DNA of 64,000 nucleotides from Craspedostauros australis (Eukaryota > Bacillariophyta > Bacillariophyceae > Mastogloiales > Achnanthaceae). A model generated the notes under the pieces. It was not told the origin of the DNA. It saw only the letters and a list, made by a program, of their open reading frames with translations, and did not search any database. This document shows positions 1 through 64,000 of the stretch, in pieces; position 1 is the stretch's first letter; each line of letters begins with the position of its first letter. The position numbers and the translations under genes are program-made. The stretch covers positions 62,001 to 126,000 of the forward strand of contig JAMXDE010000065.1 in the NCBI GenBank assembly GCA_026770025.1, written 5' to 3'.

Positions 1-1388
1 AATTGGAGGGCGCCGGGCCCGAACTGGCCGATGCCATCTGGGACGCCGCCAAAACCACCATCGAGGAATGGACCGGCATGAAGCAACGTCCCTCCAGTGT
101 CTATGGCGTGCGCGTGTACAACGAGGGTGCGGTGCTCAGTCCGCACTGCGACCGCATCCCACTCATCTCGTCGGCGATCGTCAATGTGGCGCAAGATGTG
201 GATGAGGATTGGCCCATAGAGGTCTACGGTCATGATGGCAAGGCAGTCAACGTCACCATGGAGCCTGGTGACATGGTCTTGTACGAATCCGGTTCGATTA
301 TTCATGGGGTGAGTGGAAACGAGTGGCTGTTGATGGCGGCTGTTTCACGATACTCTGCACATTGCGAACTATTGAGAATGCTGCGGATTGCTCAAGTCGT
401 CATGCTGGGATACTCAAGCATACTCGTACGTGTGTGCTCGCAATATCGTGCCGTGCCGTCTCCTCGATTAAATGCTCACCATACCTCTGCACTGCTGCTT
501 TTTCCAAACCGTTCCCATCGTCGCACAACGCCAAATTGCTAATGTGACAACATCGATCGTCTCCACGGTTGTTCGTAGAGACCATTCCCGTTGGTCGGCC
601 GATATTATGCCAATATCTTCATTCACTTTGAGCCATACGGCTTCATGGATGGGCGGCGATTTGTCAACGATGAGGATCCGGACCTTCCACCATACGTCCA
701 AGCGGGATCGCGATTGGCAGAGTATCAGCACGAGAACTTTCTGGATGTGAGTCACTATCATCGTTGTTAGTTGTGTTGGTGCTGTTGTTGATGTTATCAT
801 CAGCATCCGGAATGGGGCTGCCAAGAAGAGCACTGTGAATTTGCTCTGCGATCCGATCTTGTGCATCGACTGCTCTGCTCCCAATCGCAGGATTGCGAAT
901 GCCAGATGTCCACTCAATTGGTTTGTTCACTTTTGCATCGTCCAATCCCCGTTTATCGCGCACAGAACCAGGGATACAACGAAGCTGGCACGAGCGCCCA
1001 CACCGCCGCTGGTGATGGCGACTTGGAGAAGCTCCACGACATTGCGCGCAAGGATTCCACACATCTGCATTTCAAGGACAGCAACGGATGGCAACCGATC
1101 CATGAGGCCGCACGCGCTGGTGAGACTGACGCAGTCCAATTCCTTCTCGAGCACAATGCGAACGTAAACAGCCGCACGGACTTTGGTGAAGGACTCTCAC
1201 CCCTCTCGTTGGTGGTGAAGCATCATGGTTTGGGGCATGAGCTTGTGGAGATCCTGAAAAGCTTTGGAGCCGAGCTGCACTGGTGGAGTGACGAAGGAGA
1301 GGAGGAAGAAGACGAATACGACGATGAGGAGGAAGATGATGAAGACGACGAGGATGACGAAGACGATGAGGAGGAAGAGGAATTGTGA
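1..1388 (+). CDS. Prolyl-4-hydroxylase-like 2OG-Fe(II) oxygenase fused to ankyrin repeats (5' end outside window)
   Basis: Three exons are readable: 1-308 (codons from base 3), 579-746 and 804-1388, joined by phase-0 GT-AG introns 309-578 and 747-803. A further 45-nt stretch, 921-965, starts GT and ends AG and could be an optional intron; both forms stay in frame. The first exon carries the double-stranded beta-helix core with the iron-binding HxD motif (SPHCDR) and, at the exon 1/2 junction, the distal His (IIHG). After a linker, about 60 residues form ankyrin repeats (GWQPIHEAARAGETDAVQFL), followed by a very acidic Asp/Glu tail ending at TGA 1386-1388. The intact paralogue at 44,200-46,016 aligns over the oxygenase core and the ankyrin part, which supports the splice sites. 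Predicted substrates are unknown; family members hydroxylate prolyl residues in the secretory pathway. The missing 5' part should hold the signal peptide. Confidence 0.82.
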
Positions 1389-2944
1389 GACTGACTTCGC
1401 ACTCATGCGCACTGTTCGGCGCAGCTCATCTCGGTCGTCCTTCACTTGATGCATTCCTGTCTCACGAGCACGACACCAACAACAAGCCTTAGAATCCATT
1501 CACTATCAACTAGACATTTCATGAATTGGGCGACGGACGAGATACGTGATTGGACCTGAGACTGTGCGCCCAGCTCGATTGATACATCCCGCCCTGTTGC
1601 GGCGCTACCAGGTGCATGATATTTCACGTGAATCCAACCTTCGATGGACAAGATGAGATCGCGCATGCCAAGATGAACGGAGGCAGCCAGCCAAAGTCAA
1701 TTTCTGATCAGGTGTTTGCATCGTTGACGCAATCTCCTGGTGATGGAAGAACAGGCATGCCGCGATCATCGCGATGATGATGGTTGCATCGACGAGGCAA
1801 TGAACAGCCATGAATCGATCGATCTTGTTGAAGGAGATCGGGTCGTTCCGGTTCATCACGGGAAACAACGAGAGCATCGAACCGCACCAGCGCTCCGACC
1901 GCGTCATCGGATTTGGCGTCTGGGTTCGTGCCTGTCTCATTTTCATGAAGCGCGCTTTGTGCACGGTGGTTGAGACTTTGCATTGATGCTGTACACTAAG
2001 AGACTGGTCGAGCCTGATGCGGATGCGTTGCAGCAGCTCGCTGCGGCTGGAGACTGCATGGTTTTGGCCGAAGCGTCACACCTTGCATAGTCGTACGTGG
2101 GAGGCAGCCACCTGGACAGCCCGAAGGTCGGGACTGCTCGTGCCATGGCAAGAGAAAGGTGGGGCGGCGCCTCGATGTCTGGTGTGTTCATTTTGGATCG
2201 TTTTTGGCGCCAATAACATCATCCGCGAGTGACACAGACGTGCATCGTGAATGGACTAAGCGGAACAGTCCAACAACACAAAGAGCAGAGTTAGTCGAAC
2301 GGATCAATTGCTCTGTTCTTTTCTTGTTGTGTCACGTCGCGTCGCAGACAGGGATTCCGTGACGACTTCCTTTGTTGAAACGTGGATTGGATCCACGATA
2401 TTTTCAGGCGTGTTTTCTGTGCTGGGTTTGGGCAAATCTTCGTTTGTTGCTCGCGCAGACGCACGCCTGCGAGCAATGAGCGAGAAGTCCTCCGCCCACT
2501 GTTGGGAAGGTTGAAGTGGTGGCAATCCGCACATCCTGGAGCCTGCGACTACGAGAGCGTGGTCGAGGGAGCCTACGCCCAAGTGTCAGTATGGTGCCGT
2601 GCTCTGCGTGTTTGGTTGACTGTCCTGATCGCACTCGCATGCGCTGTCCTTGACGGGTACTCGCGCGGTGCTATTCAATACAAACGAGGAGAGGACACTT
2701 CGAACTCTCTGTCCCTCTCATCTCCTCACGACGCATTCGCATAGTTCCATGGTGAGCGTTCTGCTGGTGCTGTGCCATACGAATGGAGAAACCCACAATT
2801 CTTTGGGTCGAGTGGAGTTGGCAATAGTCGGATGATCATATTGCAATAGAATTGGTCGTTTGATCCACATGGCACCGCACTCAATCCTTCTCTTTCTTTC
2901 TCTTCCGTTCTCTTTCTCCTCACTTTCTAGCGCAATCATTGACA
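1389..2944. other. Intergenic region, no supported gene
   Basis: Short overlapping ORFs on both strands show no family resemblance and use non-ATG starts. A 34-codon ATG ORF near 1,986-2,090 (MLYTKRLVEPDADALQQLAA) faintly resembles an ankyrin-repeat edge but ends quickly. A long pyrimidine tract at 2,883-2,928 followed by AG at 2,929-2,930 could be a 3' splice site for an unseen 5' exon of the downstream ankyrin gene, or simply a promoter pyrimidine patch. Confidence 0.5.
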
Positions 2945-4459
2945 ATGCGAGAGAGTGTCCTCCCACCTTATGGCAACTCGCCACTCCATGATGCCTGCCA
3001 CAACGGCAATCTGCGCACGGTGCGAGTTCTGGTTCCATCCACGCTCACCAACAGCGGCAACATTAGCAACATCAACAGCAACCCCTGCAACGACAACGGC
3101 GAGACGCCGCTCCTACTGGCTTGCCGGCGTGGTCATTTGGCGGTGGTTGGGTTCCTGATTAATTCCAACCACGTTGCCTTCGACCCCAACCTGCAGGAGC
3201 GGCACGGTGATACGGCGCTGCACGTGGCTTGCCGACGTGGATATCAAGCCATCGTGGAGTGCTTGCTCGAGTCCGAGCGTCTCAACATCGATGTGAGCTT
3301 ACGCAACAACGACGGCAACACGGCCCTGCACAGTGCCTGTTTCGGTGGCCATCGGGGCGTGGTGGAGTACCTGATGAAGGAATCACCAGCCTGGGTGAAT
3401 TTCGATGCGCACGAGCCAAACGATGAGGGAAATACACCGTTGCACATCGCTTGTTGGCGTGGACAGAGAGACCTGGTGGAGTACCTGTTGGAATCGGACC
3501 AACACAACGCCGATCTGATGGCCCGCAACAAAAGCGGCAGCACGCCATTCCATGTCGCTTGCGAGAACTACAAGAGCCGCGTCATGCAGTACTTGGTGGA
3601 TCATCACAGCACCAAGTTTGACGTGAATGCGCAGAACGATCGCGGCGAAACTCCGTTTCATCGAGCGTGTCGTTACGGACGCGACGCCGCCGTGAGCTAT
3701 TTGCTGGAATCGAAGAACGTTGCCTTACGTGGCAACCTCGCGGATCACGATGGAAACACAGGCCTCCATCTGGCCTGCCAATCGCCGCACAAGGAGTTGG
3801 TGAAACTGTTGATGCGGCATCCCGAAGTCGTCGCTACGAGAATTCGCAACAAGGATGGAGACACGCCGCTGCATTTGGCGTGCCAGCATGGTTTTCATTA
3901 CGCCATCTCCGATGTCGGCCATCTCATGCAATTGTATCACCACATCAAGACGGAGATCGTGTCGTGTTGCAATCTCAACGAAGTCACGATCGGCGATGAT
4001 TTCCATCCACTCATCCATTACGCGCAGCCCATGCTCGATACGCAGAACAACCGTGGCGATACCCCGATGCACGTTGCATGCCGCGGTGGTTCTGCAACGT
4101 GGGTGGAAGACTTGGTCGCGCCGAGCACAGTTAACGGAAGAGTGCGCAACGCCGAGGGCAGCACAGTATTGCACGAAGTGTGCCGCAGAGGTCGCTTGCG
4201 ACTCGTGCAGTTATTGGTGAACTCAGAGAATGTGACGGTGGATGTGAACATCGCCGATAATCAAGGATGCACTGCGTTGGATGTTGCCGTGGAGAGGGGT
4301 CATCGGAAGGTTGTCGACTACTTGAGCACACTCAGCGAGGCTGATAACGTTGCGTTGATGGGATCCCATCCAAATCATGCCAAACAGACCAACCTTTGCG
4401 CGACTATGGCGAAGTGTTGCATGTCTGCTTTTGTTGCGCATGACTCAGCTGCGGAGTAG
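2945..4459 (+). CDS. Ankyrin-repeat protein (about 12 repeats)
   Basis: A single uninterrupted reading frame of 504 codons from the first ATG (2945) to TAG. It is almost wholly ankyrin repeats, each with the G-x-T-P/A-L-H-x-A-C-x-x-G signature: for example GETPLLLACRRGHLAVV, GDTALHVACRRGYQAIV, GNTPLHIACWRGQRDLV and GDTPMHVACRGGSATWV. I count about 12 units, starting only a dozen residues after the Met. One unit near residues 310-370 is lengthened by a Cys/His-containing insert. The C-terminal 40 residues are non-repetitive. No signal peptide, membrane segment or catalytic domain is visible, so it is probably a soluble scaffold. The Cys in most LHxAC motifs is unusually regular. A polypyrimidine-AG just upstream means a 5' exon cannot be excluded. 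It lies head-to-tail downstream of a hydroxylase that itself carries ankyrin repeats. Confidence 0.88.
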   Translation: MRESVLPPYGNSPLHDACHNGNLRTVRVLVPSTLTNSGNISNINSNPCNDNGETPLLLACRRGHLAVVGFLINSNHVAFDPNLQERHGDTALHVACRRGYQAIVECLLESERLNIDVSLRNNDGNTALHSACFGGHRGVVEYLMKESPAWVNFDAHEPNDEGNTPLHIACWRGQRDLVEYLLESDQHNADLMARNKSGSTPFHVACENYKSRVMQYLVDHHSTKFDVNAQNDRGETPFHRACRYGRDAAVSYLLESKNVALRGNLADHDGNTGLHLACQSPHKELVKLLMRHPEVVATRIRNKDGDTPLHLACQHGFHYAISDVGHLMQLYHHIKTEIVSCCNLNEVTIGDDFHPLIHYAQPMLDTQNNRGDTPMHVACRGGSATWVEDLVAPSTVNGRVRNAEGSTVLHEVCRRGRLRLVQLLVNSENVTVDVNIADNQGCTALDVAVERGHRKVVDYLSTLSEADNVALMGSHPNHAKQTNLCATMAKCCMSAFVAHDSAAE

Positions 4460-4860
4460 GACAGGTACAGATAAGTAGAGAATCAGTGCAGGTACTATTA
4501 GTGTGATGGCGATGTAGTGAATGGCTGGTGTGATTGACGCCCGGTACGACTACTCGTCTCCAGCTTTCCTGCTTCCAGCCCCTGGCTGGCTGTCCTGACT
4601 CCGTCCCAAAGTCAAGCAGATGCGCATGTGCTGCACTGCTCTCCCCGAATCCCCTGGCTAGCATCTGTGTCTCGTGCGCGTCCCTGGCCAGACGACCGCC
4701 CTGTGCGAGAGCGTCTGACAGACAACGCAGCCATTTCCCCTCCCCTTCTTCAACAGCCGGAGCCTTGATCCCCATTTGATTTCATTCGATGGCATCGTTT
4801 CGCCGTTCCCAAAATCCTCGTTCTGTGACGTATGCTGCCCAGCCCTCCGTGCCCACCAGC
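4460..4860. other. Convergent intergenic spacer
   Basis: Contains the 3' ends of the ankyrin gene (plus strand) and of the plastid-protein gene (minus strand). Pyrimidine-rich on the plus strand (4,545-4,780). No other coding signal seen. Confidence 0.5.
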
Positions 4861-5613
4861 CTATTTGTACTTGGCGGGGTCTATGCCGTACATGGCGTCA
4901 ATGAAGGCCGCCATGTCCATGTCGCCCGCAAGTTCCAACAACATCTGGCGAGTCTCCTTCAAACCGTCCTTGCAATCATCCGGAGCGACCTCGAGGATCT
5001 CGTCGAGCTTGGCGTCGGCGACGTCGGCCTTCCAAAACTCGGTGTTCTGCAGGACGGAGCAGACCTGCATGGTGCGGAAGATGACGTAGACGATGATGGG
5101 GGTGGTCTCGATCGATGGGTAGACCTTGCGGAGCTGGGCGAGGCAGCTCTCGTCCTTGTAGAGCTGCAGGAGCTGCCCCATGAATTCGGCAATGTTGAGA
5201 GGCGTCTCGGGATCGCAGGTCTTCTTGCGGAGCTCCTCGAACCCGGGATGCCGGACCGTGAGGAGGTACTGCACCTCCGTGATGGGATCCACGATACCGC
5301 GCTGGAGCATATCGAGGCGTTTCGGATCCATGGCAGGAACAATCGGAGGATCATCAAGGCTCAGCTGCAGTCGCCAGGAAGGTGGGTTGGTGGGGGAACG
5401 AAGTCCGTGGAAGTTTTGGCCGACGAGACGAGTAGATCGAGAAAGAAGGCCGGGGTTGGTGGATGATGCAACGGTGGATCTCTTTGAATGCGGAGAGGCA
5501 GCACCATGCGAACGATTCGGGGCGAACGCAGCAGCAGTTCGCATGACACCGTTGGCACTGCCAGCGCCGCCCGATACAAGGACCAACTGCGCGAGGACGA
5601 TCTTCTTCATCAT
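4861..5613 (-). CDS. Conserved plastid-targeted protein of unknown function
   Basis: A 250-codon frame read leftwards from ATG 5613 to TAG 4861. The start was chosen because the next residues form a basic then hydrophobic signal peptide (MMKKIVLAQLVLVSG) followed after about 20 residues by TAAAFAP, the AFAP-type motif with a key Phe that directs proteins of algae with red secondary plastids through the chloroplast ER into the stroma. A Ser/Arg-rich transit-like stretch follows to about residue 75. The mature part is mostly helical and acidic (DPKRLDMLQRGIVDPITEVQ; DDCKDGLKETRQMLLELAGD). I do not recognise the family. There is no obvious intron. Plastid import is inferred from the presequence; the biochemical role is unknown. 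Confidence 0.8.
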   Translation of the reverse strand: MMKKIVLAQLVLVSGGAGSANGVMRTAAAFAPNRSHGAASPHSKRSTVASSTNPGLLSRSTRLVGQNFHGLRSPTNPPSWRLQLSLDDPPIVPAMDPKRLDMLQRGIVDPITEVQYLLTVRHPGFEELRKKTCDPETPLNIAEFMGQLLQLYKDESCLAQLRKVYPSIETTPIIVYVIFRTMQVCSVLQNTEFWKADVADAKLDEILEVAPDDCKDGLKETRQMLLELAGDMDMAAFIDAMYGIDPAKYK

Positions 5614-6238
5614 GCGTGTTCCGAACAGTCCGGAGAGTGAGCTGCAACTTGCCTTTGAGATACTTCGGCTCATGGTGGACGGAATGGAATGGGAGAGTGC
5701 AGTTAGGTATGGTGCCGAAGCCTTCAGTTGCGAGCGTTTGAGTTTTGTGTGCTCGTGGCGTCAATTTGAACAGAATACGATCTCCAGGGAGTATTGTGCA
5801 ATAGCAGAACGCTTCCACGCGCTCAACGAGTAGTCCCCTGATCGCAAAAGATCTTTTCTTGGTTGCCCCTTTTCTTCTTGCTCTCGTGATGGAGGGAAAT
5901 GCCGTGGTGACCCTCAGCACCTCACACCAGAACGGGGATGGTGACACCATGCGAGGATTTTGTGTGCGTATCGCAGTTTGATCGTTGTCTCACCCTCCTC
6001 TTTGTTCTTGCACCTGTAATCGCGCGTTGTTCTCTGTCTTGGTCCTGTTGCCATTGAAATCGGACACTTCGTCGAACAAACAAGAAAGGAAGCGCGCGGT
6101 AATCGCTCGTGCTTGTCCAAGCCAAACGAATCACAGCTTCGTACGTACTTAGAACATGGTATCATATCATGAAGATACAGAAATTGTGACTTATGAAGGT
6201 CGGTGGAACGCATTCGAAGCAAGAGAGTAGAATACCAT
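5614..6238. other. Upstream region of the plastid-protein gene up to the repeat boundary
   Basis: Presumed 5' UTR and promoter of the minus-strand plastid gene. No convincing TATA box or ORF was found. It ends where sequence shared with the second 2.8-kb duplicate begins (6239). Confidence 0.4.
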
Positions 6239-6275
6239 CTAGAGATTGGTGCACTTGTACTTTATCGACTGCGAC

Positions 6276-6291
6276 TATTCTGTGTACTCTA
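6276..6291. repeat. LINE target-site duplication, 3'-side copy
   Basis: The 16 bases TATTCTGTGTACTCTA are identical to 14433-14448 and occur once in the empty site at 32,075-32,090 of copy B. They therefore mark the exact insertion point of the LINE. Confidence 0.93.
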
Positions 6292-6519
6292 ATAATAATA
6301 ACACACTGACTATCCCTTGCGCACAAGGTTGCCTCGAAGGCTTTAAAGTCGCCTGCGTCCGACGAGCCCTAACGGCCGATCGTGCTAGAACGACTGCTGC
6401 AAGTATCTCACATCCTTGCCTTCCACAGCTTGCCATCACCGTGGGTCACATAAAACGTACCGCACTGGGCACCCGATATCATATCCGCCGTGCACTTCAC
6501 TCTTGCATGTATTCCCGCG

Positions 6520-9500
6520 TCACCTCCTCGCTTGCTTACACCTTGCTCTCCCTAACTGGAGACTGCTGGCGCGCTTCCTCGTCTGCCTCCTCCTTCTGCC
6601 GTTATCCTCCCCCACTCGCCCGTTGCCTTGCCGACCATCATCGCATTCGATCGTCGCCTCCTCCCTTGCCTGTGCCCGTCGCACTCTTGCGGCCGCCGAT
6701 CCTATCCGAGCCGCCGCCACGTGCCGCACCCATGCTAGTTGCTCATCCACCGGCATTCTCCGGATTTGCTCCTCGCTGGTGTTCTTCATCAGACCGACGT
6801 CCCTCTGTTGTAGGCCGTCGCTGCCTTGATTCCAAGTGGCAGTAACCTCGACCTGTGCTTGCCTCTCTCTCATGGTTTGCTTCTTCCAGGCCTCATCGTC
6901 GTGCAGCGCCATATTACGCGCTTGCCAGGCAGCCCACCGCACTTCCCACAACCCTGCGATCGCTCTCCCGATCCAGTTCGTGGCCGTACCTCGTGCCCCC
7001 ATGCTGCGCATCGTTTCAGCCTGTACCTGCCGCCACTGCCTCGACCACCTACCTAGCACCATCTTGTCCCACCCGATCTTGCCTTGTGCCACTGCTGCCC
7101 GGTGCACGTCGGACCACCCTTGCGGCTCCGATTCTGTGCCGTCCGACCACATACGAACCTGCCGGACAATCTCTCGCACCATGCGCGGGTCCCCTCCTTG
7201 CGTTCGCATAGAGTCCTCCCACTTCGCGAGGGCCGTGTTTCGTACCTGTACTGCAGCCGGGTGCTGACACCTCATCACATGAGCAGTGTCTTCCTCCTCC
7301 GCCTTGCACACTGGGCACAAACCATCACCCCAGAACTTCCACTTCCGCATATTCCGTCCAACTGGCCCGAAGTGCGCGGCATGCTTTACCACCCAGCGTC
7401 TCCGGTTGCCGCCCAGCCCTTTCAACGCCGCCCGTATAGACTGGCCGTCGACGTCACTCATGCCTTCCCGATCCATCTTGCCAGCGCGCTGCTGCCACCT
7501 CTCCGTCTTCTGCCGTTGCACATGCTCGCGAACAGTATCCTTGGCGTTCACACATATCTTGTCATGGCCAATCCACACAGACCATTCGCTGTCGTGCAAC
7601 TCTGCATCCTTTGCCGGCTGCCCTCTGCCTTGCTCTTCCCCTGCCATCCTGTCCACATCATCGTTCCAGTACGAGAACTCATCAATCTTGACTCCTCTGG
7701 CCCTCTCCAGCTGATGCCCATACACATGTCGATACACCAGCTTCACCGGCATCATTCGTTGCTCTCGGCGAATCGCCCGCAGCAGGTCAAAATGCTGGGC
7801 CTTCACTGGTACGTCCCTATCGTACTCAATGGCATGGATCCCTGCCATTCGGTTGTCGCATGCGACCACGATTGCCGCTTGCTCTGACCACCCTCGCTTC
7901 TGCCGGCTTACCACCTCCCGTGCAGTCTTCAGGGCGTAATAAATGCCCCCTAGCTCTGCCCGATAGGCGCTCTGCACCTCTGGTCGCCCCAACACGTCGC
8001 CTGCCATCCGAAGGTAGCCTTCGCGTCGTCCTCTGACATTGAGCGAGAACGCCGCTGTGCTCCTTCCATCCTTGAATGACCCATCTGTGCTTATCACCGC
8101 CCGTCCTTGCTGTACAGCATGGATCCATTCCCCTAAATCATTTCCAGGATCTCGTCCTGCTCTCTCTTTCGTCTGCACATGCGCCCTTCGTCCTACTTCG
8201 ACCACGTACACTTTGCCGTTCGCCTCTCGCAATTTCACCTCTCTCCCGTGGACCTCCTCTGATGACACCGTTTCGCGAGCTCGTCGGAACCCCTGCATCC
8301 CTGCGACGTCTCCTTCGCTCGCTTCCCATTCCTCCCACTCGTGTTCCGCTGCCAACGTCCAAACTTTCTGTTTCGACGAATTCCACACTGCGTACCACCT
8401 GCGTGCTTCTGCATCTCCTTGATCCGTGCTGCTGCCGCGTGCCATTGCTACCGCTCGTCGCCACAGAGACCAGTCGGCATCCGGTACTGCACCTTGCCTC
8501 GGCCATCGAATGTGTCGCCGCCCGCTCCACCGTCCTCGTTCTGTGTGCCATCGCAATACTTCCTCGCCGCCGCGAACATCATCCACAGTCATGACTTTCA
8601 TCAATATCCTGCACCGGTTGATTCGCCTCAACTGATCTTTGGTGTACCCCAGCCTGTCTAGCTCCTCCATCAGCCACCTGTCATTCCGTCGTACCTTCCT
8701 TGCCCCTTCGGTCTTTTCGCAGATGCTAATCCCGTATTCTTGAGCTTCCTGCCACACTGTCTTGATCCAACATTCTGTAGCCAGGAACCCCCACTTTCGG
8801 ACATCCATCTCGAAGAGCGGCTTGCCCGTTCCTATCTCGACTTTCATCGCCTCCATCGACCCTCTTAACAGCCGCCCTGTCATGGTATCGCGCTCGCCAT
8901 GCTCCATCACCATTGTAATGTGCTCCATTACTTGGGTTGTATGGAGCTCGTGTATGTCAGCCCCTAACTGACCTGCCGCAGCGTTGATCATTGCCCTCGG
9001 GAAACCACGATTGTAACCCATTTTGGACATCATCACTTTCCATACCGGCTGCATCACCGCTCTGCATTCCTGCTCTGAGAGTTGTGCTACTGGTAGAACG
9101 TACTCCAGCTTTTTTAGCAGAACCGTGCTCATCGCCGCTGTCGCATCCTGTTTGCGTATGCGTTTGGTACGGACCTTCTCCGCCCACCCTCTCGCTTTTG
9201 ATGCCATCGCCTCATGTATCGCCCTGCCGTTGCCGTCTGGGGCCAGCCGCACCCCGAGGGTCTCGAAAGCCTCATGTGCCTCGCTTCGCGGCATATTCTG
9301 TCTGCTGTCGCTGTTGCCTCGCATGGATATCGTCGCCGGCACTTCGGCATTTGTGGCATACCTCCATTCTCCGTTCTGCTGCCACGCGAAGTCGATTGCC
9401 CACCACATGCTTTTTTCAACCACCAGCGCCCCACCTGTCGCCCGCACCAATCGCTCCCATTCGTCCACGCTATTCTGCATCCTTTCCACGGCATCCTCTA

Positions 9501-12312
9501 TCCTTTCGCCGTTTCTTGCATTTACCACCAAATCCGTATCGTCAACGAACGCGTATCCGACAATCCCGACCGTCTGGTTGCTCGTTGCTGTTTCGAATTG
9601 CGCCATATGACCTTCTTTTCTCATGATGTCGAGCATCGGGGATGATATGACAGCCCATATCACTGGTCCGGCCCCGTTGCCTTGGTAGATTCCTTGCATA
9701 GGCACCCGGTTATGTCGCCCGCTGTATGCCGCGGTGGAATCGCCATACACAGTTCTGATGTAATGTTCCAGCTGCTGCAGTGTCGTGAACATGCTTCGCA
9801 CTTCCGTTTGGGCCACTCCTTGTCGTTGCAATCCCATGGATGCGATCGAGTGTACAATCCTATCGTAACAGCTCTTTAAGTCGTTCGAGCACAGCAGCCC
9901 CGGCGTCCTGGTTTGTCGCAACCAGTCAAGCGTCAACTGCTTGTTGAGGGCGTGCTCGACTGCCTTGTGTCCCTTTCGACTCCCGTATTGTTCCTCTGCG
10001 AAACCGTGCTGTTTTTCGGCTTGCACCGCAGCCTTCCTGCCGATCGCTTTGTTGCAGAAGTTGAAGTCTGCTTCGAAGAGCACAATTGTCCGTAGCTTGT
10101 CCACTCGGTAGCTATTGGCTTTCTTCATGAGTTCCACGTCCACCCCTTGTTTCCATCTCTTGTACGAATACCCCGACTTCATTGCAATCGACGACATACT
10201 TGCTTCGAATTCTGAATTGCTCCGACGCTTCGCTATGGCCTTGAAGTGCCCAAAATGCAGCCCTGACGGTCCTGCCGATGTGTCTTCTTTGCACTTGTCC
10301 CATCCGGCTTGGAACTCATCCGTTGTCATCCCTGCCGGTATGTCGTTGGTCGCCACCGTCTGTAGTCCTTCGATGAGCTTCCGCGCTCCTACATCCACCC
10401 ATTTCGACACACTGTACTGTCCTCGTAATGTAGCTTGTGCTGCGTCCGACGTGCCGAGGAATCCGAAGTCCCGTGCCAGTTCTCCGTACATAAAGGGTGT
10501 ATTCTCCGTTTGCCGGAACCTGCGCTGGTTCTCTTCCATGCAACCTCTTTCAATTCCTCCTTGCTCTGTTCGCTCTTCCCATACTCCGTGAGCGTTGGGT
10601 GCAATAACCATTGATATTCCCCCAGCTCCATCGCCGCCGGATGCTTGCCTGATTCGTCGGTACATCGCTCGCACTGCTTCTTTCCTTCGCAGTTGCTGCA
10701 GCTGTGATGCTGTCCGTTGCCCTCTGTTTTTCTTCATTTTCTTTGGTCTACCTTGCGCACTCTCCTCCTTTTTCGCCCTCGCGGTTGCTATCCTCTCCAG
10801 CCACTCGCTTCGCGACTCTGTTGCTCTTTTTCGGAATATTTTGAGCGCGTCGTATGCCTTTGTCTGTTCTTGTCGCACGTCTTTCGCTTCCATTCTCACC
10901 ATCTCTGCTATCCTTCGGTCCTCCTTAGCTCGTTTGGCTTGTCTCTGCAACAGGGATGTTGACACCTTCCTGCCTGCCTGCTTCCTGCTAATGTTATTCC
11001 ATAGCCCGATCCTCGCCTCAATCTGCTTGTACTCTCTAGAGTATGGAATGCCTCCCATTCGAAGCTTCCTGCACCTTCTGTCAGCTTTCCAAATCCCCGA
11101 TACTCGTATGTCATCCAGCGCTTCTGCCTCTTTCTCCATCTGCTCGTCCCATCCTTCCTTCGTTCGTCGCTCTAGTGTGATTGCTCTCTCCCTCGCATTG
11201 TGCTGGCTCAGATGTCTCTCATATTCGTCATTAAATTTTTCGACGATCCTCGGGTCCTCTGTCTTCACTCTTCGCGCTACTGCCCTTCGTAACGGTGGCA
11301 TTTCTTGCCCCAGTACTCCTGCCATGCTTACTTCCAGCCACAGGCACCGGTGGTCTGCGCATCTTTCCTGAATCCCTTCATCCCACCTGGTCAACCCGGC
11401 TCTCTCCACTTTGATGGACCGCGTCACGAATATCCCGTCTATGGGCTTTTTCCCAAGCCGATGTGTTGCTGTAGCACCGGCTTCATTTTCGTTTGCGTCC
11501 ATCGCGTTAACCATATCCGTGTTCTGCAGGAATTCCATGATCCTTTTCGACCGGGTGTCTTCGTTGCAGTCCATCATCACCACGATGTGGTCGCCGAGAG
11601 CGCTCCATTCCTTGACCTGCTTTTCCAGGTCCTCCAGCATGCGATTTCTTGGTTCCACGTCTTTGCCTTTTTCGTTGTAATATTTTCGCTGCTGTGCATA
11701 CGTGTTCAAGACTCCTTTTGTTCGTGGCCGACAAGGTCTGTATGCCACCACCACGCGTAGTCGTTGCTTCTTTGCTCCTCGGTACAGCTGCCACACCCAT
11801 CGCCCTAAATTCGCATCGTCCCACCCAGCCTTGGCCATCCTTATAGCCGCTTGGTATCGGCTAACAATTGCAGTTCCTCCCCATTGTTTGCTTCTCATCA
11901 CTTCGTCGTTGGTGTTGTTCGCTGTTGTTGCTTGTGTGGTCCCCGTTGGCCACCACTCTCTTATTCGATGTTTCAGTCGCGCCTCTTCCTGTACTCCTCG
12001 CCAATCGACGTTCACCTCAGTTATCCCAAACACATCAAACTCGCCTTCGTTCATCCATTGCTTTAATCCTTCATCCACGTTGCTTGGCACCCTACGGAAC
12101 CCTCCGAAGTTCTGCATGCCAATCCTCAGCCTTCCTTGCCTCTTCCTCATCATCATATCCCCCAATCTATCTTCGCACCCTTCCTCCTTACTTCCCTCAT
12201 TGCTGCAGCCGCTGCGATGCGGTATATCGTATGCGTCCGCAGGAGCATTTGGGCTCAGGTCATTCTGCTGTGCCTCCACCAGCGGTCGACCCTGCCCTCT
12301 CTGCTCAACCAT
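6520..12312 (-). CDS. LINE ORF2: apurinic-like endonuclease, reverse transcriptase, RNase H, zinc finger
   Basis: A frame of 1,930 codons. Reading from ATG 12312: residues about 65-330 form an exonuclease-endonuclease-phosphatase domain with FDVFGITEVN (catalytic Glu), MDCNED (Asp-x-Asn) and ADHRCLWLEV (terminal Asp-His). The RT domain has NDLKSCYDRIVH (motif A), PMQGIYQGNGAGPVIW (motif B) and GYAFVDDTDLVV (motif C, FVDD rather than YADD). RNase H follows with AVISTDGSFKDG, SAYRAELGGIYYAL, IVVACDN and a late YGHQ...YWNDDVDRMA. Near the C-terminus CPVCKAEEEDTAHVMRC is a CCHC-type finger. The chosen ATG overlaps the ORF1 stop (ATGGTTGA), which suggests coupled termination-reinitiation. The frame can be extended 12 codons upstream, but only to a TTG codon. 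Confidence 0.93.
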   Translation of the reverse strand: MVEQRGQGRPLVEAQQNDLSPNAPADAYDIPHRSGCSNEGSKEEGCEDRLGDMMMRKRQGRLRIGMQNFGGFRRVPSNVDEGLKQWMNEGEFDVFGITEVNVDWRGVQEEARLKHRIREWWPTGTTQATTANNTNDEVMRSKQWGGTAIVSRYQAAIRMAKAGWDDANLGRWVWQLYRGAKKQRLRVVVAYRPCRPRTKGVLNTYAQQRKYYNEKGKDVEPRNRMLEDLEKQVKEWSALGDHIVVMMDCNEDTRSKRIMEFLQNTDMVNAMDANENEAGATATHRLGKKPIDGIFVTRSIKVERAGLTRWDEGIQERCADHRCLWLEVSMAGVLGQEMPPLRRAVARRVKTEDPRIVEKFNDEYERHLSQHNARERAITLERRTKEGWDEQMEKEAEALDDIRVSGIWKADRRCRKLRMGGIPYSREYKQIEARIGLWNNISRKQAGRKVSTSLLQRQAKRAKEDRRIAEMVRMEAKDVRQEQTKAYDALKIFRKRATESRSEWLERIATARAKKEESAQGRPKKMKKNRGQRTASQLQQLRRKEAVRAMYRRIRQASGGDGAGGISMVIAPNAHGVWEERTEQGGIERGCMEENQRRFRQTENTPFMYGELARDFGFLGTSDAAQATLRGQYSVSKWVDVGARKLIEGLQTVATNDIPAGMTTDEFQAGWDKCKEDTSAGPSGLHFGHFKAIAKRRSNSEFEASMSSIAMKSGYSYKRWKQGVDVELMKKANSYRVDKLRTIVLFEADFNFCNKAIGRKAAVQAEKQHGFAEEQYGSRKGHKAVEHALNKQLTLDWLRQTRTPGLLCSNDLKSCYDRIVHSIASMGLQRQGVAQTEVRSMFTTLQQLEHYIRTVYGDSTAAYSGRHNRVPMQGIYQGNGAGPVIWAVISSPMLDIMRKEGHMAQFETATSNQTVGIVGYAFVDDTDLVVNARNGERIEDAVERMQNSVDEWERLVRATGGALVVEKSMWWAIDFAWQQNGEWRYATNAEVPATISMRGNSDSRQNMPRSEAHEAFETLGVRLAPDGNGRAIHEAMASKARGWAEKVRTKRIRKQDATAAMSTVLLKKLEYVLPVAQLSEQECRAVMQPVWKVMMSKMGYNRGFPRAMINAAAGQLGADIHELHTTQVMEHITMVMEHGERDTMTGRLLRGSMEAMKVEIGTGKPLFEMDVRKWGFLATECWIKTVWQEAQEYGISICEKTEGARKVRRNDRWLMEELDRLGYTKDQLRRINRCRILMKVMTVDDVRGGEEVLRWHTERGRWSGRRHIRWPRQGAVPDADWSLWRRAVAMARGSSTDQGDAEARRWYAVWNSSKQKVWTLAAEHEWEEWEASEGDVAGMQGFRRARETVSSEEVHGREVKLREANGKVYVVEVGRRAHVQTKERAGRDPGNDLGEWIHAVQQGRAVISTDGSFKDGRSTAAFSLNVRGRREGYLRMAGDVLGRPEVQSAYRAELGGIYYALKTAREVVSRQKRGWSEQAAIVVACDNRMAGIHAIEYDRDVPVKAQHFDLLRAIRREQRMMPVKLVYRHVYGHQLERARGVKIDEFSYWNDDVDRMAGEEQGRGQPAKDAELHDSEWSVWIGHDKICVNAKDTVREHVQRQKTERWQQRAGKMDREGMSDVDGQSIRAALKGLGGNRRRWVVKHAAHFGPVGRNMRKWKFWGDGLCPVCKAEEEDTAHVMRCQHPAAVQVRNTALAKWEDSMRTQGGDPRMVREIVRQVRMWSDGTESEPQGWSDVHRAAVAQGKIGWDKMVLGRWSRQWRQVQAETMRSMGARGTATNWIGRAIAGLWEVRWAAWQARNMALHDDEAWKKQTMRERQAQVEVTATWNQGSDGLQQRDVGLMKNTSEEQIRRMPVDEQLAWVRHVAAARIGSAAARVRRAQAREEATIECDDGRQGNGRVGEDNGRRRRQTRKRASSLQLGRARCKQARR

Positions 12313-14362
12313 TCGCAGGCGCCGTTTGCACAGCACCTGCTTCCTCAATTTCGCGCGGGTCCCGCGGGTTGTCGGCCGTTGGGTTTCCCGTTATGTCACG
12401 CTGGGCCTCTGGTGGCCTTACTTCCTGCTCCGGCTGAGCTTCCTTCGCTCTTGCCTTGAGCTCCTTGTTTTCCTCCATTGCTGCTGCCATCATCGCTTGC
12501 ATTTGTGCCATCTGTTCTCGCAATTCTTTCATCTCTTTCTTCACCGTTTCTTTGGACCTCCGTGTACTCCCGGACAATGTCGACAGGGCTGACCGCTGGG
12601 TTCGGGTCTCCAGCATTTCTGCTAGCTTGGCTTCAATGGACACCAACCTCTTGCTCGTTCCTGCTGTCCTTGATGTCTTGCAGGTCGACCTTGATGCTAT
12701 GGTGCTCGCGTCCTCCTCTGCCTCCCTTGCTGCCGCCTTCCTGGCTTCTTGTCTTTCGGAGATCTTTCTCCATTCGGATGCATTGCGCAGTGAAGGGATT
12801 GTGTCACTGTCGCCGTAGTCTTTCTCTGGTCTGGCATCGCACTCCCGTGTCGCTAGTGGTTTCTCATCTTCACTTTCCACTGGTTGTGTGAAATGCATGT
12901 CGTCGTCTCCTGCTAAGGCTGCCTCGACTGCTTTGTCCTTCTCCGAGATCACTCTCTTTGCCTCCGCATCCCACTTCATGGTTTTGGCTTCCGTTCGTGC
13001 CAGGGATGTGAAATACATCTCCATGCCCACTCCGTATTCTGCCACCAACCTTACCAGCAACCCTTTGATCATCATCTTGGCCTCCATCTCTTTGGCTGGA
13101 TGGAATTGGAATACATACCCGGCCCCTCTCCACTTCTTGTTCACTGAAGTGAATAATGGCGTGTTTGTATTCCCAGTTGTCGCCTTAATTTGCATGATCA
13201 TGGATCGTAGGGTCTTGTTGTACCCCACTGGTATTGCCTCCAATGTCTCGTTGATGAGGTCGTAAGATGTGACTGCCTGTGCTTCTTTGCACCACCCTGC
13301 TTGTCTCTCTCTCAGGGCGAACCATCCACTTCTCACGTCTGTGTTCACGATTCCTGCTAGCGGTGTCACCATTCGCATTCTGATGCCCAACGGAAACTTC
13401 CTTGACTCGGTGCCGTAGTAGTGCATCAATGTTTCTGTGACCACATCTTTGTCTTCTGTTGCCGTCTCCACATGCAGCGCTCTTGCATCGTTCTCCGTGT
13501 TGCGGTCTGGATCAAACTTGGTGCCGTCAGAGATCCTTTTCCAGTTTGTAGCAACCGGTCGCTTCGTGCGCTTTGTCAGCTCTTCCTCCAGCTCTTCCAC
13601 TCCCACCTGTCTGGTAGAATAGAGCAGCCATCCGATGGTTGTCGTCGATGGTGCCTGGATTTTGGCTACGCTGAACCTTCCTTGCTCCACCGCGAAGAAG
13701 TCGTTGAGTTCTTCGGCAATCTCACTCACTTTGCCCTCGCATTCGATTCTGACTTTGTAGTACGCCTTGGCTCTTGTCGCTCCGTACAGGGCTTTCGCTC
13801 CCTTGAAGAATTTCTTCAAAGTCGTCATGTCCTTTGGAAAATCGTCCAGAGCATGGATTCGGATGTAGTCTTCCTTTGTGTCCCAAGGCAGGAGTCTTGC
13901 TGTTGTGTTGACCTGCTGGATGGTTCGCAAGAAATCCTTGCACGAACCTATGACTGCTTCCATTGCCACCTTGACATCTCTTGACCCCGCTCCTCCGTTC
14001 ACCATGATCTGCAGGTCGCAGTACTTTATGTCCTGCTTCCTTGTTACCACATTGACCACCGGATGGACAATTTCTGTCCATGGTTCCCCGGCATTGGAAT
14101 TGTTGCCCACTTGTGTCTCCTCGTCATTGCCCACTGACATTGTGTCTTGAGTATCCTCGTTCTCCACCTGCGTTTCATTGCCTGCCTCGTCTGTGCTTGC
14201 CATGTCGTTGTCCATTGCGGCTTCGTTGCTTTCTTCCGTCGATTCATCCGCATTCAGCCTCTTGCTTGGCTGTTCGTTGTTGCTTCCTTGCGTTGGGCTC
14301 ACGTCTGCTCTCTTTCGGTTTCGTTGGCCTATTGCTTCCTCCGTGTTGATGACCACCACCAT
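12305..14362 (-). CDS. LINE ORF1 protein
   Basis: A frame of 685 codons from the first ATG inside the element. The upstream open stretch belongs partly to the host repeat. The N-terminal 130 residues are acidic and low-complexity (Glu, Asn, Thr). The middle is globular (for example RKFPLGIRMRMVTPLAGIV and GAGYVFQFHPAKEMEAKMMI). The C-terminal 130 residues are a charged Ala/Glu/Arg region with coiled-coil character (KEMKELREQMAQMQAMMAAA), consistent with the trimerising RNA-binding role of LINE ORF1 proteins. No CCHC zinc knuckle is evident. The function as RNA chaperone or particle protein is inferred from position and coiled coil only. Confidence 0.82.
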   Translation of the reverse strand: MVVVINTEEAIGQRNRKRADVSPTQGSNNEQPSKRLNADESTEESNEAAMDNDMASTDEAGNETQVENEDTQDTMSVGNDEETQVGNNSNAGEPWTEIVHPVVNVVTRKQDIKYCDLQIMVNGGAGSRDVKVAMEAVIGSCKDFLRTIQQVNTTARLLPWDTKEDYIRIHALDDFPKDMTTLKKFFKGAKALYGATRAKAYYKVRIECEGKVSEIAEELNDFFAVEQGRFSVAKIQAPSTTTIGWLLYSTRQVGVEELEEELTKRTKRPVATNWKRISDGTKFDPDRNTENDARALHVETATEDKDVVTETLMHYYGTESRKFPLGIRMRMVTPLAGIVNTDVRSGWFALRERQAGWCKEAQAVTSYDLINETLEAIPVGYNKTLRSMIMQIKATTGNTNTPLFTSVNKKWRGAGYVFQFHPAKEMEAKMMIKGLLVRLVAEYGVGMEMYFTSLARTEAKTMKWDAEAKRVISEKDKAVEAALAGDDDMHFTQPVESEDEKPLATRECDARPEKDYGDSDTIPSLRNASEWRKISERQEARKAAAREAEEDASTIASRSTCKTSRTAGTSKRLVSIEAKLAEMLETRTQRSALSTLSGSTRRSKETVKKEMKELREQMAQMQAMMAAAMEENKELKARAKEAQPEQEVRPPEAQRDITGNPTADNPRDPREIEEAGAVQTAPANG

Positions 14363-14432
14363 CTGTCCCGGCTCTTCTCCTTCCTTCCCTTCGTCCTCCT
14401 TCGCTTCCGTTCCCTCGTTCTTTTCTTCTTCA

Positions 14433-14448
14433 TATTCTGTGTACTCTA
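14433..14448. repeat. LINE target-site duplication, 5'-side copy
   Basis: Perfect 16-bp match to 6276-6291. Downstream the sequence continues (CTCTATTCAAG) exactly as in copy B at 32,091. Confidence 0.93.
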
Positions 14449-14623
14449 CTCTATTCAAGTCAAATACGTAATCAATATCGGTGTTTTGTCTCTCAACTCG
14501 TAGACAGAGGGAGAGCCATCCAGTAGGCAAACACAGATTCTACTGTCACAATGCAGGTACGGATGCTCGTGCAGGACAGCAATCTATCTTTCTCTCCCTT
14601 CCCTTCGATGTGTCGGTTCCATT

Positions 14624-16492
14624 TCAGCTCCATGTCTTATTCAGCGCCTCCAGCAGACCATCCCATGTTGTCACACCTTCGAACAGTCGGCCCATGTCGA
14701 CCTCGCAATACTCGCGCTTCACATACGCAGTGCGGTGAAACGCCGAGCGGTGCGCTGCTTCGCCATCGGGAGACACGCGCCGCTCTGGCATCCATTCCTT
14801 CTCAATGGCCAGCGACATGTTCAGGAGCTCCTCCAACTCGTTGTCGGGCGGACAAATCAAAGGGAAGTCTGCCAATTTCTTGTTCAACGCTTTTCCAAGG
14901 TGTTGGTGTAGCCGTCCGTCCAACTTCCGCTTCCTCATTGTGCGTTGCTTCTCTTCGCTGATGACACCACGCGCGGCAGCGGCAAATACGATATCTTGGC
15001 ACACAGACGTCAGCATGTCAATGACCATTTGCGGGGGATTCTCATGCTTCTGTTTGATATATTCGCATGATCGAGGGGCATCTGGGACATGGTCGCACAG
15101 GAACTGTTCCGAGACATGACGTTTGCCATGGAAATCCATGATTTGGATGGGAAAGCCAGAGTTTCTCCAGGCTGAGATAACGCCATCGATGAAGACAAAA
15201 CTTGCTGCAACGGTCATGGTGTGGGTGCCTGTGCTTGTATTTTGCAGATGATTTTGAATCGGCGCTGAGCTTTCAGTCATCCATCCCCATATCTTTTTCC
15301 ATGCCGGACTGTATCGCTTCCCACGTTGCGTGGGCCAAGCAGAGTATGGGCGGTAGTGCACAGTAGTGTATGCACGGGAGTACTTCCAGGCGCTGAGCAT
15401 CCAGTCAAAGACGTGACGGTAGGTCACGATGACTGTCACATCCCAACCTTCCAGAAGATCCCTCAAGTTCTGAAAGTACATCGGATTTCCATACAGCCCT
15501 TCGGATCTGAACAAGGGACGACTCGAAACTTGTTCTTCGCTGAATATCAGAGAGATGCGCCGCTTTTTTGCAACATCCAGAAGCTCTGTGATATGTTTCA
15601 AATCCTCCGGTACCTCGACTGGCAATTGCGGGGACAAGGGCAGCGAGGATGGTTCCAATGCTGCCATGCCTGGACTATGTGTGCTGGTTTGATTCCTCGG
15701 CAGCAACGATGCTTTCTTGCTTTCCACATACCTTGGATAATGTTCCAACATGACGTTGGCATTGAAAGCTTTGTCCAAGCAATCAAGAGAAAATCCAAGC
15801 TCTTTGGCTGGTTCGTGAGGGCTGCCTGTTCCATAGTACCAGTAATGATCTTGGATCAGAAGTTCGTTGTTCACGAGTTCCAATAGGTTGGTTTGCAGTG
15901 AGGTTGTGGCAGTCTTGGGCGGGCCAACATGCAACACCAGATGAGGCTTCTTCACTTCTTCTGTGGCTGCGGGCGAATCCAATGTTGCTGCATGCGTAGG
16001 TCCTGCAGAAGTTTCAGGCCGCGGAGTACTTTCTGTGGTGTCGGAATGCATCTTCACAGCCTCCGGAATCGAAGAAGGCCGTTCATCTTCATCTTCTTCA
16101 ACAGCATGCAGTGACGAGGATGAATGAGATGAAACAGGCCCCAGCATGCTCCCAATTTGGTTGGCGACCAGGAACTGGGCAATAGAGAGGAGGACTGAGA
16201 TTGCAACGATCGCTGCAATCCCCTTCTTCGCTGCCCTCAGCTTTGTCGTCGTCATGCTCGCAGCTGTCAAGATTGACTTGTTTCGGTTTGGTGTTTGGCG
16301 ACTGTTGATTCCGCCATCATGGTTGCCTCGTTTATTGGAGACTGGCGCGCGCTTGCCATGAGAGTCTTCACAAGCGTCCTTGTTGTGGTGCAGATGATGC
16401 TGGTGTGCGAGCACGCTTACGCATCCATCAGACTGCGCTCTACCTCCATTCGACGCTTTCGAAGACCTTGGCGCTTCGGAATTAGCATCCAT
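14624..16492 (-). CDS. Golgi-type sulfotransferase-like protein, copy A
   Basis: A 622-codon frame read leftwards from ATG 16492. The N-terminus is cytoplasmic and His/Asn-rich (HQHHLHHNKDA), followed by a signal-anchor helix around residues 115-140 (GIAAIVAISVLLSIAQFLV) and a Ser/Glu-rich stem: type II membrane topology. The lumenal part begins HLVLHVGPPKTATTSLQ, the PAPS 5'-phosphosulfate loop (PKTxTTSL), and later has VIVTYRHVFDWMLSAWKYSR, which fits the 3'-phosphate site (Arg...Ser). It should transfer sulfate from PAPS to a glycan or protein in the Golgi; the acceptor is unknown. The frame is open and nearly identical to copy B except for three patches of clustered changes. The LINE lies beyond its 3' end and the copia element upstream of its start, so the coding region is undamaged but its promoter may be separated from the gene. 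Confidence 0.87.
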   Translation of the reverse strand: MDANSEAPRSSKASNGGRAQSDGCVSVLAHQHHLHHNKDACEDSHGKRAPVSNKRGNHDGGINSRQTPNRNKSILTAASMTTTKLRAAKKGIAAIVAISVLLSIAQFLVANQIGSMLGPVSSHSSSSLHAVEEDEDERPSSIPEAVKMHSDTTESTPRPETSAGPTHAATLDSPAATEEVKKPHLVLHVGPPKTATTSLQTNLLELVNNELLIQDHYWYYGTGSPHEPAKELGFSLDCLDKAFNANVMLEHYPRYVESKKASLLPRNQTSTHSPGMAALEPSSLPLSPQLPVEVPEDLKHITELLDVAKKRRISLIFSEEQVSSRPLFRSEGLYGNPMYFQNLRDLLEGWDVTVIVTYRHVFDWMLSAWKYSRAYTTVHYRPYSAWPTQRGKRYSPAWKKIWGWMTESSAPIQNHLQNTSTGTHTMTVAASFVFIDGVISAWRNSGFPIQIMDFHGKRHVSEQFLCDHVPDAPRSCEYIKQKHENPPQMVIDMLTSVCQDIVFAAAARGVISEEKQRTMRKRKLDGRLHQHLGKALNKKLADFPLICPPDNELEELLNMSLAIEKEWMPERRVSPDGEAAHRSAFHRTAYVKREYCEVDMGRLFEGVTTWDGLLEALNKTWS

Positions 16493-16523
16493 CGTTGAAG
16501 AGGTGAGCACAGATCTTGGTGGT

Positions 16524-16580
16524 GTTGAGTGCTGTAGTTGAGTGCTGTAGTTGACTCCTGTAGTTGACTGCTGTGGTTGT
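16524..16580. repeat. 13-bp tandem repeat upstream of sulfotransferase A
   Basis: About four units of a 13-mer of the type GTTGAGTGCTGTA lie in the presumed 5' UTR. Copy B has five. A length-variable microsatellite-like tract. Confidence 0.8.
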
Positions 16581-17070
16581 GCTTGTCGTACCAGTGTGCT
16601 TGTTCGTCTCTCGTCAGTGTGACAACTTCGATCGCTCTCTCTCTCGTTCGCTCTCTCTGGAGAGTCCTCGACTGGTGTGTACCCGCACAAGCTGTGAGTA
16701 TCCGTAGCTCGAAGTCAACGGTTTTGTCCGTACAACGAAGGATTGTTGAATTGGCGGCGATGTGTGATGTACTGGTGGAGAAACAGCTCTTGCATCGGCC
16801 TCTACCTGGCCCTGAATCGAAGGATACGCCAGATGCAGTGCTGTGAGATTGTTGTTGGCGTTGTAATCAGATATTTTACACAGGATTTATGGCTGGTTGT
16901 TGTCCTCTGTGTGTTTGCTGTCGAGTGTTTTGTGCTGCCCAGCATGATGTTGGTAATGACTGCCGGCTTTTTTTGTCGAAACGCCGAACGACGTCATTGG
17001 TTCTTGCACGTTCCGCGCCATCTGCATCAACACGAACCCTCGAGGGGAGAGGGAACGCTGACCGTGCCAA

Positions 17071-17245
17071 CAAGTTACGACACACGTGAAACTGATTTAG
17101 AGTGAAAAAGAGTAAAGATGCAGATTATGAGTCTTATCGATGTCGTATGCGTCAGTGCTGTTGTCGCATTGCTGTGTCGTCCATGATTGGTAGTAGCGGC
17201 TATCGTGTAACGCCGTTTCAACGGTTTCATACGTATCCCGGTTTG
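17071..17245 (-). repeat. Copia LTR (3' LTR in element orientation)
   Basis: Matches 23982-24156 with two substitutions. Ends read CAAG...TTTG on the plus strand, not the usual TG...CA. Confidence 0.92.
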
Positions 17246-17254
17246 GTCCCCTCG
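17246..17254 (-). other. Polypurine tract of the copia element
   Basis: Read on the minus strand the bases next to the 3' LTR are CGAGGGGAC, a purine run in the position where plus-strand DNA synthesis is primed in LTR retroelements. Confidence 0.6.
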
Positions 17255-17416
17255 ATGCGCGGTGGCTGTGCTAGCCGTCGTATCGTCACATTTTGGTTGC
17301 ATTCGGGATGTACCTGCTGCATGCCCCACATGTGGACACCACAGGGCGCTCATCCCACCAGTCACGAGCAGAGCCCATGACCGACCACCCATGGGTACTG
17401 TCGCGCAGCGCCGAGG

Positions 17417-20400
17417 TCAGAAGAGGACCCGTTGTGCTTGTTCCTTTCGTCTCGGTCCTTGTTGTTGTTTCGTAAGCATGTCGGATAAGTTGGTCTCTGA
17501 CGGTTCATGTTGGACCACCAGGATACCAGCGGCGATGCTTTCTCTGACGAAATGATATGCGATGGCATTGGCTTTCTTCCGCAGTTGTGATTCTGGTAGT
17601 GAGGAGTTGTATACCACACTCTGATTGTCGACCCGTACATCCGCTGGGCCATCCAACAGGATGCCCATCATGCGGAGCTTGTATCTCATGCCGATGATGA
17701 TCTCGGTTGCGACCTTGAGCGCCGTGAACTCGCTGCCGAATGTGGATGTCTCAATGCTGTTCTGTTTCTTGCTGTACCATAGTATCGGTGATGTATTCAA
17801 GAATAAAAGCACACCAGTGCGCGAGCGTCGCGTGACGCGGTCACCTGCATGATCAGCATCAACAAAGCACGTCATTTGAACCTCCTTTCCGCGCGGCGGT
17901 GGCATGTCAGCAGGCAATTGCTCATGAGCATCAGGGTAGAAATCGTTCCAGTTGGGTTGCATCACAGGCGGTTTGTCAATGTATGCATCGTCAAAAACAA
18001 GGCGAGAACGATCGTGAGATTTGAGGTATGCGAACATATGAAAGAGAGCATGCAAGTGACCAATCCGTGGCGCGACACAGTACGATGCCATCATCGAGGT
18101 CTCGCAACAAATGTCGATTCGTCCAAGCTCCACAGTCCAGCGCAGTATACCAATGAGTTGCTGATAGAAGGTTGTTTGCTCGGAGTCACACAGTTGTGAT
18201 CCATCCAATTCAGGTCGGTACTTGTTTGGTAGGACACTGGGTGCTTTGGTCTTGAGTCGCAGGTTGTGGTCGTTGAGGTATTTGGCGACGATCTTGAGAG
18301 CAGACTTGATGTATTCTTGTGAGCCCATGCTCCATTTGGGACGTGACGGATCGGCAGTGAGGTGAAATTGTGAGATGGTGGATCCAAGATATGTTGTTGG
18401 AGGGCCAATGGAACTCGGTTTGAGGAAAAAATGTGAGTCAATCGCATCAAGGATGCGTCGCGGTTGTTTGGATACGGCAAGGATATCGTCGGTGTACACG
18501 AGCACGTATTCGTAATATTCTGACCCATCGCTCGCAACAGCAGGCTTCATCCAGACGTTGCTGTCAGCACGACAGGATGTGAATCCCAACGAATCGCGCA
18601 GTGTCTCTGCCAAGTGTGCTCTCCATGCTGCTCCACTCGACTTCAATCCGTACAGGGCCCGACAAATGATTGCGATCTTCCCCTGATCGGATCCAAACTC
18701 CGGACCGCATCGTGTGTATATGCGTTCCCGACATGGAGCATTGAGGTATGCATTCTGAACATCCGCGGCGAGGATATCCAGATCGTTGAGTGCGGCGATC
18801 AAGAACGCGATGCGTACGCTTTCGCGTGACACCACACTCGCGTATGTGATTGTTGCAGGTGCCTCCGTCATGTGTCCCCCAGCGACAAGTCGCGCTTTTC
18901 TTGTGAGGTCCACCTTGACGGCGAATATCATGTGGCATTCCATGTATTGGTAGCCCACAGGATCGGGAGTATCCAGTTCCTTGATATCGAAGGCTGGTCG
19001 AACGGCTTTCATCTCTTTTGCAATAGCTTGTCGCCACAGATCCGTGCCTGTAGCCGCGTCGATTGCGAGTGCGTGGCGCACTGATGTAGGAAGCTCCACG
19101 CCGAACATCTCGTTCTTTCGGACGTGTCGCCGCTTTGTTGCCATGATGATGCGTTGTCGTTTGCGCAGGGTGTGTGGTACCCACCACTTGAATGCGGGTT
19201 CGTTGATGAGTTTGTTGTCTGCAGCGTATTCGGCAACGCGTACTGGGTCGGCTTCTTTTGCGTCGCGTAGGTGAATCCAGGATGTGGACCCATCCTTCCA
19301 TCGGATGCAGAGCTTCCAACCTTTTGTGGATTTAGAATGAGGAGAAGGAGAAGAAACAGAGGGCAAGCGTTTGTGATCAATGATTTCGTCCATCAGCACA
19401 GTCGTGTATCCGTCGTCATCGATGCGCGCGTAGATGTTCTCCGCAATTTGATTGGCGCTGAACACTTCGTGATGTCCATCAAGAAATTCAACTTCGTATT
19501 GGGCGGTGTCAAGCATAGGATCGGGATGCGAGTGGCCGATGAGATTGCCTTCTGTGTCTCGTTTGCGTTGTTTGACTGTTCCATGTTGCATCTCGTCCCC
19601 TGACGGTAGAATGACTTTGGTTGCAATGTATTTATCGAAGGTCGCACTGTCAACGTCATCTGGTTCCACGATTTGTTCCAGTGGTTCGGTGTTCTGCAGA
19701 ATGGCGATGTCTGCTGCAGTATCGTCAACGTCGTCGCCGTCGTCGTCGATTGTGATGCCCTCCATTCGTTGTTTCCATTTGGATCGAAGTGTGTCCATGA
19801 ACTCGTTGCATTTGTGCGCGATTACGTCGCTGTGTATGTCGTCGTGAGAGAGAGGCAAAACAGATGATTTGGAGACAACAACGCCATTGGCAGTGAGGAT
19901 GTACGAGCACATTGCATCACCAACAGAGCGACTTGGCCCAAGATACCGACCAAGCTGCTTGATGTTCATGGATGCGTCTTGGATGTTGATATACCACACG
20001 AAGTCAAACCAGCCGAATTCAGCAATGTGAGAGATGTCAGCAGTGTCACCGGACAAGATGGTGGCCGGTGTTTCGCCGTGAAGATCATGGATGGCGAGTG
20101 CAGTGTGACTGCGTATCTCGGCACAGTATTCGAAGCAATAGTCCCACAGATATTCTGGTGTATCGGTCGAAGTCATCAATCGTCGATAATGTCGTCGCAG
20201 TTCGCGAATGGTTGCTTCTGCCTTGTTCTGGTTGTGGATGTATGCTTCGATTGGTCGGATGGAAACTTGTGATCTGTGTAGTTTGCGGCGGAATTCGCCA
20301 GCGACGAGTTCCTTGGCATTGTCTGGAATAATGGTGTGCGGGATGCCATGGTCACGAAATAGTTCGTCGAGTGTGCGATGTGCTTCCTTGCGTTCCGCCA

Positions 20401-20833
20401 TTGGGTACACCCGGACCCAGTGAAACGGTGTGCAATAGATCATGGCGCATTTGTTGCCACGAATCGACTTGGTCTTTGCGTGCATGGTGTCGGCATAGAG
20501 TTGGGTGTTGAGTCGACGGTATCGTAGTTGCATGGCGTATGGATTAAGACGGCGTGTTCCTGATGAGTGACGAAAGTCACGAATGGCCAACTGTGTTGTT
20601 GCGTCAAGGGTACGTGATGCGGCTTCTGTTCCAATGCGCCAGCGTTGTGCGAGGACGTCGGGTGTGATAGTCCCCTTTCGATTGGACGTGTGTGTGCCAT
20701 GGATGTTGATGGACGATATGGTCCGTTGTGATGAAAGAGACGCTCGGATGGAGTTAGGATTCGGGCGTAGACGTCGAATCGGTGGAGAATGCCTCGTGAA
20801 TCTGCCGGCTTCGGGATAGCCGTGTGATGCAGT
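17417..20833 (-). CDS. Copia Pol: integrase, reverse transcriptase and RNase H
   Basis: An open frame of 1,138 codons read leftwards, bounded upstream by TGA at 20836-20834. It has no convincing ATG, so it would need fusion to gag-protease or internal initiation. It begins with a basic linker and a pre-integrase segment (DVLAQRWRIGTEAASRTLDA, then LNPYAMQLRYRRLNTQ). The integrase core has Asp at LYADTMHAKTK, Asp at PDNAKEL and Glu at NKAEATIRELRR (DDE). RT has ADVQNAYLNAP and EYVLVYTDDILAVS (YTDD). RNase H has MTCFVDADHAGD, and the copia-typical WYSKKQNSIETSTFGSEF near the end. All catalytic motifs are present. Relation to the upstream protease frame is broken by a shift and a 598-nt gap. Confidence 0.9.
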   Translation of the reverse strand, partial: TASHGYPEAGRFTRHSPPIRRLRPNPNSIRASLSSQRTISSINIHGTHTSNRKGTITPDVLAQRWRIGTEAASRTLDATTQLAIRDFRHSSGTRRLNPYAMQLRYRRLNTQLYADTMHAKTKSIRGNKCAMIYCTPFHWVRVYPMAERKEAHRTLDELFRDHGIPHTIIPDNAKELVAGEFRRKLHRSQVSIRPIEAYIHNQNKAEATIRELRRHYRRLMTSTDTPEYLWDYCFEYCAEIRSHTALAIHDLHGETPATILSGDTADISHIAEFGWFDFVWYINIQDASMNIKQLGRYLGPSRSVGDAMCSYILTANGVVVSKSSVLPLSHDDIHSDVIAHKCNEFMDTLRSKWKQRMEGITIDDDGDDVDDTAADIAILQNTEPLEQIVEPDDVDSATFDKYIATKVILPSGDEMQHGTVKQRKRDTEGNLIGHSHPDPMLDTAQYEVEFLDGHHEVFSANQIAENIYARIDDDGYTTVLMDEIIDHKRLPSVSSPSPHSKSTKGWKLCIRWKDGSTSWIHLRDAKEADPVRVAEYAADNKLINEPAFKWWVPHTLRKRQRIIMATKRRHVRKNEMFGVELPTSVRHALAIDAATGTDLWRQAIAKEMKAVRPAFDIKELDTPDPVGYQYMECHMIFAVKVDLTRKARLVAGGHMTEAPATITYASVVSRESVRIAFLIAALNDLDILAADVQNAYLNAPCRERIYTRCGPEFGSDQGKIAIICRALYGLKSSGAAWRAHLAETLRDSLGFTSCRADSNVWMKPAVASDGSEYYEYVLVYTDDILAVSKQPRRILDAIDSHFFLKPSSIGPPTTYLGSTISQFHLTADPSRPKWSMGSQEYIKSALKIVAKYLNDHNLRLKTKAPSVLPNKYRPELDGSQLCDSEQTTFYQQLIGILRWTVELGRIDICCETSMMASYCVAPRIGHLHALFHMFAYLKSHDRSRLVFDDAYIDKPPVMQPNWNDFYPDAHEQLPADMPPPRGKEVQMTCFVDADHAGDRVTRRSRTGVLLFLNTSPILWYSKKQNSIETSTFGSEFTALKVATEIIIGMRYKLRMMGILLDGPADVRVDNQSVVYNSSLPESQLRKKANAIAYHFVRESIAAGILVVQHEPSETNLSDMLTKQQQGPRRKEQAQRVLF

Positions 20834-21431
20834 TCAAGAGAGGTGTGCTGTTTGAAGAGTTATAACTGTAACGATGAGTAGTAGAGTGCTTTATAGCTAA
20901 TCCTTGTCTGTGTTTATTATGAGTTAGCTTGTAGTGTTAGTAGGGTGAAGAAACGATGCCACACAACTTGGCGAGACCCTGCACTGATGTACTTGGTTCA
21001 GTGCTACAGGGTATACAGTCATTACAGCGCCTTGCCCTCCACACACGTAGATACACTGCAGTGTAGATCATGGCACATGGCAGTGACGACCATGAAGCAG
21101 TGGCTGTGGTTGGAGCTGGCTCTCAGATTCCATTGCTTGAGTTGAAGCAGGTTGGATACACGCGTTAAGACTACGGCAGTGGTGCAGTAGTCATCAGCAT
21201 GGAGGGAATCGAGATATGTTGCAGTAAAGGGATCTGAGGAGCATATAGTTCCCAAGGTGGATTTTGAGTCAGGTCGGTCATGTTTGAGTCATGATGGATT
21301 CGTGAATGGAGGAGAGAAAGGAGGAGAAAAAGGTTTGGTGGTCAATCAAGTCGGAAGATTTCGCGCCAAAACAAGAATTTCTCTCATCTGGTTGATACCG
21401 TATCCGGTAATAGTCTGTCCCTCATTGAATC
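20834..21431. other. Non-coding gap inside the copia element
   Basis: No sustained frame on the minus strand links the protease to the integrase. The stretch is AT-richer with stops in all frames. It may be a degenerate spacer, a deletion/insertion scar, or a small foreign insertion; no flanking duplication was recognised. Confidence 0.5.
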
Positions 21432-22010
21432 TCAACTGATGGCGTCTTCGTCGTCCTCTGATGACCACTGGGAAGGGTCCCATATGGCCTCTTGTGTCAT
21501 CATGATATGGATGCAGTCACGATCGGATTGGACTTCTTGTTGTGTTGGCTTCCTCATGTGGAAGTAGGATACAGTGCCTTGCAATCGTAGAGGGATGTGT
21601 AGGTCGTCGTCGGATGAGATCACAGAGTGGTCTTCCGGCTTCCGTTCGTGCTCCTTGATCATGAGCAGAGGAACATCATTCACGACTATACCCGCAGCCC
21701 TCATTTGGTTTGGGCACAACAGAGGATGTTCAAGACGAGGAAAGTAGATCGATTGTGGAAAGAAAAGAATGAATGTTTGATATGTAATTGGATCATCGTA
21801 TGCTATCGCGGCTGTGACGATTGGTGCATTATCGATGGACCCAAGTGAGTCAATAAAAGGGGTTGCAGTGACAGTTTGGTCGGTCTGATGCACGATGTAC
21901 GCAGTGTCACCAAAACAACATGTATCTGCATGCGAATCGAGCTCTGCCCGTGGGGTGTCAGATGACATGGACATGCCAACGGATGTGAGCCGTCGAATGC
22001 GACTTTGTGG
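21432..22010 (-). CDS. Copia protease domain, downstream of an in-frame TGA
   Basis: Directly continues the gag frame after TGA 22013-22011, 192 codons to TGA at 21434-21432. It carries AELDSHADTC, an aspartic-protease active-site motif in the variant form (DSHADTC) seen in diatom copia elements, then a hydrophobic AAIAYDDP region and LLCPNQMRAAGI, also typical. The first internal ATG would be at 21974, but expression as a gag fusion by stop-codon readthrough is the simpler reading. Whether the TGA is programmed or a mutation cannot be decided from one copy. Confidence 0.75.
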   Translation of the reverse strand, partial: PQSRIRRLTSVGMSMSSDTPRAELDSHADTCCFGDTAYIVHQTDQTVTATPFIDSLGSIDNAPIVTAAIAYDDPITYQTFILFFPQSIYFPRLEHPLLCPNQMRAAGIVVNDVPLLMIKEHERKPEDHSVISSDDDLHIPLRLQGTVSYFHMRKPTQQEVQSDRDCIHIMMTQEAIWDPSQWSSEDDEDAIS

Positions 22011-23504
22011 TCAGGAACGTCCTTGTTGGTTACGACGAGTGGCCATGCTGCCGATTCCGGCTTGATTGTTAGCGCCAGCTTGACCGTCGCCTTGGTTCGC
22101 CGCATCAGTTGGCCCATAATGCCCATCGGTCTCTTCATGAGGACGTTTCGATGGCGTGTTTCTGCCCACCGACATGACCCCACGGCGCTTGTCTCGTTCC
22201 GCACGCATCTCAAGTGCCTTGCTCTTCTGTGCGGATGACATGACCGACCATTCGTCGGGTGAGTAGTGACGGTCAGTGATGACCATGTTCGGGTCGTATT
22301 TCTTGGGTTTGCCTTGACCTCCGCGACCACCCTTGCTTGGCGTTCCATTACGATTGCCACGACCGCCCTTGCCACGGTCCATCGAGCCAATGGAGAGTCT
22401 GGGTGACGCGATCTGTTTGTGGTCAATGACTTCGCTCAGGACATTGATTGCACCAGGTAGGTCTTCACGAAGGGCTTCGTTGATCTTGATAGCAACGCAT
22501 GCACTATCGAGACGGGAGTCACGGATACCATCGAGGAAGTGGCGCACTTTCGCCGCTTTCACGAGTGGTTCACCGCATCGTGCCATGTCTTCGAATGCAC
22601 CTTTCATGATCTGTGCATATCGTTCGAACGAGAATTGGCGTGACTTGCCGTCATAGAAGCTGGTTGCAATCGTCTTGGATGCTGCTGCCTTGGTGCGCGC
22701 CTGAAAGGAGTCGCCGTGATAGTGTTCCTTGAGAGCAATGAATGCTGCACGACCATTGCGTGCGCGCTCGAAGCCTTGGACCCAAGCCCATGCAGGTCCG
22801 CCGTGCGTGACATGACGAACCACCTGCCACACTTTGGCATTGTCAGCGTCGTAGCGGATGCCTTCATGAATGGCTCGGTCAATGAGCTCCTCCTTCATGG
22901 TGGGTACACCGAATCCGGTGTTGATTGGAGGCGTACGGTCTTCGGGTTTGCGCGTATCTTCACGGATCACGTAGGAGAGCGGAGTGTCAAGCGCGCCATG
23001 GGTGTTCTCCAAGTAGTTCTGGATGTCCTCAAGACTGTCACGGATTCGGTCCACTTTGACCAGCCGTTCTGGCATGTCCAGCTCTGTCTCTTTCTTGATA
23101 CGTTGTTCCTCCAAGAAGAGCTCCCATAAAGCAACAAGACGGTCCATCGGTGCCTCTGCTGCCGTGAATGGACGTTGAATGCGCTTAAAGTGAAAGCGAA
23201 TGTAGCGAAGCTGACGGAGCTTGGTCTCGTGAATCCAACCAACGGTGACCCCGGGATCCTTGACTTGTGGTGGTATGTTGCCCTTTGCGCCTGCCTTGTA
23301 TGCTGGGTTTTCAATGAACCCACTGCCATCGCAGATGCGCTTGCACAGGTCAGTGACGCCTTTGTCATCGATGGAGAGAAAGTCATCGAACTTCGTGAGA
23401 CCTTGATCTTCTAACGCGTCAGCGATGTCGTCGTCAGGAAAGTTGAGTACGTTCTTGCAATAGTCACGTATCTCATTGATGTTGGGGTTTGCAGCGGCTG
23501 CCAT
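22011..23504 (-). CDS. Copia Gag
   Basis: A 497-codon frame from ATG 23504, the first Met that is followed by a coherent helical protein (NPNINEIRDYCKNVLNFPDD). The track upstream is open but lacks an ATG. Residues 60-400 form the UBN2/gag-like helical part with LREDLPGAINVLSEVIDHKQ. The C-terminus is Gly/Arg/Lys-rich (MDRGKGGRGNRNGTPSKG), suited to RNA binding; no CCHC knuckle is visible. Ends at a TGA that is in frame with the protease. Confidence 0.85.
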   Translation of the reverse strand: MAAAANPNINEIRDYCKNVLNFPDDDIADALEDQGLTKFDDFLSIDDKGVTDLCKRICDGSGFIENPAYKAGAKGNIPPQVKDPGVTVGWIHETKLRQLRYIRFHFKRIQRPFTAAEAPMDRLVALWELFLEEQRIKKETELDMPERLVKVDRIRDSLEDIQNYLENTHGALDTPLSYVIREDTRKPEDRTPPINTGFGVPTMKEELIDRAIHEGIRYDADNAKVWQVVRHVTHGGPAWAWVQGFERARNGRAAFIALKEHYHGDSFQARTKAAASKTIATSFYDGKSRQFSFERYAQIMKGAFEDMARCGEPLVKAAKVRHFLDGIRDSRLDSACVAIKINEALREDLPGAINVLSEVIDHKQIASPRLSIGSMDRGKGGRGNRNGTPSKGGRGGQGKPKKYDPNMVITDRHYSPDEWSVMSSAQKSKALEMRAERDKRRGVMSVGRNTPSKRPHEETDGHYGPTDAANQGDGQAGANNQAGIGSMATRRNQQGRS

Positions 23505-23981
23505 GTTGCTGATGTTTGTGTATGATGTTGTTGATGCGAATGAGAGAGGAATAGTGAAGGGAGAGAGGGATTGTGTTGTCAAGAAAATCACACTGGGACA
23601 TGGTGTGTTTTCGACGTGAAAAAGCGTTTCAACGTGTGTTTTCGCGGTGTCGATCCGCGATGAGAAGCACAGACCGGGCAATAAGGCACACGATCTTTCC
23701 GCTGATAACAGCGTGTGTCTCAGTAGGGATTTCCGTGTGACCACGGTCGGTGCGTCCACCGGTGTCATCAACACCTCGCAATGCGAACGGTGAGATTACA
23801 TCCCGCTGATGCCGGTCACTCTGCATCAGCACACCATGGTCAAAGAGGATGCAGCACAGTACAAGCAGTGCCGGCTTGGTGACGGTCCACCCTCGGAGCG
23901 GGGTCCCAGTATTATCGTCGCCTCTTCAGGCGGTCCCTGCACGCTCGCACATGCCCGCATGAGCGGATGAGAATGATAAAC
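23505..23981 (-). other. Copia leader between 5' LTR and gag
   Basis: The 477 nt between the 5' LTR and the gag ATG; it should contain the tRNA primer site directly beside the LTR (minus-strand GTTTATCATTCTCATCC) but I cannot match it confidently to a tRNA end. Confidence 0.5.
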
Positions 23982-24156
23982 CAAGTTACGACACACGTGA
24001 AACCGATTTAGAGTGAAAAAGAGTGAAGATGCAGATTATGAGTCTTATCGATGTCGTATGCGTCAGTGCTGTTGTCGCATTGCTGTGTCGTCCATGATTG
24101 GTAGTAGCGGCTATCGTGTAACGCCGTTTCAACGGTTTCATACGTATCCCGGTTTG
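23982..24156 (-). repeat. Copia LTR (5' LTR in element orientation)
   Basis: Pairs with 17071-17245; 173 of 175 positions agree. It should hold the element's promoter. Confidence 0.92.
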
Positions 24157-24265
24157 CCAAGAAGGGGACGAAACCTCGTCGTGATGAATTGTGGCAGCGC
24201 CGGACAGTCCACAGATCTTGTGCGTCGCTTTCGTCCCACATCTTGTGACTCGCGCATGTCCGGAA

Positions 24266-24350
24266 TTGGAGGTGTTTGCGTGGCTCATAATTTCATAACT
24301 GGCGAGGCTGGCGCGCCCCTATCCCGAGTCACGACCTTAGTCCCGTTAAG
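24266..24350 (+). repeat. Dispersed repeat family, member 1 (partial)
   Basis: Starts at the very base where copy A stops matching copy B (TTGGAGGTGTTTGCGTGG, then CTCATAATTTCATAACTGG). The same block appears at 26101-26331 (inverted), 27850-28085 and 30130-30262 (inverted). The part after the shared core (GAGTCACGACCTTAGTCCCG) resembles the member at 30.1 kb most closely. Confidence 0.6.
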
Positions 24351-24715
24351 CGTATCGACTCAATGGATCGTTATGAATCGTGTATCCCATCCACGTTTCG
24401 ATCTGGATCTTGCTCCTTTTGCGCAATCCTGCTCGTTACGCTTGTACAGCCTCCAATTCTTGATATACTTGCCTAACTGCTTCGGATGTTCCTTCATATG
24501 CTTCCAACTTGCTGGCGTGCCCCATTTGCCAGGGTGTCTTTTGATAGTCTATGCACTGCATCTTCCATGCATTATTGGTCTTCGTCCTGAATATGCATAG
24601 TGCGGATGCGTTGGAGATACTTCAAAACAATTGCAGTCACATCAATATGCGTGAATCTGCAACGTGCCAGATCACATCAACATGGGGTCACAGATAGTTG
24701 ATTGACAGGAAGAGC
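24351..24715. other. No supported gene
   Basis: A short continuing ORF (from 24,013, non-coding over the LTR) ends at 24,600. No homology recognised. Confidence 0.4.
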
Positions 24716-24945
24716 CTAGATGGATGGCTTCAAGACAGCGGCGAGTTGGATGAAGGACTCTCTGGTGATACCAACGAAGTTGTAGAACTCCATAGCATCA
24801 CCATGTTTGAGAATGTTTTGCCAGAAGGTACTAGTGTCACAAGAGAAAATCCCAAGCTCTAGTAGTGGCCTCTGCGCAAAGCAGTTGGCAAGCCACTGTG
24901 GAGGTAGTCAGCAACAGCGAACATGAGAAGACGCTGCAGTGCCAT
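24716..24945 (-). pseudogene. Decayed transposase fragment, copy 1
   Basis: Read leftwards from an ATG at 24945 the sequence gives LLMFAVADYLHSGLPTALRR, then a stop, then after a frame change FWQNILKHGDAMEFYNFVGI and TRESFIQLAAVLKPSI before TAG. The same conserved pattern occurs in the opposite orientation at 28,277-28,670. The layout (short helix, then FYxFxGITRxSFxxLxxxLxPxI) is like the N-terminal region of Harbinger/HARBI1-type DDE transposases. The DDE core itself is not visible. Conservation between two decayed copies is the main support. Confidence 0.5.
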
Positions 24946-26100
24946 TAGTTACTCATTTATTTTTATATCACAATGATTATAACTGTTAAGTCATGCGCCG
25001 ACGGGCTTTGATTCTGCCTCGTTTATTCAACATGATAGCATGCTGCGGAAACGGAGTGAAGCCGAGTGATGGCTAGTGTGTGCAAGGTGATATTGTGGGA
25101 CTGTTGGCTGCCGTTGCAGACAGGTGGTTCGATCACGAGCTGGGGTCAGCGTCCTTTCGCTGATGCAACTGGAGCATCCAATTGACGAGCACTTTCGGAG
25201 CTTGGGGGGCGGCGTCTCCGAGGCCTGATCTCATAGCTTGGGTCCAGTCAGACAGTGCCGCTGTTTGATGTGAAGGGGGGGGGGGGGGGCGCTCCCAAAG
25301 GGTTCGGAGCACCGCTGGGACGTCCGCAGGTGGTAGTGCTTGGAGCTGTAGGGCCTGCTCCTGGAGGAGCGCAATCATGTCATCAGCCATCTGATCTGCC
25401 TTTGCTGAGTTGCGATCTTGCCATTGCTCCAGGGCTGTGTGCCAGAGTAGATTAGTAACACTGGCCTGTCAGCCACATAGAATGCAGGGTGCTCATTGGT
25501 GCGCTTGCTAGCCCATGGGAGACGCATGCTCACGCCAAAGGGAGGCCCATCCGCCCCATACTATGGCCTTCCATCCTACTGCTGCCTGCTGTAGCTGAAT
25601 ATCTTTGGTGGGCGAATCACGGATGCCGGAAGGGGGGATGCCACCTGTGGAGACGCGGACGAGTGCTGTGCACAGAAGCTGGGCAACTGGAGAAGGAGTG
25701 GTGGACAGTCGCACGTGTCGTGAGTTGCTCAGTGATGATGATGAGGATGGTAGAGGTGGCTACCTTGTGGCGGCGTTGGAGGAAAGAGGAACAATCCATT
25801 GTGATAAAGCAGATGACAATACTATAAAAGGTAACGCTAATCATACTACAACTCTTGGAACAAGCTATATGATGGAAGGGCACAGTGTGCATGAAAGATG
25901 GACAAATAGCACATGTCGATGGTAGAAACAAGGGAGGAAGTAGAGGGTAGCACGACGATACATGCACAACAGAGGTTATGAAAACTGATGCCAACGCGTG
26001 CGAGGGAGGAAATCACAAAAAACTCCCAAATTGCCGTTGGAGGAGGGATTTGAGAGGAAGGCACGAGATGAGATCTCGACGAAAAGCGATAGTTGAGTTA
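24946..26100. other. Transposon-debris region with a poly-G tract
   Basis: Contains an unbroken run of about 15 G at 25,275-25,290. An 85-codon minus-strand ORF (25,390-25,133; MADDMIALLQEQALQLQALP) reads through it as poly-Pro and could be a gag-like remnant, but I cannot support a function. The rest shows no coding signal. Confidence 0.35.
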
Positions 26101-26331
26101 TGAACGGTCTTTTTGGGGCGTTCATAACTCAACTCCAGGGTTTCATAATTTTTTCGATTGACGTTATACGATCGTTTCGGTCCTGGTCACCCCCTGTTCG
26201 AAAGGTATCTTGTGTTCATAATGGAGTGATCTGATTGGCTTAGAAGCCGATATTATGAAATTATGAGCCACGCAAACACCTCCAGTGAAACTCGATTGCG
26301 TTTTAGGAGCAAAAACACAATTGAGTTTCAC
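26101..26331 (-). repeat. Dispersed repeat family, member 2
   Basis: On the minus strand: an imperfect palindrome at 26,287-26,331 (arms TGAAACTCGATTG and CAATTGAGTTTCA), then GGAGGTGTTTGCGTGGCTC, ATAATTTCATAAT, a middle part with ACACAAGATACCTTTCG and ATAACGTCAATCGAAA, and further TTCATAA-type blocks. Collinear with the plus-strand member at 27,850-28,085. Confidence 0.65.
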
Positions 26332-26559
26332 ATTGCAGTCCCGGCAAGCCAACCTTCCACGTGTTGGAACGAAACCAGTGGCCAATCATTTCTCTTCATT
26401 TGCAGCAATGTTGAGTCGTCCTTGTCATGATGATGATATTTTTTTGAGATGCTAGTGATGATGAAACTAGCATTCCGAATGAGGGGTGCATGGAGCGATA
26501 GAGAGCGATTACGATGTCGAATATGCATGTAAGCTTCACATATGATATCTGCGCGCAAG

Positions 26560-26567
26560 TATAAAAG
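26560..26567 (+). promoter_or_regulatory. TATA-box-like element in the transposon debris
   Basis: TATAAAAG is a near-ideal TATA box. It sits about 25 bases before a frame (26,590-26,889) without ATG. Confidence 0.35.
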
Positions 26568-26589
26568 GACCCCTTCATGATCCAGCTGA

Positions 26590-26889
26590 GGAATCTTTGC
26601 TCATATCCTATTTCACCCGATACAACATCCGCGGCGTGTTCCTGATGCTCTGAGGACTAGTGTAGTCAGATACGACCAGGGACTTCGACCAACGCGCATT
26701 TTGCATCTTTTGGAGATCCTGACTGCCATATCGGAAGTCGTTGTTGGTCTCCAACCAACCCAACGTGCAATCGCAATAGTTCTGTGTAGACTGCGTGGAG
26801 ACCTTCTATTGGACAACAAACTGCTGATCCATCTCCATGATACAGTGATCAAGAGGTCTCTGTCATCGATATTGGCACCAGAGCCTTGA
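26590..26889 (+). pseudogene. Open frame without start codon, possible transposase remnant
   Basis: A 99-codon frame bounded by TGA on both sides and lacking ATG. It contains VVGLQPTQRAIAIVLCRLRG, loosely like the xPxERLAxxLRxLAxG helix that precedes the catalytic core of Harbinger-type transposases. The resemblance is weak and the frame is short; it could be chance. Confidence 0.25.
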
Positions 26890-27849
26890 ACAAGCTATGA
26901 ATCAGCAGGGAAAAAGTGCTTGCGCATATGTTACCGGACCTCTGTTAGTGGCAAAGTTGAGACAGAAGAGATGGCAGCGAAACTCTCAGAACACGAAGCT
27001 CCTAAGAGAAGAAAGAGGGATGTGCGTTGCGTGCAACTCAGATCACACTCATTAACGATCCTATCAACTTTTGGTCTCAACAAGTGATGCGATAACCTGC
27101 AACGAAGCATTCAGATCATAGCAGCCTAAACTCGAACTCTATTCTACAGAAGAGAAGCCGATTCTGTCATGTTGGTCGTCTTTCTGTGTAGGTCACGAAC
27201 GAGTCACGATTACCAATGTGAAATCCGAACGTGAGTGCCACATGTGACATGAACACAGGGGTGTGAATGTGAAATGCGATAGGCCTCTAATTATTGGTAA
27301 TTATTGGTAACCATTGGCATATCCCTAATGAGTTTTTTGCTGACAAATTTGGCACATGTGCCAAATTTGTCACTTCTTTTGGGTTCGCATCAACAGCGCA
27401 CGTTGGCCTCCACGTGTAGGTGGCAAGATCGCATGCCAGACCAACATGGTCCTCCAGCGTGGTGGCTTCTCTCATTGTTTAACTGGAACCTTCTGGCGCA
27501 GGCAATTTCCGCTGCAAACAAGGCCACATAAGGAATTCAGAACCCTAAGGACATACCCCATAAATGAATTATTTATCAACAAGCCGGAACGCTTCGTGCA
27601 TAGACACTGTTGAAAGACAATGATTGGATGAAAATCACAGACTTCGCTTGGAAATAGCACTGAAACAAGTTCCGTGAAGCATCGAATAGTCCCACCGTCG
27701 TCGGAAACCAACAGAAGCACAAACGCCAATCCTGGAGAAACAACAATCAAGAGTTTTGAGGACACAAAAGCGCCTCTGCACGATAACGCTGAGTGGAAGT
27801 CAAAAAACTTTATCAGTACCACCTCAGCTGGCCGATGCGAACACACAGG
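26890..27849. other. Non-coding debris with a perfect palindrome
   Basis: AT-rich with tandem ATTGGTAA-type words at 27,291-27,318 and a perfect 32-bp palindrome at 27,342-27,373 (half-site TGACAAATTTGGCACA). The adjacent ATATCCCTAATGAG at 27,330-27,343 recurs inverted near 30,275-30,290. No gene seen. Confidence 0.55.
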
Positions 27850-28085
27850 ATGTGACAAATGTGGCACATCGATCCAAATTTGTCACATCAATGGAGGTGG
27901 TTGTAAGGGTCATAATTTCATAATCTGGGCCTCTCGGCCAATCATATCGCTTCATTTAGGGCACAAGATACCTTTTGGCTCCTCACTGAATTGGGGGTCA
28001 ACGTCGACATAACGTCAATCGAAATTATTATGAACTCATTGTCCGCGAATATGAACGCTCCTCGGAGACCGTTCATAATTTCATA
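27850..28085 (+). repeat. Dispersed repeat family, member 3
   Basis: Begins with an imperfect palindrome (GTGACAAATGTGGCAC ... AAATTTGTCAC, 27,853-27,888), then ATGGAGGTGGTTGTAAGGG, TCATAATTTCATAAT, ACAAGATACC, ATAACGTCAATCGAAA and CCGTTCATAATTTCATAAT. It has the same block order as the inverted member at 26.1-26.3 kb. Confidence 0.65.
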
Positions 28086-28276
28086 ATCTCTCTGACGAGT
28101 CGTGGTAGTCCAAAATTCGTTCTCAACGGCTACATCGGAGCGAAACTTTGTGCTCACACCAGATTGATCCGATGTGCTCTACTGCAAATTGATTATTCGT
28201 TCCCACCCGTTGCATCGCAACTTTCTGTTGCAATTTAACTCCTTCTTTAGATGCACCTAGTGTACCTCTGTATTTA

Positions 28277-28670
28277 TCATCTGATGAACTCCAGCGGATC
28301 ATATCTTCCCACCATCATCGCCAGCGCCAGGCTGCCTTGATTGCCATCATCCTTGTTGTTCTTGAGCATCTTGCTGCACAGCAGCACCTCCTCATGTGTG
28401 CTGTGGCACACTGCATCCTTGACACTATGCCTACAAGTGTGCGAAGGGGTTGGTACCTCAGCTCCGGCATCTTCCATCATCAAGCGCTATCTTTCTGGTC
28501 TTTGATTTGAGAGCATGGCGACTTCATGGAGTTCTACAACTTCATCGGACTCACCAGGCCATCGTTCGATCGATTGGCTGAAGTGCTAGATCCCGGCATC
28601 GAAGCGTTGCCCATTGATCCGCGAGCCACGGCGCCACCACGACCATCTGATATTCGCTGTTGTTGTTGGA
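28277..28670 (+). pseudogene. Decayed transposase fragment, copy 2
   Basis: One frame from 28,277 gives LLMCAVAHCILDTMPTSVRR followed by GWYLSSG and stops at TGA. A second frame from about 28,511 gives EHGDFMEFYNFIGLTRPSF, then DRLAEVLDPGIEALPIDPRA. Both parts match copy 1 (24,716-24,945, opposite strand) in order, so this is a frame-shifted remnant of one gene. The DDE catalytic part is absent or unrecognisable downstream. Confidence 0.55.
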
Positions 28671-30129
28671 GCGAAACCAGTCACGAGGGCTCGAGTGAGT
28701 CATGAACAGCAGCGAGCAACAACAGCCACAGAAACGAGCACGAAAGGTGCAACACAGAGAAAAGGACATCAGAGCGAAACAACATGAAACAGACACAATC
28801 TGTCAAACATTGCATTAGATACAAACTTATACCCAACTACCGTCTCCGTTTCAATAGTTGTAAGTTCGACTACATCAATGTCACTGCCATTGCAATGAAG
28901 TATCTGACTTTCAAGTCAGCATTGAAGAACCATTTCTGGTAGGATCTGCCTTCGTTGGAAGGTTGGAAGAGATCTTGGAGGATGTGGAGAGCAATGGACA
29001 TGGCAGAGGCTGAAGTTGAGGCAATGGAAGAGCACTCTTGCAAAACAGGGAATATGGATGACAATTGCAACCTGACATACAAAGTGATGGCTCTTGAGAA
29101 GAAAGCAAAGGAAGATGTGGAATGCATCAACGATACCCAGAAGCAAAGAAGGTGCAAGTGGGAAGCTACAATGGCCATTTGTATCATCAAAGCATTGACA
29201 ATGAGACAATTGGCAAGCAAACAATTGCAGTGAATGCTGCGACAGTTGGGATAGGTACATTGAGCATTCAATGAATGAAGGAGTGGACACCAGCAGCACA
29301 GCCAATGGAGAAAGGAAGATGGGGGAAGCAGGATAGTGGCAACGCAAAGTGAATAGTATGGAGATGAACTGCGGATGGTGAGGAGCAACACATATGTACA
29401 AACATACACATCCACCTGGTATATGGAAGTTGAAAACTGCACGTGGGCAAGACACATGTATTTGTGAATGTGTGAAGCAGCAAGAGATGTGCGAAACTGA
29501 AGCTGTGGATGTGTAAGCATACAGCCCCATTCGTCGAGGTCAAGTATCATCCTGCCAATCATGAATTGGACAACATAACATTTTTAGCAATCTATGTGGC
29601 ATGTTGTCCATTAGGGTTAGATATATTTAGATAGCTCTTACAACACAAGTACATGGCTTGTGCTCACTGTGGACAGACATGATGCCATCGCTTTTGGTCG
29701 ATATCAGACTGCGATGGTATCCAACAGTGTGGGTTGTGATGTTGTGAGAGCTTTGGTGTTGCGTTGATTCCTCACATTGTGGACGATTGGGCTCTGCTGT
29801 GTGCTTCCTCCCTTGTGTGCATTGTGTCAAGTAGCACAGTGTTGTTTGTGGCATCCCTACATGTCCACACACGTTCACGGCAACAGCAACACTTGCGAAC
29901 ACTAACTATGCAGCATAATATTATATAATACAATGGAGCACAGTGACTCATCCTATGGTATGAGAAGTATACTATACTCTCCACAATATAATAGGATGTA
30001 CATAATGCTTATCTTAACAATCCGCAAATGATGACATGACAATCCTGAACGGGGTGATACGACGAAAGTGGCCGTGCAGAGAAATGGTGATGTAGGGAAG
30101 GAATCAATGGATTGACGGGCACTGATTTA
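28671..30129. other. No supported gene
   Basis: A 92-codon plus ORF (28,955-29,233) rich in Glu, Ala and Lys (EAEVEAMEEHSCKTG) and antisense ORFs are present, none recognised. The stretch 29,910-30,000 is very AT-rich with GTATACTATAC-like short palindromes. Confidence 0.35.
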
Positions 30130-30262
30130 GTCTTGGGGGCAGAATTGACTACGGGACTGATGGCCGTGACTTGAAATCGGGGTGAACGAGGCTGACCAGT
30201 TATGAAATTATGACCCTTACAACCACCTCCAATGTGAAGTGCCAAATTTGTCACATCGGGGG
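30130..30262 (-). repeat. Dispersed repeat family, member 4
   Basis: On the minus strand: GTGACAAATTTGGCACTTC, ACATTGGAGGTGGTTGTAAG, GGTCATAATTTCATAACTGG, then GCCTCGTTCACCCCG. The first part matches member 3, the last part matches member 1. Confidence 0.65.
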
Positions 30263-32037
30263 CCCAAAATCTCATTAGGGATATCGCCGACGGCACAAGC
30301 TGCCATTTGATGAGTTGATGCCCGTTTCCTGACATCTTTACATTATTAGAAAGAGGAGAGTGAGAGCTCTCTGTTGATGTGTTCATTGTTGGCAAACGAT
30401 CTCCGCTTTCCGTTCATCTCGATGCCTCTTTTTACCCTTTATCGGCCTTTTTCACACGGACGACGTACGGACGTGATTTCGGAATTTTTTCGTTGGTAAG
30501 CATTGGTAACCACGTAGAGTCTACGACGTTCTGGTACAGAAACTTGCTGCGTTTTGGTCCAATAGCGACCGACTGTCTTCCAAAGACCCGCATCCAATTC
30601 TGTTTCGTCTATTGGTCAAGTGAATGACATGGTTGTATTCGTCACTTCATTCTGCTTCGGGTGGTGTGTTGGTCAGCGGTCCAGGATGCCTTTGTGTGTT
30701 GCTTTGGGTGTTTGAAGTTAGTCACTAATGCTCGTGACAGCCATGATCATCAATCCGTGAACGCACAAAAGTTCGCGCCAAAAAAATATCGCGCGTTTTT
30801 ACGTGTTGTTGATTCGAACTGTTTTGTTCGCAGGAGTCTCTTTACTTTATGCAAGGTTGTGCATCGCCCTGACGTCGGATCATCGTTCCGTTGCTTTCAG
30901 GTGACGCAGAATCCTCTCTTGCACCTGCCCATGTAGCCTTGGTCTTCGAATCTCACTTCCTCCAAAGATATACCAATTGCAACTTGTTCGTCAATTTTAG
31001 CGTGCACTATCCTCGCGAGGAAACATCGCTTCCTGATCAGGCGCCAAAACTGTCTTCATTGACACCGGTTGCTACACTCATGCGATGGGCAGGGTCGTTG
31101 ACGCAGTCGCTGTTCGTGCTCTATCAAACCGCGTTCGAACCGTTCTGTGCAGGTAGCCTGATGTTCTATACTGATCTCCAGCACAACTATGGCCAATCGA
31201 ACACCGGCCTCTACATTGCGCAGGTGACACATGCTAAAATGCGCGCACATGGCGTGGAAATTTTGCGCGGCGCAGTTGCACATGCTCAGCGATGCGGAAG
31301 ATCCAAAGAAGAGCGGTGAGAGCATGGCGAGATTGGACTCCTCAGTGCGAAACAGTCGACTCTGCTCTATTCTGGACTGCTATTGTGTGCTGCTGCTAAC
31401 CAAGGGATCATTGCTCTCCCAAGCAGGATGGATGCAACGATACACATACATCCAAGTTGCTGTTGCCAAGACTGTTGCTGGCGTACAGTATTCTGGAGTA
31501 GAACTGAAACACTATTGCAGAACTAATCAACCATATCATCAACTACAATGCAATACGATGAACGAAGCCACAATGGATGACATCAGGATGTAAGGAACTG
31601 GTAATGGCATGTGAGAAACACATCGGTCGGTACCACATTGTTTTGTGATCATTTCCATCGCGTGTTAACACGCCGTGGGGCACAGAGAAATTCTCCACGA
31701 TACATCGTGGTGATTGGCATTCGTGAATGGGAACAGCGAGTGCATGCTCCAAAGAAACGAACAGATCTCAACCACTACCCATCCAATCACCACCAAAGTT
31801 GGAGAGGGTGATTAAAAGCCACACATGCGAATGCTCACGAAAGGGGAGCTCAAACAAATGGAGCGGCATAAACTTGCCGATGAGGTTTGTGGCAGAAAAG
31901 GTGTTTTTTGGGCCGCTTCGAGTGGGACTGACGTACAAAATGTACCGTCGTCTACAGAGAAACTGACTCATACGACTAGTTACCAATTGTTACCAATGGT
32001 TACCAAAAAATTTGGCCTCCACCCAAGCCAAAAGACA
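30263..32037. other. No supported gene
   Basis: A 142-codon ORF at 30,891-31,319 (contains RWAGSLTQSLFVLYQTAFEP) and an overlapping one at 31,231-31,593 show no recognisable family. Words of the type ATTGGTAAC recur at 30,497-30,512 and 31,980-32,005, next to the left end of copy B. Confidence 0.35.
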
Positions 32038-32265
32038 CTAGAGATTGGTGCACTTGTACTTTATCGACTGCGACTATTCTGTGTACTCTACTCTATTCAA
32101 GTCAAATACGTAATCAATATCGGTGTTTTGTCTCTCAACTCGTAGACAGAGGGAGAGCCATCCAGTAGGCAAACACAGATTCTACTGTCACAATGCAGGT
32201 ACGGATGCTCGTGCAGGACAGCAATCTATCTTTCTCTCCCTTCCCTTCGATGTGTCGGTTCCATT

Positions 32266-34134
32266 TCAGCTCCATGTCTTATTCAGCGCCTCCAGCAGAC
32301 CATCCCATGTTGTCACACCTTCGAACAGTCGGCCCATGTCGACCTCGCAATACTCGCGCTTCACATACGCAGTGCGGTGAAACGCCGAGCGGTGCGCTGC
32401 TTCGCCATCGGGAGACACGCGCCGCTCTGGCATCCATTCCTTCTCAATGGCCAGCGACATGTTCAGGAGCTCCTCCAACTCGTTGTCGGGCGGACAAATC
32501 AAAGGGAAGTCTGCCAATTTCTTGTTCAACACTTCTCCAAGGTGTTGGCGCAGCCATCTGTTCAACGTCCGCTTCTTTGTTGTGCGTTGCTTCTCTTCGC
32601 TGATGACACCACGCGCGGCAGCGGCAAATACGATATCTTGGCACACAAACATCAGCGTGCCAATGACCATTTGCGGGGGATTCTCATGCTTCTGTTTGAT
32701 ATATTCGCATGATCGAGGGGCATCTGGGACATGGTCGCACAGGAACTGTTCCGAGACATGACGTTTGCCATGGAAATCCATGATTTGGATGGGAAAGCCA
32801 GAGTTTCTCCAGACCGAGATAACGCCATCGATGAAGACAAAACTTGATGCAACGGTCATGGTGTGGGTGCCTGTGCTTGTATTTTGCAGATGATTTTGAA
32901 TCGGCGCTGAGCTTTCAGTCATCCATTTCCGTATCGATTCCCAAGTTGGACTGTATTGCTTCCCACGTTGCGTGGGCCAAGCAGAGTATGGGCGGTAGTG
33001 CACAGTAGTGTATGCACGGGAGTACTTCCAGGCGCTGAGCATCCAGTCAAAGACGTGACGGTAGGTCACGATGACTGTCACATCCCAACCTTCCAGAAGA
33101 TCCCTCAAGTTCTGAAAGTACATCGGATTTCCATACAGCCCTTCGGATCTGAACAAGGGACGACTCGAAACTTGTTCTTCGCTGAATATCAGAGAGATGC
33201 GCCGCTTTTTTGCAACATCCAGAAGCTCTGTGATATGTTTCAAATCCTCCGGTACCTCGACTGGCAATTGCGGGGACAAGGGCAGCGAGGATGGTTCCAA
33301 TGCTGCCATGCCTGGACTATGTGTGCTGGTTTGATTCCTCGGCAGCAACGATGCTTTCTTGCTTTCCACATACCTTGGATAATGTTCCAACATGACGTTG
33401 GCATTGAAAGCTTTGTCCAAGCAATCAAGAGAAAATCCAAGCTCTTTGGCTGGTTCGTGAGGGCTGCCTGTTCCATAGTACCAGTAATGATCTTGGATCA
33501 GAAGTTCTTTGTTCGCGAGTTCCAATAGGTTGGTTTGCAGTGAGGTTGTGGCAGTCTTGGGCGGGCCAACATGCAACACCAGATGAGGCTTCTTCACTTC
33601 TTCTGTGGCTGCGGGCGAATCCAATGTTGCTGCATGCGTAGGTCCTGCAGAAGTTTCAGGCCGCGGAGTACTTTCTGTGGTGTCGGAATGCATCTTCACA
33701 GCCTCCGGAATCGAAGAAGGCCGTTCATCTTCATCTTCTTCAACAGCATGCAGTGACGAGGATGAATGAGATGAAACAGGCTCCAGCATACTCCCAATTT
33801 GGTTGGCGACCAGGAACTGGGCAATAGAGAGGAGGACTGAGATTGCAACGATCGCTGCAATCCCCTTCTTCGCTGCCCTCAGCTTTGTCGTCGTCATGCT
33901 CGCAGCTGTCAAGATTGACTTGTTTCGGTTTGGTGTTTGGCGACTGTTGATTCCGCCATCATGGTTGCCTCGTTTATTGGAGACTGGCGCGCGCTTGCCA
34001 TGAGAGCCTTCACAAGCGTCCTTGTTGTGGTGCAGATGATGCTGGTGTGCGAGCACGCTTACGCATCCATCAGACTGCGCTGTACCTCCATTCGACGCTT
34101 TCGAAGACCTTGGCGCTTCGGAATTAGCATCCAT
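32266..34134 (-). CDS. Golgi-type sulfotransferase-like protein, copy B
   Basis: A 622-codon frame with the same start context, signal anchor, PAPS loop (GPPKTATTSLQ) and downstream RHVFDWMLSAWKYSR motif as copy A. Most of the protein is identical; differences cluster in three C-terminal patches: GKQYSPTWESIRKWMTES here against GKRYSPAWKKIWGWMTES in A; IGTLMFVCQD against IDMLTSVCQD; and TTKKRTLNRWLRQHLGEVLN against TMRKRKLDGRLHQHLGKALN. The promoter side is undisturbed here, so this copy is the likelier to be normally expressed. Substrate unknown. Confidence 0.87.
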   Translation of the reverse strand: MDANSEAPRSSKASNGGTAQSDGCVSVLAHQHHLHHNKDACEGSHGKRAPVSNKRGNHDGGINSRQTPNRNKSILTAASMTTTKLRAAKKGIAAIVAISVLLSIAQFLVANQIGSMLEPVSSHSSSSLHAVEEDEDERPSSIPEAVKMHSDTTESTPRPETSAGPTHAATLDSPAATEEVKKPHLVLHVGPPKTATTSLQTNLLELANKELLIQDHYWYYGTGSPHEPAKELGFSLDCLDKAFNANVMLEHYPRYVESKKASLLPRNQTSTHSPGMAALEPSSLPLSPQLPVEVPEDLKHITELLDVAKKRRISLIFSEEQVSSRPLFRSEGLYGNPMYFQNLRDLLEGWDVTVIVTYRHVFDWMLSAWKYSRAYTTVHYRPYSAWPTQRGKQYSPTWESIRKWMTESSAPIQNHLQNTSTGTHTMTVASSFVFIDGVISVWRNSGFPIQIMDFHGKRHVSEQFLCDHVPDAPRSCEYIKQKHENPPQMVIGTLMFVCQDIVFAAAARGVISEEKQRTTKKRTLNRWLRQHLGEVLNKKLADFPLICPPDNELEELLNMSLAIEKEWMPERRVSPDGEAAHRSAFHRTAYVKREYCEVDMGRLFEGVTTWDGLLEALNKTWS

Positions 34135-34165
34135 CGTTGAAGAGGTGAGCACAGATCTTGGTGGT

Positions 34166-34234
34166 GTTGAGTGCTGTAGTTGAGTGCTGTAGTTGACTCC
34201 TGTAGTTGACTGCTGTAGTTGACTGCTGTGGTTG
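34166..34234. repeat. 13-bp tandem repeat upstream of sulfotransferase B
   Basis: Five units against four in copy A, in the presumed 5' UTR; no effect on the ATG-initiated frame. Confidence 0.8.
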
Positions 34235-35067
34235 TGCTTGTCGTACCAGTGTGCTTGTTCGTCTCTCGTCAGTGTGACAACTTCGATCGCTCTCTCTCTC
34301 GTTCGCTCTCTCTGGAGAGTCCTCGACTGGTGTGTGCCCGCACAAGCTGTGAGTATCCGTAGCTCGAAGTCAACGGTTTTGTCCGTACAACGAAGGATTG
34401 TTGAATTGGCGGCGATGTGTGATGTACTGGTGGAGAAACAGCTCTTGCGTCGGCCTCTACCTGGCCCTGAACCAAAGGATACGCCAGATGCAGTGCTGTG
34501 AGATTGTTGTTGGCGTTGTAATCTGATATATTACACAGGATTTATGGCTGGTTGTTGTCCTCTGTGTGTTTGCTGTCGAGTGTTTTGTGCTGCCCAGCAT
34601 GATGTTGGTAGTGGCTGCCAGCCGTTTTATCGAAACGCCGAACGACGGCATTGGTTCTTGCACGTTCCGCGCCATCTGCATCAACACGAACCCTCGAGGG
34701 GAGAGGGAACGCTGACCGTGCCAAGAAGGGGACGAAACCTCGTCGTGATGAATTGTGGCAGCGCCGAACAGTCCACAGATCTTGTGCGCCGCTTTCGTCC
34801 CACATCTTGTGACTCGCGCATGTCCGGAATTGGCGTCATTGCGCAAACGGACATTTCGTCGGAAATGGTTTGGCGCGCTTTGTGCATTCTGAATCAGGGG
34901 TGCGCCGTGTTGCGCGCACCTCGTTTGTCGGCGGACAGAGAATCACTCGACCTCGGCATGCGGCGAGGAAGCAACAACAGCGACAACGATGACAACATCA
35001 ACCATCACAAGCACATTGAACGGAGGACAACGAACAACGAACAATGAACGCTGAATGGAGCAGAGGA

Positions 35068-35075
35068 CATATAAG
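35068..35075 (+). promoter_or_regulatory. Possible TATA element of the NXPE-like gene
   Basis: CATATAAG lies about 72 bases before the ATG at 35147. The surrounding 34,834-35,146 has no ORF and is the presumed promoter. Confidence 0.35.
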
Positions 35076-35146
35076 AAGTAGAGGAGCTCCAGCAACCGAA
35101 TACAACAACTGAATGCAACTACTGTGCAAGCGCAAGCACGGTGGCC

Positions 35147-36787
35147 ATGACGATGGCGAACGAAAGGAAGAGGTCCAAGCGCAGCGCACGCTCCGCCAGA
35201 GCATCAAGATCGGCGTCAGCGCTTCACAAAGCTGATGACAAAGCCAACCATGGCAAATCCTCACACCCGATGCGATCGGTGGTGATCCCTGCCGTCATCT
35301 TCCTGTGCACGATCCAATTGAGATTCACGCTGCCATCGGGCCACTCGCTTGCCAGAACACTTGGGGATGACAGACACTCGCCTACGGATCCGCGGATGGC
35401 TTTCTCCTCGTTCCTTTCGTCCTTGTTGTCCGGTGCGCTGCATGCGGAGGACCCGGTTGCAATGACGCGCAGCATTCTGTCGACGGAAACGATAGTTTTC
35501 CCACCAGAACCTGATGCCGACATCATTCCTCGCCTCAAGAAAAATATTCGGAATCTCAACGTCTACGAGAACCACCTCGAGAGGACCAGCTGCACTCCCA
35601 CGGTGCAGTTTCAGCTCACTATCCAAACGATTGGGTACGTGGCGCAGGATGGTGGGAACGGTGGAAACGCCGGACAACCGCAAACTCAACAGCAGCAGCA
35701 GCAGGTGCGATACATCCTCCAATCGCTCGATGAGCACGGTCAGCCGAAGACCATGGGCGGCGACGAGTTCTACCCGGTCTACTTCGATGCGGGGCACGTC
35801 GAGAACCAGCCGCAATCGAGCAACCCCATCCCGACGGCGGCGGCGCATGTCCAGGACAATGGCGATGGCACATACACGTTGGATTTCGAGCAACCACCGT
35901 ACGAGGCTCCGATGGGACCCGGGGCCGGTCACGGATCGATGCAGCTCTACTATGGCTACACCTGCGGCATCGCACGACTCACGCGACCCGACAAGAAGGG
36001 CTGGGACGGATCCGCGCACTCCTTCGCCGTCTACGCTGTTGCCAACATCACGACGCCGCCCGAAATCCAACCCTTCCAGTACCCGCCTGAGATCAGCGGC
36101 GATCAGAATCGCACGGGCACGCCCGTGGATCTATCCTCGTACGACAAGATCGTGTGCTGCGGTGATTCCATGATGCGCAATTTCTGCGGCGTCCATCACA
36201 AGCCCGCGCCGGAGTTCCAGTACGCCAACCTGAAGGCCATTGGCAATTTCGGCCCCTTCTTTCGTCATGATACGTGGCGGGACATCGCTCCCGATGAGAT
36301 CAACAAAACGTACGGCGAGGATCTGCTGCCTGACGGTGACAAACGCATCGCGATGCTCCTCGGCAGCGCGACGTGGGACATTGCGGCCTACGAATTTCCA
36401 CCGCAGGACAACAACTTCACGGACAGCATGCAGATGTACCGCGACGTCATCGCCTGGGCGCGCGAGACGTACCCGCATGTCACAGTCATCTGGAAGCTGC
36501 CGCAGGCCTTCCACATGCATGTGGTCGGCTCCATCAAACTCATCAAGATGGCCAAGGATCGATTGCAGTATACCAGCAACGCCAACGCCAAGTATCTGTA
36601 CGATCGACAGAAGGTCATCATGGCGGAGCTCGGCATTCCCACGCTCGATATGTGGAACACATCGTACCTCAGCAGCCATCGCCATCGGCGACACGATGTT
36701 GCGCACTTTGATGGGGATCAGAATCATTACTTCGCTGACATGTACTACATGAACGCATCGATGAAGCAGTTGGGCCCGCACCGGTAG
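35147..36787 (+). CDS. NXPE/PC-esterase-like SGNH-fold membrane protein
   Basis: A 546-codon single exon starting at the first ATG. A basic N-terminus is followed by a signal-anchor helix near residues 43-62 (SVVIPAVIFLCTIQLRF). Around residues 140-290 there is a beta-rich region with NGDGTYTLDFEQPPYEAP, like the filamin-type immunoglobulin domain found in NXPE proteins, and a Gln-rich insert (about residues 182-190). The C-terminal half is SGNH-like: CCGDSMMRNFCG (block I Ser), LGSATWD (block III position), and a late DVAHFDGDQNHYFAD with the Asp/His pair. Such proteins are Golgi/ER esterases or O-acetyltransferases acting on glycans, or inactive relatives. The GDS and DxxH residues are present here. 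Activity is inferred, not shown. Confidence 0.78.
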   Translation: MTMANERKRSKRSARSARASRSASALHKADDKANHGKSSHPMRSVVIPAVIFLCTIQLRFTLPSGHSLARTLGDDRHSPTDPRMAFSSFLSSLLSGALHAEDPVAMTRSILSTETIVFPPEPDADIIPRLKKNIRNLNVYENHLERTSCTPTVQFQLTIQTIGYVAQDGGNGGNAGQPQTQQQQQQVRYILQSLDEHGQPKTMGGDEFYPVYFDAGHVENQPQSSNPIPTAAAHVQDNGDGTYTLDFEQPPYEAPMGPGAGHGSMQLYYGYTCGIARLTRPDKKGWDGSAHSFAVYAVANITTPPEIQPFQYPPEISGDQNRTGTPVDLSSYDKIVCCGDSMMRNFCGVHHKPAPEFQYANLKAIGNFGPFFRHDTWRDIAPDEINKTYGEDLLPDGDKRIAMLLGSATWDIAAYEFPPQDNNFTDSMQMYRDVIAWARETYPHVTVIWKLPQAFHMHVVGSIKLIKMAKDRLQYTSNANAKYLYDRQKVIMAELGIPTLDMWNTSYLSSHRHRRHDVAHFDGDQNHYFADMYYMNASMKQLGPHR

Positions 36788-37461
36788 GGAGCGCGAGAGA
36801 GAGAGAGAGCACAGGTGGCATAGCATAATGCTCGCGGAATAGAGAGGGCAATATGTTGGAAACATTATTGCGATGGCAACGAACTGCTCTCTCTCTCTCT
36901 CTGTCTACCTCTCTTTTGGGAGGCGCAGAGATAGCGACACAGAATAGTAGGTGCTTCTATGCTCTAGTCTGGCTAGTGATGGTTGGCCGCTGCCGGCTCC
37001 CTGATTATGCGGGTGTCCGTTTTGCGGATCTGTCGTGTTCTGGGGCTTGTTGGCAATTTGCCCAAATCAAGCCGGGTGGAACTGATGGCGTCAATGTGAG
37101 ACACAACGTCGGTGTCTCCAACTGTCATTTGGTGCCAAAAGAACTGGAGAAACTTGTGATCGACTTGATGACAACCAACAACGGGGTACCGGCTGTGCGC
37201 CTCGCAGGAGTTGCGGAACATCGACAGAGCACTCTGCGACTACTCCACACAAGGTAGCCTCTAACGCTATGCATCAACATGCAACATACACCTTTGTGAC
37301 GTACTTGTCGTCGTATGTCTATGATATTTAAACTGAGTCCTCTGGAATAGAGTGGTGTGGAGTGTAGCACGAGTTCGTACGTCTTGCGATGATGCTCAAC
37401 GCACTGTTCTGGCGGTAAATACGAGGAGCACGTCGAACATCACTGCGCTTCATACCCACAG
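36788..37461. other. Convergent intergenic region
   Basis: Holds the 3' ends of the flanking genes. GA/CT dinucleotide runs at 36,793-36,811 and 36,889-36,905. No gene supported. Confidence 0.5.
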
Positions 37462-39303
37462 CTACTTCTTGGTCATTCGCATCAAGCGTTCTGCCTCCCG
37501 TTTGCCTGTCTCCCATGCGCCATGCACCGTCGAATGATGGTGCTTGCTGGTGTGCTCACCAGCAAACAGGAGATTGCCACGCTGCTTGCCCACCTGATCG
37601 TAATCTCCTTCCGTGCTGCCAGTCTTGGTGAAGGAATACGATCCGTAGGCATATGGATCCATGTTCCAACGTGATACCTTGTAAGCAATGGGGCGTTCAG
37701 GGATGGAGCCAGCTTCCTTTCCATCTTCGCCGTTGTCGTCGTCACCACCAGCCTCGAAGATATTGCGCAGCGCCGCCATGATTTCATCAATGACCGCCTC
37801 ATCGTTTTCAAAATCATCCTCTAACCGACGCGCTGCGTCGCCACCTAAAAGCATCCCCAGCACGGGCAGATCACCGTAGTCTTCCGTGCAATCATCGAAG
37901 CTGAGAATCTTGGTGGGATCCGAGTGGACGACACAGAAACGTTCGTACCGCTCTGACCAAAAATCTGTCTCGAACACCATCATGACCTTGTTGAGCAATC
38001 CCATACCGATACGGTCGATGGCCTTCCAATGCCGCGCGTCGAGGTCGGGTTCGAAGCGAATCTTGCGATGCTGCAAGACGCCCAGCGGGATGGTGCAGAC
38101 GCAGTAGTCGGCCTGGATACGCGTTTGCGGGTTCTTCGTTTCAATCCAGAGTGGGTGGTATGCGATGTCTTCTTCTTCGTCATCTTTGCCATTGTTGCCT
38201 TGCTTTTGCTGCTCCGGTTGTTCGGTCGTCCCAATATCCGGGCAGTACTGAATCTTCTCAACGTCGCAATTGTATTGAATGGTGCAATCCGAAGCTTCGA
38301 TGGCTTGCATGATCTTTTGCAAGACATTATGGTACCCGCCCACTGGGATTTCGTCTGGTCCACCAAGGCTCTTGTACATGTCGTCCAAGTTGGCCGACAA
38401 TTCATGCAGCCGTCCACCTTCGTAACATTCCTTCCGATGCGTCAAGTAGTTCAGGATTTGTTGGAACAGCGGCGACCTCTTGTGCTCGCTGCCATCCTCG
38501 CTGCTGCTGCTGCTTGATGACGATGAGGAACTGCTGCTGGATGATGAACTGCTAGAGGAAGACGACGACGATGATGAATCATCGTTTTGGAACCGCGTCG
38601 GCGTCGCATGTGGCAGCTGCAACGCCACATTGAGCATGTCTTGCAACGACGTGTACTTGGTGATGCCGCGATCTTCGTAATCATCGACGGCCTTGTAAAA
38701 GAAGCGGCTGGCCGTCTTGTAGAGTCCCTTTGGCACGACGCTCTTGCCCATATCGTGGAACACCACGTTGGAGGCGGCGTTCGCTTTTTCCTTTCCCTGC
38801 GCTTTCGTTGTTTGATACCGCAAGGGGATCTGAAGCTCGTCGCACAGCTGGACGATGGGATTGCGCTTGGAGGCCTCATGCACCCACTGTCCGCCCATGT
38901 CCACGTGTACATCCGGCACTAGTTCGTGGGGATGGACGCGGCCGCCCACGCGATCGCGCGCTTCGAGAATCTGGATGTCGAAGCAGCGCTCGTCATTGTT
39001 TTGGAGGAGATGGTAGGCCACGGAGAGACCTGAGAACCCGGCGCCGACGATGACAACCTTGGTGGGTGGTTCGGGCTTCATGGCTGAATTATGAGCACCA
39101 TGATGAGCGTCATGGTGAGCGCCATGATGAGCGAAGAGGACCAGTAATGGGGAAGACGGCAGGATCTTCATGGCGGGTTTCGAAATGTGGGTTTGGGATG
39201 TTGGGCCTGCCGCGAACAAAGGCGCGCGTTCTCCGCACACGACGAGCGACAGACAGACGAATTGTCCAGTCACGCAACAGAGCCACGACAGAGAAAATGG
39301 CAT
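37462..39303 (-). CDS. Flavin-containing amine oxidase (polyamine oxidase-like)
   Basis: A 613-codon frame. The FAD dinucleotide-binding fold is VVIVGAGFSGLSVAYHLL with EARDRVGGRV; GGQWVHEASKRNP follows. The RIGMGLLNKVMMVF segment supplies the conserved active-site-type Lys, and the C-terminus has LLFAGEHTSKHHHSTVHGAW, the FAD-binding end. It should oxidise polyamines or related amines, releasing aldehyde and hydrogen peroxide. Between the two substrate/FAD parts sits a run of about 28 Ser (residues near 243-272). The first Met (39303) gives a possible signal sequence; a later Met at 39171 gives MKILPSSPLLVLFAHHG with a His-rich AHHGAHHDAHHGAH tract. Which start is used is uncertain, and so is the compartment. 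Confidence 0.88.
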   Translation of the reverse strand: MPFSLSWLCCVTGQFVCLSLVVCGERAPLFAAGPTSQTHISKPAMKILPSSPLLVLFAHHGAHHDAHHGAHNSAMKPEPPTKVVIVGAGFSGLSVAYHLLQNNDERCFDIQILEARDRVGGRVHPHELVPDVHVDMGGQWVHEASKRNPIVQLCDELQIPLRYQTTKAQGKEKANAASNVVFHDMGKSVVPKGLYKTASRFFYKAVDDYEDRGITKYTSLQDMLNVALQLPHATPTRFQNDDSSSSSSSSSSSSSSSSSSSSSSSSSSEDGSEHKRSPLFQQILNYLTHRKECYEGGRLHELSANLDDMYKSLGGPDEIPVGGYHNVLQKIMQAIEASDCTIQYNCDVEKIQYCPDIGTTEQPEQQKQGNNGKDDEEEDIAYHPLWIETKNPQTRIQADYCVCTIPLGVLQHRKIRFEPDLDARHWKAIDRIGMGLLNKVMMVFETDFWSERYERFCVVHSDPTKILSFDDCTEDYGDLPVLGMLLGGDAARRLEDDFENDEAVIDEIMAALRNIFEAGGDDDNGEDGKEAGSIPERPIAYKVSRWNMDPYAYGSYSFTKTGSTEGDYDQVGKQRGNLLFAGEHTSKHHHSTVHGAWETGKREAERLMRMTKK

Positions 39304-39642
39304 GTCTCGGATTTTGGTTGCATCTTGTGATGTGCATCGCCAACAGATTCAGCGTCACCCGTTTTTCAATCACGAACACGAATAACTTCGATGGTGCAAA
39401 CTATGTTCACCATTGTGGGTCGACGTTCGTGCCCTCTCTGGCGCATCATTACTTCGCATTGCGACTATGGTACGGAAAATGTTACTATCCAGAGATAATT
39501 ACAGTATTACATCGTTTATCTCAACGCCATGTAAATATTGAACGCGTTTGTCCTACCACGGCCTACGTGACGACTAAATCTGTACCATCGTTTAATAGTG
39601 CTATCGTTGGAAAGCACTGAATTTATGTTTTGCCATACTTCA
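39304..39642. other. Intergenic, AT-rich from about 39,380
   Basis: Upstream of the amine oxidase. Base composition drops in GC compared with neighbours; continues into the transposase remnant. Confidence 0.4.
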
Positions 39643-39978
39643 TCACCTTCCATAGTAGATGTCCCAATGTTCTTTGCATAAATGGGCTCCGCACAAGCTG
39701 CAGATCCGTTTGACCCTCTTTGGAGTGATTCTGTCTAGGCCAGTAATTTTATTTGTGGCCTTCAAGTAGCAGCAATGTCGGCAAAGTCGTTGCACTCCAT
39801 CTTCGTTGATTATCTGTCTGTGGTCTTCACACACACTCATGAACCTTCCCTTGCTCAACACTGGTTGAGTCCTGCTCATCCTTCTCTTCGTTCTAGGAGA
39901 TGACAACCTCTGGAAGGGGAAAGCAATGTATCCCACAAAGCGAAAGACAACGACAGTTTTCGCCAGTTCGATGTGCAA
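39643..39978 (-). pseudogene. Probable piggyBac-type transposase C-terminal remnant
   Basis: A 111-codon minus frame without a proper upstream gene. Its C-terminal 60 residues have LCRHCCYLKA, a basic spacer and RICSLCGAHLCKEHWDIYYG just before the stop. Paired CxxC and CxxxLCxxxxxxYY at the extreme C-terminus is the arrangement of the Cys-rich finger that ends many piggyBac transposases. No DDD catalytic core was found nearby. It may equally be a tail of another zinc-ribbon protein. Confidence 0.4.
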
Positions 39979-40519
39979 AATCGTGTGATGTCGCCCGCAA
40001 TCCGCATGTTGCTGAACAATTTCACTCCAGTCCTGGAGTCCAGATTTAATTCACGAGTCCTTCAGCTTTGATTAGAGATAAGATGACAGTAAGAAACATA
40101 ATACTTAAACATGGTCATTGTAAAGCTGTACTCAAGAGCTTCAGAAAGAAGTATTGAAAGATGTATTGGACAAGTAGATGTTGTCGTCAAAATTAGAATA
40201 ACTGAAAACGATAAACGATATCTTATATCGTCTAGGTCACGAAGGGATGCTGGACTCGGTCGTCATGTGGCAACTGGGGGCTTTCCGTCTGATCAGAGCA
40301 AAGCCCCGAGACGAGGAACTGCTCAATGGCCACGGGAGCGACAACATCCTTGACACGAGTACTACTACTACTAGTCGTACGGTAATGCGCAGAGAGACCA
40401 TGCTCTCTCTCTTTCTCTACCGCAAACGAACATCGGACTTGATGAGAATACAAATGTTATCACTTCCCGTGGCGAAAGAGTAATTACCCAACGACCCACT
40501 CTGTGTGATGACTTCTTAT
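39979..40519. other. AT-rich region, no supported gene
   Basis: Includes a 7-bp inverted repeat ACGATAT-CTT-ATATCGT near 40,213-40,229. A short plus ORF at 40,111-40,353 is not recognised. Confidence 0.4.
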
Positions 40520-42529
40520 TTACGCGGAACAGGAAGAATCGCCGATGCAGCCTCCGTCAGCCACCGGATCAGCATTGGAATAGCATGCCATGGTGCCGAG
40601 GCAAGCTCCATTGCCAACATCGCCGGTGTTGGAGTAGCAAGCTTGGTACATTTTGCACGAATCCACCCCGATCTCGCCGTAGTTGAAGTCGCAAGCTTGT
40701 TGTCCTTGACATGACCCTGCACCGACAAAACCGTAATTGTCTTCGCAAGCGCCCTCGCCAACGCAGGAACTCTCGCCGACGAAACCGTCATTGTCTTCGC
40801 AAGCGCTCTCGCCACGACAGGAGCCTAGGCCAATGTAACCACCATTCTTGTAACAAGCGCGGGTCCCGTTGCACGCGTACGATGTGACATGCCCAAAATT
40901 CTCGCCGCAGGCTCCTTCTCCAATGCAAGAGTAGTTGCCAACGCTACCTTCGTTCTTTTCGCATGCCTTGTACAGCTGGCAGGAGCCTTCACCGATGGTT
41001 TCAACATTCTCATTGCAAGCACGGTAGCCGCTGCACGCGTATGATGCGACATTCCCAACGTTGTTGTTGCAGGCTCGCTCTCCAATGCAGGAGTACATAC
41101 CAACGCTACCTTTATTCTGTTCGCATGCCTTGTCCAGCTGGCAGGAGCCTTCACCGATGGTTTCAACATTCTCATAGCAAGCACCGTCGCCGTTGCACGC
41201 GTACGATGCGACATGCCCAGCGTTCTCGCCGCAGGCTTCTTCTCCAATGCAAGAGTAGTTGCCAACGTTACCTTCGTTCTGTTCGCATGCCTTGTCCAGC
41301 TGGCAGGAGCCTTGGCCAACGGCGCCACCATTCGAATTACAAGCGCGGGTACCGTTGCACGCGTTCGATGCGACATCCCCGGAGTTCTCGTAGCATGCGT
41401 CCTTGCCCAAGCACGATCCTTCATCCACATTGGCTTTATTGTACGTACAGGACCTCCTGCCGATGCAGGAGCCGTCACTGACACTTCCGGAGTTGTAGAC
41501 ACACGCGTCCGCAATGATACATGAGCCACTACCAACGTCGCCAGCGTTAGCATAGCATGCGAAGATGCCGAGACAGGAACCGGGCTTGACTGCTCCTTCG
41601 TTGCGAGGGCACGAGTTGTCTCCGGAGCAAGAACCCTTGCCGATGGTCCCCTTGTTGGACATGCATGCACGATCACCATTGCAAGCGCCATCGGCGACAG
41701 TGCCAGAGTTCCGGAAGCAAGCATCCTCGCCATTGCAAGCACGGGTGGGCACGGACACAGCTGTGTACTGGCAGGATCTGTCGCTGTTGCAAGAGTAGGA
41801 GGCAATCTGGATGGTCGTCGTGATGTTGGGATTGAAGAAGCAAGCTTGCTCGCCGTTGCAGGAGTCGGGGCAGACGGTCACAGAGCTCCCACTGCTCCAA
41901 GAGCATGCGGGGGATGTGGCATTGACCGACGCTTCGCAACAGCTGGCATTCTTGGCCACGCACTTGGCCGTGACAGCTTCGGCTGTTCCAGTGAAGCACG
42001 GCTCGAGTACCTCGGGGGGCTTGGTCGATTTGGCCGATTTCGAGGACTTGAGCTGACGACTGTTGGCGTCGTGAATCTCGTCTGTCTCCATTCCAACAGA
42101 CAGAGTGCTATGCTCGTGCGATGCATACTCATCCTCGTCATTGGCCGCATCTTGGGCTTGAAGGCGACCGAGATTGGCGTACTTGTCCTTGATGTTGGTG
42201 GAGATGGAAGGACGTGGATGGTGGGTGCTGTCTGCGACTTTGTTTGTTGTGGTCTCGACCTTTCCATCGTGAGAGTGCAGGTGAGAGCGCAAGTGAGAGT
42301 GTAGGTGAGAGTGCGATTGCGAGTATGGCATGTTGGCATCCTTCCTCTTGTGGTTGGCTGTCAACTCCAGGAGCTTCGCCTTGGCGGCGTTGATATTGGC
42401 GTCGACATTGACGTCGATTTTGCCATCTGCGGCTGCCTTCTTGTTGGTGTTCAGCACCGCGTCGACACCATTGGAGATGAGGCTCTGGGCCACGACGAGA
42501 GCGAGGATGTCTTTCTTGATGATTGGCAT
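40520..42529 (-). CDS. Secreted-type protein with 25 tandem 18-residue Cys repeats
   Basis: A 669-codon frame from ATG 42529; the open frame upstream has no better ATG. The N-terminus (KDILALVVAQSLISNGVDAV) is weakly signal-like. A His/Ser-rich linker (HSHLHSHLRSHLHSH) and a short Cys module follow. From about residue 220 to the end there are about 25 consecutive units of exactly 18 residues with consensus [SA]CxGxxACxxNxGxVGxG: two Cys, one Asn and one hydrophobic position per unit. Units 11-19 (near 40,824-41,309) are a triplicated 54-residue super-repeat (SCQLDKACEQNEG unit, then SCIGE unit, then ACNG...ENVETIGEG unit). The regular period, two Cys and an Asn ladder suggest a disulfide-stabilised beta-solenoid; extracellular or cell-wall location is inferred. 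I know no enzyme activity for such a repeat. Confidence 0.85.
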   Translation of the reverse strand: MPIIKKDILALVVAQSLISNGVDAVLNTNKKAAADGKIDVNVDANINAAKAKLLELTANHKRKDANMPYSQSHSHLHSHLRSHLHSHDGKVETTTNKVADSTHHPRPSISTNIKDKYANLGRLQAQDAANDEDEYASHEHSTLSVGMETDEIHDANSRQLKSSKSAKSTKPPEVLEPCFTGTAEAVTAKCVAKNASCCEASVNATSPACSWSSGSSVTVCPDSCNGEQACFFNPNITTTIQIASYSCNSDRSCQYTAVSVPTRACNGEDACFRNSGTVADGACNGDRACMSNKGTIGKGSCSGDNSCPRNEGAVKPGSCLGIFACYANAGDVGSGSCIIADACVYNSGSVSDGSCIGRRSCTYNKANVDEGSCLGKDACYENSGDVASNACNGTRACNSNGGAVGQGSCQLDKACEQNEGNVGNYSCIGEEACGENAGHVASYACNGDGACYENVETIGEGSCQLDKACEQNKGSVGMYSCIGERACNNNVGNVASYACSGYRACNENVETIGEGSCQLYKACEKNEGSVGNYSCIGEGACGENFGHVTSYACNGTRACYKNGGYIGLGSCRGESACEDNDGFVGESSCVGEGACEDNYGFVGAGSCQGQQACDFNYGEIGVDSCKMYQACYSNTGDVGNGACLGTMACYSNADPVADGGCIGDSSCSA

Positions 42530-44199
42530 GGTTGTTGGTGGGTGTTGGTGCGAATTGGTGTGATACGAATACGTGTCTGTGTCTGTGTTGCTTTGTTGTG
42601 CCGAATTATGAGAACAGGAGCATTCAGGGGATGCAGGGTGCAAGGAAGAGATGGATCCAATTGTGGTTATCCGTGTGTATCAAAACTCGTGCATACGATT
42701 CTGCTCCACAGTGGCTGCCTCGTGTGTTTGTTGCCTTGTTTGCCTGTGTATCGGTGTGCAGAGGCATCGCCAAGTTTCTCTGTTTGTTTCTTGCTGCTCA
42801 CCACAAGAGAAACGGAGGTTGGGAAGCAGTTGTCCCTGACACAAGCGCGTGCCTCTTCGACAAAATCACCGTCTTCGTCACCTCCAATTGCGGCCAGCAG
42901 GCGCCGAACAGCCAGGGTTGAGCGGCCAACGGAGAGGTTGGTGGGACTTCGCTGGTCCAACAGGAACTGAAAGTTTGGCGTGCAGATCTCCACGTGAACT
43001 CTCTGTGCAGATCTACAAGTGAACTCTCTGTGCGGATCTCACAGACATGTTCACCTCACATTTTCAAGGTGTTTGTTGGTCCAGACATCTTCCTCTTCGG
43101 GGAATCGCGGAGTACTCTAACACGCAGTACACGGCATATAATAATAACAATACGCTACTCCAACATCCTCTTTTTCGTTTCTGCTTCCATGCATGCTCAA
43201 CTCGTATGTATTACACTATCGTATTCTATTCGTATACTCGATGTCTGTGTAAGCATTGTCGCCCAGAGCCTTCCTCGCCTGAGGATGGATGTGTCGATAC
43301 CAATGGAGATCGGACGAGAGGATGGATGACATGCAAAGTTCTGGCACAGTTTGGCAACATCGTTCGTGCAGGATTCGTTCCGGTGTATTTGACCAATCCC
43401 GAGTTGGGTTCTTTCGCGCCGAAAAGACCCACCGAAGCCCAAAGAACGCGAGAGAATGCGACACAAAATGACGAGAACAATCAGGAGAGCCGATTCCGGA
43501 ACAACAACACATTCATCGATTGCCGCCACACAAGATACGCACAGTCCAAGTTAATGGCGCATCCATCGACGAACTAGTCCATGATGTCGATAGTAGTAGT
43601 AGCATCGCTGAGCTGCCAACCGCTCTCCAAAACCGATGTCCCGCAAAGCACCAGCACGAACACTCTTCCAAGCACGAGAGCGTCGTTCGGTCGAAGAACG
43701 GCAGAATGGCGCAACAAGACATCTGTGGATCTCAGCCGTTTGCGCTTCCCAAATTGGATGTCTCCACCATGATCACATCAAGCCTCTCGCCACCATCGGT
43801 GCGTAAGTAGAGCGCGCGCACAGTGCTAATGCGATTGGAGTACTCGCAGAGCAGAGTCCACAATCCCAACGCTTGCAAACTCCACGATCACCATACATCG
43901 TTTCTGCGCCGACAACGAAAACCTCAATCTCAACATTGGGAGAGCGATGCGATCATGACTCGGTCATACTTCTCGCTTGATTGGGTCCGCGCTGATGTTC
44001 AATGTGTGTCGTTTATTTTTATCGTTTGTTGCCCGCCGTCATTCGTCTGTACCACGGTTTTTGCTGCTGCTGCTGTTGCATGTTCTTCGGGCCATTTGTG
44101 TTGTTGCATGCATTTGATGTGCGCGGGTGGCCGTCAACGTGGTCACGTCTACGACTACTTATCCCTTGGCGCACCACCATTTGGTGGCTGTGTTGGCCT
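42530..44199. other. Intergenic region, no supported gene
   Basis: Contains a short direct repeat GTGAACTCTCTGTGC with GATCT at about 42,996-43,040. ORFs at 43,047-43,577 and 43,520-43,810 (plus) start at non-ATG codons or are low-complexity. The right part holds the 3' region of the minus-strand hydroxylase gene. Confidence 0.4.
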
Positions 44200-46016
44200 T
44201 CAAAGTTCGGGGCCAATGTTCTTGGCATTCATCGAAGCGAGGTAACGGGCGACCGCATGATCCTTGCTGTGACTCATCAAGGCGATGTTGTACGGAGACA
44301 TTCCCTGGTTGCCGTTTGTCACAGCGTTGATATCCGCGCCATTCTCAACCAGCACAGTCACGGCGTCCACATCTCCAGCACGGACGGCCTCGTGAAGCGG
44401 TTGCCAGCCGTTCTCGTCCTTTCGCGTCAACGCGGCCTTGTCCTTGCCGGCGAGGCGTTTCAATTCCTCTAGGTCACCTGTGGCGGCCGCAACATGTGCG
44501 CGTGGACGGGAGACTCCAGCTGCGGATGGGGAATGCTTGCGCCAGCCACCTGGATTGCGGCGTGCCCAAGTGTCGGTCCATTCGGAGTCGGTCACAAGGT
44601 AGGGTGGGAAGAAGTCATCGATGTCCTCCCATTCCTTGCTGTCGAGATGTTGGCCGGTGGGCTCGAAGTGAATGAAGATGTTGGCAAAGAAGCGTCCCTT
44701 CAACGGGTAAGGACGTCCGTGGACCAAAGAGCCGGACTCGTACAGCACCATGTCACCTGGCTCCATCGTCACATTCACGGCGCGATCGTGGCGATCGTAC
44801 ACCTCCAAGATCCATGGCTCATCCACGTCCTGATCGACGTTGATGATGCAGGAGCTGACGAGAGGAAGGCGGTCAACGTGCGGCGCCAAGACAGCGCCTT
44901 CTTGGTACACGCGGATTCCGTAGAGGGAAGATGGCGACAACTCCATGCCTGTCCACTCCTCGATGGTTGGGCGCGCGGCATCCCAAATCTTCTGCTTGAA
45001 GCGAGGACCACCGCCGCGGAGCTTGGAGTTCTCGACACTGACCATGTACTGCATCCAACATCCAATGATTTATGTTTGTTGCATGAATACGATTGTAGAA
45101 CCAAGATATGCAGGCACGCACCAAAAACGAAGTTGGCACAAGGTTGTTTGTAACGCAAAAGAAGAGTAGGGCACAGTGATTCGAGTCAGGTTGGATGTTC
45201 GAATAGTGGATGCTGAGGCATGTCATGATGCGATTTGGCGACAACCGGCATCGTGGATATTCAAGGCAGAACAAGAGTATACAATTCCCTCGTCGTAGAA
45301 CTTACGGAGTCTGCCGCCCAGTTGTTGGTGTAGATGTTGCCAATCCCCCAGTTCTCAACTTGCATCTCGTCTACAATGCATTTGATGCAAACGGAATGTC
45401 GAGTGTGCACGTCCATAATTGTTGGCAGCGTTGTTGACGATCCCAAGCACCAGCATTTCGATGAGTGGGACAGTGAACAAAAGAAACAAACAAGGAGGAA
45501 AAGCATGGTGTGAGAAGGTATTCGATGTCGCATCATCAGGCATCAATCGTTGGCAGCAGTCTCGTTCACCAGCACTATCAGAACAATGCCGCGCGTGTCT
45601 CGTCATTATGGCCCATCCTGAGCATCGAAGCCGACATGTGCACACACACATTAATATTCACATGTACACGTACCTCTGTTCTCATTCCAGTAGTTCTGGA
45701 GCAAATCGAACAATGGCTTTGGTGCACGGAGCTTCTTGAAGCCGGTGCTGGTGTAGTTGACCATGCTCTGCGGCTGTCTGCGGCTCATCTCCAGACGATC
45801 CTTCTCGGCGCTGTCGCAGCGTTTGGCGCCCTTCTCGCCCCACTTGGCGCGGCAACCGGCCATGTACTCCTCGTAGACATGGAACCGATCGCCTAGGAGC
45901 TCACCGCAGGTGGACTCGGTGCCATGGATTGGCCAGGAACAGTCCAGACCGAAGTCTTCGGACGCGGTTGGGCTTGCCGACAAGGCGAGCAGGAGGGCGG
46001 AGATCCAGGTCTTCAT
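44200..46016 (-). CDS. Prolyl-4-hydroxylase-like 2OG-Fe(II) oxygenase fused to ankyrin repeats (complete)
   Basis: Three exons: 46016-45674, 45370-45306 and 45048-44200, with GT-AG introns of 303 and 257 nt; phases 1 and 0 join cleanly into a 418-residue protein. A signal peptide is clear (MKTWISALLLALSASPTAS). A Cys-containing N-terminal part leads to WGIGNIYTNNWAADS and the catalytic core: YGIRVYQEGAVLAPHVDRLP with the HxD iron ligands, then GDMVLYESGSLVHGRPYPL with the distal His and a basic residue for 2-oxoglutarate. After IFIHFEP and a linker come two or three ankyrin repeats (GWQPLHEAVRAGDVDAVTVL) to the end. It would act in the ER/Golgi lumen, probably on prolyl or related residues of secreted proteins. 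The truncated gene at 1-1388 is a paralogue with the same architecture but an added acidic tail. Confidence 0.88.
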
Positions 46017-47360
46017 GATGTTCAGATGCGTCGGTTGTTAGTTTGATGTGTTGTTTCGCTTCGCTTCGATGTCGTTGGTGATTGTGATGGCTTTGCTCAG
46101 CGACTTGATTTTATGAGCTGAATGGAAGTGGGACAGCAGGAGGAGGAGTGGAGCAGACAGAGCAAAGAAGAAGAAGGAAACGAAAGAAGAAAGATGGCGA
46201 GATAGTGTTGCTGTTGCTGTTGCCGTGGCCGCCACCGTCGCTGTTGTTGATGTTGCCCATGCGTGAAGCTTCTGTTTTGCCCAATTGTTCCTCGTCGACA
46301 TAGCGACGAAGCGCCCAATGGCGAAAGCCTGCGCGATCGTTGCTGGCAACGTCGCAACCCTCATGGCCCCTTCATCACTTCGCCTCGCGCTTCTTCCCTT
46401 GTTCCCGTGTCCAATTCAACTGCCGTGTCGTTTCCTTTTTCGCGGAGTTCGGTTCGGTTTAGTGACGAGAACAGCGTCACCCAAATTTTCTTGTGTCTTG
46501 TGTGACATGACCAGACCTGGACAGATGTCGTTGACGGACAATACAAACGTCCGGTGGGCAAGATACATTAACGGACTAAAAACGACAACAAGATGTTGGA
46601 TATCGCTATCGAATAGGACAAAACAACATCTAACGGACGTTCTGTAGATCGATGGCCTTTGTCCGTTTGCATTGGATACTATTTTCAAACGAGACGTTCA
46701 TCTGCGCTTCGGGTTGACATCAACGTCTATGGCGATCTGACAAGATCCCGCGCGTTGGATTCAATGACCAATGCCAACAGCGAGATGCCAACGAGAACAG
46801 TGAGGCAGAAGGAACCCAGAGAGAAGAACTCAAGAGTAGTTGTACTTTGATGTGGTCTTGGTTTGTCGGTTGGCTGTTGCGTCGAGACAGAGAACAGAGT
46901 GTGGAAGAGGAACTTCCCGCATTGCGGAATTTGAGACTCCGCCCGTGAGCGCAGCCTTGTTGGTGGAGAGGCAAAGAGGCGAAATGTCGAAGAACACAAG
47001 TGCGACCATGACCACAGACAGAGGCATGGCGTGCATGAGCATTGGCATCGGTACGCGCATCTCCCAAAGGGACAACCAGAACCCATCCCAGGTGGGCAAC
47101 TGCTCGACCAATGCAAGGCGACCATGACCCTCCAAGATGGCCGCTGCCTTCGCTTTCTTCCGTTTCTCACAGCTGCGGACTTCTCGACACAAGTTTCACG
47201 AAGAGCACTCTTGCCGAAAATCCAATCTTGATGGTGGCTGGGTTGTTGTGGTGATGACCGAAGCCTGGCGTTGGCGAGAAACCAAATCAACTATCCTTTA
47301 CCTTTATTCAACGTTCAACATTCACCTTTTCGCGCTCAACGATTCGCGTTCACCATCCAA
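46017..47360. other. Intergenic region between two minus-strand genes
   Basis: Presumed promoter of the hydroxylase gene and 3' region of the large gene. Overlapping ORFs at 46,727-47,290 include a hydrophobic stretch (MPLSVVMVALVFFDISPL) but no gene model holds together. Confidence 0.4.
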
Positions 47361-49433
47361 CTACACCCAAACCACCTTCTCGTCGAGGTCATCCATGGAG
47401 ATGCCCAGGACACTGAGCAGGAGATCAGGGTTGACCTCGAAGTAGCTGTTGATGTTCTCCAATGCCACCGTCATCTGTTCCTGGACCTGCTGCTTTAGGT
47501 TGGTGGCGACGATGTCCGTCAACTTGCCGCCGAACTGAACAAACGCCAAGCCAGAGACGGGATGCGGAGGAAAGCGCAAAGGCAGACGAGAGGGAAGAAT
47601 CACAAGATGGCGCAATGTCGAGGGGAGGATGGATGTGTGAGGGGTGCAGGGTTCGTCAAGCGGTTCGTTTCGATCGCCATCAGCATGAACGCAAAGTGCA
47701 CTTTCACGATCAACTGGGTTCGCGTGGAGCATGACACCAAAGCTTGGTTGAGATACATCAATGACCGAAGGCAGGTTCTGGACCCCTTCTTCCTTTCATT
47801 CTCCACCCAGCACGCATGGCCACAAAGGATTCTTGCGATTTGCCGTGCTTCCCGTTCTTCATTCTAAACCGACACTGCAGGACATCGCATCGCATCTCGT
47901 CACATGGCACCACGGCGTTTCATCGACTTACATTCTCAACGACCTTGTTGAGCAACCAATCCGCACCCGTGTCTTTCAACTTGAACATGACCTTTTCCAG
48001 TCGGACATCCAATTCACGCAGCTGAAGTACCGGAACAGCAACCTGCGACCCGAACTTCACCACGTGCTCCTTGACGCACGCGATGCGTAGTTTCATGGAC
48101 ACATTCTGCACGATCAGACTGCCGCTGCCCTGGAACACAGGATCGAAGATGGTTCGTTTGGATTCGTGCTTTTGAATGCAGAATTTGAACTGGTCCAACC
48201 GCAACGAGAGGCTCTTCATCTCGAGGAAGCAAACTGTGGGATCGAAGCGAGGGTTGAAGCGTGTGTGCGAATGGGCCTGGGCTGGGCTGCCGCCATCTGG
48301 ATTTGGGATCTCCGTGGTGCTACCGAAGAAGGATGATCTCGACGCCTGTCGTTGCTGGTGCTTCTTGTGCTGCATCTCCAAGAGCTGGCGAGTGTCCGGG
48401 GCTGCCTTAGACAACACCGATTCGGTGGACAATGACGTCCGGTCGTTGCTCTCCTGGTCGAGCGCATTCTGCGCATCAGGATCGACGTCTACACTGTCGA
48501 CGCCGTCGTTGTCGTCATCGCCACTCTTTTCACGTTCCTGCTGCAGCTTGATCTGATACGAAACGTCCCGGATCGCGATTTCCAACAGTTCGTCATCGTC
48601 AATTTCCAAATTGCGCCAAAGTTCGATTGCGCAGTTCAGCACAGATGAGACTGGAAGGCCTCCCAAGACGGAGGCAATGTAACGATCGGTCGGAGGCTGT
48701 CCCACCCCACCGACACCTGACTTCCAGCATCCGAATTGCTGGGCCTGCTCCAGCATTTCGCGGATGTGGTCCAGCACTGAATTCTCAATGTGCCTTTTCT
48801 TGTATGGAGTTGAACGTGCTGCTTTGCTAGACGAAGTCGTCGATGACAAAGATGCTCTCGTTGTTGGCGTTGGTGACTTCGATGCTGTCGCAGTGCTGTC
48901 TGGACGGGTCTCCTTTGCATGTGACTGTCCATTTACATCCGGCGAAGATAGCGTTGCGGTTGGAGCGGAGCTTGATGTTGTTTTTGGCGACATTGGTGTA
49001 GCTGCAGCCTGGTATTGTCTCGACTCGTACGTCGTTGCGGATATGATGGATTCTGCATCGTCCTCATCAGCGAGCATGGGGAAGAAGATAGTGTCACCGC
49101 CCATGATCTGGCACGTGAGATTCTCACGTCGGATGTTAACGTCCGACAGCATCAGATCACCGCCATCCGCACCACGGCAAGTGATCACCCATCCTTCTCC
49201 CAAGTCTCGTTTCTCGATCGGGATGGACATTTTCGGCAGGTAGGCCTGCGAATGTAGCAGACGCAACAAGGATAAAGAGTTATGGAGTGCACACGAGACG
49301 CAATGTAATGTTGGTCAACCAGTTGCTTTCATATGAAACTCACGCGCGCATCAGGATCATAAATTTTGAACGGTCGTAACGTGTGTGGTCTCACGCATTG
49401 CCGCCATAGCACAGCATCATGAAACACAGTAGC

Positions 49434-49506
<73 letters not shown>

Positions 49507-52500
49507 CCATGCCAAACATGACATTGGACTTACCAGGAACCGCTCAATGGCAATTGCCGTTTTTTCTCGGATGAACTGATTGAGTCTATCAGCATCCTCC
49601 ACGGCGTCCGATGCCTCCTTGAGGAACATGTCCAGATCCACCTCGTCCATCAGGTTCAGGATATCATCCTCGATGCTGTGAAGAGCGTGTAAAGCAAGAG
49701 CGAGTTCACGTAGAGTAGACGAATGGTCAATCACAGTTAGATGGAGCTGCATAGAACATGATCACGCAACAACCGAAACAGGCGCATGAACACGCATACA
49801 TGCACACACACAACAAAAACGTACCTCGAATAATATGGCAGCACCGTCATCATGTCTTGGACATCCTTCGAGAAGGATTCCAGCGCCAAAATGAGCTTCA
49901 TGTCGATGTCATGAATGATGCGCTCCGCATCTTCCTCCAACAAAAAGTCCAGCCAGTCCTGCGTCATGTCACCGTCGGAAATTTTATGGAATTGGGCGAC
50001 GCACAAGGAGAACAGGTTGGCCAGCGGGAGCATGAAATCCTTGGCATTCGCTGGCAATCGAGATGCCGCCCATGACAGTTCGGCATCGGCAGCATCCAGC
50101 ACCGGGATCCACAATCGACCCGACACAGACAGATCCTTCAGCATGCGCAGATGTCGCAATGACTTGAAGTTGGAGGCGTGCATGGCAAGCATCCACGATG
50201 CGCCTTGCTCTTTGCGAAAGACCCGCACGAAGATGCGTTCCAAAAGGTCAAATAGGTCGTTGTTCAGCAACAGCTTGAGGATGGATCGTCTTGGAGTTGC
50301 CATCGATTGGATGAAGTTGGCGAATTGAACCAACTTTGCGTTGTTCCGAGCCGCGGCCGCTCCGCCGCCGTTCCTGCCGCCGCCACCGGCAAAGTGCTTG
50401 ATCAGGAACTGCGCCGTCTTCTTGACATGCTCCAGACTCTCATCGTCCAAGATCTTGGAGTCCACCAACGCAGTTTCGATCTGCTCCGCACAACGGAACC
50501 AGTCGCCCTGTTCGACGGCCAGCAGCAAGAAATCATCCTGGACGATAATGTCCACGAAACGCAGCGTGCGGATCTTGGCACGCCGCCCCTGCTTCTCGGC
50601 ACGTTGGCGAATCCCATCGGCGATCTTTTCCAACCGCTCCTTCAGCGGACCGAACGTGGTGACGACTTCATCCCATGCCCGGCGCCAGATCTTCAATGAT
50701 TTTTCGGACGTGTTCTTTTGCTGCACCTTGACGACCGTCTTGGCGAAGAGCAAGAATTCGTAGCAGATCGACATGCCCAGCTTGAATTCTGGATCATCCT
50801 TGCAGGAGGCCCGGGCGATGGAGACCGTTCGCATCAAAGCGCGAATCAAGACGAAGGTGCGATCGTACGAGGACAGCTTGGCCTTGTGGTCATACTCTGA
50901 ATGCTCCACCTCGATGCTTTCAACCTGCCCAATGTCGCCGTAATCACCCTGCTGCTGATTCACGAAGACGCCACCAAAGAAATCGTTCATGATCCAGAAT
51001 CCATTCTCATCCTTTTGATGATCCTCCAATAAGCCCGTGGATACGGAACTCGTGGACGCTGTGATGATGACATCGGAGACGTTGTTGTTGCTGATGTTGC
51101 TGCCGTTATTGTGACGATTCTTGCTCCTGGCAGCAGCAGCCTCGTGCATGTCGTTGCTGGTCTTGTCCAGATTCTCCAAAAAGTTGATGACGGACGCCAG
51201 GAAATGATTCATGCCTTCGTCGAATTCGTTGTCCTCCTCGATGGCCTTGAGGAAGCTGTCCCACACCAGCCCGGCGTACTTGGCGATGTTCTCCCAGTAC
51301 GTGACGGTGCGATTACCATCGTTCTTGTCGTCCTTCCTATGCGAGGCCTCGTTGACGGCAACATTGTAGGTATCTAGCTGAAGCTGGTACTGCGCCGCAC
51401 CGCGGATGAACTCAATGACGGGCATGAACTGCGCGCTGTCGCACCCGCGCACATCGCAGCGATTCAATTCCAGGACGTTGTCCTTGTGCCGACCTTCCTC
51501 CTTGATCTTGACGAAGAATCGGCCCGAACGAAAGTCGCGACCGCCATCGGTGTACGAAAGCACCTCGCCCTTGCCCAGCGCGGTTGTGACCTCGAATCCC
51601 ACGGCCGCCTCCATCGTAGCCGTGATGGCGTCGCGTTGCAGGTAGGCCAGTGCGGATCCTGGGCCACGCCGCTGCCACAGCGATCGCACGATGTGCACGT
51701 CATCTTCGACACGCCATCCCACCAGGACGCCCAACCCGAACATGGTCGCAACGCATGATCCGATGGGCAATTTGGAATGCTTGGGCACGAATCGGGCATC
51801 CCAATCATCCATGACACGGTACGTGAGCTCCGCGAATTCGCCATTGCGCAAATAGGATCGATCCAATTTGACCGTGACGGCGAGGCAATTCGTGCGGCGT
51901 CGCCTGATGCGCGATGTTGATTTGGCGCCGCTGCCGATGTAGATGCGCTTGCTCATGACGACCGTCGCCATTTGGAATTGCGATTCCCTCACGTTGCGAT
52001 TCGATCGGCATCCCGGTTGAATGGGGAAAAGCGGCACGGCGACCTTGACACCGGGCAGAAGCAACGGCCGCGGCGGGCTGTTGGGCGTGACACCGTCGTC
52101 TGGTTCCTTGTAACACACGACTTCGATGGATTCTGTCTTCTTTTCGTCGTCGTCCAGCTCCTGTTCTTCGTGCGACACGCTGACCGCCAACTGCAAGTAG
52201 TCGCCGTTGTCGGCTTTGGCCGTCCCACTGATGATGACCTCCTGTCCGTCCAGCTCCACCTCCGTCTCGTCTTCCTCCTCGCGCGGTCGCATGGAGAGGA
52301 TACCGGACGGCGCCTTGAACTGCTTGGAAACCTTCTTCCATCGCTTGCGCGCCATGACACGCGACGGCGATTCATTGGCCGTGATGGAACCGTGATGATC
52401 CTGGACCTCGACGTGCAGGAAGGATGATTTCTTTCGATCTTGGTGATCTGGCGTGCCCACCGCTTTTGCAGCCGCCGAAGCCGACGTCCACATGTTGTGC

Positions 52501-54551
52501 ACAGGTCTGGGCACGACGTCAATGGACAAGGCCGGTTTGGACGTCGCTGTGAGGGTGTCGGCGCTGCTCGCGAGGGCATCCCGGCTGATGCTGTCGTCGA
52601 GCTTGTCGCCCGCGCTGTGCGCATCCTCAATGGAACTTTCGTCACCATCGTACAACGGTGGCGCATCAATCCCAGGGCTTTCTGCCGATTTCCGATGCTT
52701 GCGTGCCGTAAGCTGATTGTTGACGGATTGCTTGATGTTGAGGATGCGCTCGGCTGTGTCCTGCGAGGCCAAGGTGCGTTGGACATGTGCCGAACCCAGA
52801 ATCTTCATTCCAATCTCGGCACCGACATCCATCCAATTCAAATCGACGTCGGAATTGTTGGAGAGCAGGGTTGTGCTGGGCCCAATCGTGAGCGAGGCGG
52901 AGTCCGACATGACGTCGGTATCGGTATCCGTGTCCGTATCACCACTGTCACGATCACCATCATCGTCATCATCATCCACAGATAGGATTGGATCCAAACG
53001 CGCCAAGCTTTGCGTGGCCGGAGACTGCTGCTGCCGCGATTTCTGCTGCGGCGATTCATGAATGAGCTCAATGGCTCCGCAGGACTGTGAGCGATCCTTG
53101 TCTGGTTGTTGTTCCACAATGACAGACTGCAAGTGCGGCTCGTTGCGCTGAAGCTTGCGACGTTGCTTGCGATGCGTGGAGTCGTGCACCATGACGGCAC
53201 AAAAGGTGATGGCGCACAGATGCTGCGCCGTTTGCGAACTCCATCGATCGTCGCGTGAGACCGTGGGCGGGGGCATGCGCGAGACCGTGGCCTGTGCATT
53301 GAAGGTGCGCTGGTACCGCACTTCGGCCGTGGGTCGTTTGTCAAAGACGAAGCCTTGGGCGTCCCATTCTCGGCCCTGGTAGATACGTCCTGCGAGGAGG
53401 ATGTCATCGAACCATTGGAAGTGATGTATGGCGGCATTTAGGAATCGGGTGTAGAATGGTTGGGGAGCGTCGGGTTGGATGTGCCTTGAGAAAAGAAAGT
53501 CCTCCAGTTCTTGGACGTCGACCAGGCAACGCAGAATGATCATGGAGAGGACGGTGGTGATATGGAATGTGGATGCGGCGATCATACAGGTTTGTATCGT
53601 CAAAGTGATACCGCCCAGTATGATGAGAATGATGAAGATGAGGAAGCTCTTTTGTAACTTTTGCATTTGCTTCCTTGACATTTTCCACGGCAGTGTTGTT
53701 GCTTTTGGTGATATTGACATTGATATTGATGATGACTGTTGTTGTGGTGGTGGTTGCTGCGTTGATATTGGTGGTGTGGATGGTGACACCTGTTGCGAGG
53801 TGAGGACATGACGCACGTATTGCAAGTGTCGCCTCCAATCCAATCGGATGATACCATAACGCAAGCACTGCATCATGTTTTGCAGCAACTGCAAGTTCTT
53901 GGAACTGAAGAGAGGTCCGATGGCGGGCACAGTGGAGTCGTCGTGGATGTGCTGTTGGATGTGCTGTTGCATGGAGGCAGGATCACGATCACCACTGGGA
54001 TCTGCACTGCGAGATGACGATTGATACCGGAATTGCGGCGACGCATTGAGGACATCCGCAAGATGAATGCCGAGATGATCGCGCTGGTCCTTCTTGGCCT
54101 CGTCCTGAATGTGAAGGAAGTGATCGCCGTTGTTCATGACCTCATCGATGAGCTTCTTCCAGGATGTGGAGACGGGCTTCTTCTTGCGCGTCATGGTGGA
54201 CTTGCGCAGCAGCGGCGACCGCGGGATCGGCGACTCAAGCCTGAGCAACCTTCTGTTGGCAGCGCTGCTCGTGGGCGTCGACAAGACGGCATTGCTGTTC
54301 ATCGGTTTCGGACTCTTCTGTTGCAGCTGCTGCAGCTGTTGTTGCTGGTGGTGCCGCAGCTGCTGATGCTGGCGTCTGGACGGCGACTGAGACATCCTGA
54401 GGGATGGACCGAGCGACGGTCGCTGCAGAACTGGCTGCGAGACTGGAGAGTACAGACTGTCGGCACTGTGCGATCGTGGACTCGAGCGCTGACTCGAATG
54501 CCGGCGCAATGGAGACTCTGTTCCCAGCGTTCTCTTGCTCGTCGAGATCAT
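47361..54551 (-). CDS. Very large conserved membrane protein with lipid-binding-like C-terminus (four exons)
   Basis: Exons 54551-49825, 49675-49534, 49245-47932 and 47534-47361 join in phase (4,727 + 142 + 1,314 + 174 nt) into 2,118 residues. Introns are 149, 288 and 397 nt with GT-AG ends. The N-terminal 300 residues are Gln/Ser-rich. Two adjacent hydrophobic segments near residues 310-355 (FLIFIILIILGGITLTIQTC, then HITTVLSMIILRCLV) make a membrane hairpin. A long charged, partly disordered middle follows, then a helical region (about 1,250-1,600). The end, LLNKVVENFGGKLTDIVATN with NLKQQVQEQMTVALENINSY and LLSVLGISMDDL, resembles the C-terminus of fungal HAM1/BPI-like (TULIP) lipid-binding proteins. 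That assignment is tentative. A role at membrane contacts or lipid transfer is inference only. Confidence 0.75.
49434..49505. repeat. (AATC)n microsatellite in intron 2 of the large gene
   Basis: About 18 perfect tetranucleotide units beside the donor of exon 2; inside intron 49,533-49,246. Confidence 0.95.
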
Positions 54552-55094
54552 CTTGCTTTCGCGAGTGCGTCTGTTTGGTTGTATGGTTGTTTGATTGTGT
54601 AGTTATGTGGTGGTGATGCAGGTGATGAAACAACAGACCACTGTGGAGGAGCGTGGAATCGTCTACCACCAATACATGCGATTATAGTCGCCTATCGCAA
54701 TGCACCGCGTTTCCTTGGAGATTCGTTTCTCGATCGTTGCTATGCGCTGCACTCTGCAGTACTGCCACAAGTGATCGTCGAGAACAGGGTTGAGCTGTCT
54801 TGTGTTGTGTTGAGAGCAGCAACTGCCAATGTGGACAACACCGTTGATACTCGGCTCCTCCCTCCGAATGAACAGATCACACAGTAGTACCCTGCGCGAC
54901 CGTTTCGTTGGTTGAATGGTGTTGCCCGAACACCCACGATCACCAAACACGCCACGCGTACTCGCACCACAGAACGCAAACAAGAAAAGCAACACCGCGA
55001 AAAAGCGAGGCAGTTGTCATTCGTTCACCACAAAACCCAAGTCACGCGTCGTGGCGACCGTTGGCTTTTCTTACAGAAGTCTACAAATTCTAAT
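54552..55094. other. Intergenic, presumed promoter of the large gene
   Basis: Between the start of the large gene and the stop of the RING gene, both on the minus strand. No ORF worth calling; no TATA box seen. Confidence 0.45.
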
Positions 55095-56242
55095 CTAGAC
55101 AAACTTGCGTCGGCAACACGGACACGGTGCTTCTTTGCCATGCTCCTCGTCCCGATGATCCAAATGATGCAGCACCAAGTAATCCGTGATGCAATCTTCA
55201 TGAAAGCCGTGCGTGCACTGTTGCGATGACACGATCAGCACGTCTTCTGCGGCGTACGTGTCCAAGCAGATGGCGCAGATGCCGTCGTACGTTGTGGTTT
55301 CGTTGTTCCTCGTGATCTCGATGTATTGCGAGGATACTGGGACCGACATGGCCGATAGCTTTTGCGGTTGCAGTTCGATGTCGCCGTCGTCAGCATTTGC
55401 GTCATCGGGAAGTTGCTTGGGTTTGGCCTGTTCTTCCATGGTGTCGTCCTCATCTTGGATGATGTTGCTTTCCGAGAGTTTCTATTAATAGAGTATGTGA
55501 GAGGAGGAGAATATTGTGATGGTCGCGCGATCCACACAAAAAGACATCAGGAATGGAGTGGGATGAAGTGGATGAATGAGGAAGCGATGGTTCTTCTGCG
55601 GGAGCACGAGTATGTTGCGTTCTTTCACATTGTCGTGCATACCCGCACTGCCATGTGATCTGCTTTCACCACAGACACCATCACCAAGCTTCCTTCGTTC
55701 CTTCTCAACAAATCACGCCACGAGACCGTAATTGAACCATACCACACATCCTTCGCTGCCAATCGATCAAAGCACTAACAGCAGCAACAATGAGCAACAG
55801 GCAGACTGCATGAGTACGGAGATAGAGTACTTACGATACGCATCGCGTGCTCTTCGTACAGCTCCTCCAACTTCTTGCGGTATTCTTCGGCTTCCTTCTG
55901 CTGATCGCGCGGCGGAGCCGCCAGCCGCGATGACGATATCAGAGAGAATCGCGACAGATTCGATCGACGTTGCAGTTCGCGCTGCCGCAGCCGCTGCAGA
56001 TGGTGCTGTTCCGGTGTGCTGTGCGGGATGCTGGACGGGATGTACCGATCGCGGCAGAACCAGTACCGCAGCTGGTTCATGAACAGCACGTAAAGCAGGA
56101 ACACAAGGAAGGCGATGCCCGCCACGAGGCCGGCGATCTGACCGGCGTCGAAATTGTCATCGCTGTCGTTGGCGCTGTCATCGCTGTTCATGTCGCTGAG
56201 GGCGTCGCTCAGTTGGAGGCAGCGAAGGAATTGGTGCGTCAT
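55095..56242 (-). CDS. Membrane-anchored RING-H2 E3 ubiquitin ligase-like protein
   Basis: Two exons, 56242-55835 and 55481-55095, joined in phase 0 over a 353-nt intron, give 264 residues. A short acidic N-terminus leads to one transmembrane helix near residues 37-60 (IAGLVAGIAFLVFLLYVLFM). A basic, Gln-rich juxtamembrane coiled coil follows (DQQKEAEEYRKKLEELYEEH). The C-terminus is a RING with Cys-x2-Cys (CAICLDTY), then CTHGFHEDC and a final CPCCRRKF: the C3H2C3 (RING-H2) pattern, with an insert before the last CPxC pair. It should recruit an E2 enzyme and ubiquitinate targets at a membrane. The upstream in-frame sequence starts at GTG, so ATG 56242 was chosen. Confidence 0.85.
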
Positions 56243-57060
56243 GCGGGTTTCCACCGTCTTGATGGATATCGTTGTTGTTGTTGGCGCTATTGACGCTATT
56301 GGCACTGTTTGTTCTTGTTCTGTTTGGATACGATGCAGACGTCAAGGATGCTGATGTATAATAGTATAATAGAGAAGTATACAATGGAACAGAGGATCTG
56401 GCCTCTCTTGGATGCGACAGGCAATTCGAGAGTCGCAACAATGTGATTTCTGCGAACTGTTGTGATGTAACCCTTCTTTCGTGTGTTCGCTGTGTTCGAA
56501 TTGCTTCCTTCTTCAGTTTTGTGAACAAACCAGCGATCACCTCTGCAAGCAATCGATCACCTCGAAATCTTGCGGGACTGAACAGAACTTCCCAAGCAAC
56601 AACGATCACGTGGGAAATCCACGATCAAGATTGCACACCTGCGAACGGGTCACTTGTTGTCCTTCGTTGAGCACGACCACAACAGAAGTACGTAATAGAA
56701 GAATCGAATGTCATGTGAACCACCTCCACGACCGACACCGACATTGGCATCGACATCAGTTCGCGTGGATCTCTCTCTCTCTCTTTTCGGTACGAGTATT
56801 GCATGCTGTTGATTGCGCGAGTGTGATGATTGCACCAGACTCTGGCAAGGTCAGAAGCTCTGCGGAGGCAAGCCATTTGGTGGGTTGCCGTACCGTTGTT
56901 TCATTGCTTTGTATCGTGTCACGTTGTGCAAGCACAGACTCAGCGCATCGCCGTCCAGCATCTCCGCTGCACAGTGTTGTATAATATTATGCAATCAATT
57001 TGTAGGTAGAGGAGAGGAATTCAACTCCACCAAATCAGATTTAAAGTATTCCAACTCTTC
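56243..57060. other. Intergenic region, no supported gene
   Basis: Holds the promoter of the RING gene and the 3' flank of the ZIP gene. ORFs here lack ATG starts or similarity. Confidence 0.45.
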
Positions 57061-58980
57061 CTACATCTCCAATGTCATCGTATACTGCGTGATTGCGAAT
57101 ATGCTGACGATCCCCATCATGAGCGCCGAGAACTTGGCCCACTTGTGCTCGGAATCCTCCCACTCTTCCGGAATGACCTCTGTGGCGCCAACGTAGACGA
57201 AGGTTCCAGCCACGATCGCCACCATGATGGAATCCACAATGGGCGCTGCAAATTCGTTGACTGCCATGCCGAGCGCCACACCGATGGGTCCCATGGCACT
57301 GAAGATGGAGAGGAAGCGGATGATCTGCGGTTTCGGCATGCCGGATTTGAGGAAGGCGACCAACAGGGCGATGGACTCGGCAGGCTGTGTTGATTGTGGT
57401 ATTGGCATAGAAGAACAGTAGTCGAACGGTTGTCGACAGCAATGCCGGCAGTGTCGTTGCAGGTTCAGGCGTTCGTGTAAGTGAGATTGGTTGATATTCC
57501 GAACAAATGAGAGGCATGTGTGAGAAGGCAGGAACGAATCAGCAAATGGCACCGATGGAGATCCAGTATTGCAAGCAGGCGATCGTCGCCTCCCACGACC
57601 AAAGAAACCATCCAGGTAATTTCATTCATGCAATTTCAGCCAAGCATTTCTGTACTCGTAGTATGCCCAATCCCAAGCACACCCCCGTTGTCATCCACTC
57701 AGCACACTCACCTGATGCAACGCAATGGATAACGTCAAGATGGCAGAATCTCCAAAGGTATCCGCCAAACCCAAGGCCACCATTTCCAGCACGGAATGCA
57801 CGGCCAACGCGCCCAGCAAGATTACCGCGCTGCGACCACTCGTGACCACGGCGTCTTCCTCGCTGGCCTCTTTGTTCTTCTTGTGATCTTGCGCATGCTC
57901 CATCTCGTGCAAGATATCGTGCGCATCGAAGGCGACCTTCTCAAAGAAGAAGATGAGGAGATACCCGCCCAACACGAGCATGTAGGGCATGACCTCGGTG
58001 AAGGAGGCGGGCAGGTTGGTGAAGGCGGACGCTGCCTCGTGCTGAAAGCCATGGACGCATTCCGGGATGAGATGGCCGAACGCCAAACTGAGAAAGACGC
58101 CACCCGAGAAGGCGTTGGCCATGCTGAGTGCGAATTTGTTTTCGGAGATCTTCTTGCTGCGCAGCGGCAGCAACCAGCACAGGACGTTGATGGTGGTGAG
58201 GATGGCCTGGAATATGACCTTCCACCCATTGAGCGGGATACCGTACGGCATGGCCTTAGTGGCGGCCGCGGTCGCGGCATCCGTCGCCACGGAGGCAGCT
58301 GCAGCATGGGAATGACCTCCGCGCAGTTCCATCCACGAACCAAGGACCTCTCTCTTTGCAGTTTGGTACTGATCGTTCACTTTTTGATTTGCATCATCAT
58401 TGGCATCCTGCGTCCCTATCTGAAGCTGCGCATGCGCCTGGCACATTCTGTAGACACTCTGGACGGTCTTCTGATCTCCATGCAGGCATGGATAGCAGTT
58501 GGTGCAGCAGTCCTCCGGATCATGGACAACGCGAGACGAGTGCAGGTGCGACATTGACGTGGACTTGCCACGTCCGGACGAACCGAAGGCCTTGCCGACG
58601 GCGTCCGGCAGAGAACGGATGGAAGACAGAACACGTTTCTGCTTGCGGGGGCCGCTGCTGTGCGACCCGCACGTGCCATCTCCCTTGAAAGCGGAGCACT
58701 GCGACGATGCGGCTGGAGCAGCCTCCACGAAGATGGAAGACGAAGCCGAGCAAGCAAAGATGCCCTCCTTCTTATCGCCTTTCGCAGTCCGTGGTTTTCC
58801 AGTGGTGAATTCCGCATGAAAACCGCCGCCGCCATGCTGCCTGTGGAAGTGCTTCCACACTTCAGCGGCCTTGCAGAAGGCGACACGCTGCGCAATCAGC
58901 ACCAAGCACAGCGTCATCATCCCTTTTGCGTGCAGAGCGGAGACGCGGGCACGGCCACAGTGGCCGCTGTACTGAATCAT
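57061..58980 (-). CDS. ZIP-family (SLC39) zinc/divalent-metal transporter
   Basis: Two exons, 58980-57712 and 57384-57061, split in phase 0 inside the signature of helix V, encode 530 residues. The start at 58980 was taken; a second Met pair at 58920/58917 would give a cleaner signal peptide (MMTLCLVLIAQRVAFCKA). A soluble N-terminal domain of about 250 residues has Cys clusters (DPEDCCTNCYPCLHGD) and may bind metal. Eight hydrophobic helices follow. Helix IV has VHSVLEMVALGLADT and helix V HQPAESIALL, giving the His/Glu metal site of ZIP proteins. The loop between helices III and IV is His-rich (HDILHEMEHAQDHKK). It should carry zinc or iron into the cytosol from outside or from a compartment. 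Confidence 0.9.
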
Positions 58981-59817
58981 CGTCTCAATCTGTCGACTCA
59001 ATCTGTCTGCTGACCCTTTCTGCTCGTTGGGCGGTGCTAAAGCCCCTCGTTCTATTGTGTCTCTTTCTGTCTCGAACCACCTCGGCGTGGATTCCCTCTT
59101 GCCTTTTGGCTTCAATGAGCAGCAGACCTCGATGATGCCGGTGCGAGTTGTGACGAAGTCTCCGCGTATTGATAATGAGGCACCCTCGCTTCCTCTGTTT
59201 GTGTTGAAACCTCCCAATTCGGCCCATGCCCAAGTCCGCCAACAGACCACACGAAAGAAACAGAACGTGGAAGATCGTGAGATTTTCGCTGATTGATTGG
59301 TCTTGTTGTTGATGTCCACAAATTTCACGTGGCGATCTTGTTCTTTCCCTCTGTGTTGCCAACGCGTGATGGACGACGTTGCCAAACGTACACGAGCCAA
59401 GCACTTACTTAGATGTTATTAAGGGCCTAACATACCTCGTGCAACATCGCCGAAGCGAAATGACGTCATGTCGACACGATCGAACCACTCGACCAAATAC
59501 AGCTTCTCTCCTCATCTGCGTACGTTGACTTTCTACCACAAAAGGTGTCAAGGCTCAAAAAGATACCAAACCACCACCAACTGCAACACGCTGTGCACTC
59601 GTGGAACTGCGCAGGGCACGCGCCGGCGAACCTCGTTCCGCAACTCGTTTTGTCTCTCACCTCGACCGCCATTCCACTTCTCTGTTTGTCGCTGTCGTCA
59701 TCTCATTCCAATCCACTTCGTTGCTTGTTGCATTTCATTTCATTGATTACAACAGCCACAATTCACACCTTGAACCAAGTATTCTATCAGAATATCCAAC
59801 ACAACCTCAATAGCAAG
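58981..59817. other. Divergent promoter region
   Basis: Lies between the start of the ZIP gene (minus) and of the coiled-coil gene (plus). It probably serves both. The long open frame on the minus strand to 59,400 lacks an ATG, and the plus frame from 59,545 is upstream of the better signal-peptide start. Confidence 0.5.
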
Positions 59818-60894
59818 ATGAAGTTCACGACAGCCGCAATCACAGTCGCCACAGTCCTGGCCATGGTGGATGTCTCGACGGCATTCACGCCAGCTCATTT
59901 GTCTGCAGCAACCACCAAGAGCAAGGCCAACGCTGGATCATTCTTCGTGTTGCATGCGGATGCCGTGGCACAGCAGAGCGAAGCTGCCACAACCGAGGCG
60001 CATACGACCAAGCCCGTGGAGACAGCCGTCCTCCAGGACCTCAGCCTGGATCCGGAGCTGAAGCAGCGCGCCATCCTCATCAATCAAATGGAACAGCGCG
60101 AAAAGACGCGAACCGATCGTCAAGCGGCGACCGCGTTCGTTGCCAAGCAGGAGGCTGACCTGAACCAGCGTGGTCTCTTTGCCAACCAGATGCAGCAGCT
60201 CAGAAAGATCCGTGCTGAGAATCAAGCTGCCGCTGCATTCGCCGCCAAGCAATCTGCGGAACTGGCTCAGCGCGCATTGCTGACACAACGTGTCACAGAT
60301 GAGCAACAGGTACGTGAGAATGCCGAGGCTGCCACTGCCGCACTCGTTGCGAAACAGGAGGCTGATAGCAGCCAGCGTGCTCTCTTTGCCAACCAGATGC
60401 AGCAGCTTGGCAAGACACGCGCCGACAATCAAGCGGCCGCTGCCTTCGCCGCCAAACAATCTGCGGAACTCAACCAACGCGCCTTGCTTGCGGAACGTGT
60501 CGCAATCGAGCAGCGGATTCAGGCCGAGCTCGAGGCCCTGGCTGCGGTGCTTCTGGCCAAGCAGGAGGTTGACCGCAACCAGCGCGCACTTTTTGCCAAT
60601 CAGGTTCAGCAAGAACAGGCCGCGCGTCACCAACGCAAGGAGGCAGCTGAACTGAAGGCCAAGCAACAAGCCGAGTGGAAGCAACGCGGGGTTCTGATCA
60701 ATCGTTTGGAGCGTCAGCAGCAAGCCTACGAAGAGCTTGTGGAACAACGCGCCGCGCTGCAGGCCATGCAAGAGGCACGTCAGCAACCCAAGACTGCGGA
60801 GAAGGAGCAGGAGCTGTCGCAGAAGTACTCAAGCATCGAGGACACTTCGCTACGTGCCTACCAAATCTTGTTGGACTTGGGCATTGTCGGATAG
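59818..60894 (+). CDS. Plastid-targeted Ala/Gln-rich coiled-coil repeat protein
   Basis: A 358-codon single exon. The start ATG 59818 is followed by a signal peptide (MKFTTAAITVATVLAMVDVS) and directly by TAFTPAHLSAATT, the Phe-containing motif of complex-plastid presequences. From about residue 85 to 330 the protein is one long helix with imperfect repeats of about 29 residues (type AKQEADLNQRALFANQMQQL alternating with AAAAFAAKQSAELNQRALL), making a roughly 58-residue super-unit. It is charged and Gln/Ala-rich, typical of rod-like coiled coils. It may be a structural or scaffold protein of the plastid; function unknown. The regular codons also create a long but meaningless antisense frame. 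Confidence 0.8.
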   Translation: MKFTTAAITVATVLAMVDVSTAFTPAHLSAATTKSKANAGSFFVLHADAVAQQSEAATTEAHTTKPVETAVLQDLSLDPELKQRAILINQMEQREKTRTDRQAATAFVAKQEADLNQRGLFANQMQQLRKIRAENQAAAAFAAKQSAELAQRALLTQRVTDEQQVRENAEAATAALVAKQEADSSQRALFANQMQQLGKTRADNQAAAAFAAKQSAELNQRALLAERVAIEQRIQAELEALAAVLLAKQEVDRNQRALFANQVQQEQAARHQRKEAAELKAKQQAEWKQRGVLINRLERQQQAYEELVEQRAALQAMQEARQQPKTAEKEQELSQKYSSIEDTSLRAYQILLDLGIVG

Positions 60895-61902
60895 AGTGAA
60901 ATACTCCACCACCAGTTTCTCGTGAAATATAATGGTGAGGAATTCATGGCACGGTGCTGCCATCTGGTCCGAATAGGTCGTAGATGCCAAAAAGAAACGA
61001 AACCGAGATTGTCATCATAATTTCAACAGAAATTCAGTTGCTCCGATTCGATTATGTTCTTTGTTTGCAGCTTTGCGCATCTCGAGTATGGCTAGTGATA
61101 GCTGCAGTGTCTTCTCCGTCACAGCACCACATGCAAAGTGCTGTGCAGTTGAGAAAGGGATGTTGACTGAGCAGCGCAGCGCAGCATTTCGGCAACAATT
61201 TCGAAACAAGGAAGAGTGCTACTTGTATCGGTTCGTGATGGAAGGGCATGACGGGCATCATGTCTCTTGTGTTCTTTCGCATCGGTCCCTGCTGCCAATC
61301 CCTCCTCACGATGCGGGAACAATCACGAGAGCCCTCTCGCCGTTGCAGTTCGTAGATGATCATCCAAGCCAACAGGATCGGAAGTTCTCAGAGGTCCACA
61401 AGTGACCAACCCTGCCCGTTTTCGCGATGTGGACTTTTGCGTTCGCAAACACAGAGTCATTGATGAACTTAATTATGCCACCAGTCACGGTATTCGTTGG
61501 ATTGGTTTGGATCGTCAGGACGCTCCATGGTACAAGATCCAAGGGTTCACAACGCCAACAGGACGTGACTGCAAAGATCTCGACAGCTGGCGGTGTCGGC
61601 GCTTCGGGGACGAAAGTTCGCCTCTCTTTCGGGCACAACACAATGTTCTCCGCTGTGTTGGCAACATCCCGCCCGAGGAACATCACGCACCACCACAGAG
61701 AGGATCACTTGCTCCGCTTCCTCATGCTCCTCCTTGATGCAGATCACGTTGGGCCAACAAAAATGCCGAAAAGCGCGGACTTGATCAGACCATCTCAAGG
61801 AGGCGAAGGCAACTTGTTTGAACACAAATCGTGGACACCCGCACTCCAGTGCAATCGATAAAGCATTGGCCGTTCTTCTCTTCCCTCAATCACAACGCTG
61901 GC
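60895..61902. other. Intergenic region, no supported gene
   Basis: Overlapping ORFs at 61,360-61,861 on both strands compete (one has a short hydrophobic stretch NLIMPPVTVFVGLVW), none with recognised similarity. Presumed promoter of the secreted-protein gene. Confidence 0.4.
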
Positions 61903-63695
61903 ATGTTGATCATGAAGGCACTGTGGCAACTCGGCGCTGCTGCGCTATTTGTGGCGATGATCGCTGCGAGTGCAGTCCCAGCAGCAAGTGCCATGGGGAA
62001 TACAACGGTGAGTCACATGGATCATCGCACTCATTGCCCTCTGGTGGCCTTCACTGACGTCTTCCATGTTGGGTTCTTCGCCTGCTGAATCCGTACCATA
62101 CGTCCATTCGTTCGTATGCATGTGTGTAGCATGTATGTATGCTCGCACTCACCCCGGACTATTCCGTCAAATCTTCTCTCTCTCGCTCGCTCGCTGTGTT
62201 CACGCTGCCTGTACTTGCGATCATCACAACAAATCGGACGGAACGAATTCGCTCAATCGACTTGAACTCCAACGACTGTGCCCCTTACAACAACTACGAT
62301 ATCACGCTGCAGCATCCCACACCGGCACCGCTTTGCGATGAATGGAGATTCGCAGCCATTGACGGAGATCTCTTGAATCAAACCTCTCAATCTCTCAGAT
62401 TCGATGTAGCGATTTTTGAAGACGTTCAAATCAACTCCATCAAAGTGTTTCTGGCTCCTGGATTTTCCAACATGCCATACAAGATCTTCTTCCATCCCGA
62501 CATCTGGCAGGTGGACACCGGGAATTGGACTCAGATCGCCTCAGGCAACAATGGAGAAGTCGACTCTGATGGATTCACGACCTCTCTTCCTTTTGATTCG
62601 CCTCTGTCCTTTTCAGCGGATACTGGCCTCATTTCCTTTCGCATCGACATGGCAAACCGGCTGGTGAACTTCCGCGCGGACTTCCCGACTTTCCTCGGGC
62701 CGCCCATTGCAGACTGCCCGAATTGCCCGTTCGGAGTATCTGTGGGACTTGCCAGCGCGGAAGTTGATGGCAATCTATCCAGCATCGTTCCAGATGTTCT
62801 ATTCGCCTTTCCGGGGGTGCTCGAATTCTGTCGCGGCCTCGCCAGTGCGACGCCAACCGAATCCCTCTCCATCACAGCATCGCCGACAGCCTTGGCATCT
62901 GTCGCTCCGACCGTGGCGCCGACAGCTACTTGTCGAAGCGGGGAGGCAGTGGGCCTGCCTCGGCCGTTCTTTATCGACCAAGTGGAATCGCAGCGATTCG
63001 ATATTGAGGTGCTGGACACGGTCGATATCACTGGCATGAGACTTGCTCTATCCACCGTGGCAATTCAACCATATTCCATCTTCTACCATCCCAGCTCATG
63101 GAATATGCCTGGTACCTGGACGGAGATTGCATCCGGCTTTATCGAAGCGAGAGGTGCCGACGAGTTCACAGATGTGATCACGTTTGATCCACCACTGTCT
63201 TTTTCAGCAAGCGATGGCGTGGTCGCCATCCGCATCGACACTCGCACAAACCAATTGGGGGATATTGCGACCAGCATTGAGCCAATCCCGTCAGATTGGT
63301 TCGACTGCCAGAACTGCCCATTCATCATGTTCACGGGGATTTCGAGTGGCATCGTTGGTGACAATCCTCCTCCTCTATTCAACGGGATCTTCGATTACTT
63401 CATGGGATCGTTGGAGTACTGCAACGGAAACTCGAAGATGCCGTCCGCTGTGCCATCTCCTGAACCATCAGCTCTTGCTTCGTCCACACCCTCATCCACT
63501 CCGTCTTTTCCACCATCGGCATCGCCGTCAAATCCCCCAAGCAACACACCCAGCGGGGCACCTTCGATGCAGCCTACTTCTGCCCCCACCACTGCACCTA
63601 CCAGCTCAGCTTTCTCACCAATGATCCCTTCCACGGTATCCGTCATGCTGGTGATGGCGTTATCAATCATGACAACAGTCACGTTGCTAAACTAG
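61903..63695 (+). CDS. Secreted two-module protein with Ser/Pro tail and possible GPI anchor
   Basis: Exon 1 (61903-62007) encodes a signal peptide (KALWQLGAAALFVAMIAASA) and ends at GTGAGT. The best in-phase acceptor is TGTGTAG at 62,123-62,129, giving exon 2 at 62130-63695; the acceptor is less certain. The body is an internal duplication of about 190 residues. Module 1 has SLRFDVAIFEDVQINSIKVF and PYKIFFHPDIWQVDTGNW; module 2 has SQRFDIEVLDTVDITGMRLA and PYSIFYHPSSWNMPGTW, each with a CPNCPF/CQNCPF Cys pair. A Ser/Pro repeat region follows (PSxxPSxxPS type), common in diatom cell-surface proteins. The final 22 residues are hydrophobic (STVSVMLVMALSIMTTVTLL), as in GPI-anchored proteins. 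I do not recognise the module family; cell-surface display is inferred. Confidence 0.75.
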
Positions 63696-63819
63696 GCTGT
63701 GAAACAAATCACACCTCCATTGTTGAATACAACAGCGAGATACCACAGCTGATACATCCTGAGATACATCGTACCACCTGCCTACAATTGTCGATGATTG
63801 TCACGAAGACCATTCCTGT

Positions 63820-64000
63820 TCATTCTTCAAAGTAGATCCTCCACAAACACAGACCGCCCGGCGGCGCTGCACAATTGTATGAGCGATCCATCCTCTCAAT
63901 CCTTCGCATCCATCGGTTGGGCTTGTCGTCGTTGCCCTGTGGCTCTTCGATGGTGGCTGAGGCATCCAGCAGCAGCGAGTTCACCATCTTGCGAATCATC
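63820..64000 (-). CDS. C-terminal end of an unidentified gene running off the window
   Basis: Minus-strand frame open from the right edge to TGA 63822-63820, at least 59 codons (for example NSLLLDASATIEEPQGNDDK and NCAAPPGGLCLWRIYFEE). It reads like ordinary protein and lies convergent to the previous gene. Too little is present to name it. Confidence 0.5.
   Translation of the reverse strand, partial: MIRKMVNSLLLDASATIEEPQGNDDKPNRWMRRIERMDRSYNCAAPPGGLCLWRIYFEE

Follow-up and report, generated by a model that had tools for sequence, protein, structure and literature searches.

Gene copies A and B in the diatom Craspedostauros australis are bounded by filled and empty transposon sites and may derive from recombination between two E1 elements

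In the window analysed here, a stretch of 64,000 nucleotides from contig JAMXDE010000065.1 of the Craspedostauros australis assembly GCA_026770025.1, a gene is present in two tandem copies, A and B, whose edges are target sites of two transposons with terminal inverted repeats (TIRs). On the left this is the CTAG target of element E5, filled at B and empty at A; on the right it is the ATT target of element E1, filled at A and empty at B. The best explanation of the 2.8-kb "segment" common to the two copies is that it is merely the interval between this CTAG and this ATT. From the sequence, the junction between A and B is best read as the product of recombination between two E1 copies. We propose, at slightly less than even confidence, that one unequal crossover between haplotypes at two E1 copies made the tandem pair and that A and B are former alleles.

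Results

Comparison of copies A and B

Copy B is 2,796 bp long, and copy A lies in three pieces that add up to 2784 bp (53 + 2622 + 109). Their positions are as follows.

6239-6291, plus strand: copy A piece 1; 100% identical to 32038-32090; starts with CTAG (6239-6242), the empty E5 target
14449-17070, plus strand: copy A piece 2; 97.7% identical to B; the A gene, on the minus strand, has its whole open frame here
24161-24267, plus strand: copy A piece 3; 98.3% identical to B; its final ATT is the left target duplication of E1
32038-34833, plus strand: copy B; LINE and copia sites uncut; begins with the right CTAG of E5; the ATT at 34829-34831 is the empty E1 site

The right edge of copy A is at 24267 provided that E1 begins with GGAGG, in which case the GG at 24268-24269 belongs to E1. 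When B was compared with the whole window by BLASTN, the three A pieces were its sole matches (6239-6291, 14433-17074 and 24155-24269; 97.7-100% identity), and the overlaps among them are the target duplications of a LINE and a copia-type element. Alignment of the A pieces to 32038-34833 left both insertion sites clean and uncut in B, which bears out an earlier, sequence-only reading in which these two elements occupy sites in A that are intact in B. That reading described the insertions as nested, and both elements do lie within copy A, but neither is inside the other and the arrangement gives no relative order. It also equated the sum of the pieces with B minus one 13-bp tandem unit. One such unit, GTTGACTGCTGTA, is missing from A, but A has one extra T, so that the true net difference is 12 bp.

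The joined alignment contains 49 substitutions (38 transitions and 11 transversions), one 13-bp gap and one 1-bp gap. The substitutions are clumped, with 28 of the 49 inside 427 bp against a maximum of 21 in 5,000 shuffles, while the first 493 bp of the two copies, beside E5, show no difference.

Two retrotransposons in copy A

6292-14433, minus strand: LINE (non-LTR retrotransposon); RVT_1; 3' (TTA)n tail at 6292
6277-6291 and 14434-14448: LINE target-site duplication, ATTCTGTGTACTCTA; two copies in A, single in B
17071-24155, minus strand: copia-type LTR retrotransposon; RVT_2, LTR pair and GCCAA duplication
17071-17245 and 23982-24156: copia LTRs; 175 bp each, with 2 of 175 sites different
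17066-17070 and 24156-24160: copia target duplication GCCAA; single in B

The element at 6292-14433 has the features of a LINE: it is without LTRs, it ends in a 3' repeat tail and its target duplication is of the variable-length kind. Apart from this duplication, no direct repeat 40 or more long was found at its ends. Its open reading frame at 6523-12348 matched RVT_1 (PF00078) with an E value of 7.6e-8 and 32.8 bits (cut-off 29.6), and Exo_endo_phos (PF03372), the APE-type endonuclease, with 20.5 bits, below the cut-off of 24.5. A sister element on another contig (C15) differs from it at 7 positions in 4,500 aligned bases (99.84% identity) and was the sole close relative among the matches listed (best 40 of 82 candidates scored). 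No target duplication was seen at the sister. Since this sister carries about 100 bp of extra sequence upstream of where the window LINE starts, the latter appears to be 5'-truncated relative to it.

The second element resembles Ty1/copia in its paired LTRs, its RVT_2 reverse transcriptase (PF07727; E 2.1e-17, and 2.4e-17 in a second scan) and its 5-bp target duplication. No Pfam integrase was matched at E 1 in the six minus-strand ORF pieces of 17420-23795, a search that a diverged domain could escape. Its outer CAAG end is common to 7 of 7 other copies read, all with different flanks. The comparison of A with B had been said to fix the ends of both elements to the base. The sites are indeed resolved, but one end of each element is uncertain by one base: the LINE duplication is 15-16 bp long, with a 16th shared base at the 5' end, and the copia duplication can be read as either GCCAA or TGCCAA.

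The gene carried by both copies

14627-16588, minus strand: copy A gene, sulfotransferase-like (a lead only); open frame, to about 16590, wholly in A piece 2
32269-34137, minus strand: copy B gene; 623-aa frame

A comparable frame of 623 aa is open in both copies, with 26 residues different. The LINE lies past the stop codon of the A gene and the copia-type element past the other end of the frame, which neither insert breaks. Matches to the Pfam family Sulfotransfer_4 did not reach the cut-off of 22.8 bits in either copy (A, E 0.014 and 15.7 bits; B, E 0.11 and 12.8 bits). A GPPKTATTSLQ motif, which may be read as a sulfotransferase motif, is mostly invariant across eight aligned family members. 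Searching the organism's own genome with the gene gave 46 matched stretches, of which three are those in the window and the rest are at 28-53% identity. When the 26 differences were judged against nine paralogs (L019 was left out), A was closer to them at 7 residues, B at 8 and neither at 11, so the differences are not the result of one-sided decay. Positive selection on the gene is not claimed, as replacements make up 28.5 of the 34 coding changes against 23.5 expected (one-sided P 0.064).

A nest of five TIR elements between the copies

The spacer of 7,768 bp between A and B consists of five TIR elements that are repeated on many contigs of the 74.8-Mb genome. A search of the genome with the spacer gave at least 122 matches (best 40 of 538 candidates scored), and the comparisons below are with the best-scoring copies, which alone were fetched.

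24268-26283: E1, apparently hybrid TIR transposon; 32-bp perfect TIRs; left duplication ATT at 24265-24267, right duplication AGT at 26284-26286
26284-27288: E2, TIR transposon missing its left end; on the right, its target duplication AAT (27289-27291) lies within E5
27289-32037: E5, TIR transposon with left end and left CTAG missing; split by E4 (and E3)
27323-30280: E4, with TIR CCCTAATGAG; duplication ATAT (27319-27322 and 30281-30284); interrupted by E3
27893-30230: E3, E1-related TIR transposon lying in E4, with AAT on either side

E5 was inserted first, followed by E4 and E2 in E5, and then by E3 in E4 and E1 in E2. This order follows from the target duplication of each element inside its host and from host copies that are uncut. 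The E4 site is uncut in 13 of 13 other E5 copies fetched, all of which have CTAG on both sides, although two of the thirteen (L050 and L051) look like a single copy on two contigs. An E4 copy without E3 is present on contig C60. All ten other E2 copies fetched extend further left than the one in the window, and in all ten the right end is followed by ANT. E3 has equal duplications in 6 of 6 copies with both ends read.

At the left edge, the first bases of B are exactly the CTAG to the right of E5; A opens on the same four bases, and a different sequence precedes them. At the right edge, A ends in GGAATT and E1 starts with GGAGG, where B reads GGAATTGGCGTC.

E1 as an apparent hybrid

The target duplications of the window E1 are unequal: ATT next to A and AGT next to E2, both legal ANT targets. 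All ten other E1 copies fetched have equal ANT duplications (nine by script and L036 by eye). Two different legal duplications on one element are expected from recombination between two copies. They could also come from a single mutation in a 3-bp repeat, a possibility that counts against the crossover.

The subtype composition of the window E1 changes along its length: subtype I prevails up to 25049 and subtype II at 25111-25807, and from 25852 the element is subtype I again. The 67 subtype calls at 69 diagnostic columns fall into 9 runs against 33 expected, and none of 5,000 shuffles gave as few. By construction, no switch at these columns can appear in the nine copies from which the subtypes were defined. 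The control was therefore limited to three independently informative copies (L034 over its full length, L089 and L090 over part of theirs), none of which shows the first switch (25049-25111). Among the best candidates, no place in the genome outside the window exceeded 94% identity across this switch. We place the exchange at the first switch and regard the second (25807-25852) as unexplained or pre-existing.

The copy L034 is itself a mosaic despite its equal duplications and carries something like the second switch, from II to I. Mosaic E1 copies thus arise elsewhere, and the crossover does not need the second switch; both points count against it.

Both ends of E1 are intact and the left ends of the adjoining E2 and E5 are missing, which fits an exchange inside E1.

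Discussion

Origin of the A-B pair

In the sequence of events that we favor, haplotype 1 would have carried E1 at the ATT to the right of the gene and no E5. Haplotype 2 would have carried the E5 nest at the CTAG to the left of the gene and an ATT without E1. That nest would have comprised E5 holding E4 and E2, with E3 in E4 and another E1 in E2. An unequal crossover between the two E1 copies would then have left, in order, the left flank, gene A, a hybrid E1, the remains of the E5 nest, gene B and the right flank. The LINE and the copia-type element, found in A alone, would have entered either haplotype 1 before the crossover or copy A after it. This reading is supported at the left edge by the CTAG on both sides of E5 elsewhere in the genome, together with the presence of E5 at the CTAG of B and its absence from the same CTAG of A. 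It is supported at the right edge by the unequal ATT and AGT of E1, the single ATT kept in B and the subtype switch within E1. The absence of one-sided decay among the residue differences between A and B also favors it.

An exchange between identical sister chromatids was considered and rejected. It predicts E5 beside A and E1 beside B, and neither is observed. In searches of the genome with the flanks, neither the parental haplotypes nor the reciprocal product were seen. The 1,500 bp to the left of A and the 1,500 bp to the right of B each have one high-identity match, their own, so that no second haplotype was found in the assembly; the right flank has two further matches at 66-70%.

The 493 identical base pairs shared by A and B, beside an E5 with 30 private substitutions in 1,756 columns, stand against the crossover. 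This combination would require later gene conversion or an overestimated age of E5.

A different history, which we regard as unlikely although it is the strongest of the alternatives, begins with an older and larger tandem duplication. E1 would have been inserted to the right of A and the E5 nest to the left of B, after which a deletion between two E1 copies would have removed the spacer. This history would produce an identical hybrid E1 and identical edges without a heterozygous locus, but it requires two rearrangements and leaves the first duplication unexplained. We prefer the crossover between haplotypes, which takes one rearrangement and a heterozygous locus. The private divergence of E5 (30/1,756) also exceeds half the A-B divergence (25/2,783; Fisher P 0.012), which speaks weakly against the older tandem; the same test for E1 (20/2,001) gave P 0.42. 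Private substitution counts are upper bounds on the age of an element, and neither P value is used as proof.

It is distinctly improbable, in our judgment, that no duplication took place and that the assembly was misjoined through the roughly 2-kb E1, stringing together an allele A (with the LINE, the copia-type element and E1) and an allele B (with the E5 nest). The junction does lie inside a 2-kb repeat that has at least 12 other copies at 92% identity or above, two of which (L032 and L033), at different sites, are identical to each other. In addition, contigs C57 and C7 seem to carry the same E5 copy with its flanks, a possible redundancy of the assembly. However, the window E1 is only about 95% identical to the nearest copy fetched, and long reads should not easily confuse the two.

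The junction may instead have come from a transposition, one-ended or alternative, in which E1 moved from its left end, a process that does not predict the mosaic. The sequence-only reading had treated the 2.8 kb as the duplicated unit, a plain segmental duplication that ended at 6239 and 24269 and into which two retrotransposons were later inserted. The clean alignment is in keeping with this, but with the CTAG of E5 and the ATT of E1 at the edges neither is a free duplication end, and we consider such a history very improbable. Joining of A to E1 through the microhomology TGG is less likely, because a random break would hardly land exactly at the E1 terminus on a legal ANT target and because the mosaic better fits an exchange between E1 copies. 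The direct orientation and spacing of A and B might suggest the two LTRs of a single large LTR retrotransposon, 7.8 kb apart, but this reading is almost certainly wrong, since there is no outer target duplication (flanks ACCAT and CGTCA), the ends are CTAG...TTGG rather than TG...CA, a gene of a paralogous family lies inside A and B, and the interior is five TIR elements.

Dating of the insertions

The LINE is clearly younger than the sequence divergence of A and B (7/4,500 against 49/2,783; P 2e-14). The divergence of the copia LTRs (2/175) is inseparable from that between A and B (P 0.41), and the latter is a poor clock because the differences are strongly clustered. Both insertions had been placed after the duplication on the strength of the filled and empty sites. 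The filled/empty reading is right, but the dating is unproved, as A and B also differ by the E5 nest and E1. Should A and B once have been alleles, the LINE and the copia-type element may predate the duplication on haplotype 1; if a later E1-E1 deletion occurred in an older tandem, the original dating stands. A filled and an empty paralog can date an insertion only where the two did not start out, at the duplication, as different alleles.

Relation to known systems

Related empty sites (RESites) are uncut paralogous copies that expose the ends and the target duplication of an element. The uncut copy B likewise does so within one genome; unlike in RESites, the edges of the paralogs here are themselves filled and empty sites of two more elements. 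Tandem duplication by ectopic recombination between dispersed transposons is known from Alu-Alu events in man and from roo at the white locus in Drosophila. The present junction shares with them a seemingly hybrid element, unequal target duplications and a subtype switch. It differs from them in that the elements are TIR elements of about 2 kb with ANT duplications, one of them within a nest, and in that each parent seems to have been without the insertion of the other.

The target of PIF/Harbinger elements is TWA. E1, E2 and E3 resemble these elements in their TIRs and 3-bp duplications but differ in their ANT target and in the lack of a recognised transposase among the seven ORFs of the nest. 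A 3-bp target duplication is reported for PIF/Harbinger-type TIR transposons (PMC2213677). Neither E1, E2 and E3 nor the CTAG-target E5 matched a named superfamily. No named eukaryotic transposon with a CTAG target appears in the titles and abstract openings returned by a literature search, a sample that says little.

All parts of the locus are of known kinds. Empty sites within one genome and unequal crossing over through transposons are established phenomena, and the present case is a new instance. Within 28.6 kb it documents seven insertions and one or more rearrangements in a compact and testable form. Both the CTAG-target and the ANT-target TIR families have sharp ends, and two E1 copies at separate sites are identical, so these families may be useful as genomic markers here. 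Rather tentatively, we suggest that the locus is a "fossil heterozygote", in which one crossover between polymorphic E1 copies put both former alleles in cis, one with E1 and perhaps the LINE and the copia-type element, the other with a five-element nest. If so, the two copies would record an insertion polymorphism that predates the duplication.

The gene-bearing segment and the LINE in copy A

The copy B gene (32269-34137, minus strand) belongs to a large family whose ORFs are mostly unbroken and in which a P-loop-like motif is conserved. This family gave no Pfam matches above the cut-off. The amino-acid replacements between the copy A and copy B genes are clustered in their distribution.

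About 230 bp of copy B (34416-34654) show ~65-74% similarity to repeats on four other contigs (C1, C35, C4 and C51). The spacing of those repeats, ~5.1-5.3 kb, is LTR-like, and the 34416-34654 stretch is perhaps an old solo LTR within the segment. The motif TAGAGTA opens the 3' flank of both near-identical copies of the LINE, the one inserted in copy A (6292) and its sister on contig C15 (L070), hinting at a target preference.

TIR transposons between copies A and B

The following elements are referred to below.

24268-26283: E1, TIR transposon, 3-bp ANT target duplication
26284-27288: E2, TIR transposon, 3-bp ANT target duplication
27893-30230: E3, TIR transposon, 3-bp ANT target duplication
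27289-32037: E5, TIR transposon, CTAG target duplication

The CTAG duplication was found at 13 of the 13 other E5 family copies fetched, two of which (L050 on C57, L051 on C7) are seemingly one copy with shared flanks. This pair looks like a contig overlap, a haplotig or a segmental duplication within the assembly. No transposase was recognised among the ORFs scanned in the TIR nest. E5 possibly represents an unassigned family.

An E4 copy on contig C60 (L046) is interrupted by an E2 with AAT duplicated, and the E4 of the window is the corresponding empty site, giving an additional filled/empty pair.

The ANT duplication is common to the E1, E2 and E3 families. At two loci elsewhere (L029 and L030), E1 and E3-like ends abut end to end with a single ANT in common. 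Two E1 copies (L032 and L033) are identical in sequence at separate sites, which makes recent activity likely.
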